64,000 nucleotides of DNA from Kalaharituber pfeilii (lineage: Eukaryota > Ascomycota > Pezizomycetes > Pezizales > Pezizaceae), in assembly GCA_015179045.1 (NCBI GenBank), contig WHUZ01000009.1:310001-374000 (forward strand). Direction: 5' to 3'. The first letter of the stretch is position 1, and the number at the start of each line of letters is the position of its first letter. A model generated the notes under the pieces. The model did no database searches and had not been told where the DNA came from. It saw nothing but the letters and a program-made list of their open reading frames with translations. The translations under genes were made by a program, and so were the position numbers. Of this stretch, positions 1-64,000 are shown piece after piece.

Positions 1-1918
1 CCGCAACCATAGAACCAGTCTCTAGCCAGCGTATCACCAGCTGGTTCCTCTGCTCTTAACCTAGTCAGTATGCTTTCTGTACCTCATCCACTCTAAATCG
101 GCGCTTTCCACTTAAACATGCGATACCCAAGATACCCAAGTACATGGAACGAAGCTCCGTAGCCCTTCTATCGCTTATGACCAAGCGTGCCATACTCACG
201 TGCACTCTTGAAATTTTTAGATTGATAAAGTTTAGTGGGTCTCACACCGCCACCTGAGAGCAGGCGACACTTGTGTTCACATCTATGCTTGCTGAAGTAT
301 ACGTAAGTACTGGTATACTGTACCAACAAGGTCCTCAACTAGATCTTGGGCCACATGGTTTGCAAAGTATAGTATCACTATGCTCCAAAGTAAACTTACG
401 TAACCAGACTTACCTTCCATGTATTCCCATCCCCTTACTAGCCTATATAGGCTTCTGAATCTCCGCTTGATCACTCCCGCTGACATGCAACGTCTTGTCA
501 AAGTTAAGATGGACACTACTGTTGTGGGGAAGCCGAAAGAATTGGTCCAGCGCCGGAATAGGGTAAGGTTGGTGATACCGGGTTGGCACGCTGGCATAAA
601 TGCTAGATCTTTCTCTGGCTTCTTTGATTATTTGGACTTCTTTCATTACTGGAATTCTTTGACATAGAATCTTTCTTTACTCTATGATTTGAGTTATTGC
701 TTCCTTTGCTTCCTTTGCTAATATGAGGATTAAAGTAGCATTTTTGTTCTGTAACTAGGAAAGCAAGTAATCTTTTCGGCTCTCTTGCAATACTGCACTT
801 CACACCCACGGTTCGCATTCGCGATTCATCATGTGAATACAAGTCTTGTGTGTGTATTCCGCCAGTTCTCAACCCTCCGGTCATCTCTGAGGATATATCC
901 CTCTTCTTACACCATATAGCAAAATATTCGGCCTTAGCCTTTGGCAATATTATGAGTTTAATGCTTCAATATATACACCATATCAAGAAGATTCACGTTT
1001 GATATGGTTCAAATGTTACCATTGCAAAACATTTGGAGCATTGCATGATAGGAGTATGTGGTATCCATATGTGTCCAATATATACTAGGGAATGGTTACC
1101 ACATTTCACTATACTATACTATACTTGACTGAGGCACTTTTAGTGCCTTGGCCCACTCGTTCATTGGCGGTGGCGCAACTTCCATCATAAGTTTTTTTAC
1201 CAGACTGGTAATAGCTGTTCTTGTAAGTAGAGCTCAGTTAGTAACCTCCTTTGCTGCATACACCCGCATTATTTCGCACCATATGCAGCACCAGTGTATT
1301 CACTTCCCGCTTCACGTCAAACTTACAGCGCGTATCAAATAACACAAATAACACACACGTATCCTATTCATATTTGTGTCTTCATCACACATCAATTTCT
1401 TCAAATCATGGAGTCTGAAATCTGAATTAAGACTCATAAGTGTCATGATAGCTTTTATGTCACTCCTAAGTGCCTAATGTATTACAGCTCATTGACAGAG
1501 AGGGCATGTTGCACGTAAAGTTGCTATGCGTATGTATGCACGATGTGCAGGAACATATTCAGGGTAATTCAGATTACTTACGCCAGGGTAAAAGAGGTAC
1601 CTCACCACACCTGCCTAGTTAGGCTGGCGTATTTTCCCTGTAACTTCTGGTAATCATTCCCAATTAATCGTCGCCAACCCCTACTGAAGTGATACTAGGC
1701 GCCAGAAATCAAATTAGTTTCGTTTTACAGACCCTGGACAGCAACGGCTCGAAAGGGAAGAGAGATTAGTACGTAAGGTTAGGATTACGGGGAGGTGGAT
1801 AAATGTTCGTGAGGGAGGGTGACACTACATATGGCATATAGACAACGTATATAATCGTAGAAAATCTGTTTATTGGAAAGTAAGCTCCTATATGTATAGT
1901 AGTAGTAGTACTCAGGTA

Positions 1919-2180
1919 GTGTTCGCATCGGTGTGAGCTGAGTCGGTGTAAGCTTTTAATAAAATTCCTCCGACCCTACTATAAACTCACTCAGGAACCA
2001 AGTAGTAGTTGTACATTATCACTCGACTCAGTCACGCCGTACATACAACTCATACCGGCTCACTCGGCAGCCGAGTCGGGTACGTTTTACGGCCTGACAA
2101 ACCGACCCGAAAACCGACTCACTCAGAAAAACCGACTCACTCAGAAAAACCGACTCACAACTCACACCGAGTGCGAACGC
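1919..2180. mobile_element. 262-bp MITE with TA target duplication
   Basis: The two ends are imperfect inverted repeats. The left end starts GTGTTCGCATCGGTGTGAG, and the reverse complement of the right end starts GCGTTCGCACTCGGTGTGAG. The repeat extends over roughly 30 bp. A TA dinucleotide lies immediately outside each end (1917-1918 and 2181-2182), as expected for Tc1/mariner-type insertion. There is no coding capacity, so this is a non-autonomous element. The interior carries three copies of an 18-bp unit. Confidence 0.65.
2111..2159 (+). repeat. 18-bp tandem repeat inside the MITE
   Basis: Roughly 2.7 copies of AAACCGACTCACTCAGAA occur head to tail. The ACTCACTCGG-like motif also recurs elsewhere within the element and in its termini, so the repeat probably grew from subterminal sequence. 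Confidence 0.7.
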
Positions 2181-3910
2181 TAAATGTATACTTGGCTCCA
2201 AATCTCCTCCTCTAAATCTGAATTGACCAATTTAACCACGGTCAGCCGTTTGCATGCAGCTCGTGGTAATTTCCATTGATCGATCTTCTTATTAACCTTT
2301 TGTACTGTAGTTGATTTGCTATATGATAGACGTCCAAGTGTTGGCGTAATATTCATGAATTATACTTGTACGTATAGTAGCAACGTCGCAGATGAACTAA
2401 CCGAGCACTAGCACAAACTCGTAATTACTCATTACAACTCTACAAGTTTATGCGATCAAAGAATATATTTCCCATTACGGCAATATTAACATTAACCATT
2501 CCCTGTTAGTGAAAAGCCTCCAAGCATCATCTCGGTGTGTGTGATTTTATGATAATCCTCCCATCCTTATCTTCCATCAGATAAGATACTAAACCGATTA
2601 GAGTAATGGGGCATAGTTTGAAGCGCCTTGTACCACCCTACCCAAGCAGCCTAATGCCAATCTCGGGTCGTGGGGTCACGATGCACAGCCCCACTATGCC
2701 CTGTAGATTCTGTAGGTGTGGAAATGACACAGTCATACACTTAAATAACCTTACATTGCGGGTTTTTTCGTTTCCTTGAAATTCCGGGTGATTGGTGGGT
2801 AGCTGGGAGGAGGTTGTCTGGCTGAGAAGTGGTTTTATGCACAGAACAAGACAAAGCCCCACCAACTATCACCCAACGTGGAGTTTTGGACATCGAGGTA
2901 TTCGTTGACAGATTCCAATATACTGTCAACTTTCCAGGAGGCCCAGTTGAGTATTGAGTGCCAGTGTACCTCTTCATTTCTCTTCGCTAGCAAATTCCTC
3001 TGGCATTGCTCCGAAATGACGCGTATGAATCATATCCCACCCTGCCCATGTCCCCCAAGATTGTCCAACGGGAGGTAACCAAACACAGTGTAGCCCATTT
3101 CCCAGTCGCTGTCAAGTTACGTGCTTCTCAATTACCATGCGGCTTGACATTCTCATGATTGAAATGAGGCTACTGGCCTTCTTCCAAGGATAAAGTTAGT
3201 CTTGACTTTGTGATGAGACGATGTCTCGGGTCGTCAGAACCCTTCCACAACCCACAACCCATAGCCCACTGCACCCTTCCCCTCTCCTCCCAGTGCATAG
3301 GATTAGGGATATCTGTTCATAAGCCGTCGAGTTGAGATAAGGCGATATTGAATTAAAGCTTTGTCAAAATTGTTTCTTCCTGTTTTTATAACTTGTCTCT
3401 TTGGTAAGCGAGAGGACATTCGACTCATTCTACCTTTTGCGATTACTGGACGGATCGCCTCCTCTTACATATTCTCACACAAGGTGGTTGGCTAGATTTC
3501 TGGTAGGCTGCACTTACCAATAACCGCTATCCAATACCTAGGTACTTCTTCCGCTGTGGATTTGCTTCCTCATAAAGCTGTGGACGGAGAACCTTTCCAG
3601 CTTTATTTTTTGACAAGATCAGGGATTTGTTGAGCGCAAGGGTCAAGGGTAGAAAGCCATGAACTCTTGATTCCGCAATTTTGTCTTGATCTTAAAAGAA
3701 GGCACCGAGGAGTCGGTACCCGTTGCATCCATAATCCACTTTTCGTCCAACAGCTATCAAATTTTGCAGTTGAAATAACAGCGAGAAAGCTCCAAACTCC
3801 TAACCAAGTTCCTGGATCGCTATTCGGTTAGATGCTTGACACGACCGCATAGACACATAGCATACACATCGACATAAGTTTCAAGACCAGGCGTTTCAGC
3901 TGGACACAGA

Positions 3911-6799
3911 ATGACAGACGCAGATGGGTACTTCACTCCTCGAAACCATCCTCAAGTGATGGTTGAAGACCCAAGTCTTCCGCAGAAGATTTTTGAGGAG
4001 GAGGAAGCAATTGCTGCTGCAGTTGCTGCATCTAGCAGTGAAGGTAACTCGAGCATCGCTGCTGGGAGCAGCACAGGATCAGGGAGAGGAAGAAGGATAA
4101 TGGGGGCTGACGAGTTTGTTGGTGAGGGGAGGGATGATGAAGACCAAAGTCCACCGAGGTATACTTTTGCGCCGGAGGAAGACGATGGAATTGTTGTAGA
4201 TGGGTTCCGGCCCGGGATGGGGAGGACAATGGGCGGGATGATGGGCGGGATGATGGGCGGAATGGGTATGGGCATGGGTTTGGGAGGGATTGGGATGGCG
4301 GGAGTGGGGATGATGAACGGGACGGGGCCGCCTATGGGCTCGGAGATGGGGCAGATGCAGATGCCCATGGGGATGCCCTCATTACCCCAATCCGGAATAC
4401 AGCAGATGCAAATTCCAATGCCACCACTGCCGCCAGTGATGCCACCACCGCCGCCACCCCCTCCTCCTCCCGCACCTCAAATGCCGATGCAACAGCTCCC
4501 AGTACCACTCTCAATGTCAGACCGCGGCCCTAACGGCGGGGCAGGCACAACGTCACATGATCGCTCTTATGACTACACACATGATTCGAACGGGGACGGG
4601 GAAGAAGGAAATCGCAGGCATCATTCACGCGATCGGTGTAGTAGGCGGGAACGGCGAAGAGGGCGGCATGGTCGAGATCCTTCATCCTCCTGCAGCCGAA
4701 GCCGGCGGCAATGGCGCGCCCGCCATCGGTTCAAAAAAAAGTGCCGTTCTTGCTGCAAAGCCACAATGTGGTTTATCTTCTTCGTTGGCCTCAGTTATCT
4801 TCTCTGGTCGGTTTACCACATCTTTGTGCTTAGAAAGCCTGAAGAAGTGCAATGGTGGGATAGGAATCGGAATGTAAGAGCTTTATATTTCCCCCATATT
4901 TGCTACTTTGTAAGTACTTTAGCACTGACATAACGTCTACTCACTTGCACAGTTTAAAGATGACTTTAATGACGGCTCTAAATGTTCTTCGACTCCCTAC
5001 TTATATACAGGAGAACGGATTTTCCGGTTTCCTATCCTGAATGCCAGTACCTCAGAGGACTCCGGAGCAGCTGCCCCATCTTTGTACTTTCGCCAGCGGG
5101 AAATGGATAACCGTCACCAATGGAGACGTGGGGGGGATTATAGGTTTGTCGGTGAGGTGACAATAATGGGTTATACACCAGAAGATGAGGATGATGAAGG
5201 GGTACTGAAGGTTGAATTTGATATGGCCATGAGCAGGGAGGACATGAAGAGGAGGGTGAAAATTGAGAGAGGGGCCGATGGACAGGGATTGGTTTTATAT
5301 GTGAGTACCTATTAAGTCCCATTTCTCGCGGCGGTTAACTAATAAGTTACCTCAAATAGACTGATTATTCCCCTACCATGTTGGTGGCTCCACCTCGTAA
5401 ACCCGTTGGCTGTGCGAAGGCACGGATATCGATCTATGTGCCACGTAGTAGTGGCAATACAGCTGCCGGAACCGCAAAAGCGGTTACAAGCATTCTGTCA
5501 TCGCTCGAGATCTCCGTTCAGACTTTATGCATCACAGTCGACCAGGCAAGCCTTGACCTCATAGTTAAAGGCCAAACGTTGCTCAGTAGCTATTGTGGAG
5601 ATATCTCCTTTGCACCCGATCCAGACTCCCATCTATATGCCTTGGATATTAATTCGTTAGATGACACTGAGCATGTTATATCCACTGTTGAAGGTGCTGA
5701 TGCGCAACCTCAAGCCCACGGATTGCTTACGGGTGTCTCTGGGCTCCGCTCGAGAACACTTTCAGTAAGAACACTGATGGGTCACATTGACGCCTCTCCA
5801 ATCCTTCTAACCCAGGATCTTACCGAGTCAGCTCATCTCGAGACCACGTCGGGTAATGTCCGCGTTTGGGGGCTTATTCCACAAGTCTCGTCTCAAGCTC
5901 CTGCGGATGTCCCAGCTAAACTCACCGTCCACACAATGTCTGGCTTCGTCCAGCTAAAAGGGCTCGCTGGTGCCGATGCCTCCCATCATATATCTACGTA
6001 TATTAAAACAACAACTGGAAATGTTTTTGGTGAGACAGTGCTCACTGCAGGTTCTAATCTCACCATACACTCCTCTAGCGGGGATATTGCTCATCTGAGC
6101 GTCTGGGTCCCTCCTGGTGGAGAGCTGACCAATCTTCCTCTCATAAAGACAGACACAAAAAGCGGACTGACCAAGGTGAAAGTCATGCGTCTAATGACTG
6201 AGGACGGCGAGCATGTTGTAGGGGAGGATGAAGAGCAGCCGAACGCAAAAAATGTAGTGGATAAATACAGGTTTGCAGTTAAGGGAAAGCATACTTCGGT
6301 TACTGGACGTATTGAGGCGGTATATGACGGGGCATGGGAAGGGAGGTTTGTGGGGCGGTCATTGAACGGGGAGATACATACTGGAGGAAGCCCACAACTA
6401 AGGCTTATTGATATTGATGGGGAAGAGCAATTGAGCCGCAGGGATGACGGTGAAGCCAATTCTGATGTGAAGGAGGAAGAAGAAGTAGAAGAAGCAGAAG
6501 AAGGCGATGCTGAGGAGGATAGCGATGCTCACCTTGTAACAAGCACAATTGATATTTGGAAGACTGTCCGAGCGAGGAAGGGGCCAAGAGAAGGCAAAGG
6601 GGCGCTTGGCGGGTGGGTAGAAATGCAGGCAGTGGATGGAGATGTGGATTTCTGGGTTGGCGAACGTCGATGGGATATAGGGGTGCTGGAGGAAAAAAGA
6701 AGGGCGCTGACAAGCTGGTTGAAGAAGGTTGGATGCCAACTGTTTCCGTCAAAGAATGGCGTTCACAGGGAAGGAGGGCAAGGCCGGGGGAGGAATTGA
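3911..6799 (+). CDS. Single-pass membrane protein with DUF4097-like beta domain
   Basis: Three exons, 3911-4873, 4953-5300 and 5360-6799, join in phase 0 to give 916 residues; both introns are GT-AG. The N-terminal third is low-complexity and probably disordered. It has a Met/Gly-rich run of GGMM-type repeats (about residues 100-135), a Pro-rich run (about 175-190) and a basic Arg-rich stretch before a Cys pair. One hydrophobic segment (about 284-308, around MWFIFFVGLSYLLW) should span the membrane with the N-terminus in the cytosol. The large C-terminal part, about 440-790, has repeated short beta-strand patterns such as ETTSGNVRVWG and HTMSGFVQLKG, typical of DUF4097-like putative adhesin domains in fungi. 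An acidic run lies near residue 815. The start is the first ATG in a good ORF and codes for MTDADGYFTP. Function is unknown; a surface or endomembrane role is inferred. Confidence 0.85.
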
Positions 6800-8001
6800 A
6801 GGGGAGGCCGAGGGGTGGTGGGGGGTGAAGAGAAAGAACTGAACAGCCGAGAGTCAAGCAAGGAGCAACACGAAGAAGAAAAGGCAGGAGAAGAGAGCAG
6901 CCAAGAAGTACAGAAGCAGAAGGACAGCAAGTTTGGATGGCATTTTTGAATTTTAATCTTGGTGTTTAGGGGTTACTGTGGTCTTTCCGGTTTTGGTGTA
7001 TTTCCTTACCTGGTGCTCTGTTGCATATTATATAAGCCCCGAAAGTGCGAGTGTGCAAGTAAGTATCAAGTGCTTCTAGTGTATACGTTTTGTTTTTTCG
7101 CTACCGCCACTCTCCATGTATTCAACTATCGACTCTGGGTTTGCAGAATCTTAATATAATTCTGGGTCGAAACTCTGCAATGTATCTGATAAACATTCAT
7201 TTCCAATCTGCGCTCCAGATCATCAGAAGAATCTTATCTCTCTGAACCACTTTGGTGCTTTGATTAACCTTCCATCTAGGTCCCACACCTCTCGTCCCAG
7301 GAATTTCATCTCGAATTGATTAAACTTCATGGAAGTGCTGCAATCTATGCCCCATGGCCTGAGCCAATTTTCATGTCGAGAGTATCCTTACTTGACCATT
7401 CATCACCCCTAAAACTTTTCTGGCGCAGCTTGCTTCAATACCGGCGTCTGGACACGGCCATTGCAGTGGACATGGTCACCAACCTAGCTTAGAAAGCCTC
7501 TATGCAGGTCCTTCAATAAGCTCTACGATGGACCCTGGCGACTGCACCTGACTCCGCTTATGAGGACAATGAACTTCATTTCACTTCTATTGTTCCACAA
7601 AGCTATATACCTTCTCAACAAAACACTGTTGTCCATCTCTTATCCCTTATCCCTTTCTATCCGTACAATTGCGTGGGTCCTTAACCTGAAATTCCAAATC
7701 CAAATCCAATTCCCATAGCTACCGGAAATTCAAATTTACCCAAATTTCCCAAAATAGAAACCCAAGTAGGCAAGACTCAAACCTAGAAACCTGAAATAAA
7801 AATACAAATCAAAACGCCCCAGATAATAATTCCCAAACGACCGTGAAAGAAAAGAAGAGACCAGATGCGGAGGGTAGACTAGCAAACAAACCGCATAGGA
7901 TGTTACAAAGTGATAGACAAAATATACATCGTGGGGGAAAGAAAAAAAAGGTGTCATAGAAAGCGGATAGAGCATAAAAGGGTATATTTTCAGAAGAAGA
8001 T
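6800..8001. other. Intergenic region between convergent genes
   Basis: This stretch holds the 3' flanks of the convergent genes on either side. I see no credible coding sequence, RNA gene or repeat. Confidence 0.5.
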
Positions 8002-8940
8002 CTACTTCTTCAAGCGGCACTCATATGTGACCCCCTCGACCACAACATCGAATGGCCTACCATCCCCCGGGCGTCCAGTCGGGACAGGAGTGGGAGTTAC
8101 AGTAACTGGTGGAGTCGGGACTGAAGTGGATGTCCTAGTTACAGCGGGGGGGTCGACTGGGGTCGGGATTGGATCTGGCTTGCCACCAGGGCCAGGAGCC
8201 CTGCAAACCTCGAACCCACCATTTGGGCCAGGACCCGTCGGGCCTGCGGACTCCTCACTGTTGCGGGTGACATTATCACCTGGGAAGGGGAAATCGAAGT
8301 TGACTCCAGCTTTGGTCTTACACATGCCCTCCTTGATGTCGCCTTTGATGAGGTCACCAACCCACATGTTTGGGAGGTGGTCGAGAGTGCTGGTACCAGT
8401 ACCAGTGATGGTGACACTAGCGCAGTTCATGTAGAATTCCCCGCGGTTGCCAGTTCTTGCGATCCAACTCCAAGCAGCAATAACCTTTCCGGCCTTTGCC
8501 TCCTTCGGAACATCGAAAGTGAAAGTTTGGTTCTTCCCAGCAATGTTCGAATTCAGCGGGGTGTCTCTTGGACAACCACCAATGTAACTGTGCAACACCT
8601 TGAAGCTCTTTCCGTTGTCGTACGAGAGGGAGATCTGGCAACTCCCTCCAGAGTGTGCTGCGAGATGGCCTTCAACTCCTGGGCCAGCATCGTTGGGCTG
8701 GATCTCGAACATGGCTTTGTTGCCAGCCTCCCATTTGGCTACGGGTGTCATGTCAACGACGTCGATAAGGCCCTTGCAAGGAAAGTCGGAGCCGTCGTAG
8801 TTGAGGGGACCGTTGTACCCATTCCCGGTAAGGGCGGGAGTGCTGCCATAGCCGAGAGGCTTTGGCTCCCGCAGACGAGCGTGCCCGGCGACTAGGTTGA
8901 AGGTGGAGAGGAGAAGAGCGGTGAGAGTAATTGCCTTCAT
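8002..8940 (-). CDS. Secreted AA11-type lytic polysaccharide monooxygenase
   Basis: Intronless, 312 residues. A signal peptide (residues 1-19, ending LVAG) exposes His20 as the mature N-terminus, which is required for the copper brace of LPMOs. The second probable copper ligand is His96 in AAHSGGSCQ. Other AA11 signatures are YDGSDFPCKG (about 48-57), the GGCPRD segment and NRGEFYMNCA, which carries the conserved Tyr. AA11 enzymes oxidatively cleave chitin outside the cell, so a role in fungal wall remodelling or chitin breakdown is expected. After the catalytic domain come a Pro/Thr-rich linker (about 250-290) and a short conserved-looking tail ending VEGVTYECRLKK. That tail is too short for a classic carbohydrate-binding module. 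A TATA-like box lies 215 bp upstream. Confidence 0.9.
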   Translation of the reverse strand: MKAITLTALLLSTFNLVAGHARLREPKPLGYGSTPALTGNGYNGPLNYDGSDFPCKGLIDVVDMTPVAKWEAGNKAMFEIQPNDAGPGVEGHLAAHSGGSCQISLSYDNGKSFKVLHSYIGGCPRDTPLNSNIAGKNQTFTFDVPKEAKAGKVIAAWSWIARTGNRGEFYMNCASVTITGTGTSTLDHLPNMWVGDLIKGDIKEGMCKTKAGVNFDFPFPGDNVTRNSEESAGPTGPGPNGGFEVCRAPGPGGKPDPIPTPVDPPAVTRTSTSVPTPPVTVTPTPVPTGRPGDGRPFDVVVEGVTYECRLKK

Positions 8941-9153
8941 GGTGGTCTTATTCAGGTCTCAACTTTTTGTATAGAAAGAATGTACGTAGTTTCCAGTTTG
9001 GATACTGCTGCAATGAAGACCGGCTTCACTGAGAGGTAAAAATGAGTGAAGGAAACAAAGAGAAAAAGAGATAGAGAGAGTGGAATAGATCACTGAAGAA
9101 TTCTCTGGTGGAGAGTGAGAACAAAGCTGAACCCGACGTCGAGACAATGGGTT

Positions 9154-9160
9154 CTTTATA
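9154..9160 (-). promoter_or_regulatory. TATA-like box for the AA11 gene
   Basis: The minus strand reads CTATAAAGAACCC here, about 215 bp upstream of the LPMO ATG at 8940. Position and sequence fit a fungal TATA element with a medium-length leader; there is no direct evidence for use. Confidence 0.4.
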
Positions 9161-10479
9161 GCATTCGAGCTCTTGACGATTCCCCATACTGATGGCCCTG
9201 GTGAGTTTCGGCCCAAATCCGTCTTTCTCTGTAGTTGGCCGCTGGCCATCCTCCTAGACCAGGTGCGGTTGAGGGCTGGAGAGTGTCCGAACAGCTTGGC
9301 TCAACGTTATCCAATTGATGATTACGGTCATCAAACGTACCCACGCTAATGAGACTCAAACGAAAACCCCTGCTTCCGCCTGGAGGTCGGTCGTGAGCGG
9401 TGGCCACCTTCAGGTTTGCATATCAGCATATCAGCATGTCGTGCCGGACCCTGTGACAACCGCTTAAGCACGACCAAGCTCTCAGGGGTACATGAATTCT
9501 CAAGGATTCAGGGGCAAGAAAGAAGTCTTTCGTGTCGCAGGGCTTTAGAGTGAAAGTGAGCATGTGGTGGACCACGATTGGAATAAAAGTGCGAGCTGCA
9601 GTACGGGAATTGGTTGAATCTGGTTGGCAGGGGCCGAGCGACTGCCCAATTGGCTGGGCCGTTGCAACGTGCTGACCTGGTCGAGCCCGGGGCGGGGCTT
9701 CACGCCTTCGCTGGGCGTCGATCTTTCGTTGTGCACAAACGCACAGGCTGATATTACTGGACGCCGCAGAACGGTTCAATCGCAATTCAGCGGCGGCCGA
9801 GGCGACTGTTACAGTTTGATCCAGATGACTCCATTGAAATTTTTTCTTCCACTTTTTCACCACGAGTTCCTTTGACGTAATGGTAGCGTACAAAATTGGG
9901 TATCTATGTGCAAATGTGGATGTAGTTGTCGTTTCACTTACGTCTCCGCTCTCACGAACTTATATTAGCTACTGTGAAGATCTTTTCACGTTGTCGAGGC
10001 AATGGCCGTTGGTGCTGCAGAGAATATTGTAGATGCTCAGCTAGGCTTACTCTGGAGCCATACCAGCTTTGGGGCGGATGTGCTTCCTTACTAGTTCTAG
10101 TGTCTTAATCCTAAATCTGCTCTCACCGTGACTGGAATTCAGGAATGTCCCCGAGGCAATCTGTAACTTCTCAAACACTTAGCTGACCTTACTCTTGACT
10201 CTGGGACCAATGCTCATGATTCCCACGCCACCACTGGGCAGCAGCAAATTCTTTGTGTGACTCTTTGTTCGAAGTCTTATGAAAGAAATTTCGATCACAA
10301 GTCAGACGGGAACAATGAATAATGGAGACGACGGCCAAGAACAATGCGCTTCATTTCTTTTGCTTGCGTACAGTACGTGTGAAGCTCCTAACTCCATCTG
10401 ATCACATACAGGTACTGTAGTCGGAACTTCAAAGTATTTGGAACAACTGTGCCATATTCATTGTGTCAGCTTTCCCAAT
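9161..10479. other. Intergenic, no gene recognised
   Basis: Several ORFs of 60-156 codons occur on both strands, but none resembles a protein family. I treat the stretch as upstream non-coding DNA of the LPMO gene. Confidence 0.5.
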
Positions 10480-10481
10480 TA

Positions 10482-11374
10482 CAGTACCTAGACAAAAGTG
10501 TGCGCCACCCCCTCACGATGCAATAATAGGGCAGCGCATATGCACTACATTGACCTCTGTATATTCAACACGATGAGATCACTTTTGCATTATCAAGAGT
10601 AATTCATATGATACTGGACAAGTGGATACTCTAAATACAGTATATACAGTACTCCAGATATGAGTTCGCTATAGTTTATTGATTGAGTTATACTTCTTGA
10701 ATATGATACTTGACCTTAAGATGGCTAACAATGAGCTTGTAACTTCACTGTCAGCACTTTCACTCTCCAGTGATACAGGAAAGAGAAAGAACTTCCAGAT
10801 ATTGAAAAAGATAGAATTACTGCCTTATTCAAGCTGAATTCAAGCATACATTCATTTGATACAAGCCGGACCTTCAGTTATCAAACCGGCACCAGCGAAA
10901 GAATTGAATGATTGCTGGAATCAGCAGATCGCCCAGGCGGTTTCAAAGCACTCAATAAGTATGCTACATGGGTTGTAGCAGTAATGAAGGTGAAGGGCTG
11001 ATATCTAAGCATTAGTGGAAAGGAACTCGGAGTTGGGCAGCTTTGTGGGTATTTTGAGCGGTCTGAACCTTTTCTTGAAACTCTTGTTGCTGGTATAGTA
11101 TTCTGCTGATATAGTCTCCTGTTGATGCATGTTTAGCTGATTTCTTTTGCCTTATAATTTAGATATATTTTACCTGACAGTTTGCATATGTATTGGAGTT
11201 AGGTATAATATTTTTTCCTTCATCATGGTATTCTAGTTATGAGATATTCAGAGTGTTCTGGTTATGAGGGCTTGATCTACTGGTATTTTTCCTATTGCAT
11301 CACAAACGTCAATGCATGCGCTTTTCCCATTATTGCATAGTGAGGAGGTAGCGTACACTTTTGTCTAGGTACTG
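10482..11374. mobile_element. 893-bp Tc1/mariner-like TIR element, non-autonomous
   Basis: The ends are long inverted repeats. The left end starts CAGTACCTAGACAAAAGTGT, and the reverse complement of the right end is the same over its first 20 bases. Similarity continues, with mismatches, for about 80 bp through TGCAATAATRGG. A TA dinucleotide flanks each end (10480-10481 and 11375-11376). CAGT-type termini plus TA are typical of Tc1/mariner elements. The interior has no transposase ORF I can recognise, so it would depend on a helper. Confidence 0.75.
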
Positions 11375-11376
11375 TA

Positions 11377-12729
11377 CCTGAATATTCAACTGCAAAATAG
11401 TCAAGCAAGAACTCTGAAAAACTTTGTTGCTGGGTACCAAACGTTTTCGCCGCTCTTGTATTAACAGTCTGGACCGTAGTGGTAAGATCGATTACTTCAC
11501 CTTGTCACCGCCTCCGATTATGAATATGCATTGATTCAAGCATTTCTTCTTTATAAATCACAGGAAGAATTTCTTTACATTCTTTGCCAACAATTGACTC
11601 CGAGCCACGCAACTAGCAAACTTTCCAATTGTTCTCAGTGGCGAGATGGAGGAGACCCTTGTAGCTCCCTTCTGCCACCAGAGGCTCCGCAAGGCGATTT
11701 CTGCCTAGGGCGACCAGGGACGAGAGTTGCGATGTACCAAACATGTAATCATACGTATTGGCAAGTACGAGGTCACCTCTTCCCATAATGGGTAAACTTT
11801 CTCGTTGATCGTGATCTGCTGCATCACTACTTTAATCGTCTTAGGGTGGGACAGCCTCGTACCTGGTGATCCATAAATAGTCCTCAAGAGGCGCATCATT
11901 CAACCGCAACTACTAAGTATGTACAAAATTCATGAAGACATTTACAGCAACTTCTGCCGTATCATGCAGCTGCGAGAAAGTAATGATATTAAGTTGCTTA
12001 TAGCCAGGGGTTCAAGACCGATAAAGTAAGTAAAAAGATCCAATTGTTCTGCCGAGAGCACCATTTAGCATGTTCTCGTGCACTCCAGGAAACATGTTTG
12101 AACACAACACTGCTGGAAGCACATGCCATCATTCTACTTTTGATATTTCCCTATGAATGAAGAAATACAGTACGCTACACAAGTATACTAGACGAAGAAC
12201 GTTGCATCCCCATTGAGAATATTGCACTTCATCGGATGCTTGTCTTTTTTTAGTAATGGTCTAGGAATTATTGTTTTGTACCAATGTTCTGCAGAGGTAA
12301 GTATCTATGGGTAAGTTTTAATTTGTTAGCCTCGTCCTAGGCTTATATATGAGGTTAGTAGTTTTCCCTATATAGGTCATTATACTACTTCATATTTTCA
12401 AAGGTTGTTATGTATTAATGTGCTTTAATTGGCACGGGCGCATATAAACTATAGTCTCCACTTTAAGAGAGCAGCAGAACACCGTATCCAAATGCGATAC
12501 CGAAGTTATTTACGTCATGGGGCTATAATGTATGTTCATCGACTCGGCATTTCTGGTAACATGTTGCATGAAAACAACCTCAATGCCTCTTATTCTTCAA
12601 GGCGACTAGAACAGTTTAAGATTAACCACCAGTAATAAGGTAGCTTGCGTTAGACAACTACTCTCCGTGTCTATATGCCGAGGCTAAAGCTATTTTTAGA
12701 TCTTTTATACGCGCAATTGAAAGATTTTC
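11377..12729. other. Intergenic, no gene recognised
   Basis: AT-rich sequence with only short ORFs. A 68-codon plus-strand ORF at 12429 has no features of a real gene. No repeat structure is visible. Confidence 0.45.
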
Positions 12730-13070
12730 GAATTTTTTGCTGTTAAACAAATTTTCTAATCGTCCGCTTCGCTTGTTTTCTTACCAGCCAGATTTTCTTC
12801 CAAGAATTGTTTTAATTGTTGCCAAAGCCAGAGCCCCTTGATTATCACCAAATGGTATTGAAGGACATTCACATGGAATTTTGATTGTTTCCATGAATTT
12901 TGAATCCAAGATAGCTCTTTAGCAGCTTCTGTTGCTCCTATGAATTCTGCGATTGCTTTTTCGAATTTCAGGATATTGGGCTGCCGTTTAAGAAGAAACA
13001 CATGTGGATTTCTTCTTTCACGTTTGTTGTCAATGTTTGATGAACATTGATCTGCAAAGCCTTTTCCCAT
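12730..13070 (-). pseudogene. Ty1/copia Pol (RNase H) relic
   Basis: The minus strand encodes a decayed piece of a copia-type polyprotein. One frame reads VFLLKRQP and then AEFIGATEAAKELSWIQN, matching the SSTEAEY...AAKE..W region of copia RNase H. The next expected motif, GDNQGALALA, is present but in another frame, so there is at least one frameshift. No LTRs, reverse transcriptase or integrase are visible nearby. This is a short, old fragment. Confidence 0.65.
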
Positions 13071-13510
13071 TCACTGGAGATGTCAATTTCAGGCATTTTC
13101 CTCCATTCGGTAAAAAGCTGATCATTTTATAGGCTTAGACAAATGTCCAAAGGACCACTCCACTTGATATTCAAGGGTGCCACAAATGCACATTCATGTG
13201 CAGACTTCGGAGTTACAATCTATGATGCGAAGGGGGATGGAGCTACCTGATTCGAGAAGGCATAAATTTTTTTTGCCATTCACTACATTGCGCAAATCAG
13301 ATGGTTATCTTTGGAGCTGCTGCAAATAGCTTTGGAGAATAGTTTTGTGTCCATCGGTTATGTGGTGTTCGTTGAGGATCGGCCTGGTTTGGCAGGATAT
13401 CGCCCCACACCCTTTAAGCCGCGTACGAAACTACCTACGCCTCAGGGATAGGTTGAAGTTTGCCCCAGCTGCGCTCGTTATAGTACAGTTGCGCTGTTGG
13501 CACCAAAGTC

Positions 13511-14370
13511 TCATTGTAGGTACCAAGGACCTTGCGCCCTAACTAGCCTATAAGGCAGCAATTTCCATCCCTCACCAGCCTCTAGCAGCTGATTTCTGCC
13601 TTGCTCGGTGGGACTGTGATGCTCAACCTCCTTGCACAGGGCACCATAAACCGCGCGGGATTGAGATTGCCGGTCATAAAATTCCTCTCTACCTTGGCCA
13701 CTAGCGCTGCGCCCACTATGATAATCTAACAAGGGCTTGCAACGGGCATGAAGCTCATCTACATCAAAAAGTGCCTGCACACCGGCGCAGCTTGTATGTG
13801 GTATGGGACTACCAGGGTCGTGGCAGTCAGAGTTGCTCCCTGGGCTAATGAAGCTGATGGGGTCATTGTGCAGATCCCGCTCATCTCATTTGGTGTAGCC
13901 AGGGAAAGTGATCATGGCCATGGGATTCGTGAAGGTGAGTGAATTCCAGCCTATTGAAGACTGAAGGTATTGATAAGGAGCACATGGCGAGGTTGAGAGC
14001 CATACTCTGCAGCTTTCTCAAACTGCGTAGCATATCTGCTCTCGATAACGCATGTGGAGTCGAACTCCCTGTTTCAGCGCGTCTCGCAAGTTGTCGAATG
14101 CCAACAAGTAGAGGATTGCTTGATGTCTGGCGCCCCGGTGGGTGACACCGAGATTTCGCTGATGGTGGACGAATGGTTGACCATGCTCATCAGTCTATAA
14201 TCAAGAATCAGCTTTTACAAGGTGAGCACTGGCAGGCCTTCGTTGCACCCGTGCCAGGGGAGTATTTGTTGATCCGAGGTCAGCTAGGTCTGGATGGTGG
14301 AGCTGGGGTCTTCATATTGTTGTGCTGCTTGATGGGTTATAACCCACTTTTGGATGTGTATCCGCGCTGA
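13511..14370 (-). other. Decayed coding-like stretch of unknown origin
   Basis: The minus strand shows an open frame from about 13511 up to about 13880, interrupted by TGA. Upstream of it, another frame is open for over 80 codons toward 14130. Together they look like one protein-coding region broken by a frameshift and a stop. I do not recognise the protein (fragment QALFDVDELHARCKPLLDYH). A transposon gag-like origin or a dead host gene are both possible. Confidence 0.3.
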
Positions 14371-14813
14371 ATCCTTCGTTGTGAGGAGCGAACATAGTGC
14401 TTTATATACTGATCAGCACAACTGGGCTCGAGGCTAGCTAAAATTCTGACTCTCCCGTGGGTAATCGGGCTTGGCTCTTACAAGCAGTAGGACGGTGCTT
14501 TCGCTGGCCCTATGCCCTGTGCCCTGATTAGAGTTTTATGCCCCGCCTATCTCGAATTAAGTTTAGGTTTGTCGGCTCTTGACGCCGGATTCTGGGGTTT
14601 ACCCTAATGATGATTTAAAAACTCTAATCCAGTTAAGTACGTACATAGGTAGGTGGAATATAAATATGACTTTGTGGCCGCGCTTCGGGCCGGTTAACTT
14701 TCGGCTGGCATTGGGTGTGGATAGCCTAAGAATACATAGAACCAAGCCAGACTACACACATACGCATCGCAGTACCACTTCCCGTAACAATGGAGATCTC
14801 ATTCTCTGCCAAA

Positions 14814-14855
14814 TGCTAGTAGCCTGTATGTGGGATTATGTGACCAAAACAAAAA
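14814..14855 (+). repeat. Non-LTR family 2 tail with A-rich end
   Basis: The stretch reads TAGCCTGTATGTGGGATTAT followed by GTGACC and an A-rich run. The same motif occurs at 15374-15430 (reverse orientation), 16160-16222, 29925-29981 and 42311-42383. It looks like the 3' terminus of a second non-LTR retroelement family. No clear target duplication is visible at this copy. Confidence 0.55.
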
Positions 14856-15373
14856 AAGGACACCTCAAAATACCATTTCCCTCACCAATTTCGATGCTAC
14901 ATCAACCTTTCGACATATTCTGCCACTGTCCACCAATATCTTCTTTACTATACAGCAGAAGCACAAACGCGGACTCGGACGGACAAGTGCTATCAGGGCT
15001 GCAACTTTGCTGGTGCAGCCATGAAATATGGGATGAACCAACCTTGGCAAGACCCAAGATGCACGCCGATGCGCTAACAAGGCTCTTTACCCTCATATCT
15101 TGGCAACTATCGAAAGCTCAAACTATCCCGAGTGGCGTCAGCAGCGCGCACTTGCATAATCTGGTGTAAACTTTTGTTTCAAAACAGTTGACTGCGACAA
15201 AAGCCTCAAAATCATACGATCTCCATGCTTTTGGCACTGTTGGGCATGTATAACGCCGAGCCTCATCAGTTCAGTCTCAAGTAATGGCCGGCGCGGCCCA
15301 GATAGTCAAGACTACCAGTAAGGCGGGACCCGGTGCCTGGCCTAATTAACCCGGCCGGCCGTCTACTAGGTCC

Positions 15374-15512
15374 TTTTTTTTTTTTTTTTTTTTTTTTTGG
15401 TCACGTAACCCCGCATACAGGCTACCAGCCTCTGGAGGGACCCCGGACCCATATACTCTCTAGATACCGGTGCCCTGTGCAAGACAGTGGATGCTGTTGA
15501 GCCTTCATTACA
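15374..15512 (-). repeat. Family 2 tail plus dispersed repeat
   Basis: On the minus strand this reads into TAGCCTGTATGCGGGGTTAC GTGACC and a run of more than 20 A. Adjacent sequence 15461-15512 (core ATGCTGTTGAGCCTTCAT) is nearly identical to 63757-63808, so the fragment belongs to a repeat of at least 52 bp. Confidence 0.6.
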
Positions 15513-16159
15513 CCATATGGGCAACGACGAGATCATTAAATACAAAAGAAATATAAGGAAATAAACTAACATCCCAAAACCACCATGGGGGCATTGCCAC
15601 TTTGTCAGAATGTTATGGGAGGAGTTATGGCAGTTCAATTTCCCGAGCGAATGACATCTGTAATGATAGTCCATCATTCCTGCATGTCACACCCTACTGT
15701 GACTGTGCTGGGCCTTGGACTATGGGCTGGTGATGGTGGCATCGTATTTGTGAAATCTTAAACGATTGTTTTGTATATTTGATACAGAAAAATATGTAGC
15801 AAACCATTTGCAGTTCTGGCCGAGGGCTTCAAGGTAATAGTTATACAATATAGTACGAACTGAACTGCCTTGTCGTGTTTTCTTTAACTGCAGTTCCATT
15901 GATATATCGCTAGCTGAATTCTACAGCGAGCTTTGCCAAAATTGCTAGAAATATGTAATTAACTATCAATCCTCGATGGACAAACACAGTGATTTGAAGG
16001 CTTTCTATTAACTACACCACGTCACAATCAGTGACCAGTAATCAATGCCCCAGTTTTTCTCAGTCAAATATATACTAGCTATATATTACTTGTCATATCT
16101 TTAGCATAGTATTACATCTTTGCGGAGAACCGCCAAACATCCATACATCAATGCCTGCC

Positions 16160-16222
16160 ATGGCGAACAGCTGCAAGCGGGGTTCCGTGAAATATGGAAA
16201 AAAAAAAAAAAAAAAAAAAAAA
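16160..16222 (+). repeat. Family 2 tail with poly(A)
   Basis: It reads GCCATGGCGAACAGCTG, then CGGGGTTCCGTGAAATATGG, then about 24 A. The copy at 42311-42383 shares the CCATGGnGAACAGCTG motif and the GGGGTT-CGTGA core, so both represent the same 3' end. Confidence 0.55.
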
Positions 16223-18017
16223 TCCCATTCAACAAATCTCCCATGAAGGGGCAAGGCACTACAATACAAGTGGTAATTCCATGTCTTGTCACAAAATCTT
16301 CAGCTTATAAGAACGTAAGATATTCTTACCCCTTGCGGCAACTTAGAGATTCTGGGAAGAAGCATTGAGAGAATAGGAGCATCACGAACATTCGTCGTGA
16401 AATTAAGGTACCGCTCACGTGACTGCTCGGCGCACCTTGCAGCTTTAAAAACCTCCCGCAATGTTAATCTGGAAGACATACAGTACTGACATACCATTTT
16501 GGCGTCCTCGGCCTATTCCTCTCTCTTCGGAATGCATATGCAAGGGGCCGCCGGCTTTGGAAACATACGTGACCATAGCCGAGATCCATTATTTCCGCTT
16601 AGGGAATATGCTCGTGTCGGCTTTGTATAACCAACGTACAAAATTCAGTTCTTGGCATCGGGATTTTGGATGAATACCCCGTCGAGTGTTCACCGCGAAA
16701 GGATAGATGATAACCCAAGATGCAGCTACAAACTGCGTGCTCCATAATTTTGGGATGGGGCATACTTGGATTGCACTATCAATGCTCATGATGAGTTGTG
16801 GAGCAGTTCCATCCAGAAAGATAAAGTATTCGTCCAGTTCCCAATAGTCTTCCATGGCCTGGGCACTAGCACGAGATTGAGCAAGATTCCGCTGGAATAG
16901 AAAATATTACTTACCCGCATGTCGATCTCATGAAATTACCGTAAGCCTCTCGCAGCTGGCCAATATTCTGACATACAGTATCAATTCCAGTTCACTTTGT
17001 CGGAACATGGCACCGGACTATGTCAGAGACTGTGAATTATTGGCTAAATTGAAAGGATCAAATCTGAGAATGCGTTCCTCCTACCTTGCCTTATAAACTC
17101 AAGTCGGGTGTAAGGTATAATACATTTGGCGGATAGTTGTGAGGTAGAACAAGTTCGGATCTTTAGCCTCTCAGTAATATCATTTGCCATTTCTCAAAAT
17201 ATGCCAAATTTGTAGAAATGACCGAGCTCTTCTACCTTTCCAGGTTAGGGCTGTGGATATTAACTGTAACCTGCATTGATGTCCAATGGATTCCAAATCT
17301 GTGCTGTGATTTTTCTGGTCTGCACAAGGCAGTTTACCCAGATCGGTTGACGGTTATGGTTTGGTTTTGGTGATGCTTGGAGCCTCATGTGCCTGCACAA
17401 CCAGACTATTGAAGTTTACCTTGGAAGATTTGATGTAATTGGTTAGGGCCGCCTTGCTACACATGCAGAGGGAAGATGAAAGAGCTTATTTCCCCACCTC
17501 CGCTTGTTTCTCCACACTCCGCTACTTGCAGCAGCGTTAGGGTCACGTTTTGGATGTATCAGTAGCATAGCAGTTGGAAATATTCTTAACAACGTGACTG
17601 CGTCGGTTAAGGGCTTTGAGGCTGAGTTTATTTACGATTCTTTTGAATGGCGTCTTCAAATACACTTTGTAGCTGGTGGTATAGTTAGAAGAGCTAGCAA
17701 GTTTGGTTTATTGCCAATTGAAAACGTTCTTAACATCATTCTTCGCGGTATGGGCAACTGTTAACTATACCAGTTCGGCGTGGAACCGTCAACCTGTGCC
17801 GAGGTATCCTCAAGGGGATGCCAAAGCACCAAAATCACAGACCTGCTGTCGGGCGTCTTGATAGAATTTACACAGTATTTGCAGTTTTAGAGGATTATAA
17901 AGGGGCAGCATACGACCCTCAGAACTTCACAACCGCCTTCCAACAGTCAAGACTGTACCCCCTCTCGTTCATCGAGTTTCCAGCTTTCTAGAGTTCACAA
18001 CGAGCATTCCGCTGACC
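16223..18017. other. Intergenic region upstream of the CE5 gene
   Basis: No protein family is recognisable. An 86-codon plus-strand ORF at 17504-17764 was considered and not accepted. The last 100 bp before 18018 should contain the promoter of the esterase-like gene. Confidence 0.45.
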
Positions 18018-18877
18018 ATGGTTCTCCGAAGATCTTTCCTGGTTGTTTTTGTCGTGGTTTTGGCTGCCGCAAAATCGGTGCTCTATATCGGCCTTGGATG
18101 TGCAGAGGTAATCTTAACTGCGAGTCCACATACTCGTGTTATTTCATTGCATTCGTTTCAATCATACTGTACGGCCGAAGTTTGAGTGTTCACCCTCATG
18201 GAATGCATAGATGCACATCATTACTGTTCGCGCCTCCACAGAACTTCCTGGGGGGGCATCATTGGATCCCTTGCTGAGCTTATTGAACAAACATCCACCC
18301 AGACAAGTCTCCTGGTCCTGGGCCAGCTACCAAGCCCTTCTCTTCCCTTATGCGTCGTCTTATGCCGATGACACTGAGCAGCTGAAGGAGGACCTCATAC
18401 ATCAGGTGACAAAGTGTCCCAATCAGAAAATTGTTTTTTCGGAGTATAACCAGGACACTCACGTGATTGGCGATGTTCTGGCGGGCGGAGGTGGACTTAT
18501 TGTTGGGCTTGGTGTGAGGATCCCACCAATTGATACGGCCATTGGGTCAATGGTATAACTTCAAAAGGACTATCGTTTGACGAATTAACAAACTGGAAAC
18601 TAACCCTTTCCGCAATCACGGCCGTTACCGTACGCAGATGAGTGACCCTCGGCATATTTTTGGCGAGTCCTTCAATGTCGGTTCATTGAGAAAAAAAGGC
18701 TTGTTCCCTCGTGGATCGGATCAGCGCTTTACACGTTACGCCAGCAAGATTCAAGCCTATTGCGATAGCGGCGACACTTTCTGTGATAGTGGGCTCGATA
18801 CTGCTGTCCATCTCGCATATACCCAGAAATACAATAATGCTGCGTTGGCTTTCGTTTTGAACAAGATTGGTGGCTGA
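18018..18877 (+). CDS. CE5 cutinase/acetylxylan-esterase-like protein without nucleophile
   Basis: Three exons (18018-18107, 18211-18552, 18638-18877) join in phase 0 to give 223 residues, the usual CE5 length. An N-terminal hydrophobic signal (about 1-23) implies secretion. CE5 landmarks are present: HIITVRASTELPG after the first conserved Cys, the LFPYASSYADD segment, and the C-terminal GDTFCDSG...VHLAY block carrying the expected catalytic Asp (about 190) and His (about 202). The nucleophile elbow, normally GYSQG, reads EYNQD here (Asn at about residue 110). The Ser nucleophile and both flanking Gly are therefore replaced, while the frame and splice sites are intact. By family logic the protein should be catalytically inactive. 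It may be a young pseudogene or a non-enzymatic, binding or decoy paralogue. Confidence 0.8.
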
Positions 18878-19212
18878 GTGTAACGGACTACTGGAAAAGG
18901 ACATTTTGTAGGTTTTCACTTGGCTCGCAGCGACCAAGTAGAGGCACTGGAGTAGGGACTGCTGTGAGAGTGAATTCGTCTGGCTGTTGAGTAATGATCT
19001 TGCAAGGCTCACTGGAAATGCCGCGGTGACGTCTTGGGAGAATGGAAATGGAAACCATGTATGTACGTACGGAGTTCCTGTAACAATTTAACTTACCCTA
19101 GTGGTAAACAAGGTGGTCGGCGGATTAAAGCTGTCTGTATATAAGGCTTGATCATTTTACAAGTCATGACTTACATTTTAGCTACTTGAAACTTTGCTCA
19201 ATTACCTTTTAG

Positions 19213-19487
19213 CAAGAAGACCAGCTCGGTCGTGGTGTATTTGGAGGAGGAGAAAGACATAGACAGAGTCAGGTTAGGTGGGAGGCTTTTGAGGACCACT
19301 CAATACGAGCCGGACAGGCGGAGGAAGTAGGCTGTATTGACCACCCGCATCATGCACGAGAATCGCGGGCTCCACATGTATTTAGTTGAGGCTTTTCTTT
19401 TACTAACTTTCTTTAATAAAGACCCTCGCCATAGCCCGTTGGGCGGCACGCGAGTATTGATATAAAAAAAAAAAAAAAAAAAAAAAT
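19213..19487 (+). mobile_element. 5'-truncated LINE fragment with 13-bp duplication
   Basis: The segment ends in the family 1 3' hairpin CTCGCCATAGCCCGTTGGGC...GCGAG, then TATTGATAT and about 23 A. The 13-bp sequence AATTACCTTTTAG flanks it exactly on both sides (19200-19212 and 19488-19500), so this is one complete target-primed insertion. Only about 275 bp of LINE 3' sequence is present, with no intact domain. It lies 255 bp beyond the 3' end of Hsp70-like unit 1. Confidence 0.8.
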
Positions 19488-19595
19488 AATTACCTTTTAG
19501 GTACTAGCATGTACTGCTTATACTGCTTTCCCCTAGTATGATTTTTCAATACACGTGACAACTATTGAGCTCAATATCGCAGCGCTAAGTACGAT

Positions 19596-19623
19596 TTTTT
19601 TTTTTTTTTTTTTTATTTCATTA
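19596..19623 (-). mobile_element. 28-bp LINE-tail insertion
   Basis: On the minus strand the insert is just TAATGAAAT followed by about 19 A. The 12-bp sequence GCTAAGTACGAT flanks it on both sides (19584-19595 and 19624-19635). It corresponds to the last few bases of the family 1 LINE tail (GTAATGATAT-A) without the hairpin, an extreme 5' truncation. Confidence 0.75.
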
Positions 19624-19741
19624 GCTAAGTACGATTGAACTGCTCGACTAAGCCCATGCTATTGGTGAAATACTTTAAATGGCATAACAGATATATTAAT
19701 CTGGGCAACCTTCTCGTATACAAGTCTTCCAACAGGCCTCC

Positions 19742-22173
19742 TTAGATAAACCTCACCGTGGTAGCGCTACCATAATTCACACCATTGCATTGCAGGGTGA
19801 AAGTAAGCTGATTCGAGTGAATGTGTATAGCTACGTTGAATCTAACAACGTAGTAAACTTCTCCAGCTGAATTTTTCCGGGTCATGAAATGATGTTGAAC
19901 GGTGTCGAGATTGCAATCAATACGACAAACTTCGTATACATCTGGGATTAAGTGGTTAGATCAAATTAAGTTGCCTGAAGTCTCGTACCGGTCACAAACT
20001 TACTCGGGTCAGTGCTACGCTGTTCTGCTTGGCTGCGAGGCGAATCACTACCCAGTAAAACGGCTGTTGCGATGAAACAAGTGTCGTTTGGTGAAAATAT
20101 ATGAGAAAAAGGTAAGGATATCTCTTTTGTCTCTTCGATTTCATCTCCCTGAAAAAAAAAAGACCCTTGCCTTAGCTAATGCAGCGTACTAACGTAATAA
20201 CTTCTTAGTTCATCCGTCCCAGAGAACTTACCTGTTTGATCAGCCAGGTAATTATGTTTTGGGTCTTGTACTTCTCCTCATAGGAGCACCAGTATCGACA
20301 TTCAATGGGATGGATATGCGCATCGTATGTTTTAGAGTTTAAAATGCCGTAATTTCGTCCTGCCCGCCTACTCTTGATTTCTATGCATGTGCTTTGTAGG
20401 CCGCATATCACTGCTCCCCGGACAACAGCACTCCAACTGCATCCGTGCGATCAGTTCAGCTCTCCTGAATCTAGTTTTAGGAAAGTATCTCACGTGTCCA
20501 TTGGCTGCACAACTCTGATACCAATATCATTCTTGGGATTCATATTAAGTTGTTCTTGCAACCTTTTGTATAGGTAAGGGTGAGAACCAAAGCTACCAAG
20601 GAGCAGCACCATCTATATCAGTTTGCATAGGTCAGATGATGTTAGAAAGACAAGTTAAGAAGACTTACCGATGCTTGTTTGACGTTTCTCTGTGTGACGG
20701 CATCAAGTTGTCCCTGAATTAACTGTGAAATCTCTGCGATGATAGGCTCAAAGATTGATAGCATTTCAGTTCTCGAAATCATTAAGAATCCATCCACAAC
20801 CCCTTTGCTGTAATAGTCGGGGACGCCGGGAGTCTCGCAGTAGTACATCTCATCTTCGTAGTCATCATCTTGGTTGTCAGAGTCCTGAAAAGTTGGCATT
20901 AAACGTTCATTGAAAGCCTTCATCATGTTTTCGTAGGGCCTGCCCTTGGCAATCATCGCATCTACACTGTACTAAATCATAAACTTGATGCACATGTACT
21001 GGTTGGGTTGGTTTCTTACATTTTTGTACCAAGCCGGGCTTTGACAAATGCCGCAAACCGACGATTGAGGGAAGTTGATCCACACAAGCCGCCTGTGCCA
21101 ACAGCCACCTCAGAAATTCTAAATCTAGGAGCTACTTGCAAGACTTCATAAGAAATCAAGTCCTTAATGCAAGAGAAATTAGATATCAATGACAAGAGTG
21201 TTGAAGCTGAGGAAATCACCACCTGATAGAAGTGGTAAACTTACGACAGTTGTCTCTCCACAATCCGCTATGACAAAAGTATCGCCCACCTTTTCGTCAG
21301 TTATGTGGTTAGTATATACGGATTTTAGTCACTGCATCACGATAGTTACCTTGATTATTCCAGGATAAACATCAGTTAAGCAATATAGACCAGCTGCCTC
21401 TGATTCCGAAATCAATTGCAGACTTGAGTCATATTCCAAACCTATGCCAGCATCATTGGCTGCTTTGAAGGTCAACACCTTTAGAGAGTCACTCCAGAAC
21501 TAAGATTCCCTTCCTCATCAGTACGCCGCATTCAGGGACTGATATTTCTCTCAAGATGAACAGGGCATACAGCTGGAATGGTTAAGTAGTATTTAACTGG
21601 AATCACTTTCCAAAATTCAGTGCCGAAATTATTACTCAGAATTTGGAGTGTATGTTGTTTGATTGCTTTTAGGTAGTCTGAAACAACATCGACTGGTTTC
21701 TTATTTGGTGGAAGTGCTGCTCGTATCTGCTTAAGACTAAGAGGATCCGCAAGCGATCTTGTTTCCTGGGGCAGATAAAGGAGAAGCCTCAAGTCTCGGA
21801 GAGGCTCTCTACCTTGGTGTTGGCTCTCCGCAGCAGCTAGGAAACCCCATTTGGAAGTCCCGTCGGCCAAGTATATCAATTCCGATGGTACTTTATCTGC
21901 GTCATGTTTGCCCTTCAGGTAAAACCCCCAGTTAAACGTTTATTTAACGTCTTGAAAGCAAGTCAGTACCTACCATATCGCCTGGCTATTGCCTGATTGG
22001 TGTGATTTCTTTTGATGAACTATTCGCCTACCATTTCCAAGCATAGTTCCTATCAATACCATATTCCCGAGATCAACTGTAGAGAGCCGCATTCTGTAGC
22101 TGAAGAGACATACCCATGCAACACATGTGTCCCGTGTTCCAAAATCAATCCCAATAATGATGCTTTGTGCCAT
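19742..22173 (-). pseudogene. Hsp70-like gene, unit 1, decayed
   Basis: All eleven exons of the paralogues can be traced, starting MAQSIIIGIDFG and ending ATTVRFI, with usable GT-AG sites. Several key features are broken. In exon 2 (near 21985) the conserved IRQWPG reads IRQ-stop-PG, a single TGG to TAG change. Phosphate loop 1, GIDFGTTYSG in the sisters, is GIDFGTRDTC. Phosphate loop 2, ADCGGGT, is ADCGETT. The adenosine motif GGFGSS is GSFGSH. Skipping exon 2 (54 nt) would restore the frame, but ATP binding would still be doubtful. No coiled-coil partner remains upstream. Loss of function is therefore likely. The surrounding sequence is homologous to the other units. Confidence 0.85.
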
Positions 22174-23829
22174 TTCAATGATATGCGTATATATGAAGGT
22201 CGTAGATTATTATTTTACATTAGCGTGTAAGCTCCTGGAGGAAGGCTGGGCGCGGAAATGAAAGAAAGCCGCTTATGATACTTTCGCTGAAAGGTTTCTA
22301 GGAGGAGCATTAGCAGGGGCAAGGGATTGGGAGGTGAACTGGAGTTGGATACTTATAGGGCCTCCGTCACAATATTATGCAACAAGGTGTACCTACTCTG
22401 AAGCAGGCTTGGCTTGCCCAGGTTGTCATGAGCCCTAGCCCATTGTGGAAATAGATTATCTGTACTTGCATTGTTAGGCAGAGTGGATAATCTCAGGCGG
22501 TGATTCAGCATCACTTTGAACCAGCATGCATTTCAGTATTCCTATTGCCGCCAGTTCCAATATGATATTACCAGTGCTGTGTCACTGCAGCTAGCCAAAA
22601 GAAGATCTACAGACGAGCACACTCGAACTCAGCTCGAGCTCTACTCCAAATAAGGGCCGTTGGGGATCCCGGCATGATCATCCCAGCAAGGGTTCACAAG
22701 TTCCAGCAGCATCACTTTAATTAAAATTTTGAGGCAGCAAGTGCGCAAGATAGACTTGTCAGGCTCTCCATGTGCATACTAATGTAGGTAATTGTTCGTG
22801 GACAGGGTACTCTGCCCCGCTTGCTCTGCTTGGTGGCTGGAGCGGCGTGGTGACGACGACGGAATGGGCGAAAGGAAGCTTGGCATGAAGCCATGTGGAG
22901 ATAAGGGCAACACGTGAGGCGATATCATATATACAGACTTTCTGTACTGTAGCACATTCAATCAACCACCTTCTCTTCTCTTCTCTTCTCTTCGCACTCG
23001 CACTCGCATTTGGCCGTACGTTCGTTCCGCCAGCTCTCACCGCTCCGGCCCATCGCAGGGCAGTAGTGGATACTATCTGTCTATCTTACAGCGGTGGTCG
23101 CTGTACATCAACTATACATGTATATCTAAAGTTCACAAAGTACTCGTACAGAAAACTCTCCTTCCTGATTAGGGAAACCAATACGTGCTACTGCAGTCTA
23201 TGTACGTACTTGGATACCAGCAATATCTCGGAATACAGAGGAGCTCGGACGTTGTCGAATGCGCTACTGTGTATGATTGGTGTCGTGCCAAATGCTCTCT
23301 TAAGCCACCGGCAGGGGGCTCAGCTTACGAACTACTTGACACAAACCATCGGTTTAATTCCTGAAATTCCGGCATCATCTGACACCATCTACAAACAGGT
23401 AGCTTACTTTTGCATAGCAAACACTAGCAGAGCACTATAGCCACGGATGCGCAAGCATACCAGAGAAGTTCAATTTCATTGCCCTGATTGCATCCGGAGC
23501 ACCAGTCAGGCCCCGGAATGGACAAGCCCCAGGTGAAAAGCATAATCGACCGGATCAAGCATTTCATGCCCTGGTGCCTGGTACCTGTATCATAGGCCAT
23601 CCTCCTGCACACGCTGTCGCAAAACGTATCGACCCGGCAATAGCTAGAGAATTCCGTCCCTTGAGCCAGTTTCAAGTGAGCTTGTATCAACATCCATAAG
23701 GACAGAGTTAGAAACATAACAGTTCGTATCCCATGTGAGTCTTCTAGTGTCTGAATCTGCAAGCGATCCGATCGCTATAATTCCTGCGGGATGGCCGAAC
23801 ATTCACGTAGTACCGGAGCCTGACGAACA
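22174..23829. other. Upstream region of unit 1, partner missing
   Basis: The part next to the gene resembles the upstream regions of units 2 and 4. It includes the block CTTGTCAGGCTCTCCATG at 22755-22772, which recurs as CTTGTCAGGCCCTCCATA in unit 2. No trace of the coiled-coil gene is visible. A pyrimidine microsatellite (TTCTC repeats) lies around 22970-22995. Confidence 0.5.
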
Positions 23830-23840
23830 CGGTCGTTATC

Positions 23841-25357
23841 CGCGATGTCTCCGGACAGTCCTTTTGGACTGTCCTGACTGTCCTGACTGTCCCGAAGGTT
23901 GCATAACTGACTGTCCCGTCTTGCATATGGTGCGGCTGAGCTCACTGTCTTGGTGTGGCAGACTGTCTTAGTGCGGCAGATATTTTCGGTGCAGGGTAAT
24001 CAGTGCGCCTAACTCTCCGAACTGGGAAATTTTTCTTTGATAATTCGCACTGTAGCTACTGGTTTTGAGATTTTCATTTTTGCAAGACTCCAACACAATT
24101 ACAAAGGCTTCACGCACTTTACATCCCAGATATTTTCCAGCCGATACATATATTCATATAGTACTCGCGAATCCTTATTTAATTTTTCTGCCCTATACTT
24201 GCTTTGTGCTCACTAAAATGTCACTCTCCACTGCAACCAGTACCTTGAGTGCGAAACAGACCTGGACTCCACACCCGAGCCTTCCAAAGGAGCTTGTTTC
24301 GGTAGTAATAAAGGTTGTAGAAGAGATGCCTGAATTACATTGTGAAGAACCTATGGATGGCGAGCAATATGCATGGCCAAATATGGCTTTAGTAGACTCC
24401 AGGACTATGCATTTACCAAAGGCTTCGCTGTGGTGACTTTGAGTGGGTCTGAAAAGAAAGGTCGTATACGCTATGGATGTGTACATCATGGCAAGCCCCG
24501 AGATACTAGAAAACTAGATGCAGAGAATTCTGAAGGTATGTCAATATATTTTAATTAAGACGTATGTACTAATATATATATAGTACAGCGCAGACACCAG
24601 ACCAACACACAAGCCAAAGGATGTCTATGGGCAATATCTATCAATTTGCGAGATAGTGGAACAGATACTTGGGTGCTTGCGATATCAGATAAAATCCATA
24701 CTCATCCTTTGGCACCAAATCCATTAATATATATCTAGCATAAATGTCACAATACTGATTATCAGCAAGCAGTAGGAGATGCTATACAGCATAGGTGAGC
24801 AGAATTGAGTTACAATATGTCCTTACACTTTCGTACAGAAGAAGGAATGCAGTTGAATCTTAAAGCATACTATAACAGCCGTCATAGCAGTAAAATTCCT
24901 ATTACTGTTGAGGAAAGAATCAATCGGATATTAAGGGAAGTAACAACAGCTGGTTGTCATACCACTGATCATTCTACAATCCCAACAGTACCTCATTACT
25001 TTGCACCAGACGTATCTTCCAGCATATTGCCCCAACGTGAAAATAACGAAAAAGCAGCTGGTCGTACCTTGACAGGAGCTGAAATGGCAGAAAGGCAGCG
25101 AAAGTGGGCACGGACAGAGAATGTGGAGCGTAATAAGACTCAAGATTGTATCACTGTATCTTCTACTGCATCAGTATGATATATCATTCTGTATTTCGTA
25201 CAATTATGTATTTAGGTACTTCGCTTTTTTATTGAATTCTCGCTAGTGGCCAAGTTTGAGACAGGCAGCTCAGCCGCACCATATGCAAGACGGGACAGTC
25301 AGTTATGCAACCTTCGGGACAGTCAGGACAGTCCAACAGGACTGTCCGGAGACATCC
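23841..25357 (+). mobile_element. MULE-like DNA transposon, deletion derivative
   Basis: Long terminal inverted repeats occupy 23841-23942 and 25267-25357. They contain repeated GGACTGTCC/GACTGTCC motifs and end GATGTCTCCGGACAGTCC. The left copy has one extra 11-bp CTGACTGTCCT unit. The same 11 bp, CGGTCGTTATC, flanks both ends (23830-23840 and 25358-25368), matching the 9-11 bp duplications of Mutator-like elements. The interior encodes a FAR1-like DNA-binding domain but no recognisable DDE transposase domain, so the copy should be non-autonomous. Confidence 0.85.
24218..25179 (+). pseudogene. FAR1-domain ORF inside the MULE, broken
   Basis: The ORF opens with MSLSTATSTLSAKQTW. After DGEQYAWPNMA the reading continues only in another frame, as YGFSRLQDYAFTKGFAVV. 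An intron of GT-AG type (about 24535-24588) then joins to TQAKGCLWAISINL and HTHPLAPNPL. The pattern GFAVV...C..HHG...KGC.W...H.HPL fits the zinc-binding FAR1 domain found at the N-terminus of MULE transposases. A stop follows. A last open segment (24805-25179) ends VSSTASV. The catalytic domain is missing. Confidence 0.7.
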
Positions 25358-25368
25358 CGGTCGTTATC

Positions 25369-25929
25369 ATAAACAGGCGACCCGAGCCCCGGGACGCCAT
25401 TCAGTTATTAGCCCACGAGATGCCTGGTATTACGATGCAAGAGGTGTGAACCAGGCTTTAAGCACAACTGGATGGCATAAGAACTTGGGTCCGAAGTCTA
25501 CAATAGACTCCACAGACTTGCCTATAGACACAAAGAGAGTTATTTGCCGTGTTCCACCCTCAGCTGTGTCACGACGCGGTTCGCGAATGCTGTTGGGAAG
25601 ACATAGCCGGGCAGATTGAGAAATCAAATATAGAGACAGACCTGGAACAAAGGCTTAGTTGAGTTTTTTTTTTTTTTTTTTTTTTCCCACGATAGTGGTG
25701 GAGCTGCGTAACACCGTGCCACGGTTGGCGCAATGATGGCGAAGGTTCTCTAGCTCAATACACTGAGAAACTGTATAATATGACGCCACATAGTCAACAA
25801 GAGTTGCTCTTAGTTTTCATTCCCATTTCCAAATAGGTCATTGAAAGGCTACCATTTTTCATACTTTGCACCCTTCTCCTTCTTAGTTGTTCAGTACTCA
25901 GTCTATGCTGTCTTGGACTATGACGAGGC
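25369..25929. other. Intergenic, with poly(T) run
   Basis: No gene is recognised. A run of about 22 T (25665-25687) may be the tail of another antisense retroinsertion, but no hairpin or target duplication is evident. Confidence 0.4.
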
Positions 25930-26261
25930 ACAGATGGTGTAGAGATTTTTTTTTTTTGTTTATATCATTAACCGCATGCCGCCCTATGGGCTATGGCGAT
26001 ATGGTGTAGAGAAGAGGAGGAGACGACGGAACACATCTAGAATAGGTGTGGGGCCTAGACGCGGTTAAGGGCCTCCCGAAGGCGAGAGAGGAGAACCGAG
26101 ACCTAGTAGTAGAACTGATGAGTGGGTGGAGCACTGACCAAGGCATTTTTCCTTTATTTCCTTTTGTTTCCTCGTTTACTTTATCTCCTATGTATTTATT
26201 TTGCCATAGCCCCCAGAGCGGCACGCGAACAGTGATATATATATATATATTTAAAACAAAA

Positions 26262-26294
<33 letters not shown>
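25930..26294 (+). mobile_element. LINE 3' fragment carrying a nested mini-insertion
   Basis: The coding part resumes after a nested insert as a decayed version of the ...CRWCGE-EETTAHIW zinc-knuckle region seen at 34.9 kb. It is followed by a 3' untranslated region, the hairpin GCCATAGCCCCCAGAGCGGC...GCG and a long A run. An 8-bp sequence, GACGAGGC, flanks the whole fragment (25922-25929 and 26295-26302). It ends 443 bp before the stop codon of Hsp70-like unit 2. Confidence 0.7.
25946..26000 (-). mobile_element. 55-bp hairpin-plus-A insertion nested in LINE
   Basis: On the minus strand this reads TCGCCATAGCCC...GGGCGGCATGCGG, then TTAATGATATAAAC and A. It is flanked by ATGGTGTAGAGA on both sides (25934-25945 and 26001-26012). 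It sits in the zinc-knuckle codons of the host LINE fragment, 2 bp from the equivalent site used at 34870. Confidence 0.75.
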
Positions 26295-26296
<2 letters not shown>

Positions 26297-26736
26297 CGAG
26301 GCTCGGTTCTTTTTTTTTTTTGTCTTTTAATCATTCCTCGCATGCTGCAAGAAGGAAACTACGTACAAAACAATGCAAGTCTCGCGGTGAAGGTACAAGA
26401 GCAAACTAGAACAAAAAGACACAAGAACAAAGTCAGACCAAAGTCAGACCAATGATTCTCCTTCAAATCCTCTATGTCATATTTCCGCCACTTTTGTTGG
26501 ATACATTATTAAATCACTTCTGGGAATTAGTATGCCCTGCTTATACCTCTGCCAGGTCCCCTACTTGTGATCCAGCTTTCCATCATAAGTGATACCCCGT
26601 AAGTGGAATATCGCAGCATTACTGTAATACTAATATCGTTAAGATTTTCGGCCGAGCTCACAATACACTGGTGACCTATGCTCGAATGGCAAGCCTTGAT
26701 TTGGGTCATCTTGCTCACAGGTCCCAACAGGCCTCC

Positions 26737-29191
26737 TTAAAAAAACCTCACCGTGGTAGCATCGCCATGCTGCACACCATTACATTTCAGGCTGAAGGTA
26801 AGCTGAGCCGAGTGAATGTGCATAACTAGGTTGTAGTTGATGACGTAGTAAACCTCTCCTTTTGGAGATTTTCGTGTTTTGAAATGTCGTCGAAGCTTTT
26901 GGAGATCGCAGCGAATAGAACAAACTTCGTAGACATCTGTTCTTAAGTGATTAGATCAAATTAATTACATCAAGACTGATACTAAGTCGACCACTTACTT
27001 GGATGGGTACTACGTTGTTCGACTTGAGTGCGCGGTGAATTACTCGCAAGCAAAACGATAGTGGCAGTGAAATCGGTATCGTATGGTTGAAACATACGAT
27101 AAAAACCAATGGATAGCTCCTTTGTTGCTCCAATCTCATCCCCCTATAGAAAAAACAGATCCATGCTCTTAGCTCTCACGACATACAGTTCTCTTTACCC
27201 ATCAGTTCTATAGAACTTACCTGTTTGACATACCAGGTGACAATACACGAGGCCTTGTACTTCCCCTCAAGAGGACACCAAAATCGACTTTCATAAGGAT
27301 GTATCTCCGCATCGTATATGGGATCAGCAGCAACACCGTAATTTCGTCTTGCTCTTCTACTGTTGATTCGTATGTTTTCTAGGCCGCAAATAACTGCCCC
27401 TCGGGCAACAGCGCTCCAACTACATCCACTTATCAGTTGACCTGTCCAGCATTCTGTTGAAACACATCATCTCACGCGTTGGTCGGCAGCACAACTTCTA
27501 TATTACCAGCATCCTGGGAATGTGTCTCAAGATGTTTTTTCACTCTTTTGTACAGGTAACTGGAAGAACCAAAGCCTCCAATGAGAACTATAGTCTGTAC
27601 TCAATTTTTGATTATGTCAGAAGATGTTGCACAGATTGTTGGGGAGACTTACAGATGCTGGTTTGTGCTTTCCCTTTATGATGGTATCAAGTTGTTCTTG
27701 AATCAATCGTAAAATCTCTTCAATGACAGGCTCAAAAATTGATTGCATATCAGCCCTTGAAATATCCAAGAATCCATCCTGAACCTTTCTCCTATAATCA
27801 TCGGGCACACCTGGAACCTCGCAGTCCATCCCATCTTGGTCATTAGAATCCTGAAATATTCGCTTTAGACGCTCATCAAAATCCTTCATCATTTTTTGGT
27901 AGGGCCTGCCCTTGGCAACCATCTCATCGACACTATACTGAATCATAAATGTGATGCACATGTACTGGTTGGGTCAGAGCCTTACATTTTTGTACCAAGC
28001 CGACGTCTGACAAATGCCTCAAACCGAAGATTGAGAAACACTGATCCACACAAGCCTCCACCCACACCCACTTCCTTAACCTCAAATCTAGGAGCTACTT
28101 GCAAGATTTCATATGAAACCAAGTCCTTGAGGCAAGGGAAGTTAGATGTCAACGACAAACAGTGTTATTGCCGTGATCTGAATAGAGATTCAAGGCAAAC
28201 TTACGACAGTTCCTCCTCCACAATCTGCTAGAACAAAAGTATCACCCACCTATTCATTAGATATGAGGTTAGCACATAGTAATTGAGCAATTATATCACG
28301 ATAGTTACCTTCAGTTTTCCTGGAAAACGATCTGTTAAACAATACAGAGCAGCTGCCTCTGGTTCTGTAATTAGTACTATATCATCCTTTGAACCTATAC
28401 CAGCATTATTGGCTGCTCTTAAGGTCAGCGCCTTCGCAGCCTCACTCCAGACCTACGGTTTTCTCTCATTAGTATGCTGCAATTCATGAACTGATATAGT
28501 TGATTGAGTGCATACAGCAGGGATAGTTAAGTGATATTCAATTGGAATCACTTTCCAGAATTCAGTACCAAAATCTTTACTCAGAACTTGTAGTGCATGG
28601 TCTTTAATTGCTTTGAGGTAGTCTGAAACTGCATCGACAGGTTTTTTATATGGTGGAAGTGCTGCTTGTATTATTTTAAGACCTAGTGGATCCACTGATG
28701 ACAGCTCTTCTGAAGTGGGATCAAGGAGAAGCTTCATGTAGCGCAGAAGTTTTCTATCTTGATGAAAGTTCTCAGCTGTAGCTAGGAAACCCCATTTGAG
28801 AGTCCCGTCATCCAAGTATTTCATTTCGGATGGCACTTTATCTGCATCAAGCCCACCCTTCAAGTGAAAGGGCATCAGTTTGGTTTTATCCATTTTCAGA
28901 AAGCATGGTGTCACATACCACAGCACCTGGCCATTGCCTGATTGGTGTGATTTCCTTTGGCGACAAAGTATTCGCCTATAATTTCCAAACGGATCAATAT
29001 CAACATTGTCCAGGTCAACCGTGGAGACTTCAATGCTGTAGGCGAAGGAGACATACCCATGCAATGCCTGAGTACGTTGTTCCAAAATCAATCCCGATAA
29101 TGATCCTATGTTCCGGTTTTGACGACACGGCTGGAGCGGAGAACGGCAACCTGACTGGAAACAAGAACGACGACCACGAGAATGGCGACAT
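26737..29191 (-). CDS. Hsp70-like ATPase, unit 2 (HSPA12-type)
   Basis: Eleven exons: 29057-29191, 28919-28975, 28516-28857, 28309-28452, 28205-28249, 27986-28125, 27653-27932, 27476-27594, 27221-27419, 26999-27143 and 26737-26936. They splice without a stop to 601 residues. Actin-fold nucleotide-binding motifs are intact: GIDFGTTYSG (33-42), ADCGGGT (234-240, on its own 45-nt exon) and LIGGFGSS (about 385-392). The later SRRARRNYGV block and the C-terminal beta-rich region are typical of fungal Hsp70-like proteins related to HSPA12, which lack the classical peptide-binding and lid layout. The N-terminus carries 24 residues absent from the sisters, between MS and EHRIIIG; it is Ser/Phe/Pro-rich with few charges and could act as a targeting peptide. 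The divergent partner starts 1375 bp upstream. Confidence 0.88.
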
Positions 29192-29924
29192 GATTTTCTA
29201 AGATGAGTGCTTTAAAGTATACCGTAAGCCGGAGAAACCTGTGGAAATAGAGGAATGCCCCCCTTATAATTCTTTCACCTAGTATTTACAGTAAAGGGTC
29301 TGTGTCACCATATGCATTGAAATATTACCAAAGGGCTCTGAAGAATTTCTTACGCGGGATTGGCTGATGGAACAAGCTTGTTTGAGAGCCGACACAGAAA
29401 CGCATACTCGTACTGTACCTCGTACTTTGCTAGGCTGAGTGGGTGGGTGGGCTTGCAGAGAAAGGGCCTTCCCTTGAAGGGCTAGCGCATCCTGGGCAGC
29501 CTGATACGGCGTTCCAATCAAATTTGTACTTTGTAAATTGCACTGATAGTCTCATGCCATTGCATTGACTTGCGATTGAACCAGCATCTAATTATTGGTA
29601 ATAATCATGATTCGAATTCCGATTGGCGCTTTACCTATTCCAATTGGTCTCAGCAGTACCATGAATGTAGTCGGTCGGAGGGTTGGTGCAACCAGACTAC
29701 CATGAATGAATGTTACATATCATACATACTCAGTTGGAAAATATTTCACAGCTACATCAGTTTTAGTGAGAGACTACAGGCAGGTAGAGTGTTGACGGTG
29801 AAAAGAACCTTAAGGCATGGTCAAGCTAAGCCCTGTTTGTACAGTGCGCGTAGCTGTTGGTACAATATTCTCGATCATCCTAGGTGTACTTACCGGTGGC
29901 ACAAACTGACTTGTCAGGCCTTCC

Positions 29925-29981
29925 CTATAGTAAGCTGGTAGCCTGTATGCGGGGTTATGCGACCCAGAAAAAAAAGAGAGG
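29925..29981 (+). mobile_element. 57-bp family 2 mini-insertion
   Basis: The insert reads AGCTGGTAGCCTGTATGCGG, then GGTTATGCGACCCAG and A-rich sequence. It is bracketed by CTTGTCAGGCCTTCC (29910-29924) and CTTGTCAGGCCCTCC (29982-29996), a 15-bp target duplication with one mismatch. The duplicated sequence is itself part of a block conserved upstream of units 1, 3 and 4. Confidence 0.75.
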
Positions 29982-30391
29982 CTTGTCAGGCCCTCCATAT
30001 GCATACTCAAGATCAGAGACACTGCCCCACTTGCTCTGGCTGCGACTGAGGGGGTATTGTGCATATAGTTATTACGGCCCCGAAAAGCCAGCGAACATTC
30101 GATCTTGGTTCAATCAATGTGCGACATGCGCACACAGTGTAGGTAGCTATGGTGGCTCCACAACAGCGCTTGATACTTTTAGTTGATTCAGTCTGGCGCT
30201 TGATGATTCAACGCGCTGGAGATCAATCCCACAGGCCGCCAAGATTCTCGGCCTTCCACAATTGTCTGCATAAATCAAGCAACAGAGCCTAGCTATTGCC
30301 TACTGGCACTTCAGTTTCATTGAGTAGCCAGACAGTATTGATATTGTGTGAATTGTTTCATCCCCGGTCAATCAAAGGTGCATGACGCTGA

Positions 30392-30399
30392 TTTATAAT
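30392..30399 (+). promoter_or_regulatory. TATA-like element and conserved promoter block, unit 2
   Basis: TTTATAATC lies 174 bp before the coiled-coil ATG. From here to the start codon the sequence is collinear with 48122-48318 in unit 4, including shared cores ACAAGCGAAAAAA and GTACGTTATTA-like TATACGTTATTA. A decayed version precedes the unit 3 stub. The conservation across copies supports a core promoter. Confidence 0.5.
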
Positions 30400-30565
30400 C
30401 TACGCTTCCACTGTCTCTCACTCCTTATGGTTACTCGAATTTAGCAAGATCTCTGAAAACAAGCGAAAAAACAGGGGACGTCTCTCAGGCCCATGATCTT
30501 AACTATCACCTGTTATACGTTATTAAACCTTTCATCTCAAACGTTGAATGTCTACTTCTCGCAAG

Positions 30566-32040
30566 ATGCTCGACTCAATTAAGAACAAGTGCGCCAGCTT
30601 GAAGGATTTGGCCGGATGGCCAATGGGGTCCGATTCACAATACCTAAGTTAGTAGTCTTGTTCACCAGTACACGAACACCTATCAACAAGAACACATATT
30701 GATTTGTGTGCTCAGGTAGCGAACCTTCCACTTCAGCTGTGGAGGCTTCAGTACCCTCTTCGGAACATCGCCCTTTCGATAGCCCAAACACCGCTGCTCA
30801 CCAGGTAGGTAATACAACTCATTCCTCCTTTCACTCTTGCCTACTATGATATGTGTACATGCAGATGATGCTGACTTAGCTGATCCTTACATACAGCACA
30901 ACGGATTGAGAGAACATGGACACCTGAGGCATTGTGCTAGCTGCAATGCACTGGAAGAACAACTCCAGGCTTCCAAAGCTACAGAACAAGAACTCTGGAA
31001 GCAACTAAATGCCTCAGAAGTTTACATACAAAACCTGCGACAGGAACTCACACGATCAGGGGCTCTCATCGGAAATTATCATGCAAAAGTCGGACAAGTG
31101 GAAGAAGAAAAGCTCCAGTATCAGCATCAATTCGAGGAGCTAGTTAAACTGCATTTAGGATCGCTCGGGAAAGGCCTTCCATTGCACGCAGATGATTCGT
31201 ATTTCAGACGAGAGTTGAGAAATCTGGTAAAGGATATAATGCAATGGGCACGCAACGCTACGTGGGGTCAGCCACAACTGACACAAGAACTCTGGCGGAC
31301 TACTCCTCTCTGTCAAAACTTTGTCAAAGTAGTGGAAAAGAAATTTCTCAATCTTGGTGGCCTCCTTGTAACGAAGAGTATAGGCAATAGATTGAGGACA
31401 AGACTTGTAGAGGCATTCCTTTGCCATGAGTTGCTGGAGGGAATCATTGATTCTCGTGCGAATCCGGTGGGACTACAGAAGGCTTCGCTTTCAACTATGA
31501 CTGATTCCATGATATGCTCAGGTATCTCAGCTCTTAAACCCCATCTCAAAGGAAGATGCATTTCCACTGATATGCAACTTGGATGCAGACGAAGATCGGC
31601 AGTCATGGAAGGCCCTCACCGTTCATCGCTTGACAAACAACAATGAAAATTTCCTGCAATCACAGCAACTGGAAATTAATGAATTAACGGACTCCCTTCA
31701 TGAGGCACTGGAACCATTGTGCTCGAGCTCGCCAAAAGCCACAAAACAAGGTTTACGGGATATTGTCAATAGAGTTGCGCATCTAAGCTTGGAAGTTTCC
31801 AAGTTGCCGTTTCTTTTGACTCACAATTCTATTGATCCTGGTAATGAAATTGACACCAATTACATGGAGGATGTGGATATCGATTGCGAGGGGGTAGGAG
31901 AACAGGGAGATCATGAAGCCCATTGCAAGACGACCATCGTCCTTTGCGCTCCCTGGGCCAAAACGACTTTTGATGCAGAAGGGAAATATGAAAGAAAATT
32001 TACTTTGCTTTCGAAGGGATATGTGTCGTCTCTTCATTAA
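30566..32040 (+). CDS. Coiled-coil partner protein, unit 2
   Basis: Four exons (30566-30647, 30716-30804, 30897-31521, 31589-32040) give 415 residues. The exon phases are identical to those of the unit 4 paralogue; exons 1 and 2 total 171 nt in both. The order is a 57-residue Ser-rich head, a CxxC motif (CASCNALEEQL), a coiled coil of roughly 80 residues, then a globular region. The globular region opens with GLPLHADDSYFRREL and DIMQWARNAT, and continues with RLRTRLVEAFLCHELLE and, after the last intron, WKALTVHRLTNNNENF and a tail ending AEGKYE...GYVSSLH. I know no function for this family. It is divergent from the Hsp70-like gene of the same unit, a pairing repeated in units 4 and 5 and formerly in unit 3. 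No signal peptide or membrane segment is seen. Confidence 0.85.
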
Positions 32041-32270
32041 ACTCGGTCAGAAGCGCTCGTTGACACATTGTCATCTCCTAGCTCTCTTTTCAGTTGTGGG
32101 CATATGCCAAAGTTTCTCAATTGTATGTGTTTACACGCATGTTACGACACACTACGGGCATTTAGGTAGTCTGGCTAGCATTTAGGTGCCGTACTCCTGA
32201 ATATATTATGAAAATAATTAAAAATTATATCTAGATCGTACTTCAGGGTGAGGGCTGACAGGATGTCTCC

Positions 32271-33133
32271 GGACTGGCTGGACAGTAAAAGGAAGATCAC
32301 GTTTACAAACAGATATCGACTACCAGTAAGTATATCACAAGGCGGCAGCATTGCCGTACAAGAGAGCAGTAAATTTTTCTTACATCCTCAGATTATATTA
32401 GACCAAGTATAAGTACATTGACCCCTCCAATAAGCAGCGCGTAAGCTGAATTCTGGAGAAGCAGTTTCTAGAGTCTCAGCTCTCTCTTGTCAATCTTGTG
32501 AAGTACAGTATGAACGCAGCTCAAGAGCCTATATTAAATGTCAATGAAATATATGCCTGCACTATTATATAAAATATGGACTACCATGCAGACATCAATT
32601 CATCTTTCGTATCTCGTTAACACAAGAACACTTATTCCTATTCAGCACCTCCATCCTCACTAGCAAATTGATGATGAACGCCACTACAAAATGTTCTTGT
32701 CATAGCCCTTAGGATGGCATAGGAGCAATAATACACATATAAACACTACAAACTAGATCATACATACCAGCATTACCGCATACGGAATCACTGACCCTTC
32801 AAGATCTATTCCTGTCGACCTGGCATTACTAACACCTCTAGTATAGTACATGACCATGATGAGTAGACTAGATAGAATATGCTCAAGCTCGTGCCCCTCA
32901 AGTTAGAGAGGTCATGTCTTTTGAGCTACAGGGCGAGGATTCCGAAGTTCTTGCTAAATGAGTTGAAGAATTCATTACCGCTCTAAGGCGCGAAATGTCA
33001 GTCAATTGCAAAAGTTGTATCCTCTACTGCGCCAGTATGAAGCTATTCCTAATTCTAATATCATACAAATTAGGGATATTCCATACAGTACGTCACAGTC
33101 CGGGCGAACAGTTGGCGACATCCCGAAAGATAC
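32271..33133 (+). mobile_element. Decayed second copy of the MULE family
   Basis: The left end GGATGTCTCCGGACTGGC and right end CAGTTGGCGACATCC resemble the termini of the element at 23841-25357. Near the right end the sequence encoding VSSTAPV-stop matches VSSTASV-stop of that element. There is no clean target duplication and no open frame, so this is an old, degenerate copy. Confidence 0.45.
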
Positions 33134-34167
33134 CGTCACAGTCTAATAGGGTTGCATGCACACGAGCAATGAACGGAAAAATGAAAAAATAAAAAATAAA
33201 ATTAAAAATAAAATAAAAACTAAAAAACGGAGGATTGATGGCGTGAACAGGCTGGGGAACTAATGTATCTGAATGAATGATTATTGGTATAACCAACGGT
33301 ACAATACACACCTAAAGTAATTGGTTCGCGAAAGTTTGGTGACGAACTCGCCAGGTCAACCATCATTAAGTATAATATTTATGGACCATTAATATACGTA
33401 GGCCTTGAGTTACGGAATGCTCATTATCTTCCATGGGGTCCCCTGAGGCGATGTTCGCTGACACTCATCAGGCCCACTTTAGGAGCTCATCCTTCGTTCG
33501 ATGTAGTCTTGTGCCCTCGAATGAATATCACTTTCGCTCCTGAAATTTGAGCAACTGCAGGCACTCTCAGAGGAAGCAAAAAGCAAGACTATCACGTGAA
33601 TGGTCCGTTTGAGCAGATGAAACGGTTAAAATGAAAAATGTCGCTACAGGTGTTTTCCATCCCCAAGGAGCCTTTGAGCTATATGACTTTGGAAGAAAAA
33701 AAAAAAAAAAAAGTTTATACATAAATGGCATTGGGTTATGGTTTCAATATTTGCATCGTATACCCTCACAAGATTTTGTATATGAAACTAAGTATGCAGG
33801 AAACGAATAAGAACATGAAGCAGGCACTGTGCCAAATTGCTGAAAGTTTGCGGATTATTCCTCCAGAGCCTGCTGTTGGAAAAAAAAAAAAAAAAGTGAT
33901 AATATTGCAACCGCAGGTGGCTGCGCTGACTAAATCTGACTGATATGTCACGTGATACTCACATTGAGCTTAACTGGAGACGGTAAAAGCCTGGAGATGC
34001 GTTCAGATCCACAAATACCACAGTCCTGATCTGCTTCAGAGCACAAAATACGCAGCCAATAAGTGCCGAATGGGCAAGCCTTGGGCAGAAATATATAATT
34101 AGAACCTGGTGCATAGCAGTTGTAATTGTATCTTGACCATCCTTCTGCACACCTGGTTGAATCCACA
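33134..34167. other. Intergenic, A-rich low complexity
   Basis: Includes an A/T-only stretch around 33176-33225 and A runs at about 33694 and 33880. I see no gene. The A runs may be tails of tiny retroinsertions, but target duplications are not convincing. Confidence 0.45.
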
Positions 34168-34330
34168 TCACACAACACACAAAACGGAGAGACAAGAATG
34201 GGAAAGATGCGTCGAACAAGAAGAGGACCAAGGCTGCAAAGCGACATACATGGATGAGAGCCGTATAAACGGTCGAACAGGTCTAGGAGTCTGGAGTCTG
34301 GGGAGACAAAAATCGACCCCGTGTTACCTC

Positions 34331-34370
34331 TTTTTTTTCTTTTTTCCTTTTTTTTTAATACCAGTACTGC
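34331..34370 (-). mobile_element. About 40-bp LINE-tail insertion in RNase H
   Basis: On the minus strand the insert reads GCAGTACTGGTATT followed by interrupted A. This resembles the GCGAGTACTGATATT-A tail at 63500. It is flanked by TACCTC on both sides (34325-34330 and 34371-34376) and splits the RNase H coding sequence between its first and second motifs. Confidence 0.55.
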
Positions 34371-34869
34371 TACCTCGAGAGCCACGATCAACGACGCCGA
34401 ACTCATAGCAATTGCCAAGGCACTAGACCACGGGGATGAAGAAACCCTGATACTGACGGACCCCTAAACAGCCATAAAAAAAAATCAAGGACATAGCAGA
34501 AGGCAAACCAACCCCGGAGGGCACAGCACAACTGGCGAGAACGGCATGGGAAAGAAGGACCCAGAGAGGGGATCTAGACGTAGCAATCATGTGGGCCAAA
34601 AGCCACCGGGGCATAAAAGGAAACGAGGAAGCAGACCGCGGGGCGAGAGTCGGAACCTTCCTACAACACGAGCCCGAAACAGTCACAGAGAACGGCATGC
34701 GCATGGAGGCGAAAGCGCAACGAGCCGAAGAAAGAAACAGACTAGGGCTCACCTACAACGCCTGGGTCACCTAACCGGAACGCTAGGAGGCCTATTAGGC
34801 GGGAAAGCACTCAAATCATGGAGGTACAGGACAGGGAAGGCAGACAATCAGGAGTGCAGATGGTGCGGA

Positions 34870-34933
34870 TTTTTTTTTTTTTTATTTTTTTTTTTATTTC
34901 ATTAATCGCGTGCCGCCCTAGGGGCTATGGCGA
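34870..34933 (-). mobile_element. 64-bp hairpin-plus-A insertion nested in LINE
   Basis: On the minus strand it reads CTCGCCATAGCCCCTAGGGC, GGCACGCGATTAATGAAAT and A-rich sequence. The 14-bp GCAGATGGTGCGGA flanks it on both sides (34856-34869 and 34934-34947). It disrupts the zinc-knuckle codons, at almost the same position as the insertion at 25946. Confidence 0.8.
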
Positions 34934-35247
34934 GCAGATGGTGCGGAGAAGCAGAGGAAACAACGGCACACATCTGGGGGCACTGCAGAATATGGAAAAG
35001 GAAGTGGCCGGCGGGGTGGACAGGCCTGTTCACACCCAAAAAAGGGGAAGACAAGGAGACGACGGACACGCTGGTGACGCTGCTGATGTGGGTGAAGTCG
35101 GCAGAATAGGCGAAGGACGAAGAGGCTTCACTACACTTCTACAACCACTCATATCCGTTATTTCAAGGTAATTCTTTATTTTTTATTTTTCATTTTCTCA
35201 TATGTACTTAGCAGCGCCATAGCCCTCAGGGCGGCAAGCGTGTAATG

Positions 35248-35280
<33 letters not shown>

Positions 35281-35851
35281 TCACACAACACAGAGTTTCG
35301 GCAATTGCTGGGCCTCAGTCCTCTGAGTCCTTAGTGAGAGTCAGTAAGTAAATGAGTTTGTATCAAGTCAACATCTGTAAGGACAGACAGAAGCGCAACA
35401 GTTCGTACTTTATAGGAGTCTGGTTACTTCATATGGGTCTCTTACAGTCTTACTCTCTTAATCATAGAACGAGCGACCATGAAGTGCCGATTAGCCATAT
35501 ATCTACGTACATTCCTTTCCAAGTTGGCCTGACATAACCCTACTGGTAGGAGTCTGGGTTTTAATGGTCGCTGCGTTCAAAATGCGTGTCATACCTTACA
35601 CTTCATTTTGTTACTTGAACGATTCATCGAAGCACATTTGAGCATCTCCTACTCATTCCCTGTCTCGGCTAGCAGTATATAACTGTCCACTGTACGTGAC
35701 AGCTGCTGAACTGAATATCATAGCAATACAATCATGGCACTTTCCATTCAAGGTCACCTTACTCAGGCTGGTGACATAAATTTAAATGATAAAGTAGTTA
35801 TTCTGAATTTGACGATCTGCTCGCATACATCAGGCCTCCGTTGAGAAGAAA

Positions 35852-38255
35852 TTAGAGAAATGTCACTGTTGTAGCGTCTCCATATTTCAGACCATTATAC
35901 TCAAGGCTGAACGTAAGCTGCGCAGAGTGAATATGCATCACTAAATTGTAGTTCACTTCCAAGTAGCTCTCTCCGGCTGAATTTATCTTCGTTTCAAAGT
36001 GCTTTCGAAGCGTTTCGAGGTTGCAGCTGATGCTACATACCTTATATACATCTGAATTCCACCATTAGTTTGACTGAAGCTTCCTGAGATCCTGAGTGCT
36101 CATGACATACTGGGATCAGTGCTGCGCTTTTCGGCCTGACTGCGGGGTGAATCGCTGGCCATCAGCTCAGATGTCGCCTCAAAATTAATTTCATCGGCCT
36201 TGAATGTCTGATAGAATGAAAAGGTTATTCGCTTTGTCTCTGGGATTTCATCGCCCTATTGAGAAGGATTACTCCACCATTTAGTATTTGAATTTGTGGT
36301 GTTACGTTATAGATGTGGGCTGCGGCTTACCTCCTTAACGTACCAGGTGAGCAAATCTGAGGCTTTGTATTCCTGCTCAAAAGGGCACCAAAATCTGCTT
36401 TCGAGAGGATGGACCAGTGGATCAAATTGTTCATAACAAGAAACACCATAATTTCGTCGTGCCCGCCTACTCTTGATCTGTATACTTTGTAAACCGCAAA
36501 GCACTGCTCCTCGGACCACCGCACTCCAACTTTTTCCAGATTAGGTTAATATCCTCAATATGGTATATCTTGGACATGCTTACGCATTTACTGGCTGTAA
36601 AACTTTTATACCACCGGAAGCTTGGCGAGATGAGCGTAGCTGTTCCTGCAATCTTTTATATAGGTACGCGGAAGAACCGAAGCCTCCAACAAGCAGAATT
36701 GTCTATATCTCGTTGAATGCATATCTTAGCGAACTTCACAGTTCTGAAAAGGATCGACCGCTATTACTCACAGAGGCAGGTTTGTAATTTCCTGTGATGA
36801 TAGTATCAAGCTGTTCCTGAATCAAGCGTAGAATCTCTGCAATGACCGGCTCAAAAATTTCTCTCATGTCGGCCCTCGCAATATCCAAGAATCCGTCCTG
36901 GACTTTTCTCTGCAAATGATCGCTTACGCCTGGAACCTCGCAGTCCATCTCATCTTGGTCATCAGAGTCTTGAAAAATACGTTTCAAACGCTCATCGAAA
37001 TCCTTCATCATCTTTTGGTAGGGTCTGCCCTTGGCCACCATTGCATCTACACTATACCAAACCATAAATAAGATGTACATGGACTCGGTTGGGGATGCTT
37101 ACATTGCTTCACCAAGCCATCTTCTGACGAAAGCTTCAAACCGACGATTAAGGAAAACCGATCCGCATAACCCTCCGCCGACGCCCACTTCCTTGACCTC
37201 AAATTTGGGAGTCTGGTACAAAACTTCATACGATACCAAATCCTTGAGGCAAGAGAATCAGGATCAGATGTCAAATGATATATAGTTTCAACGAAGTTTA
37301 GCTTTGAATCGGGCGAAATAAACGTACGACGGTTCCTCCTCCACAATCCGCTACTATAAATGTATCTCCCACCTACTCATAAATTATAGGGGTTATTATA
37401 TAGCAACTTGAGTCAGATATCACAACAATTACCTTGAGTAGTCCAGGAGAAATGTCGGTTAAGCAATATAAAGCAGCCGCTTCTGGTTCTGCAATTAGTA
37501 CAAGCTCCTTTCCTGACCCTATTCCAGCATTGGTAGCTGCTTTTAGGGTCAATGCTTTTGCAGCCTCACTCCAGACCTAAACTCGTCTTTCCCATTAGTA
37601 TACTGCGTTCAAAGATTGGCATCATCTCAAGATTGAGGAAGGACATACAGCAGGAATGGTTAAGTGGTATTCAACCGGAATCACTTTCCAAAATTCAGTG
37701 CCGAAACTGTTACTCAGAACTTGGAGTGCATGTTCTTTGATTGCTTTTAGGTAGTCTGAAACAGCATCGACTGGTTTCTTATTTGGTGGAAGTGCTACTC
37801 GCATCTGCTCAAGACAAAGGGGATCTGCAAGCAATCCCTTTTCCTGAGATGGGTCAAGAAGAAGCTTCATGTATTGCAGACGCCTTCTATCTTTAGAGAG
37901 ACTGTCTACAGTAGCGAGGAAACCCCATTTAAAAGTCCCATCAGCCAAATATATCATTTCCGATGGTACTTTATCCACGTCATGCTTGCCCTTCTAGGAG
38001 TGTCAGTCATCTTCAACTCAAGCCCAAAGATTAGAACACTTGCACATACCACGGCGCCTGGCCATTGCCTGATTGGTGTGATTTCCCTTGGTGACAAACT
38101 ATGGGCCTATCATTTGCAAACTCAGTTCATATCAATGTCAAAGTTCTCACATCAACTGTAGCAAGTACCACGTTGTAATGAAGGAGGCATACCCATGCAA
38201 CACCTGAGTAGGTTGTTCCAAAGTCAATTCCAATGATAATCCTATTTACTGACAT
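35852..38255 (-). CDS. Hsp70-like ATPase, unit 3 (HSPA12-type)
   Basis: The same 11-exon layout as unit 2, without the N-terminal insertion, starting MSVNRIIIGIDFGTTYSG and ending ATTVTFL; about 575 residues. All three nucleotide-binding motifs are intact: GIDFGTTYSG, ADCGGGT and LLVGGFGSS. The micro-exon encoding IRQWPGAV is intact, and no stop or frameshift was found in any exon read. Exon 7 carries the conserved GRPYQKMMKDFDERLKRIF segment. A working ATPase is expected. Upstream, the ancestral divergent region has been split by the TIR element at 38966-40419. The coiled-coil partner survives only as a stub around 41.6 kb, so this Hsp70-like gene is effectively an orphan. Confidence 0.87.
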
Positions 38256-39344
38256 GATGGCCTTAGATAGTCGCTTAGAGGAATGGGCCCAGAAAGAATC
38301 AGCAAGAAATCCGTCCTTATAGTAACTTTCCCCCAATTAAAGATACAGTATTCTGATGAAGCGTTAGATGCGGCAGGGAACCGGCTATGGAACTGTGGCA
38401 AGAAGTTGAATGAGAGCGCTTCTGTCAAGGTATGCCTGAAGATACAACCGAAGAGCTGAAGCTTCCACTTGCAAGTGGAGCTGATGGGTCAGGTTTGCTT
38501 TAAAGTCTGCCGGGAACTGCGTAGTTGTACAAGGTAGTAAAGTGTGCTGCAAACTGGGGCCTTTCCTTGACCGGCTAGTATATTCTGGAGGCAGAGGCGA
38601 AGCTGGGTTGTCATTAAGTGCATTGGGTTGGAGAAGCATGCATTGCATTCTCCTAGCTTACCTTAGTGACATGATCATTTTGAATTTCAACATCAACGTC
38701 ATACATGATATTCAGTAATTAGAGTACATAGTTCAGCAAACCAATTGTAAAATCAAGCTAGAAATGGGAAAATCTTTACGTGAGGTCATGACAAAAGAAC
38801 AATACAAGGAGCCACCCATAGAACAGTACGCCTGACGTCGAAAAGAAAGGAACATTTGAGCTAATCCCTGTATATATGTAGTATACATGTACGCAGATAA
38901 TTTGAAGATGGTTGCCTGTAGAGAATTTACGAGACAAAGCGGCCTGTCAGGCCGCCAATATGCATGTGTGCCGGGCCATTCGTAACAAACGTTCCAGTGG
39001 CCACTAGCCCGGACTACTCAACGGAACGCTGGTTCGTGATCACATACTAGTACAACGCATTGACCTTTTTGTTCTGCGCACAGAACTACAACAGAATGTT
39101 GGTATGTTGGTGGCTGTTAAAATACTAGAGGGTTCGAAATTGTAATTGTCTAAATCATTTGTTTATTTTTTGTTTATTTACTCAAGTATTTAAACTTGAT
39201 ATTTTTCCATGCTGTCGGTATTTTGAATGTATATGGCATTCTGTTCCATACACTTCTCTAGTATACAACACCAAGCCTATCTTATTTACTCCGTACCTAA
39301 ACTGGTAATTACTTTTCAGCCTCATTCCTTAACAATCTTTACCG

Positions 39345-39890
39345 ATGGAGCCTTTTACACCCGAAATTCGCCATCAATTCGAGCTATATATTCAATCTCG
39401 AGACCATACAAATAGATATCGAATGGAACCTCAAAAGTTACAAGAAATCTGTCATGATCCAGAATGGCCCGTGTCTTCAGCAGCTAAGAATAATATTTAA
39501 ACTCTTGCCAAGGTAAGTATAACCTATAAAGAAATTTTTTAATAAGATATTAACAAATTCGAAATTTTTTGTTAATGAGGACAGAGTTTTAATGCACAAA
39601 GCGAATCCTCCCTAAAATGAATACCATCGTGAGGTTATTATTGAAGATCAAGCATCTAAGATTATTCAAGATATTCATTGCAATCTTTTAGCCCATGCTG
39701 GTAAAAATAAAACTTATTGGATATTAATAATCATTACTATAGTATTAATACAGATGAGGTACGTATTTTTTTTAATATCTTATAAGTAATAACTACTAAA
39801 AATCTAACTACTAAAAATCTAGGTATTATGGCTTATTCGGCGATGTCGTGTGTATATTCTTTGTCGCCGGAGACGGTCCTTAATGACGCT
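39345..39890 (+). pseudogene. Integrase zinc-binding relic of the TIR transposon
   Basis: Fragments in shifting frames read MEPFTPEIRHQFELYIQ, YRMEPQKLQEICHDPEWPVS, KIIQDIHCNLLAHAGKNKTY and VLWLIRRCRVYILC. The order, especially the His-rich HC..LAHAGKNKTYW segment followed by the RCRV block, matches integrase zinc-binding regions known from Gypsy-derived DNA transposons in fungi. The catalytic core is absent or unrecognisable. Confidence 0.55.
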
Positions 39891-40225
39891 GTTTTTTCCT
39901 ATCGCTGGAGGGGTCCTTAGTAGAGCTTTTTTTTGCTGTCGGAGGAGTTCTTTGTTGGAGCTGTTTTTCCTATCGCCAGAGGGTCCTGATGAAGCTGATT
40001 TTTCCTGTCGCTGGAGGGGTCCTTGATAAAGCTGTTTTTTCCTGTCGCTGGGGGTCCTTGATGAAGCTGTTTTTTCCTGTCACTGGGGAGTCCTTGCCGC
40101 TGCTTTTTTTTTTTTTTTCGCCGGAGACGGTCCTTAATGAAGCTGTTTTTTCCTGTCGCTGGAGGGTCCCTTGGTAGAGCTGTTTTTTCCTGTGGCTGGG
40201 AGGGGTCTTTAGTGACGTTGTTTTT
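39880..40225. repeat. Minisatellite of about 37-40 bp units
   Basis: About nine degenerate copies of a unit containing CTGTTTTTTCCTGTCGCTGG and a GGGTCCTTGATGAAG-like half lie head to tail. On the minus strand they translate as repeats of PPATGKNSFIKD, giving a chance ORF of 150 codons. The array lies inside the transposon, next to the right TIR. Confidence 0.8.
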
Positions 40226-40641
40226 TTCAAACAGTGGATGTGTGGACACGCGAGTGTGTGTGAGAATTTGAGAGGGTGAATTGTCGGTAGAATGAGAAAA
40301 TTCAAATTCTGAGTGGCCCGGGCCAGTCACGAACCAGCGTTCCGTTGAGTAGTCCGGGCTAGTGGCCACTGGTCCGGGCCAGTGGCCACTGGAACGTTGT
40401 TACGAATGGCCCGGCACACATGCATATTCATAACTGGGCAAACAGCTTGCTCCCCCAGCTGCTGCTAGCTTGTACACACCACTTTTGTCAAGTGCTCTCA
40501 AGTAAAATGGCGCTACAGAGCGCCGAATCTGACAACAAAAGCTCGATTCCGTTTTGCGATATCAATTGCGTGCAGCTGCAGCACATCCATTGCATGGTAC
40601 TTGGAAGGCCTTCATTCACTACAAGTATGTATTGACTCTAT

Positions 40642-40693
40642 TTTTTTTTTTTAATTTCATACTCGCATGCCGCCTAACAGGCTATGGCGAGAA
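40642..40693 (-). mobile_element. 52-bp hairpin-plus-A insertion
   Basis: On the minus strand it reads CTCGCCATAGCCTGTTAGGC, GGCATGCGAGTATGAAAT and A. TATTGACTCTAT on the left (40630-40641) and TATTGACCCTAT on the right (40694-40705) form a 12-bp duplication with one mismatch. Confidence 0.75.
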
Positions 40694-41070
40694 TATTGAC
40701 CCTATTGTGCAAAGTTTGTATGGATAACCTTGTTGGAAATAGACGATTTTGCTTGATGTTTTCTTGCAAAATACCATCGCTTAGCATTTAAGCGTTAATG
40801 TATGACGGGATATACCGGATGTACCAGTATCACTTGACCGACGAAGGCTACAGTGATAGTAGTACTCCTCCAGGGGTTAAGGTCTCGCCCACAGGGGCTC
40901 GCCATGACGTTAGGCTACAAGCAAGTATTGATTTAGAAAAAAGAAGCCTACAGTAATACATGAGCCTATATTATATTCCAACAATTCCCATTATATTTGA
41001 CTCCGTTGCAGCGCTTGATCCAACTCATCCGAGGACGAGGGCAAACGGGAGGATTTCACTAGCCGCCTAC

Positions 41071-41103
<33 letters not shown>
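41071..41103. repeat. (AAT)11 microsatellite
   Basis: Eleven uninterrupted AAT units. Confidence 0.95.
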
Positions 41104-41544
41104 TAAGTCTTTTCAACGGGCCGGTCAGATCACCATTAGCCATGGCCCGCGCCGGTGTGTACCAAGGCCGGGCGCAGTCGAGGCTGGTCTGGACCAAAAA
41201 AGGGCCCAGCTAGACGATTTCAGATCCGCACCGACCAGGACGGGTCAGATAGGCGCACATCACGTAAGAAGAACAAAGACATTATTGACCGGCTCTCCCA
41301 TTTTCCACTTCAATCTTGACTTTTCTAGTAGCACCGCACTGTCCGGCGACCGGTAAGGTGTTTAAGTACGAGTGGAACCTCAACTGCAAACCGTCACTAA
41401 GACCAATCTGCAACGCAATCAGCAGCATTGCACATTTGACAAAGAAGCCATACAACCTTGTGCGGATTATCCTTCCTCTGCTCAAGCTGCCAGGCGCGGT
41501 TCTACAAGATGTACTCTTCCATATCTCTTTCGAGCACCTTAGGT

Positions 41545-41800
41545 TTAGGAATATTTCAGAGCTCAAGCAAAAAAGACATGGGAATTAGGAAATAGATCAG
41601 GTCTCTTACATTCACTATACAGAACGTGTTGTACGGTATTAGAACCTCCGATTTGGAAACGTTGAGTGTCTACTGTACTTCTTGCGGGATGTTGGAGCGC
41701 ATTTCAGGAGGTTCAAAGGCCCAACTCACCAGGCCCGAGTTAGTCTACTTCACCAGCGGACCCATTGCTTTCAACGAGCACTTATTGACTTGCCACTTCT
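41545..41800 (+). pseudogene. 5' stub of the coiled-coil partner, unit 3
   Basis: The sequence is collinear with the promoter and first exon of the unit 4 partner: AGGTTTAG...CAAGCAAAAAAG, CATTCACTATA, TTGTACGGTATTAGAACC, then ATG at 41689 and a short exon ending before GTTAGTCTACTTCACC. Unit 4 has GTTAGTCTGCTTCACC at its first donor site. Similarity fades at the second acceptor, and nothing like the coiled coil or core follows. The partner of unit 3 has therefore lost all but its 5' end. Confidence 0.65.
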
Positions 41801-41969
41801 GGCTCCTCCACCAGAACTTATATCTTCCGCCATGAGAGGGTCTCATGCCCCACTGTGAGTACCCTAGCCCGGATAGGGCCCCCAGAGCTTTCTGGATTTG
41901 TCAATCCGACTCCTCCAATGGTGGTTGAAGTCAACGGTGCTGTCGCAGAAGACATCTAATCACCTGCTC

Positions 41970-42029
41970 CTCGCCATAGCCTCACAGGCGGCACGCGAGT
42001 AATGATATAAAAAAAAAAAAGAAAAAAAG
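41970..42029 (+). mobile_element. 60-bp hairpin-plus-A insertion
   Basis: Starts exactly at CTCGCCATAGCCTCACAGGC, continues GGCACGCGAGTAATGATAT and ends in A-rich sequence. CACCTGCTC flanks both sides (41961-41969 and 42030-42038). Confidence 0.85.
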
Positions 42030-42310
42030 CACCTGCTCAATCACAAAAGAATTGCCGAGCGCTTCTCTTAGGAAAGGGAAACACACACTGAGCCAGAGAC
42101 ACCACCTCTGCTGTCTTATGCAGCAATCGTCTCTCAACACATTTCACCAAGCCCACCCCCAACACAAAACTTGGCCGACCTCCAGTGGTGCTACCACTCA
42201 AAAGCCAAACAACAAAGTCCACCGCTTCCTAATCCAAGAAAGCAGAAAGGGAATCGAGTGCCAAGCCTCCCAAGGGGAACATATCCAAACGGCAATGGTT
42301 TTGCCGTGCC

Positions 42311-42383
42311 ATGGGGAACAGCTGTATTTGGGGTTACGTGATATATATACTTTCTTTAAGGGAAAAAAAAAAAAAAAAAAAAA
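42311..42383 (+). repeat. Family 2 tail with poly(A)
   Basis: GCCATGGGGAACAGCTGTAT, TTGGGGTTACGTGATATA and about 21 A; same family as 16160-16222. It directly precedes the LINE copy that begins near 42398. Confidence 0.6.
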
Positions 42384-42397
42384 CTTGCTCTGCTCTG

Positions 42398-43770
42398 TGG
42401 TAGGGCGGCGCGTCTAAGCTACTATTACCGAGCTGACGCTGGGCTCAGACGCCGCAGGTCACGAGGGCCGTATGGGGATATAGGCAATGCTGGGTTATAT
42501 ACACACGATGAGGGTAAGTCCAGGGGCATAGGTGATGCTTAGAAATGGTGATGCTGCAAAACTGGTATAAGAGGGGCATTCTTTCTACCTTCTTCATCTT
42601 TCATCTTTCGTCTTTCATTTTCATCTGTTCATACTCATTTCCCATTACCTTCAACCTCACTACAGTTATGTTGTTTTGATATTGGTTTCTGCACTTGCTA
42701 TACAATCAAACAACTCTTGCTCATGCTCAGTAATCTTCTCCATTCAACTACCTGATACTGCCTTCACTTCCTCCTTTGCCCAGCGACCTCCCAGCAGAGG
42801 ACCCAGTGCGTAGAGTAGTGGAATTAGGTGCAGCGCGCCCCACGCTCATACTCTCGACATCTGATCCGCTCTTGGTCTTCTTACTAATGTCTAGGACCTT
42901 CCTTCGAGACCTCAAGTGGCAGTTCATGGCCTGGGCCATCTCCCTAAAAAACCCTGCAATCCTGCCCCAATCCGCTTGTCCTTGACTCCTTGCCCCCTTC
43001 TGGATCCCAGTTCACCACCACGCAGTTGAGGCCGTCGACAAATGATGGTAGTTCCACCTCGTATTGGCACTCTGTTGCCGGATGGGCTGCCTTTTGCTCC
43101 ATTTTCTCTAATATTGGTGACATGATCAGGTGACGATTGGTAGAATGCAGAAGATCGCGGAGAGCCGGCCCGCCCCAGACGGGGCGAGCAGGGCATGCCA
43201 AGAGGCTTGGGAGAGAAGGGTGGGTCGGGGCCTACTGGAGATGGGGGTAAAGGGACATGGGGTCTGACAGGCAACGAGGGTGAAGAGAGGGCTGCCCGCA
43301 TCTGCTCATACCTCCCATACCAGGAGCCTCAGGAATTAGTAACAGAAGGTGGAATGAGGATGAAAGCCAAGAGGCAGTGGGCAGAGGGAAGGAACAGACT
43401 GGGCCTGAACTACAGGCATCTTCAGAGACTAGGCGGACAGATAAGCACACTGGGCAGCTTTCTGGGCGGGAAGGAACTGAGGGCCTGGAGGCTCAAGATA
43501 GGGAAGGCAAATGGTCCGGAATGCAGGTGGTGTGGAATAGACGTAAGAGTTGATGGCACACATCGGCACCAGGTTCAACGTCTGGAAGAAGAAGTGGCCA
43601 GGGGGCCTGGGGTCATTAAGAAAACCTCCAACTTCCCAGGAAGACGAACCGGATCCTTTGGCGGAGCTGATGAGGTGGGTGGCGAGATGATGGAGCGCTG
43701 TACCTTCAATCTTAATTCTCGTATTTAAGAGATGCATCTTGGTGTTTGTTGGTTATTCTAGGTTCGTTAA
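42398..43770 (+). mobile_element. Internally deleted LINE copy
   Basis: The first 450 bp (from GTAGGGCGGCGCGTCTAAGC) match the 5' region of the minus-strand copy at 62462-63150, so this looks like the true LINE 5' end. From about 43260 the sequence switches to the ORF2 C-terminus: GLTGNEGEERAARI, GGMRMKAKRQWAEGRNRLGL, TLGSFLGGKELRAW and ECRWCG, parallel to the copy at 34.6-34.9 kb. Reverse transcriptase and endonuclease are missing. A short element with both LINE ends is a candidate non-autonomous derivative. Confidence 0.6.
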
Positions 43771-43781
43771 GAAGTTTTATT

Positions 43782-43840
43782 CTCGCCATAGCCTCCCGAA
43801 GCGGCACGGGAGTAATGATTGAAAAAAAAAAAAAAAAAAG
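43782..43840 (+). mobile_element. 59-bp hairpin-plus-A insertion
   Basis: Starts at CTCGCCATAGCCTCCCGAAG, continues GCACGGGAGTAATGATTG and 18 A. GAAGTTTTATT flanks both sides (43771-43781 and 43841-43851). Confidence 0.85.
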
Positions 43841-43866
43841 GAAGTTTTATTTCCTTTGTAGTTAAT

Positions 43867-43915
43867 CTCGTCATAGCCATGGGCGGTATACGAGTAATGT
43901 TTTTTTTTTTTTTTA
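43867..43915 (+). repeat. Degenerate hairpin element with T run
   Basis: CTCGTCATAGCCATGGGCGG and TATACGAGTAATG keep the hairpin plan, but the expected A tail is replaced by about 16 T. No target duplication is obvious. Confidence 0.5.
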
Positions 43916-44399
43916 CGACTAGCCTTTTGGCTTGCAGATTTACAAACAGGTCATTCTTGAGACTATTTTTTTTTCATCATTGGCAGCCGGATTTATTTTG
44001 TTCAGTGGACAGTACAGGACAATGACACCCTGCTAACATGCGTGAACGAAACGACGAATAAAACAATCCAAATGCCACGATAGACGATTCTTGCTAGTAT
44101 TGAAGCAAACCAGAATAAAATAAAAATAAGAACAAAGTCACGACCCATTATGCTCCTTCGCAACATACATTTCACCCACTTTTGCTACTTGAACATCTCA
44201 CTAAATCATTTATGACAACTAGTATGTGCTGCTTAACGTCGGTCCGGCCTCCTAAGTACAGTTTTCCAACACAAGTGATAATCCCTAAGTGAAGAATATC
44301 GTTGGAATTTCTGGTCAAGCTCACGACACTAGTGACTTTGGCTCAAATAACAAGGAGGTATATTGCTTTAGGTGATCTTGCATACCCCAACAGGCCTGC

Positions 44400-46845
44400 T
44401 TAGATAAACGTCACAGTGGTAGCATCACCATGCTGCACACCATTGCATTTCAGGCTGAAAGTAAGCTGAGCTGAGTGAATGCGCATAACTAGGCTGTAGT
44501 TAATGATGTAGTAAAGCTCTCCATCTGAATTTCTTCGTGATTCGAAATGCTGTCGAAGCTTGTTGAGATCATTGTGAATACGACAAACTTCGTATACATC
44601 TGTGTTCAAGTGATTAGATCAAATTATTCCCTGGATCCTTGTAGTAAAACCCTAAAGCCTTATAATAAACGACTAACTTACTCGGATGGGTGCTACGCTT
44701 CTCGGCTTGGTTGCGAGGTGAATCACTAGCCCACAAAGTGTGAATGGAGCTGAAATCGGTTTCAGATGGTAAATATTTACGATAAAAGTAGAACGATATC
44801 TCCTGTGTGTCTTCAATTGAATCCTCCTGAAGAAAAAAGACACATACTCTCAGCTCTCGTAACATATTAATATAAAAGTTATTTGGTTCATCAGTCCAGC
44901 TTACCTGTTTGACATACCAGGTCATGATACCTCTGGCCTTGTATTCCTTCTCAATGGGATCCCAGTATCGGCTTTCCATGGGGTGGATATCCGAATCGAA
45001 TGTTTCAGAAGCAGAAACACCGTAGTTTCGTCTTGCCCGTCTACTTTTTGATTCGAACGCTTTGTAGGCCGCAAACCACTGCCCCTCGGGCAACAGCACT
45101 CCAACTGCATCCAGTTCATATCAGTTGAACTGTCCTGCATCCTCCTTGGAATGATGTAACTTACGCGTTTGTAGGTTGCAGAACTTTGATACCTCTAGAA
45201 CTATTGGGTTGTGTCTCAAGATGTGTTTTCACCCTTTTGTACAGGTATCGTGAAGAACCAAAGCCTCCAATGAGAAGGACAGTCTATAGTCAATTTTTTG
45301 ATATGTCAGAAGATGTTGCACAAATCGTTGAGAAGACTTACAGATGCTGGTTTGTGCTTGCCCTTTATGATGGTATCAAGTTGTTCTTGAATCAATCGTA
45401 AAATCTCTGCAATAATGGGCTCAAAAATTGATTGCATGTCAGCCCTCGAAATATCCAAGAATCCATCCTGAACCTTTTTCCTATAATCATCAGGTACACC
45501 CGGAACTTCGCAGTCCATCCCATCTTGGTCACTAGAATCTTGAAAAGTTCGCTTCAGACGCTCATCAAAATCCTTCATCATCTTTTGGTAGGGCCTGCCC
45601 TTGGCAAACATTGCATCTACACTGTACCAAAAAATTGTAAGTGTGATGCACCTGTAGCAGCTGGGTTGGGTTCTTACGTTTTTGTACCAAGCCGATTCCG
45701 GACAAATGCCTCAAACCGACGATTGAGGAAGACCGATCCACACAACCCTCCACCAACACCCACCTCTGTAACCTCGAATTTAGGAGATTCTTGCAACACT
45801 TTATATGAAACCAAGTCCTTTAGGCAACAGGAGTTAGATATGCAAAAACAATCTTGATGCTGTCAATATCACATTCTGAATAGAAAGGTAAACTTACGAC
45901 GGTTCCTCCTCCACAATCTGCAACCACAAAAGTTTCGCCCACCTATTCATCAATTATACAGTTAGTATAAAAGTTTAAAATTTGAGTCATTATATCACGA
46001 TAGTTACCTTCAATGTTCCGGGAAAAAGATCGGTTAAGCAATACAGAGCTGCTGCCTCTGGTTCTGCAATTAGTATCAGATCATTTTCTGAACCAATGCC
46101 AGCATTATTGGCTGCTTTTAAGGTTAACGCTTTTGCGGATTCACTCCAGACCTAATGTTCTCTTCCACATCAGTATGCTGTGCTCAGGCACTGAAAGTCA
46201 TATCAACATTGAGTGAGGTCATACAGCGGGAATAGTTAAGTGATATTCAGTTGGAATTACTGTCCAGAATTCAGTACCCAAATCATTACTGAGAACTTCG
46301 AGTGCATGGTTTTTTATTGCTTTGAGATAATCGGAGACTGCATCGACTGGTTGTTTATGTGGTGGAAGTGCAGCTCGCACTTGCTTAAGACCAAGTGGAT
46401 CTGCAAATGACCCCTTTTCCTGACTGGGATCAAGGAGAAGTTTCATATATTGCAGAAGCTTCCTCCCGGGACGAAGACTTTCTGCAGCAGCGAGGAAACC
46501 CCATTTGAAAGTACCATCATCCAAGTACATCATTTCCGATGGCACTTTATCCACATCGTGCTTGCCCTTTAAGTAGGAGTGTCAGTTACCCACTTAATCA
46601 ACAACTTATACTCAGACAGAAAAACACTCGTACGTACCACGGCGCCTGGCCATTGCCTAATTGGTGTGACTTCCTTTGGTGATAAACTGCTAGCCTATTA
46701 TTTGCATACCCAGCTCATGTCAATGCCATAGTCCTCCACAGCAACCGTAGCAAGCATCACTCTGGAAGTGAAGGAGGCATACCCATGCGACACCTGAGTA
46801 CGTTGTTCCAAAATCAATCCCGATGATGATCTTATGCCCCGACAT
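44400..46845 (-). pseudogene. Hsp70-like gene, unit 4, one-base frameshift
   Basis: The same 11-exon structure, from MSGHKIIIGIDFGTTYSG to ATTVTFI, with intact nucleotide-binding motifs (GIDFGTTYSG, ADCGGGT, LLIGGFGSS). In exon 9 the conserved IKSRRARRNYG is split: the upstream frame reads CGLQSVRIKK-stop and the downstream frame SRRARRNYGV. The cause is a run of five T on the plus strand (45045-45049), one longer than needed. Everything else is undamaged, so this is either a very young pseudogene, a sequencing error in a homopolymer, or a polymorphic allele. As read, the protein would be cut at about residue 390, losing the C-terminal third. Its coiled-coil partner at 48318 is intact. Confidence 0.75.
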
Positions 46846-48317
46846 GATGGCCTTCGATGATTGCTTAAAGGGATGGGTCCGGAAAAGCCCTGCGGAAATG
46901 AAAGAAAACTGCCGTATAAGACCTTCCCCAAAATGCTATTCCGATGAAGATTTAGAGAGGCCGCTAAGTGGAAGGGTGACCTGGAGTTGAAATAACTAGA
47001 GCTAGAGGGTCTCTGTCACAATATGGACTAAGATAATCAAAGAGTTCTAAAGCAGATACCTGCACGCACAGGGTTGGCTAATAGGACAAGCTTGTTCTGG
47101 GAGCCTGAGTGGAATGCATACTCGTACTTATTTGCGAGGCTGAGGGGATACATCCAAAGTTGCGAGTTTGCAAGAAATGATCTTTCCTTATATGGGTTAG
47201 CGCGTCCTGTGGATACAGGGCTGCCCGATGCAGCGTTGCTATTCATACAGGTCATTATTGAGGTCGAATTCCCATTTGCTCCAGTTTTGCTGCCGTCAGT
47301 GCTATGCCACTTGATAGAGCTTGTAGCAATATGAACATTCCACACTGCAGCTGAAAATATTTTGCAGGTACATCATTTTTGCGAGAAGCCGCAGGTAGGT
47401 ATACTACAGACGTACAAATGAACGCTCGAGTCGTACTATATGCTCTTCGATTCCAACTACAGCTCTGTTACGTTTGTATATATGTTAGTGGTGTACGTGC
47501 TACAGAAAGGATTATCCTGAGCAAAGTTCAGAATGGAAAGTCATGTAAGCCGATATTCGCCATCTGCCTTGTGCTGACCAATGCTCTTGAGCCGCACATT
47601 TCTTCTAATGTAGACTGATCTTCGCTGCGGCGGTCAGGCCCTCCATATGCATATTCAAGGATGGCCCACATGATGCGCTTGCGACTGGTGTGATACTGTG
47701 CATACTGTACTTTATGTTTATGTCTCCTGTATTGAGTTCATAGGCTGAATTAACATTAGGTGCCCGATCAGCCAGCACATTGTTCGATCCCGTTCGGACG
47801 ATCAATGTGCGCGGCTGTGCAGCTTCAGTGCAGTGCGTAGTTTTTGGTTTAGCCCAGCCTGGAAATGACAGGTCGGCATTCAACAAGCTGCACAAGATCC
47901 TAGGCCTCCCGCAGCCATCTGGCCAAACAATTGCAAGCAAGACAGTCCGCAGCCTAGTACGTCAGCGTGCTGTGTCTAAGTGCTAAGAGCGGAGCATAAA
48001 CGGAACGGAACCAGAGTGGTAAGAGATATCATCGGGACCAAGCATAAAGAAATGCCATCGAGGGCCATGGCATTCCATGCAGTATCATCAAGTAGCCGCA
48101 ATTAAAGCTGCGAGATGGTAGTTTATAACCTATACTTGCCTCTTCCATTGCCACTCACTTGCGGGCTCGTTAGGTTTACTCAAATCTAGCAACGTTTCTA
48201 GGCACAAGCGAAAAAATTCGGGAATTGGGACGCACCTCAGGCCCCTGAATCGACATTCACTATAACCAGTTGTACGTTATTAGAATCTGCCAATTTTAAA
48301 ACGTCGTCTACTTCCCC
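46846..48317. promoter_or_regulatory. Divergent intergenic region, unit 4
   Basis: This 1.47-kb stretch separates the two start codons. The Hsp70-proximal part resembles the upstream regions of units 1 and 2 (shared TCTGTGTCAC/TCTGTCACAATATG cores). The GTCAGGCCCTCCATATGCAT block occurs at 47635-47654, and the TATA-like TTTATAACC at 48122-48129 lies 196 bp before the partner ATG. No gene is seen inside. Confidence 0.5.
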
Positions 48318-49873
48318 ATGATGTTCGGCTTCGAAGTGCCGGATGCATTACACTGGCCAACATCCTCTGGAAAGTCAAACCCACAACGCCCGCGTTAGTC
48401 TGCTTCACCAGTACACCAGCGTCTATCAGCAAGATCACTTATTGATTTGTGCGCTCAGGTAGCGAACCTTCCACTCCCATCGAGGGGGCTTCAGTTTCCT
48501 CTGCGGAACGTAGCCCCGGCGCAGGTTCGAAAACTGCCTCCTTTACCCACCAGGTACACAGTACAACTCAATCCTTCTGTCACTCTTGTTTACTATGATT
48601 TATCTACCCGCAGATGATGCTGACTTAGATGATGCTTATTATAGCACAACGGATTGATGAATTATGACCACCCAATGCAATGTGCCAACTGCAATGCACT
48701 AAAAGAACAACTCCAGGCTTCCCAAGTTAAAGAACAAAACCTCAAGGGGCAACTACTTGACTCAGATATCACCATACGGAGCGTGAGAAATGAACTTACC
48801 ACGCAGAAACGCGAAGAAGAAGCACTCAGGGGGCAACTACATGGTGCAACTGTCAACATACATAACCTGAAACAGCAACTTGGTTCGCAGAAACTGGTAG
48901 AACAGCGGCTTACAGAAGAGAGGGAAATTCTACGTGCAAAAGTCGGAAAGCTCGAAGAGGAAAAGATCCAGTATCAACTGCAAATGGATAAGCTGGTCAA
49001 ACAACAGTTAGAGTCGCGTAGAGAAGGCCTCCCATTACACCAAGACGACTCGTACTTCAGCCACGAACTGGACAACCTTGTGTCAGACATAAGGCAATGG
49101 GCCCGCACCGCTACACGAGGTCAGCCACCACTCACAAGGGAGCTGTTGCAGAATATTCGATTTCCTTCAAGCATTGTCAACGCTGTTAACAAGAGATCTC
49201 TGAATCTTTTCGACATCATTCACGCGAAGAGTATGGGAACGAGGGGGAGGACAAGACTTGTGGAGGCAATCCTTTGCCGTGAGTTGCTGGAGAGATTGAT
49301 TGATTCTCGTGAGAATCCTGTAGGCCTAAAGGTTGTGCTGTCAGATATTTCCAAGCTTATGCCATGCTCAGGTATTTCAACTCCTAAACCTGATCCCAAA
49401 TGCAGATGAATGTCAGCTAATATGGCTCTTTGAATACAGTTGAAGCTCGACAGTTATGGAAGGCCCTCACGGTTCATCGCTTGACAAACAACAATGAAAA
49501 TTTTGTGAAAGAACAGCAGCTTGAGGTTGATAAACTAACGGATTGGCTTCATTCGGCACTAGAACCCTTGTGGTGTAGCTCACCAAAGGCCACAAAACAA
49601 GGACTACGAGATATCGTCAATAAAGCTGCGCTTCTCAGTTTGGAAGTTTCCAAGTTACCCTTCATTCTAACTAACGTGCATCTTCAGTTTGAAAAGCTCG
49701 ACCCAAATTGGGAGAATGTGGATATTGAAGTGATAGAAGAGGGAGATTTGAAACCTCATCGCATGGCGGCCATCGTCCTTTGCAAGCCTTGGGGCAAATG
49801 GGAGTTTGATGCAGAAGGAAAATATGGGGACTATACTATGCTATTGAAGGGATATGTGTCGTCGTTGCATTGA
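48318..49873 (+). CDS. Coiled-coil partner protein, unit 4
   Basis: Four exons (48318-48393, 48459-48553, 48645-49371, 49440-49873) give 443 residues; a second in-frame ATG at 48321 is an alternative start. The domain order equals that of unit 2: head, CANCNALKEQL with CxxC, coiled coil, GLPLHQDDSYFSHEL, DIRQWARTATRG, RGRTRLVEAILCRELLERLI, WKALTVHRLTNNNENF, and a tail ending AEGKYG...GYVSSLH. It is 28 residues longer than unit 2. The excess lies in the coiled coil, where two similar four-heptad stretches (LKGQLLDSDITIRSVRNEL and LRGQLHGATVNIHNLKQQL) replace one. No signal or membrane segment is present. Confidence 0.85.
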
Positions 49874-51399
49874 ACTTCCTGTCCTTGCCGCATTGTCATT
49901 CCTAGCTCTCCTTTCACTTGCCGGCATACTTATGCCCAAGTTGCTAAAATGTACGTGTCTATATGCATGCGAACGTTGCGAAGGCACACTTTGAGAAATT
50001 AGCTGCTGCAGCATTGGTCCAATGTTTAGAAAGATGAGGGTAATCAAATACCTAGATACTATCAGGGTGACCACCTGTTAACGTGAAGATGGAGCATGAT
50101 GTGAATATGAACTCTGATTGAATAGTTAATCGATTATACAACACTTACATATGCAAATAAGCGACCTACTTTTTTCGTGGAAGCTAGCTGGCGCACATGC
50201 GCCTGGCAACACCTTTCATTAATATTAACCTAGAATAGTCTTTACAGAATACCAATTATATCCCATGTAGTCCCGCTAGGTGCCAACTTGAAAACAAGCG
50301 TAAGTGATAGAATGTTTGTTACCTTTCACGAGCCGCATATGACCACGTTTGGCCGTACTCATGCAGATGTACATGCGCAATCTGGGCGCTGAATACTCTG
50401 AGAAACTAGCCATTAAATCCCCTTACCACTGAGGCTAGGTGGTTGAGGGAAAAGGATTGTAACCACAAGGCTCGGCCGCTCATATGTGTGTGAGCGCAAC
50501 GATATTCAGGCCAAAGAGACCGGTATAGCTCGCCACGACGGTCATTCTCTCATGGTCAACCCAACATCGGACATAGCAAACGCGAGACAAAATTAGCAGC
50601 CGTATTCCTGAGGGCTCGCAGCGAAGCCAAGCCAAATCTTCAAATGACCATACAAAGAGTCATTTTACAATTTAGAACTCCACATAATGGCAGGATTTGC
50701 AGCTGGCAATATAATTCATGTCGCATTCACCTGTAGGCCCCGTTAACCCCATGCTGAGAAGAGTGAGGATGGCCTTGCGGAGCAATCATATGCTGGGTGC
50801 CCAACTAACCTACTAAGGATACTAACATTCGTTCAGTTCCTACTGATAATTGGTATCAAGTGGGATGTGTTTGGGACTCATGATGTGAACTCAATAGTAG
50901 TATACACGGCAGAATTTGCATTCGAATGAGCACCGAATCTGGGCGGACTCTAGCGTGATATTATCGCTGCTCATCACAGCGTAATGAAGCAGTGCGAAGA
51001 CACGAGCAGCAATTGTGGATGGACTGCAAGAAATATCTTTACATATGTTTCTTGTAGAATGTATTTCCCGGTCATTAGTTGCTTCACTCTAAGAAAGCGA
51101 AATAAACAAACCCTCTGAGATGCTATCCTCAGAAATCAAACTGCAACTCTTTCCCCCGTATGGCCAGCTCTCGCATCCTGACGTGATCTGCTCACCTCCA
51201 CACGGAGGTTGTAACCACTGTATGCGCCTCTTGGTCAACCAAGCTAGCCTCTTGGTCAACCAAGCTAGCCTCTTGGTGTGCATTCCCATTTCCGAACAGG
51301 TTTCTGCGAGACCACAATTTTCATCCTTCGAACCCTCCTCTTCCTAAGTATTCTAGCAACGTTACACACCCCCATAAGCGCCTCTATCTCCTCACCACT
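49874..51399. other. Intergenic, no gene recognised
   Basis: No protein-like ORF or transposon end is evident. The only structure is the direct repeat at 51227-51268. Confidence 0.5.
51227..51268. repeat. Two exact 21-bp direct repeats
   Basis: The unit CCTCTTGGTCAACCAAGCTA-G occurs twice in tandem, followed by a partial third copy (CCTCTTGGT). Each unit contains the short palindrome TTGGTCAACCAA. Confidence 0.9.
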
Positions 51400-51795
51400 T
51401 CACGCCTCGTCATCACCCTCATCCTCACTCCCCTCAAGCGGTGTTAATACGTCCTCGTCCGCTTCCCCTTCATTATCTTCCTTCTTGCCCTTATCATTCT
51501 CCTTCCCATTTCCACACGTGCGCTTATGTTCCACAAAGTCCTCCCCATTCTTCATCCAGAGGACACATTTAGCGCAAAAGAATTTGCTTTGGTAACCATG
51601 TATTGAGAGGGAGTGACGTTGGAGGCTGTGGAGGGTGGAAAACTCGGGTTTCCCGGGACAGAGTGAGCAGTGGAAATGGGACGGGGAGGAGGAGGAGTTA
51701 CCAGCAGGGCATTCCTGCTGGTGGAGGCGGAGGGAGTCGAGTGTCGGGTACCAAGTGATGCAAGCGGGACAGTACGGGCGAGTGGTATACGGCAT
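51400..51795 (-). CDS. Small three-finger zinc protein
   Basis: A single exon of 131 residues from MPYTTRPYCPAC. Three zinc-finger-like motifs follow one another: CPAC...H...C (about 9-29, C2HC), FHCSLC...H....H (about 42-65, C2H2) and FFCAKC...H...C (about 71-93, C2HC). A charged Lys/Glu/Asp-rich tail closes the protein. Spacing and size suggest a nucleic-acid-binding or protein-binding finger protein. Mixed C2HC/C2H2 fingers of this sort occur in fungal proteins of unknown role and in transposon-linked ORFs. There is no neighbour to suggest a pathway. Confidence 0.65.
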   Translation of the reverse strand: MPYTTRPYCPACITWYPTLDSLRLHQQECPAGNSSSSPSHFHCSLCPGKPEFSTLHSLQRHSLSIHGYQSKFFCAKCVLWMKNGEDFVEHKRTCGNGKENDKGKKEDNEGEADEDVLTPLEGSEDEGDDEA

Positions 51796-54207
51796 TGTAC
51801 GTCAATCGAGAATAGGATGATTATGCTGTGTGCTTGAGTTCCTAAAACTTAGGAAAAACGAGACTAGAGAAAACAACAGAGGTTAGGGTGCATGGGGGAG
51901 GTACTAAGTATTTATGGGTATGCTTACTTAAGGTTGGCATTACCTTGCTTTTTTTGAGTATTTTGCGTGGAACTCACTACCAGACATAGCCGTCGCCTCT
52001 CAAATTTCATGCAACCGCTGGTTACGAGACTATACCAGACTCAGAACTCAACAATGTCTCTAAATCAGAATGGCACGGCAAGGTTAGGGAATTACAAGAC
52101 TGTCCACCAGGGAATCTGCACTACAATACTACTAATCTACGGTCTCGTCAAATTGTCAATTTATTAACACTCGAGATATGATAAAGACAACATTGGGCGT
52201 AGATCTGTTCTGGTACTCAGACTTTCTTGGCTCGCTAAAATAAAAAATTAAGTCTCTCTAGTTGCGATCTACTCCACGCACCGTAGCTACCCTCTGCATT
52301 AACCCAAGCCCCGCTCTGCCTTGAATTATTCCACGTTGCATGCTTGCATAGGCAACGTCCTTTGGGATTCGGAACGTGTTTAGACGGGATTTAATACATT
52401 TTAATCCTAGAATACCTTAACCCAGTAGCGCAGCTAGCAGAAAGCAAATAATGCCAATCGACACTCATAGGACGTTTCTTATTCCCAATCGATCTCGACA
52501 GCCGACAACCTAGAAAAGCTAACATTCACGACTCCGGACGGCGAGAATTTTTAACTAACCGTCCTCCGGCCAGTTGGGCTCCCAATCGCAATTAATTGAA
52601 GAAAGCAGTACCTTTGATATATCTACATCTACCAACAGGATTATCCTCATAGCCAATGTTCACAGTAGGAAAGCAATCAGCAAAAGGAGGGAACTTGGTG
52701 ATCTTGTTTGCTATTTACTTTTTTACATCTTCGATAAGCTTGTACGGATTCATCGTTTCTCATCGAATAACGTTAATGTTTAGATATTAGTAGTGATACA
52801 GTACCAAATACTGAAGCCTTCTGCGTATACACAACGTTAGGCACATCAATCTAAGTATCTATGTGGGCCTCGTTCATGCATCACCACCCTAGCCTCGTCC
52901 CCAACTCAACCAATCCCACAGCCGCGTACGCGCCAAGCGCAATTCCAATTACTCACTCAGCCGCACTCCTAGGCGCTCACCCAGCAGCAGCATGCATCTA
53001 ATTTAACATGTAAGGCCTCCAACCCCGCCCACAACACAGGCTCCCCTACCCCGCTTTTTCCTGCGGCTCTTACTTGTGCGTTTCAGTTCCCAAGAGAATG
53101 TCACTGATGCGGGAATGCGCAGTTGCATAGACAGCGCCGCCCTTGACGGCACCTAAACATTTACCGTTGTGTCCATGTTGACGCGTACGTACCCTAGCTC
53201 TAGTGCCAGGCCGGCATTAGGCGGACAGGGTTTAAATTACATATGTAAGTAGATCACATGTCTAAGGCTACTTAGGCTCGATCAAGCAAACAAACAGTCG
53301 GGCCTCTATAAGTGCAACCAGATTAAGGTACGTACGTCGACAAATTTGAAATATGTTCTTCTCTGGAAAGAAACGTGCATTTTCTTGACCCTTACGTAGC
53401 CCTGTAATATACCAAAGAAAATAGCACATGAAGAGTACGTACCATAGTGCAGGTACTTAGGTGTATACACATCAATACGGTGACGTGCCGGATACTTTGT
53501 GCGCATGTTCAGTATATCTGCTCGCAGGAGGCCTTGCATATATACATGACAGATTTGAGCAACTATGTAGGCAGTCGCGGGTCACCCCGGCGCAACGTAA
53601 ACATCACGTCAGTCAGGCCCACTGTCGATATATATCGATCTGCCTAGCTGCATTATGTATCAAACCGGCCACAGCGTGCTTCCCGCGGCGCGGCCGGCCG
53701 CACCATCGTAGGAGGCCTAATGAGACAGGCTACGAGAGTCCACATATCTACACCCACGTGATTTGCACGTGGGCAGTAAAGGCGTACTATAATGGATTGT
53801 TTGGGCGTATGACCCACTCTACATCCATCAATCCACCTGAGAAGGCAACAGGACACTCGACAAAGAAATCAATTGAGATACTATCGTGATGGGGCACTTC
53901 ATTGTTAGCCAACTGATCACAATATCCTAGTATCGGTAGTGTTGGTAATAGAGCGTTTAGATGTATATGTGGCTGCCCTCCAAACCCAGAGCAGACTTAA
54001 CCATATTATGTACTTATATATCCACGACATGACTAAAACAAAATGAAAACGAAATTGATAATATAGAGTCGGAATTGCATGAATAAACGCAGTCAACTAA
54101 AATCAAAACATGCTGCATCGTGGACTTTTAGGATTGTACCGCCACCTCGCTTCATTAACGAAAAACAGTTCACATATACATTCTTCAGTATAGGTATTCT
54201 TGTTCAT
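51796..54207. other. Intergenic, no gene recognised
   Basis: Several ORFs of 60-142 codons exist but look random. A perfect 8-bp inverted repeat, CCCACGTG...CACGTGGG, lies at about 53755-53772. I see no transposon ends. Confidence 0.5.
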
Positions 54208-56741
54208 CTATGCCATCCCCACGGTTGTCACTTCCCCATACGTGACGCCCTGATATCTAAACTCGAACGTCAGCTGTGCTGAATGAACCCTCATCACCAA
54301 TTGATAATCTATATCGTAAAACTGTTCACCCTTGCTATTCACGGAGATTTTCAGATGTTGACGGATGCGGTTGAGGTCTGTTGTCAGTTTGCATACTGGG
54401 AATACGTCTGTACAATTGTGAATTTGAGTCAGTACGGCCGTGATATCTACAAGTGCACCAAACACAAGCTCCTGCAACCTAGGGCCTGCTGATCGCGATG
54501 AGGGTTGGGACTCACTGTGATGCAATGCATTTGTTTCTGCTTTGTCACCAGGTGAATTACTCCCAAGCAGGTAACTTTCGGTAACAAGCGGACCAAATGC
54601 TCTAGCAGGGAATTTACAGCGAAAGTCCATAACAAACTCCTTTGTTTCCGGCACAGCATCACCCTAGGGTTTTGTCAGTCTTTTTATCTTCGGTAGATAT
54701 TAAACCAAAATCGATAATACCTTACGGATGTACCAGTTCATACGATTCCTACACTTCCATTCTTCATCGTAGTTACACCAATACTTATACTTTACCGGGT
54801 CTCCAGGCCTCCAAGCCTTAATGCATTTAACGCCGTAGTTACATCGTGCTCGCCTGCTCTGAATCTTTACCATTTGGAGGCCACAGATCACAGATCCACG
54901 CACAACAGCACTCCACCTGTTGATTGCCCTTGATTAACACCAAGCCGAGCAAGCTGCAGAGACTGTGTAAACCGAAAATATGGGAACATGGGAAGCTTAC
55001 GGATTATCCGGCTGCAGAACGCGAATACCGTTCCTGTATGACTCTAGGATGGCTTCACTTAGTCTTTGGTGCAGGTAAGGTGATCCCCCAAATCCTCCCA
55101 CCATAAGCACAGACTTTGAAACAGAGATCAGTATCATACCTAGACCTATAGATTATAGGTGTGATGAATGGGAAGCTAGAATACTTACAGAAACCATCTG
55201 TCCCTCAGCGGCCACCTTATCAATCTGCTCCTTTACTAGTCTTATGACCTGTTGAATGACGGGCTCAAAGATGTCTCTCATTTCGTCTCTGTCTATTTCC
55301 AAGTACCCATCATAGATTCTTCTTTCCTCGTCATCACCATTAATAATCCCTCCAAGATCACAGTCCATAAACTCTTGGTCTTCTGCGTCAGTGAATTTTC
55401 GTTTTAACCGCTCATCGAAGTCCTTCATCATCTTGGTATATGGCCGACTCTTTTGTACCATTTCCTCGAAACTATCACGAATATAGGAATTGAATTGTGA
55501 GCAAACGGCAAAGATCGGTTCTTGGATCCCAATCTTACAGGTCGTTTCCCAGTCGTCGCTTAGCAAACGCCTCAAAACGGCGGTTTATGAAAACAGAACC
55601 ACATAAACCGCCACCAACACATACCTCCTCCACTCGCAATTGAGGCCGACGGGTGAGGATTTTGTATGTGACAAGGTCCTATACACCTGTGTACTGAGTC
55701 AAGTGCAAGACCACTTTACGCTTCCTGATGTTATGAATGATGTTACTCACCACAGTTCCACCACCACAATCAGCTACCACGAAGATATCTCCTTCCTATA
55801 CATCACGATGCCCCTTTTAGTTAAATTCAGCTTGTTAAGTGCCTGGAAAGACACAGATGCAGCAGTGTCGTGGAGAACAAGTGCAGACCTTCAGTAGTCC
55901 CTCGTACATACGGGTGAGGCATTGCATTGCTGCGGCTTCTGGTTCTGCAATCAGCACTATGTCTTGGGGTGTACCGATGCCAGCACGGTTTGCAGCTTCC
56001 AATGTCAATGCTTTGGCTGCATCACTCCAAACCTGCTCACAGAATTAGACCATGAACGCTCAATTTGTATCGTCACAGGCAGCGTGCCGTTGCCGTACCG
56101 CAGGGATTGTGAGATGGTACTCAATAGGTATTACTTTCCAGAATTCTGCTCCATAGGTCTTACTTAAAGTCTCGAGGGTATGTGTTTTGAGAGCTGAAAG
56201 ATAATCTGTGACGACGTCAACAGGCTTTTTACCCAAGGGTATGTTTGCTCTATGCTTGGCGAGATCAAGGGGATCTGCCAACACTTTGTTCTCCTGAGAA
56301 GGGTCCAACAGGAGTTTCATGAACTGCAATAGCGCGCCGTTCCTTGCTTGACTGCGAGCTGTACCCTCTTCAGCGGCTTGACACCCCCATTTAAAGCCTC
56401 CGGAGACCGGATATCGCATCTCGGAGGGTATTTTATCCAAGTCTTGTTTCCCCTTCGCCACAAGCGTTAGCATAAAGCAAAGCACGTTCAAGCTCACAGG
56501 CTTGTTCGAGGAAAGATTATCTTACGGTAGCCCCAGGCCATTGTCGTATGGGCTCTGCCGTGAGCGGCTCGGCAATCGTGCTTGCCTAATGCCGAAATTA
56601 CGAACATCAGTAGAGTTCCGAGGTATTTTCTTCTGTACTGACTGACACGGACAGGAGAGGGAAGCTACCTACCCATGCGACACCCGAATAAGTGGTCCCG
56701 AAATCTATTCCGATGATGATCCGCTGTTGCCCGGTAGCCAT
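54208..56741 (-). CDS. Hsp70-like ATPase, unit 5, diverged
   Basis: Eleven exons in the same order and phases as the other units, from MATGQQRIIIGIDFGTTYSG to GEVTTVGMA; about 590 residues, no stop found. Nucleotide-binding motifs are intact (GIDFGTTYSG, ADCGGGT, MVGGFGGSPYL). The IRQWPGAT micro-exon and the SRRARCNYGV block are kept, but overall sequence differs much more from units 2-4 than they do from each other. Exon 4 ends in a plain GT (GTCTGC) donor. The C-terminal region ends in the RVHSAQLTFEFRYQG strand pattern shared by all units. The gene is divergent from the coiled-coil gene at 57631, 890 bp away. It is probably the oldest split in the array. Confidence 0.87.
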
Positions 56742-57630
56742 TATGGGGACACTGCAATATGTATCAACGGTGCTAAAGTCGACTTTCGAAGACCCTCAAG
56801 TAGTTTGCAGCGCGGACGCCCAGTGTGCCTGCGATGGGAGGGGGGAAGGGGGGAATTATCGGTGCTATCCGTAGAGCTCCTGTTCAAGACAGTAGCAGAG
56901 TGGCGAACGTTGGAGTGGAATCTCCTGTCCGACACCCGGATATATATTACTTGGGGGGAGAAGGTTTATCAGCTGCACAATGGTGCAGCAGCTGGGTGCC
57001 TGACAAGGAGCAGCCGCAGCGCTGCGGGCGTGCTGAGTACAACCAAGACGAATGCATTCGACTTGCTGCACGATTGCGAGCCCTGCCAGGTGAGGGGTAA
57101 GTAGAGCGTCGATCGCCGCACTGCGCTGGGCTGAGGCCGGCAGGCCCGCTGCGGTGCGGGGGAAGGGTCTCCGTGGGCGCTCCCGCAGCAGCCTCGCGCC
57201 TAAGATACAGTCATGTACAGCACCACTGTTCATGCTGCGGCACGCATCTCCCGTTTCGGCGTGTGGTGGCAGGCGGCACAGCTGTGCGGATCAGCAGCAC
57301 GCTCCGGCTGCTAGCACCCACCCCCTCCCGCTCCCCTCCCCCCCAGCTCACCTCCCTGCTGCGCGAGAGGAATAAAGCCATCCGCAAGGTACATGCTCTC
57401 CTATACATTCGCAAGAACGTCGCACTCTCAGAACTCCTCCGTGGGCTGTACATGCGTTGGCATACGCGGACTTGATACAGACTGGGCAAAGGGGATACTT
57501 GTGCACCGACAATCTGGAGCAAGGTAAATTCTGGAAACCCAAGCACTGGTGGCAGGCACAAATGTTTCTGCTCTTTCCATGCCCTGCAAACAAAAGCTAG
57601 GGGGCTGACCAGGACTGATTCAAGGCTACG

Positions 57631-59330
57631 ATGTTGAAGGATAATCAGCCTGAGACAGCAGCCGGAGGTCCGCAGGTGCAAGCAGTCGATAAAGGCCACA
57701 TAATCCCCGATGAGCGTCGAGCTGAACGCTCAGTTCCAAGCGGCGCAGCACAGCGGCCGAGATACGAAAAACTGCCATCGTCCTATGCGGAGGCACTTCG
57801 GCTGGGGGGGTCGCAGGGAGAATCTCGCTCGTCGGATACGAGAAATCTAAGCAGATCACAATCGTCCAGTGGGCCATTATCCGGTGCTGGGGCGAGCGAA
57901 CGACAATCTTGCACAACACAGAAAATCGAGGGGGAGACACTACCTCATAAAGAGCCGAGAAAAGACAAAGGAAGTTCTGCCGGAGAAGCAGGTGTGGATC
58001 ATGAGCATCTCAATCATCCTGAGCAGTGCCATGAAAATCCGGTCACCTCCAGGATTGACGACATTGCGGAGAATTCTAATCCAAATTCGACTGCGGTGAC
58101 AGTGGGGGAGAGTGGCATAGCAGAAGTACATACCTTTTGCCGTTCATTCATATAAAACTTCAATTTCCCCAAGATTAATCAAATTCTGAGAAGTGTACAT
58201 ATATATATTTATAGGCACCGAACCCAGACGTTCCTCCCCGTACGAGCCCACGTTTTAGCCGCTCATTTCGCAAGCCCCCCCGTGGGCAGAAATACGACAG
58301 TAGAGCAACATATAGAGAGGTAGAGGAGCTTGAAAGTATGAGACAAAGAGAGAAAGCACAAAGATTCCAGCTACAAGAGCAACAAAAGGAGAATCAGGTC
58401 CTGCAAGCCCAAAATCACCAATATCAGCTTCAAATTGATCGCATGACCCAAATTGTTCAACAATTGAATAAACAAGGCTTGCCGTCACCTCCGGACGATG
58501 GGTATCTCGCTGATGCACTAGCGGGGGTATTGTCAGACATACGCACTTGGACTCGTGGGGCGAACAGGCATTTGCCTGTTTTTACAGCCGAGGCATGGAA
58601 TAATGTTGAAAGCGACACTCAACGTTTGATAAATTCTCATTTCTCCAATTTTGAAGAAATAGTCGCTTCTAATGACTCCAAGGCTCTTCGACTAAAATTG
58701 CTAGAAACCTTGATTTATCAGCGACTCTCCAAAGTCATGCTTGGAAAGCAAGTCCTGGGAATTGACGAACATTCAAATAAAGCCATGACAAAGCTCAAGG
58801 ATGCCATTAAGAGCAACAAGGCCTCTGGTATGTATTGTCTTTTCTTTATTGAGTTGCATGCACTCAGCTCACTTTTTGGCAATGACAAAGATCGAGAAAT
58901 GTGGTGGTGGTTCGCGCTTTCTATCCATCTTTTGACCAAGAACAGCGACCAATTTGAAGAGAGGCAAAGTGATGAGGTCGATAATCTCACCCTCGACATT
59001 CATGACCGGCTCATGGACGTCGGCATAAGTGATCGAGACTCATTAAAAGTCCAACTCCGAGATATTGTTCTTCGGGCTGCTCAGCTCGGCTGGGAAGTAG
59101 CGCGACTTCCATTCAGAATTCAAGCTCTGTCGATTCCGCCGGGTTCAAAGTTTAACGCATCGTGTATGGAGGAGGTGGAGAATCCGAGTGATGAGCTAGA
59201 GATAAAAGAAGCTGTCGTGAAGGCGGTCATGTTCCCGCCAATTGTGAAAGTTGCCTTTGATGCAGAAGGGAAAGTGGTGGGGAACTCGGATTTCCAAGTG
59301 CTTGTGAAGGCACGAGTGTGGTGTGGCTAG
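57631..59330 (+). CDS. Coiled-coil partner protein, unit 5
   Basis: Three exons (57631-58125, 58215-58827, 58891-59330) give 515 residues. The first 165 residues are Ser/Gly/Gln-rich and probably disordered, far longer than the 57-residue heads of units 2 and 4. Then come a basic stretch, a short coiled coil (EKAQRFQLQEQQKENQVLQ), and the core GLPSPPDDGYLADALAGVL-SDIRTWTRG, KLLETLIYQRLSKVM and DREMWWWFALSIHLLTKNSD. The protein ends FDAEGKVVG...VKARVW. The last intron is 63 nt and in frame, so a retained-intron protein with 21 extra residues is possible. Its pairing with a diverged Hsp70-like gene shows that the divergent arrangement is old. Confidence 0.82.
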
Positions 59331-62300
59331 TATAGATCCATATCATGGACATCGCTACAAATTGTCTCGTTCGGACCAAATAGCCGATGAGTTCGTTTGG
59401 AAATAGGATCCATTTTTCACTGATTATATTGCTCAATCTCAATTTACTTTCTTTAGTCGTACTAGTATACACCTGTCTCAGACTCTATCTTTCGTGTCAC
59501 ACATACCTTACACCTCCTCTGCTTCTCTGCAACTCTTGCAAACCTTAACAATTCAAGTTTGGTAAATGAATCAAAACATACGAGCGTCACAACAAAGCGA
59601 TAGAAACAAAGCTTTTTCGTATATAGAGGCATTGTGTTCTGAATTAAAATAAGTAATAAAAAAGAAAGGAAGGTTCTTAATTAGGGAAATGATTTTACAT
59701 AATTGTATGTAACTGGAAAAATGATTCACCGCCCCGCCCACTCCTCTATTGACCGCAATACAAAGAGGGATGTAACTCCATGGGTGGTTAATTATTCATT
59801 TCGAAACTTGTATCGAGTGGCGCAACACAATGTGATACGTGTTGCTCAGTCAGATGCACTCATTACTCTACATAACTGTATTTCACCACCTTCTGACGTA
59901 CACAAGCATCCGACGCACGTTATAGAAACTGCCCACCAGAGAGAGAATATATCTCAACAACCACAATAGAGTTTTGTATGCGGGTATCTGGGGAGATAAA
60001 TAAAGAGTCATTCTTCGCATCTGACACTTTTAGTTGTCCCCGAAAAAATAATGTGGTTGATTAATGACAATCTCAATAGATGCCTTGGCATGCACTTGTA
60101 TGGACGAAAGTACATAAGTACCCAGAAATGCAGAATGTAGTACTCCTTTCAGAGTTCTCTACCGTAGCTATAGAATATGGCAAGTGGCCTTTTAAGATGG
60201 CTATTCATGTGCGATGCTTTACTTGACTTGATATTGTGAAACAGCTAATTTATGCATCAATTTGTCATTTCTGGTAGTTTCCTTTTATATATTTCTATGA
60301 ATCTTGTAAATAACTCCACCAGTACTTTAGATATTTTCTTGGTACAATACTCATATTTTCAAAGCAAGGTAAAATTATCATGTTCAAGTATCCAAGTGTT
60401 TTATATCAAATTTATTTCAGGTGTGAGAAGTAGAATCATTGTTAGCAATACTGCAGTGTAAATATATGCCAAGACATAAGGTGAAAAAAATTTGAAGCAT
60501 CATAATTCCTCAGGAGTAATATTTCTGGAGAATTAAAGATGCGGAGTGGTAAGAATAACCCTTGATATAGTTTATTTCAATGGGATATTGAAAAGAAAGT
60601 CCTTTTGGTTGTTGAGATATATGCTCTTCCGGGTTCGTCGGACGCTGGTGTACACCGGAAGGGTGGTGAAATGCAGAAGTATGTACGGTGCAGTACATTC
60701 AACTTCAAACGTAAGTTATGTACGTTAGTATATATGTACAAGTTTATATGATGTAAGTACGAAGTGCTTAAGTAACCTCTTCATATCACACAAGTTAGTA
60801 GATAGAGGCGTTACCTTAATGCTAATGCCCGAATATGACAACCTCAGAGTGAAGAAGATAAATATCCCCACAGCCTCAGAAATTTGTGGCAGTTTGGAGT
60901 ACTCCCGGTCAAAGTATGCCTGTCAGTTGTCAGTATGCTGCGAAACGCTCGTGATCAATTAACTCGGGATTACAATTGCTGATGAACTTATCAAAGATCG
61001 GGGATTGGGAAAAGGCAGGCCAGTGACAAACTTATCATGATGCATACTATATCCTGAGTCTTGGGGTTGATTTGTAAACGTTTTACTGTAAATGAAAAAA
61101 AGGGGATATTCCTGGGGTGTCGTCTACTATTACTGCCCAGCGACTGTCAAACCTGGTACTAAGTTTTCGTCCTCGCAACTCTAGATGGAGATTTGATGAT
61201 AACCCACACCATTAAATATCCTCCAGATTCAAATTTCAATGAATGGGACCCTGGAGTTGGCTCATTTATAGGATTATCGGTCTTCTAGATGCAATTGTAC
61301 TTGAATAGACTCAAGAGGAGCAGCTTGAGAAAGAACATTCAATCTAAAGGCGATGAGGGCTCATATTTTTGCTATGCTTTACCATGCTCTTCCGGAGCCC
61401 GAGCAATTATGTTAATATCTTTGGAGCACCTGGACAAAATTATCATACTATGGAGGGGGAACCCCATGCCTGAGTTTTGCGGAGAGATATGCGGTGTTTT
61501 CAGATTTTGCCGACTCAAGAAAACGGATTTTACCGGAGTCTCCAAGGATATACAATATGTTTTTTAAACACAGAACTCTAGAGTAATGTATCAAGATGAA
61601 GGGACGAGGACTGAACAACGCAAACAACAGCCCTGTAAACGTTTTACGTGCAACGGGTACCCAAAAACCAAAATCAATCAATTACAGGAACAATGGGATA
61701 TTGTTTCACTTCGTTGTGCGCAAATCAAATGCTATGCAAGGAATTTGATCTTCGGAGTGAAGAGATATTATACGTCATCAATACCCGGTGGAAATGGGTT
61801 AGGTAAGATTTCAACACACATTCATTTTCATTTTTATTTTTCACCTCTTTAATCAATTGGGTTACTCCAATCCCGTCAAGTTATTCGACCTTCAGTTTCT
61901 ACTCTTGGAAATTATAGTATTTTTTTAGAGAACCGGAGGGGAACTTGCTAAAGGGTGGACAAGGTGCGGTACCGCCGCTATGGTTGTTGACACTGCTTCA
62001 ATTTTTAGTACTTGGATACAATTTCATGATCGATGGAGGTTCACCATCAGTCCCGAACCGGATTACCACTCAGTACTGCGTTCGTCATAACCGTAAGGGA
62101 ATTGCCCATGTGGTACATCCAAACCTAGTCTCGTAACCAGATCCAAACCATGCTATCCTTTCTGTGCAACGAATTTGTGCAGTCTCGCACTAAGATAGTA
62201 CTAGTCGATTACTTTATCTGGAAGTCTAGTTGCCAGGCATTCTTTCCTTCTTCGCGATCACCCTGGGTCGATCAATCCATTGCCACGGCTTCGTTATGCA

Positions 62301-62461
62301 TTCTTACTACTCAAGGATCGGCATCAATACCGCATTCAAAGCCAAGCAAGGGGCGATTCAAAGGTAAGACAATGACGGATCAGATCCATTCTGCGGGCTT
62401 ATCATTTATGTCGGCCAAATAGGAAAAAAGCAAGCTGTGGGCATCCGTATTTCGCTTATCG
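59331..62461. other. Intergenic with an inverted repeat
   Basis: About 59870-59970 and 60610-60700 are imperfect inverted copies of each other, sharing ATATATCTCAACAACC and ATTTCACCACC cores, 640 bp apart. They could be arms of a small DNA element, but ends and target duplication are unclear. The remaining ORFs (61289-62422) show no family resemblance. Confidence 0.45.
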
Positions 62462-63150
62462 ACCTTTTTCTTTTTTTTCTTCCCTATATCATTACCCGAC
62501 ATGAACAACGTAGGACTAGCTTACCGCGCGCGTGTGTTTGTTCATATATCTTAGCACCGTGTCCGCAATTGAAACTCACCCATCTCTGCTATCTCCTGTT
62601 GAAGTCCCCAACCTAGCCACGATAGCGTAGCAACAGACAAGAAAAATGGTGCTTGCTCTATGAGCGTGGGGCGCGCTGCACCTAATTCCACTACTCTACG
62701 CACTGGGTCCTCTGCTGGGAGGTCGCTGGGCGAAGGAGGAAGTGAAGGCAGTATCAGGTAGTTGAATGAAGAAGATTACTGAGAGTGAGCGAGAGTTCTT
62801 TGAGTGTATAGCAAGTGCAGAAATTAATATTAGAAAGACATAACTGTAGAAAGGTTGAAGGTAATGGAAAATGAGTATGAACAGATGAATAAACAGTGAA
62901 TAGGAAGGATGAAAGATGAAGACGAATATGAAAGATGAAAGATGAAAGATGAAGATGAAGAACGTAGAAAACATGCCTTCCTTAGACCAGTTTGTGTAGC
63001 ATTACCATTTCAAAGCATCTCCCATGCCACTGGGCTTACCCCCACCATGTGTATGTTTGCCTATATCATCATACAACCCTCATGACCTGCGGCGTCTGAG
63101 CCCAGCGTCAGCACAGTAGTAGTAGCTAAGGCGCGCTGCCTACCACGGCT
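62462..63150 (-). mobile_element. LINE copy with 5' end, antisense
   Basis: Read on the minus strand it opens GTAGGCAGCGCGCC, continues GCTGACGCTGGGCTCAGACG and matches 42398-42870 for about 450 bp, including GGAGGTCGCTGGG and its neighbours. The lower-coordinate edge has GGGTAATGATAT followed by an A-rich run, like the LINE tail. Again the middle of the element is missing. Confidence 0.55.
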
Positions 63151-63469
63151 CCTACCAACCGAATACTCAGTACTGGAAGTGAGCTGGATGGTCATTTTAT
63201 TTAGGTTTCTAATTCTTCGGTTTTGGGTTCATCAATGGAAGCAAATAACGTGGGCGTTATCAATCAGTGATGCCTGTATCACGTTGGCATGGATGATTGC
63301 GGTAGATGGGATGGTGCTTCTTGTTCTTGAGCAGATCCAGTGAATCCAGTACGACAAGTTGGTAAAGAGGGCTCACGCTGTGGTGGTAATTATAGTACAG
63401 ATGGAAAGGATAAGGCTAAACGCGGGCTGGAACGCCACTTATTGGTAGGGCTATATGATGATGCGTATA

Positions 63470-63505
63470 CCTCGCCATAGCCCATCGGGCGGCACGCGAG
63501 TACTG

Positions 63506-63549
<44 letters not shown>
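63470..63549 (+). mobile_element. 80-bp hairpin-plus-A insertion
   Basis: CTCGCCATAGCCCATCGGGC, GGCACGCGAGTACTGATATT and about 39 A. ATGATGCGTATA flanks both sides (63458-63469 and 63550-63561). It is the cleanest copy of the family. Confidence 0.88.
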
Positions 63550-63756
63550 ATGATGCGTATATATGCTAAGGAAGCGAGCTCATATTTAGCAAGCGAGATG
63601 TGGATGTATAGGCTCAGATGGAAGGTGAAGGTGGTCTATACATTGATGTAGATAGGACTGTATGGGCACACAAGCAAGCAAGCAGAGACAGACATGGATA
63701 CGCAGATATAGATCAGACAGACCAGACATACCGCCCGTGAGACCTCCTTCCGCCAG

Positions 63757-63808
63757 CTCTAGATACCGGTACCCTGTGCAAGACAGTGGATGCTGTTGAG
63801 CCTTCATC
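63757..63808 (+). repeat. Dispersed repeat, second copy
   Basis: Nearly identical to 15461-15512 (core ACAGTGGATGCTGTTGAGCC). At the first copy it adjoins a family 2 non-LTR tail, so it may be internal sequence of that family. Confidence 0.6.
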
Positions 63809-64000
63809 ACAACGCGGGGGAAGCCTGAGATGAAAATTGCATTAATAGGAATACACCCTCTTATAAAGTCTCAGATTCATAAAGCAAGTGATCTACCCAA
63901 AAAAAAAAAAAAGAAAAAAAAGAAAAGTGATCCAACTTGGAGAGATGGCAGTTACGTTTAATATAGATTCATAACCTGGCATTTATGAAGTGAGTGTCAA

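Follow-up and report, generated by a model that had tools for sequence, protein, structure and literature searches.

An array of Hsp70-like genes with divergent coiled-coil genes in the desert truffle Kalaharituber pfeilii

Genes for Hsp70-like ATPases and for a coiled-coil (CC) protein recur side by side in the desert truffle Kalaharituber pfeilii (Pezizaceae), which raises the question of whether the CC protein is a dedicated partner of the ATPase or a neighbor that was copied along with it. The window, that is, the whole 64-kb stretch of DNA that was analyzed, holds five Hsp70-like genes in a row, all on the minus strand.

19742-22173, minus strand: Hsp70-like gene of unit 1 (spliced model); in-frame stop in exon 2 (21986-21988), phosphate motifs altered
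26737-29191, minus strand: Hsp70-like gene of unit 2 (spliced model); open; identical to deposited protein P0004 (601/601)
35852-38255, minus strand: Hsp70-like gene of unit 3 (spliced model); intact; identical to P0003 (577/577)
44400-46845, minus strand: Hsp70-like gene of unit 4 (spliced model); one-base frameshift in an A run near 45049
54208-56741, minus strand: Hsp70-like gene of unit 5 (spliced model); intact; identical to P0015 (583/583)

Gene models and layout of the array

The Hsp70 models come from a spliced aligner written for this analysis and are independently checked, because seven deposited K. pfeilii proteins show no mismatch when aligned to the loci: P0011, P0004, P0003, P0005, and P0015 (Hsp70 units 1 to 5, in that order), P0002 (CC2), and P0001 (CC5). 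Both lines of evidence agree with the original prediction on the presence and places of five minus-strand Hsp70-like ATPase genes. The prediction that exon number and phases are conserved stands for the underlying DNA, since the spliced alignments give ten introns with identical phases (0,0,0,0,0,2,0,2,0,1) in all five genes, but it does not extend to the deposited models of units 1 and 4. The former (P0011) has nine introns and skips the stop-bearing exon 2, and the latter (P0005) has a longer intron, of 124 nt, over the frameshift and is 21 residues shorter. The frameshift itself may be genuine or stem from the assembly. For unit 2, the deposited model begins upstream of the site at which the other units have their ATG.

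Units 2, 4, and 5 each have a divergent plus-strand CC gene, and unit 3 keeps a stub of one, as had been predicted.

30548-32040, plus strand: CC2, 421 amino acids, three introns; divergent from Hsp70 unit 2; matched by P0002
48318-49873, plus strand: CC4, open over 443 codons, three introns; divergent from Hsp70 unit 4
57631-59330, plus strand: CC5, 515 codons in the model; divergent from Hsp70 unit 5; deposited P0001 starts at 58338
41514-41792, plus strand: CC remnant of unit 3, approximately 280 bp, CC 5' region only

The starts of the paired genes lie approximately 1.4 kb (unit 2), 1.5 kb (unit 4), and 0.9 kb (unit 5) apart. Taken as whole units, two of the five are complete without caveat (2 and 5), one has a doubtful Hsp70 gene (4), and two are without a CC gene (1 and 3). 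The unit 3 remnant is 62% identical to the 5' region of CC4 in an alignment of 317 columns (E = 9e-18, with 6 kb searched), and the CC2 5' region matches it too. No further CC copy was found by tblastn in the whole 64-kb window at E values of up to 1, and the scores of spliced alignments led us to reject both a hidden CC gene in unit 1 (-48.5) and a CC body in unit 3 (-47.3). A 165-codon, Ser-rich 5' exon of the CC5 model (57631-58125, plus strand) is missing from the deposited P0001, and a protein search with the CC sequences did not find CC4 among the deposited proteins. Intron conservation in the CC family, likewise part of the original prediction, holds for the phase-0 intron and the last phase-1 intron (three of three copies) but not fully for the first phase-1 intron (two of three).

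The window also contains several kinds of repeats. Imperfect tandem repeats of approximately 72 to 106 bp lie between Hsp70 unit 3 and the CC stub (39857-40226) and in part account for the longer gap between the two. Two segments in inverted orientation (42397-42850 and 62659-63146), approximately 80% alike over 498 columns and 20 kb apart, flank units 4 and 5. There are eight copies of an element of approximately 45 bp that starts CGCCATAGCC, each followed by an A run.

19427, 35215, 41972, 43784, and 63473, plus strand: copies of the CGCCATAGCC element (sequence repeats)
40689, 34932, and 25998, minus strand: copies of the CGCCATAGCC element (sequence repeats)

These copies look like the 3' ends of 5'-truncated, A-tailed retroelements, and one of them lies approximately 180 bp past the unit 3 CC stub. 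An open reading frame on the minus strand (8002-8958) weakly matches AA9 polysaccharide monooxygenase (E = 1.4e-5; 25.5 bits, below the cutoff of 27.8).

Duplication, age, and selection

Homology between units 2 and 4 covers the Hsp70 gene, several promoter blocks, and the CC gene. Furthermore, a 23-bp conserved element is present in three of the units.

22758-22780, plus strand: 23-bp element upstream of Hsp70 unit 1; no mismatches to the degenerate pattern
29985-30007, plus strand: 23-bp element between Hsp70 unit 2 and CC2; no mismatches to the degenerate pattern
47633-47655, plus strand: 23-bp element between Hsp70 unit 4 and CC4; no mismatches to the degenerate pattern

At three or fewer mismatches, the pattern occurs nowhere else in the window, including units 3 and 5, and it did not occur in 100 shuffles. 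Its presence upstream of Hsp70 unit 1 suggests that this unit was probably once a full one, with both an Hsp70 and a CC gene. A canonical heat-shock promoter was rejected, as the five upstream regions contain no three-unit heat-shock element and one or two two-unit matches each.

In protein distances among copies 2, 4, and 5, the depth ratios are 2.51 (2.11-3.06) for Hsp70 and 2.80 (2.30-3.48) for CC; the intervals overlap, in a test of codivergence that comprises three pairs only. The CC proteins change approximately twice as fast as the Hsp70s (distance ratios of 2.09-2.41). The dS between CC2 and CC4 is 0.64 (0.50-0.81), versus 0.48 (0.40-0.59) between Hsp70 units 2 and 4, and the CC value was the larger in 97.3% of 1,000 bootstraps. 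This gap counts against a strictly joint history and could be caused by regional rate differences or by conversion between Hsp70 copies. Overall, the homology of units 2 and 4, the element in units 1, 2, and 4, and the proportional distances bear out the view that the unit is duplicated; as read from these alignments, the Hsp70 and CC pair is duplicated as a block. The expected codivergence of the two families was also found, with the reservation that the dS values of copies 2 and 4 differ somewhat.

By sequence, the array Hsp70s belong to the fungal proteins deposited as “actin-like ATPase domain-containing” or “heat shock 70 kDa protein 12A-like,” and it is from these deposited names that the name HSPA12A is taken. 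Their identity to 66 aligned relatives is 35 to 74%, and it is 37 to 38% for relatives named HSP 12A (P0066, P0072, and P0100). Units 3 and 5, the two that were scanned, match PF00012 with 34.5 and 38.4 bits, respectively (cutoff, 20.6). The motifs GIDFGTTYSG, (A/T)EPEAAA, DCGGGTVDL, and GGFG, which we take to be phosphate 1, connect, phosphate 2, and adenosine, are intact in units 2 to 5 and altered in unit 1, and the nucleotide-binding motif columns are largely invariant among 67 relatives. The family comprises 2,538 matches among 7,997 scored candidates, many of them ascomycete; this half of the array is already known, as a large fungal family, and has no novelty. Passages of PMC2266713 give HSPA12 homologues as occurring only in vertebrates among the 2008 genomes searched there.

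A tree of 25 proteins, hand-picked from the window and the best 120 of the 2,538 matches, places units 1 to 4 in one clade (100/99) and unit 5 apart from them, in a group with four Terfezia and Tirmania proteins (100/99), namely P0013, P0016, P0017, and P0018 of Terfezia claveryi, T. boudieri, and Tirmania nivea; another Terfezia protein, P0014, is closer to units 1 to 4. The position of unit 5, in a different and older Hsp70 lineage, led us to reject the idea that all five arose from a single recent duplication at this locus. Together with the matching depth of CC5, it suggests that the pair is probably older than the split among Kalaharituber, Terfezia, and Tirmania and probably older than the genus Kalaharituber. 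Seven K. pfeilii proteins are among the best 120 of the 2,538 matches, namely, the five of the array and P0009 and P0012, which are encoded on other contigs.

The dN/dS between CC2 and CC4 is 0.47 (0.36-0.62), with windows of 0.23 to 0.70. These genes are under purifying selection, which makes CC a selected protein. Purifying selection was also found on Hsp70 units 2 to 4. The unit 3 branch has a dN/dS of 0.12 and no intact CC beside the gene; intact and constrained next to a CC remnant only, this Hsp70 shows that such a gene can be retained with no CC in cis. For the unit 1 branch, dN/dS comes to 1.05 with one comparison pair and 0.73 with another, and the wide intervals extend upward from 0.50 and 0.42, respectively; the gene is likely evolving near-neutrally and is likely a pseudogene. 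The idea that the unit and not the single gene is retained is not supported by the state of the copies, since CC is gone from two of five units, a stop interrupts Hsp70 unit 1, the assembly shows a frameshift in Hsp70 unit 4, and the constrained Hsp70 of unit 3 stands alone.

Predicted Hsp70 fold and composition of the CC protein

The model of the unit 3 Hsp70, made from a 67-row alignment, has a pLDDT of 88.4 and matches DnaK and BiP over its length. It aligns to BiP up to residue 527 and ends in beta strands, with no helical lid, in a comparison for which the stretch past residue 472 is covered by few rows. The protein is predicted to consist of a nucleotide-binding domain and a beta substrate-binding domain and to stop about where canonical Hsp70s enter the lid; calling it lidless depends on the position at which we take the BiP lid to start. 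Among the matches listed, relatives are 484 to 798 residues long, and most are near 560 to 650, which suggests that the lidless form is probably a trait common to the family rather than special to the array.

In the CC protein, no fold is predicted for the N-terminal part. A coiled coil comes next, and a poor, low-confidence structure model (pLDDT of 42.2) adds a helical part and strands at the C terminus. Heptads are in excess over shuffled sequences in CC2 (P = 0.0002), CC4 (0 of 5,000), and CC5 (P = 0.02). No Pfam family reaches its cutoff in CC4, CC5, P0001, or P0002; CC4 has matches below the cutoff to Macoilin (E = 0.00017) and Fez1 (E = 0.0015), both over the coiled coil, and the other three have no Pfam match at all. 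In NCBIfam, P0001 has no match and P0002 has matches only far below the cutoffs (best E = 0.00039). The best match in a PDB profile search with CC had an E value of 0.21, which is not convincing. Rfam gave nothing at gathering scores. CC was rejected as a J-domain protein, as Pfam finds no J domain and CC2, CC4, and CC5 contain no HPD.

Protein searches returned no CC relative beyond the array: a single CC5 query gave 1 of 4,672 candidates and a query with three CC sequences gave 2 of 7,012, all from K. pfeilii, an absence that holds for close relatives of 192 to 612 residues, as the search misses many relatives near 30% identity. The CC5 query missed P0002 (pair E = 8e-24) because the two have only three 5-residue words in common. 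In a prokaryote collection, 339 stretches fit a search pattern, and none of them encodes a CC relative. Many fungi have unnamed proteins that combine a coiled coil with a helical domain, and CC may have diverged from one family of this kind.

Passages of PMC7083937 describe Ssz1 as an Hsp70 without a lid, whose extended beta domain is occupied by the dedicated partner Zuo1. The array Hsp70, as modeled, resembles Ssz1 in having no helical lid. However, a Zuo1-type partner has a J domain, whereas CC has neither a J domain nor an HPD motif, and Ssz1-Zuo1 is a stable ribosome-bound heterodimer, whereas the array pairing is known as gene adjacency alone. Nucleotide exchange factors of the GrpE type have a long coiled-coil helix, a helical bundle, and a C-terminal beta part, and the CC model suggests roughly the same order of parts, although Pfam finds no sequence match of CC to the GrpE family and the CC model is too poor for a fold comparison.

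A candidate partner and the alternatives

The explanation that we propose, and to which we give close to an even chance, sees the array as a family that evolves by birth and death, its units being divergent pairs copied as a block. CC is then likely a dedicated partner of the lidless Hsp70, which it is predicted to bind and complete. CC would dimerize through its coiled coil and bind either the beta domain or the nucleotide domain of Hsp70, where it may set substrate access or the nucleotide cycle. By analogy to Zuo1 and Ssz1, the helical and C-terminal parts of CC, or its N terminus acting as a pseudosubstrate, could stand in trans for the missing lid. If the surviving CC copies work in trans, units 1 and 3 would manage without one of their own. 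Against such a partnership are the absence of CC from two of the five units, one of which has a strongly constrained Hsp70 (unit 3); the P0009 and P0012 Hsp70s, encoded on other contigs without a known CC; and the lidless form, which appears to be family-wide while no CC was found for most of the family.

In the main alternative, CC is a hitchhiker that lay beside Hsp70 when the segment was copied, has a function of its own, and shares only the bidirectional promoter region, an account that is possible but that we regard as somewhat doubtful. It is favored by the strong constraint on Hsp70 unit 3, with CC lost in two of five units, and by the derivation of all pairs from few duplications, such that the adjacency represents one or two independent events. 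However, the adjacency has been kept since unit 5 split from units 1 to 4, which in the tree precedes the split of Kalaharituber and Terfezia, and the divergence of CC is proportional to that of Hsp70. Birth and death of units and the roughly twofold-faster change of CC (ratios of 2.09-2.41) would also fit a recognition system, for example, one for allorecognition or defense, whose copies diversify and come and go from strain to strain. This is improbable, as the CC2-CC4 dN/dS (0.47 overall and 0.23-0.70 in windows) gives no sign of diversifying selection and Pfam finds no cell-death or incompatibility domain. An array that is mostly a decaying tandem repeat, with CC frames that are relics or mispredictions, is about as improbable; in its favor are the stop in Hsp70 unit 1, the frameshift in Hsp70 unit 4, the two losses of CC, the absence of CC4 from the deposited proteins found, and the eight short A-tailed repeats in the window, but all three CC frames are open over 421 to 515 codons with conserved introns and CC2 and CC4 are under purifying selection.

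A bolder form of the proposed partnership, which we consider unlikely, is that a two-protein chaperone arose in desert truffles separately from the ribosome-associated complex, with CC in place of the missing lid of an HSPA12-type Hsp70. The pair would predate Kalaharituber and would have multiplied as a cassette, so that both specificities diversify together.

The pairing is described nowhere in the titles and opening lines of abstracts searched or in passages of PMC7083937, PMC2266713, and PMC12692333, and those titles and opening lines name no dedicated partner for this fungal branch of Hsp70. The original prediction, which knew of no described system of such composition, agrees with this for the pairing but not for its Hsp70 half, which is a large known fungal family. 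Its interpretation of the array is half right. As a candidate partner system with a common Hsp70, the pair falls short of something categorically new.

Having accompanied Hsp70 through repeated duplication, CC is a specific candidate for what partners a lidless Hsp70. The genome of K. pfeilii offers a natural experiment, with three paired copies and two unpaired ones in the array and two more elsewhere, and the array makes testable what a lidless Hsp70 needs. If the two proteins are partners, CC would represent a novel type of dedicated companion for Hsp70, in a little-studied branch of the Hsp70s.
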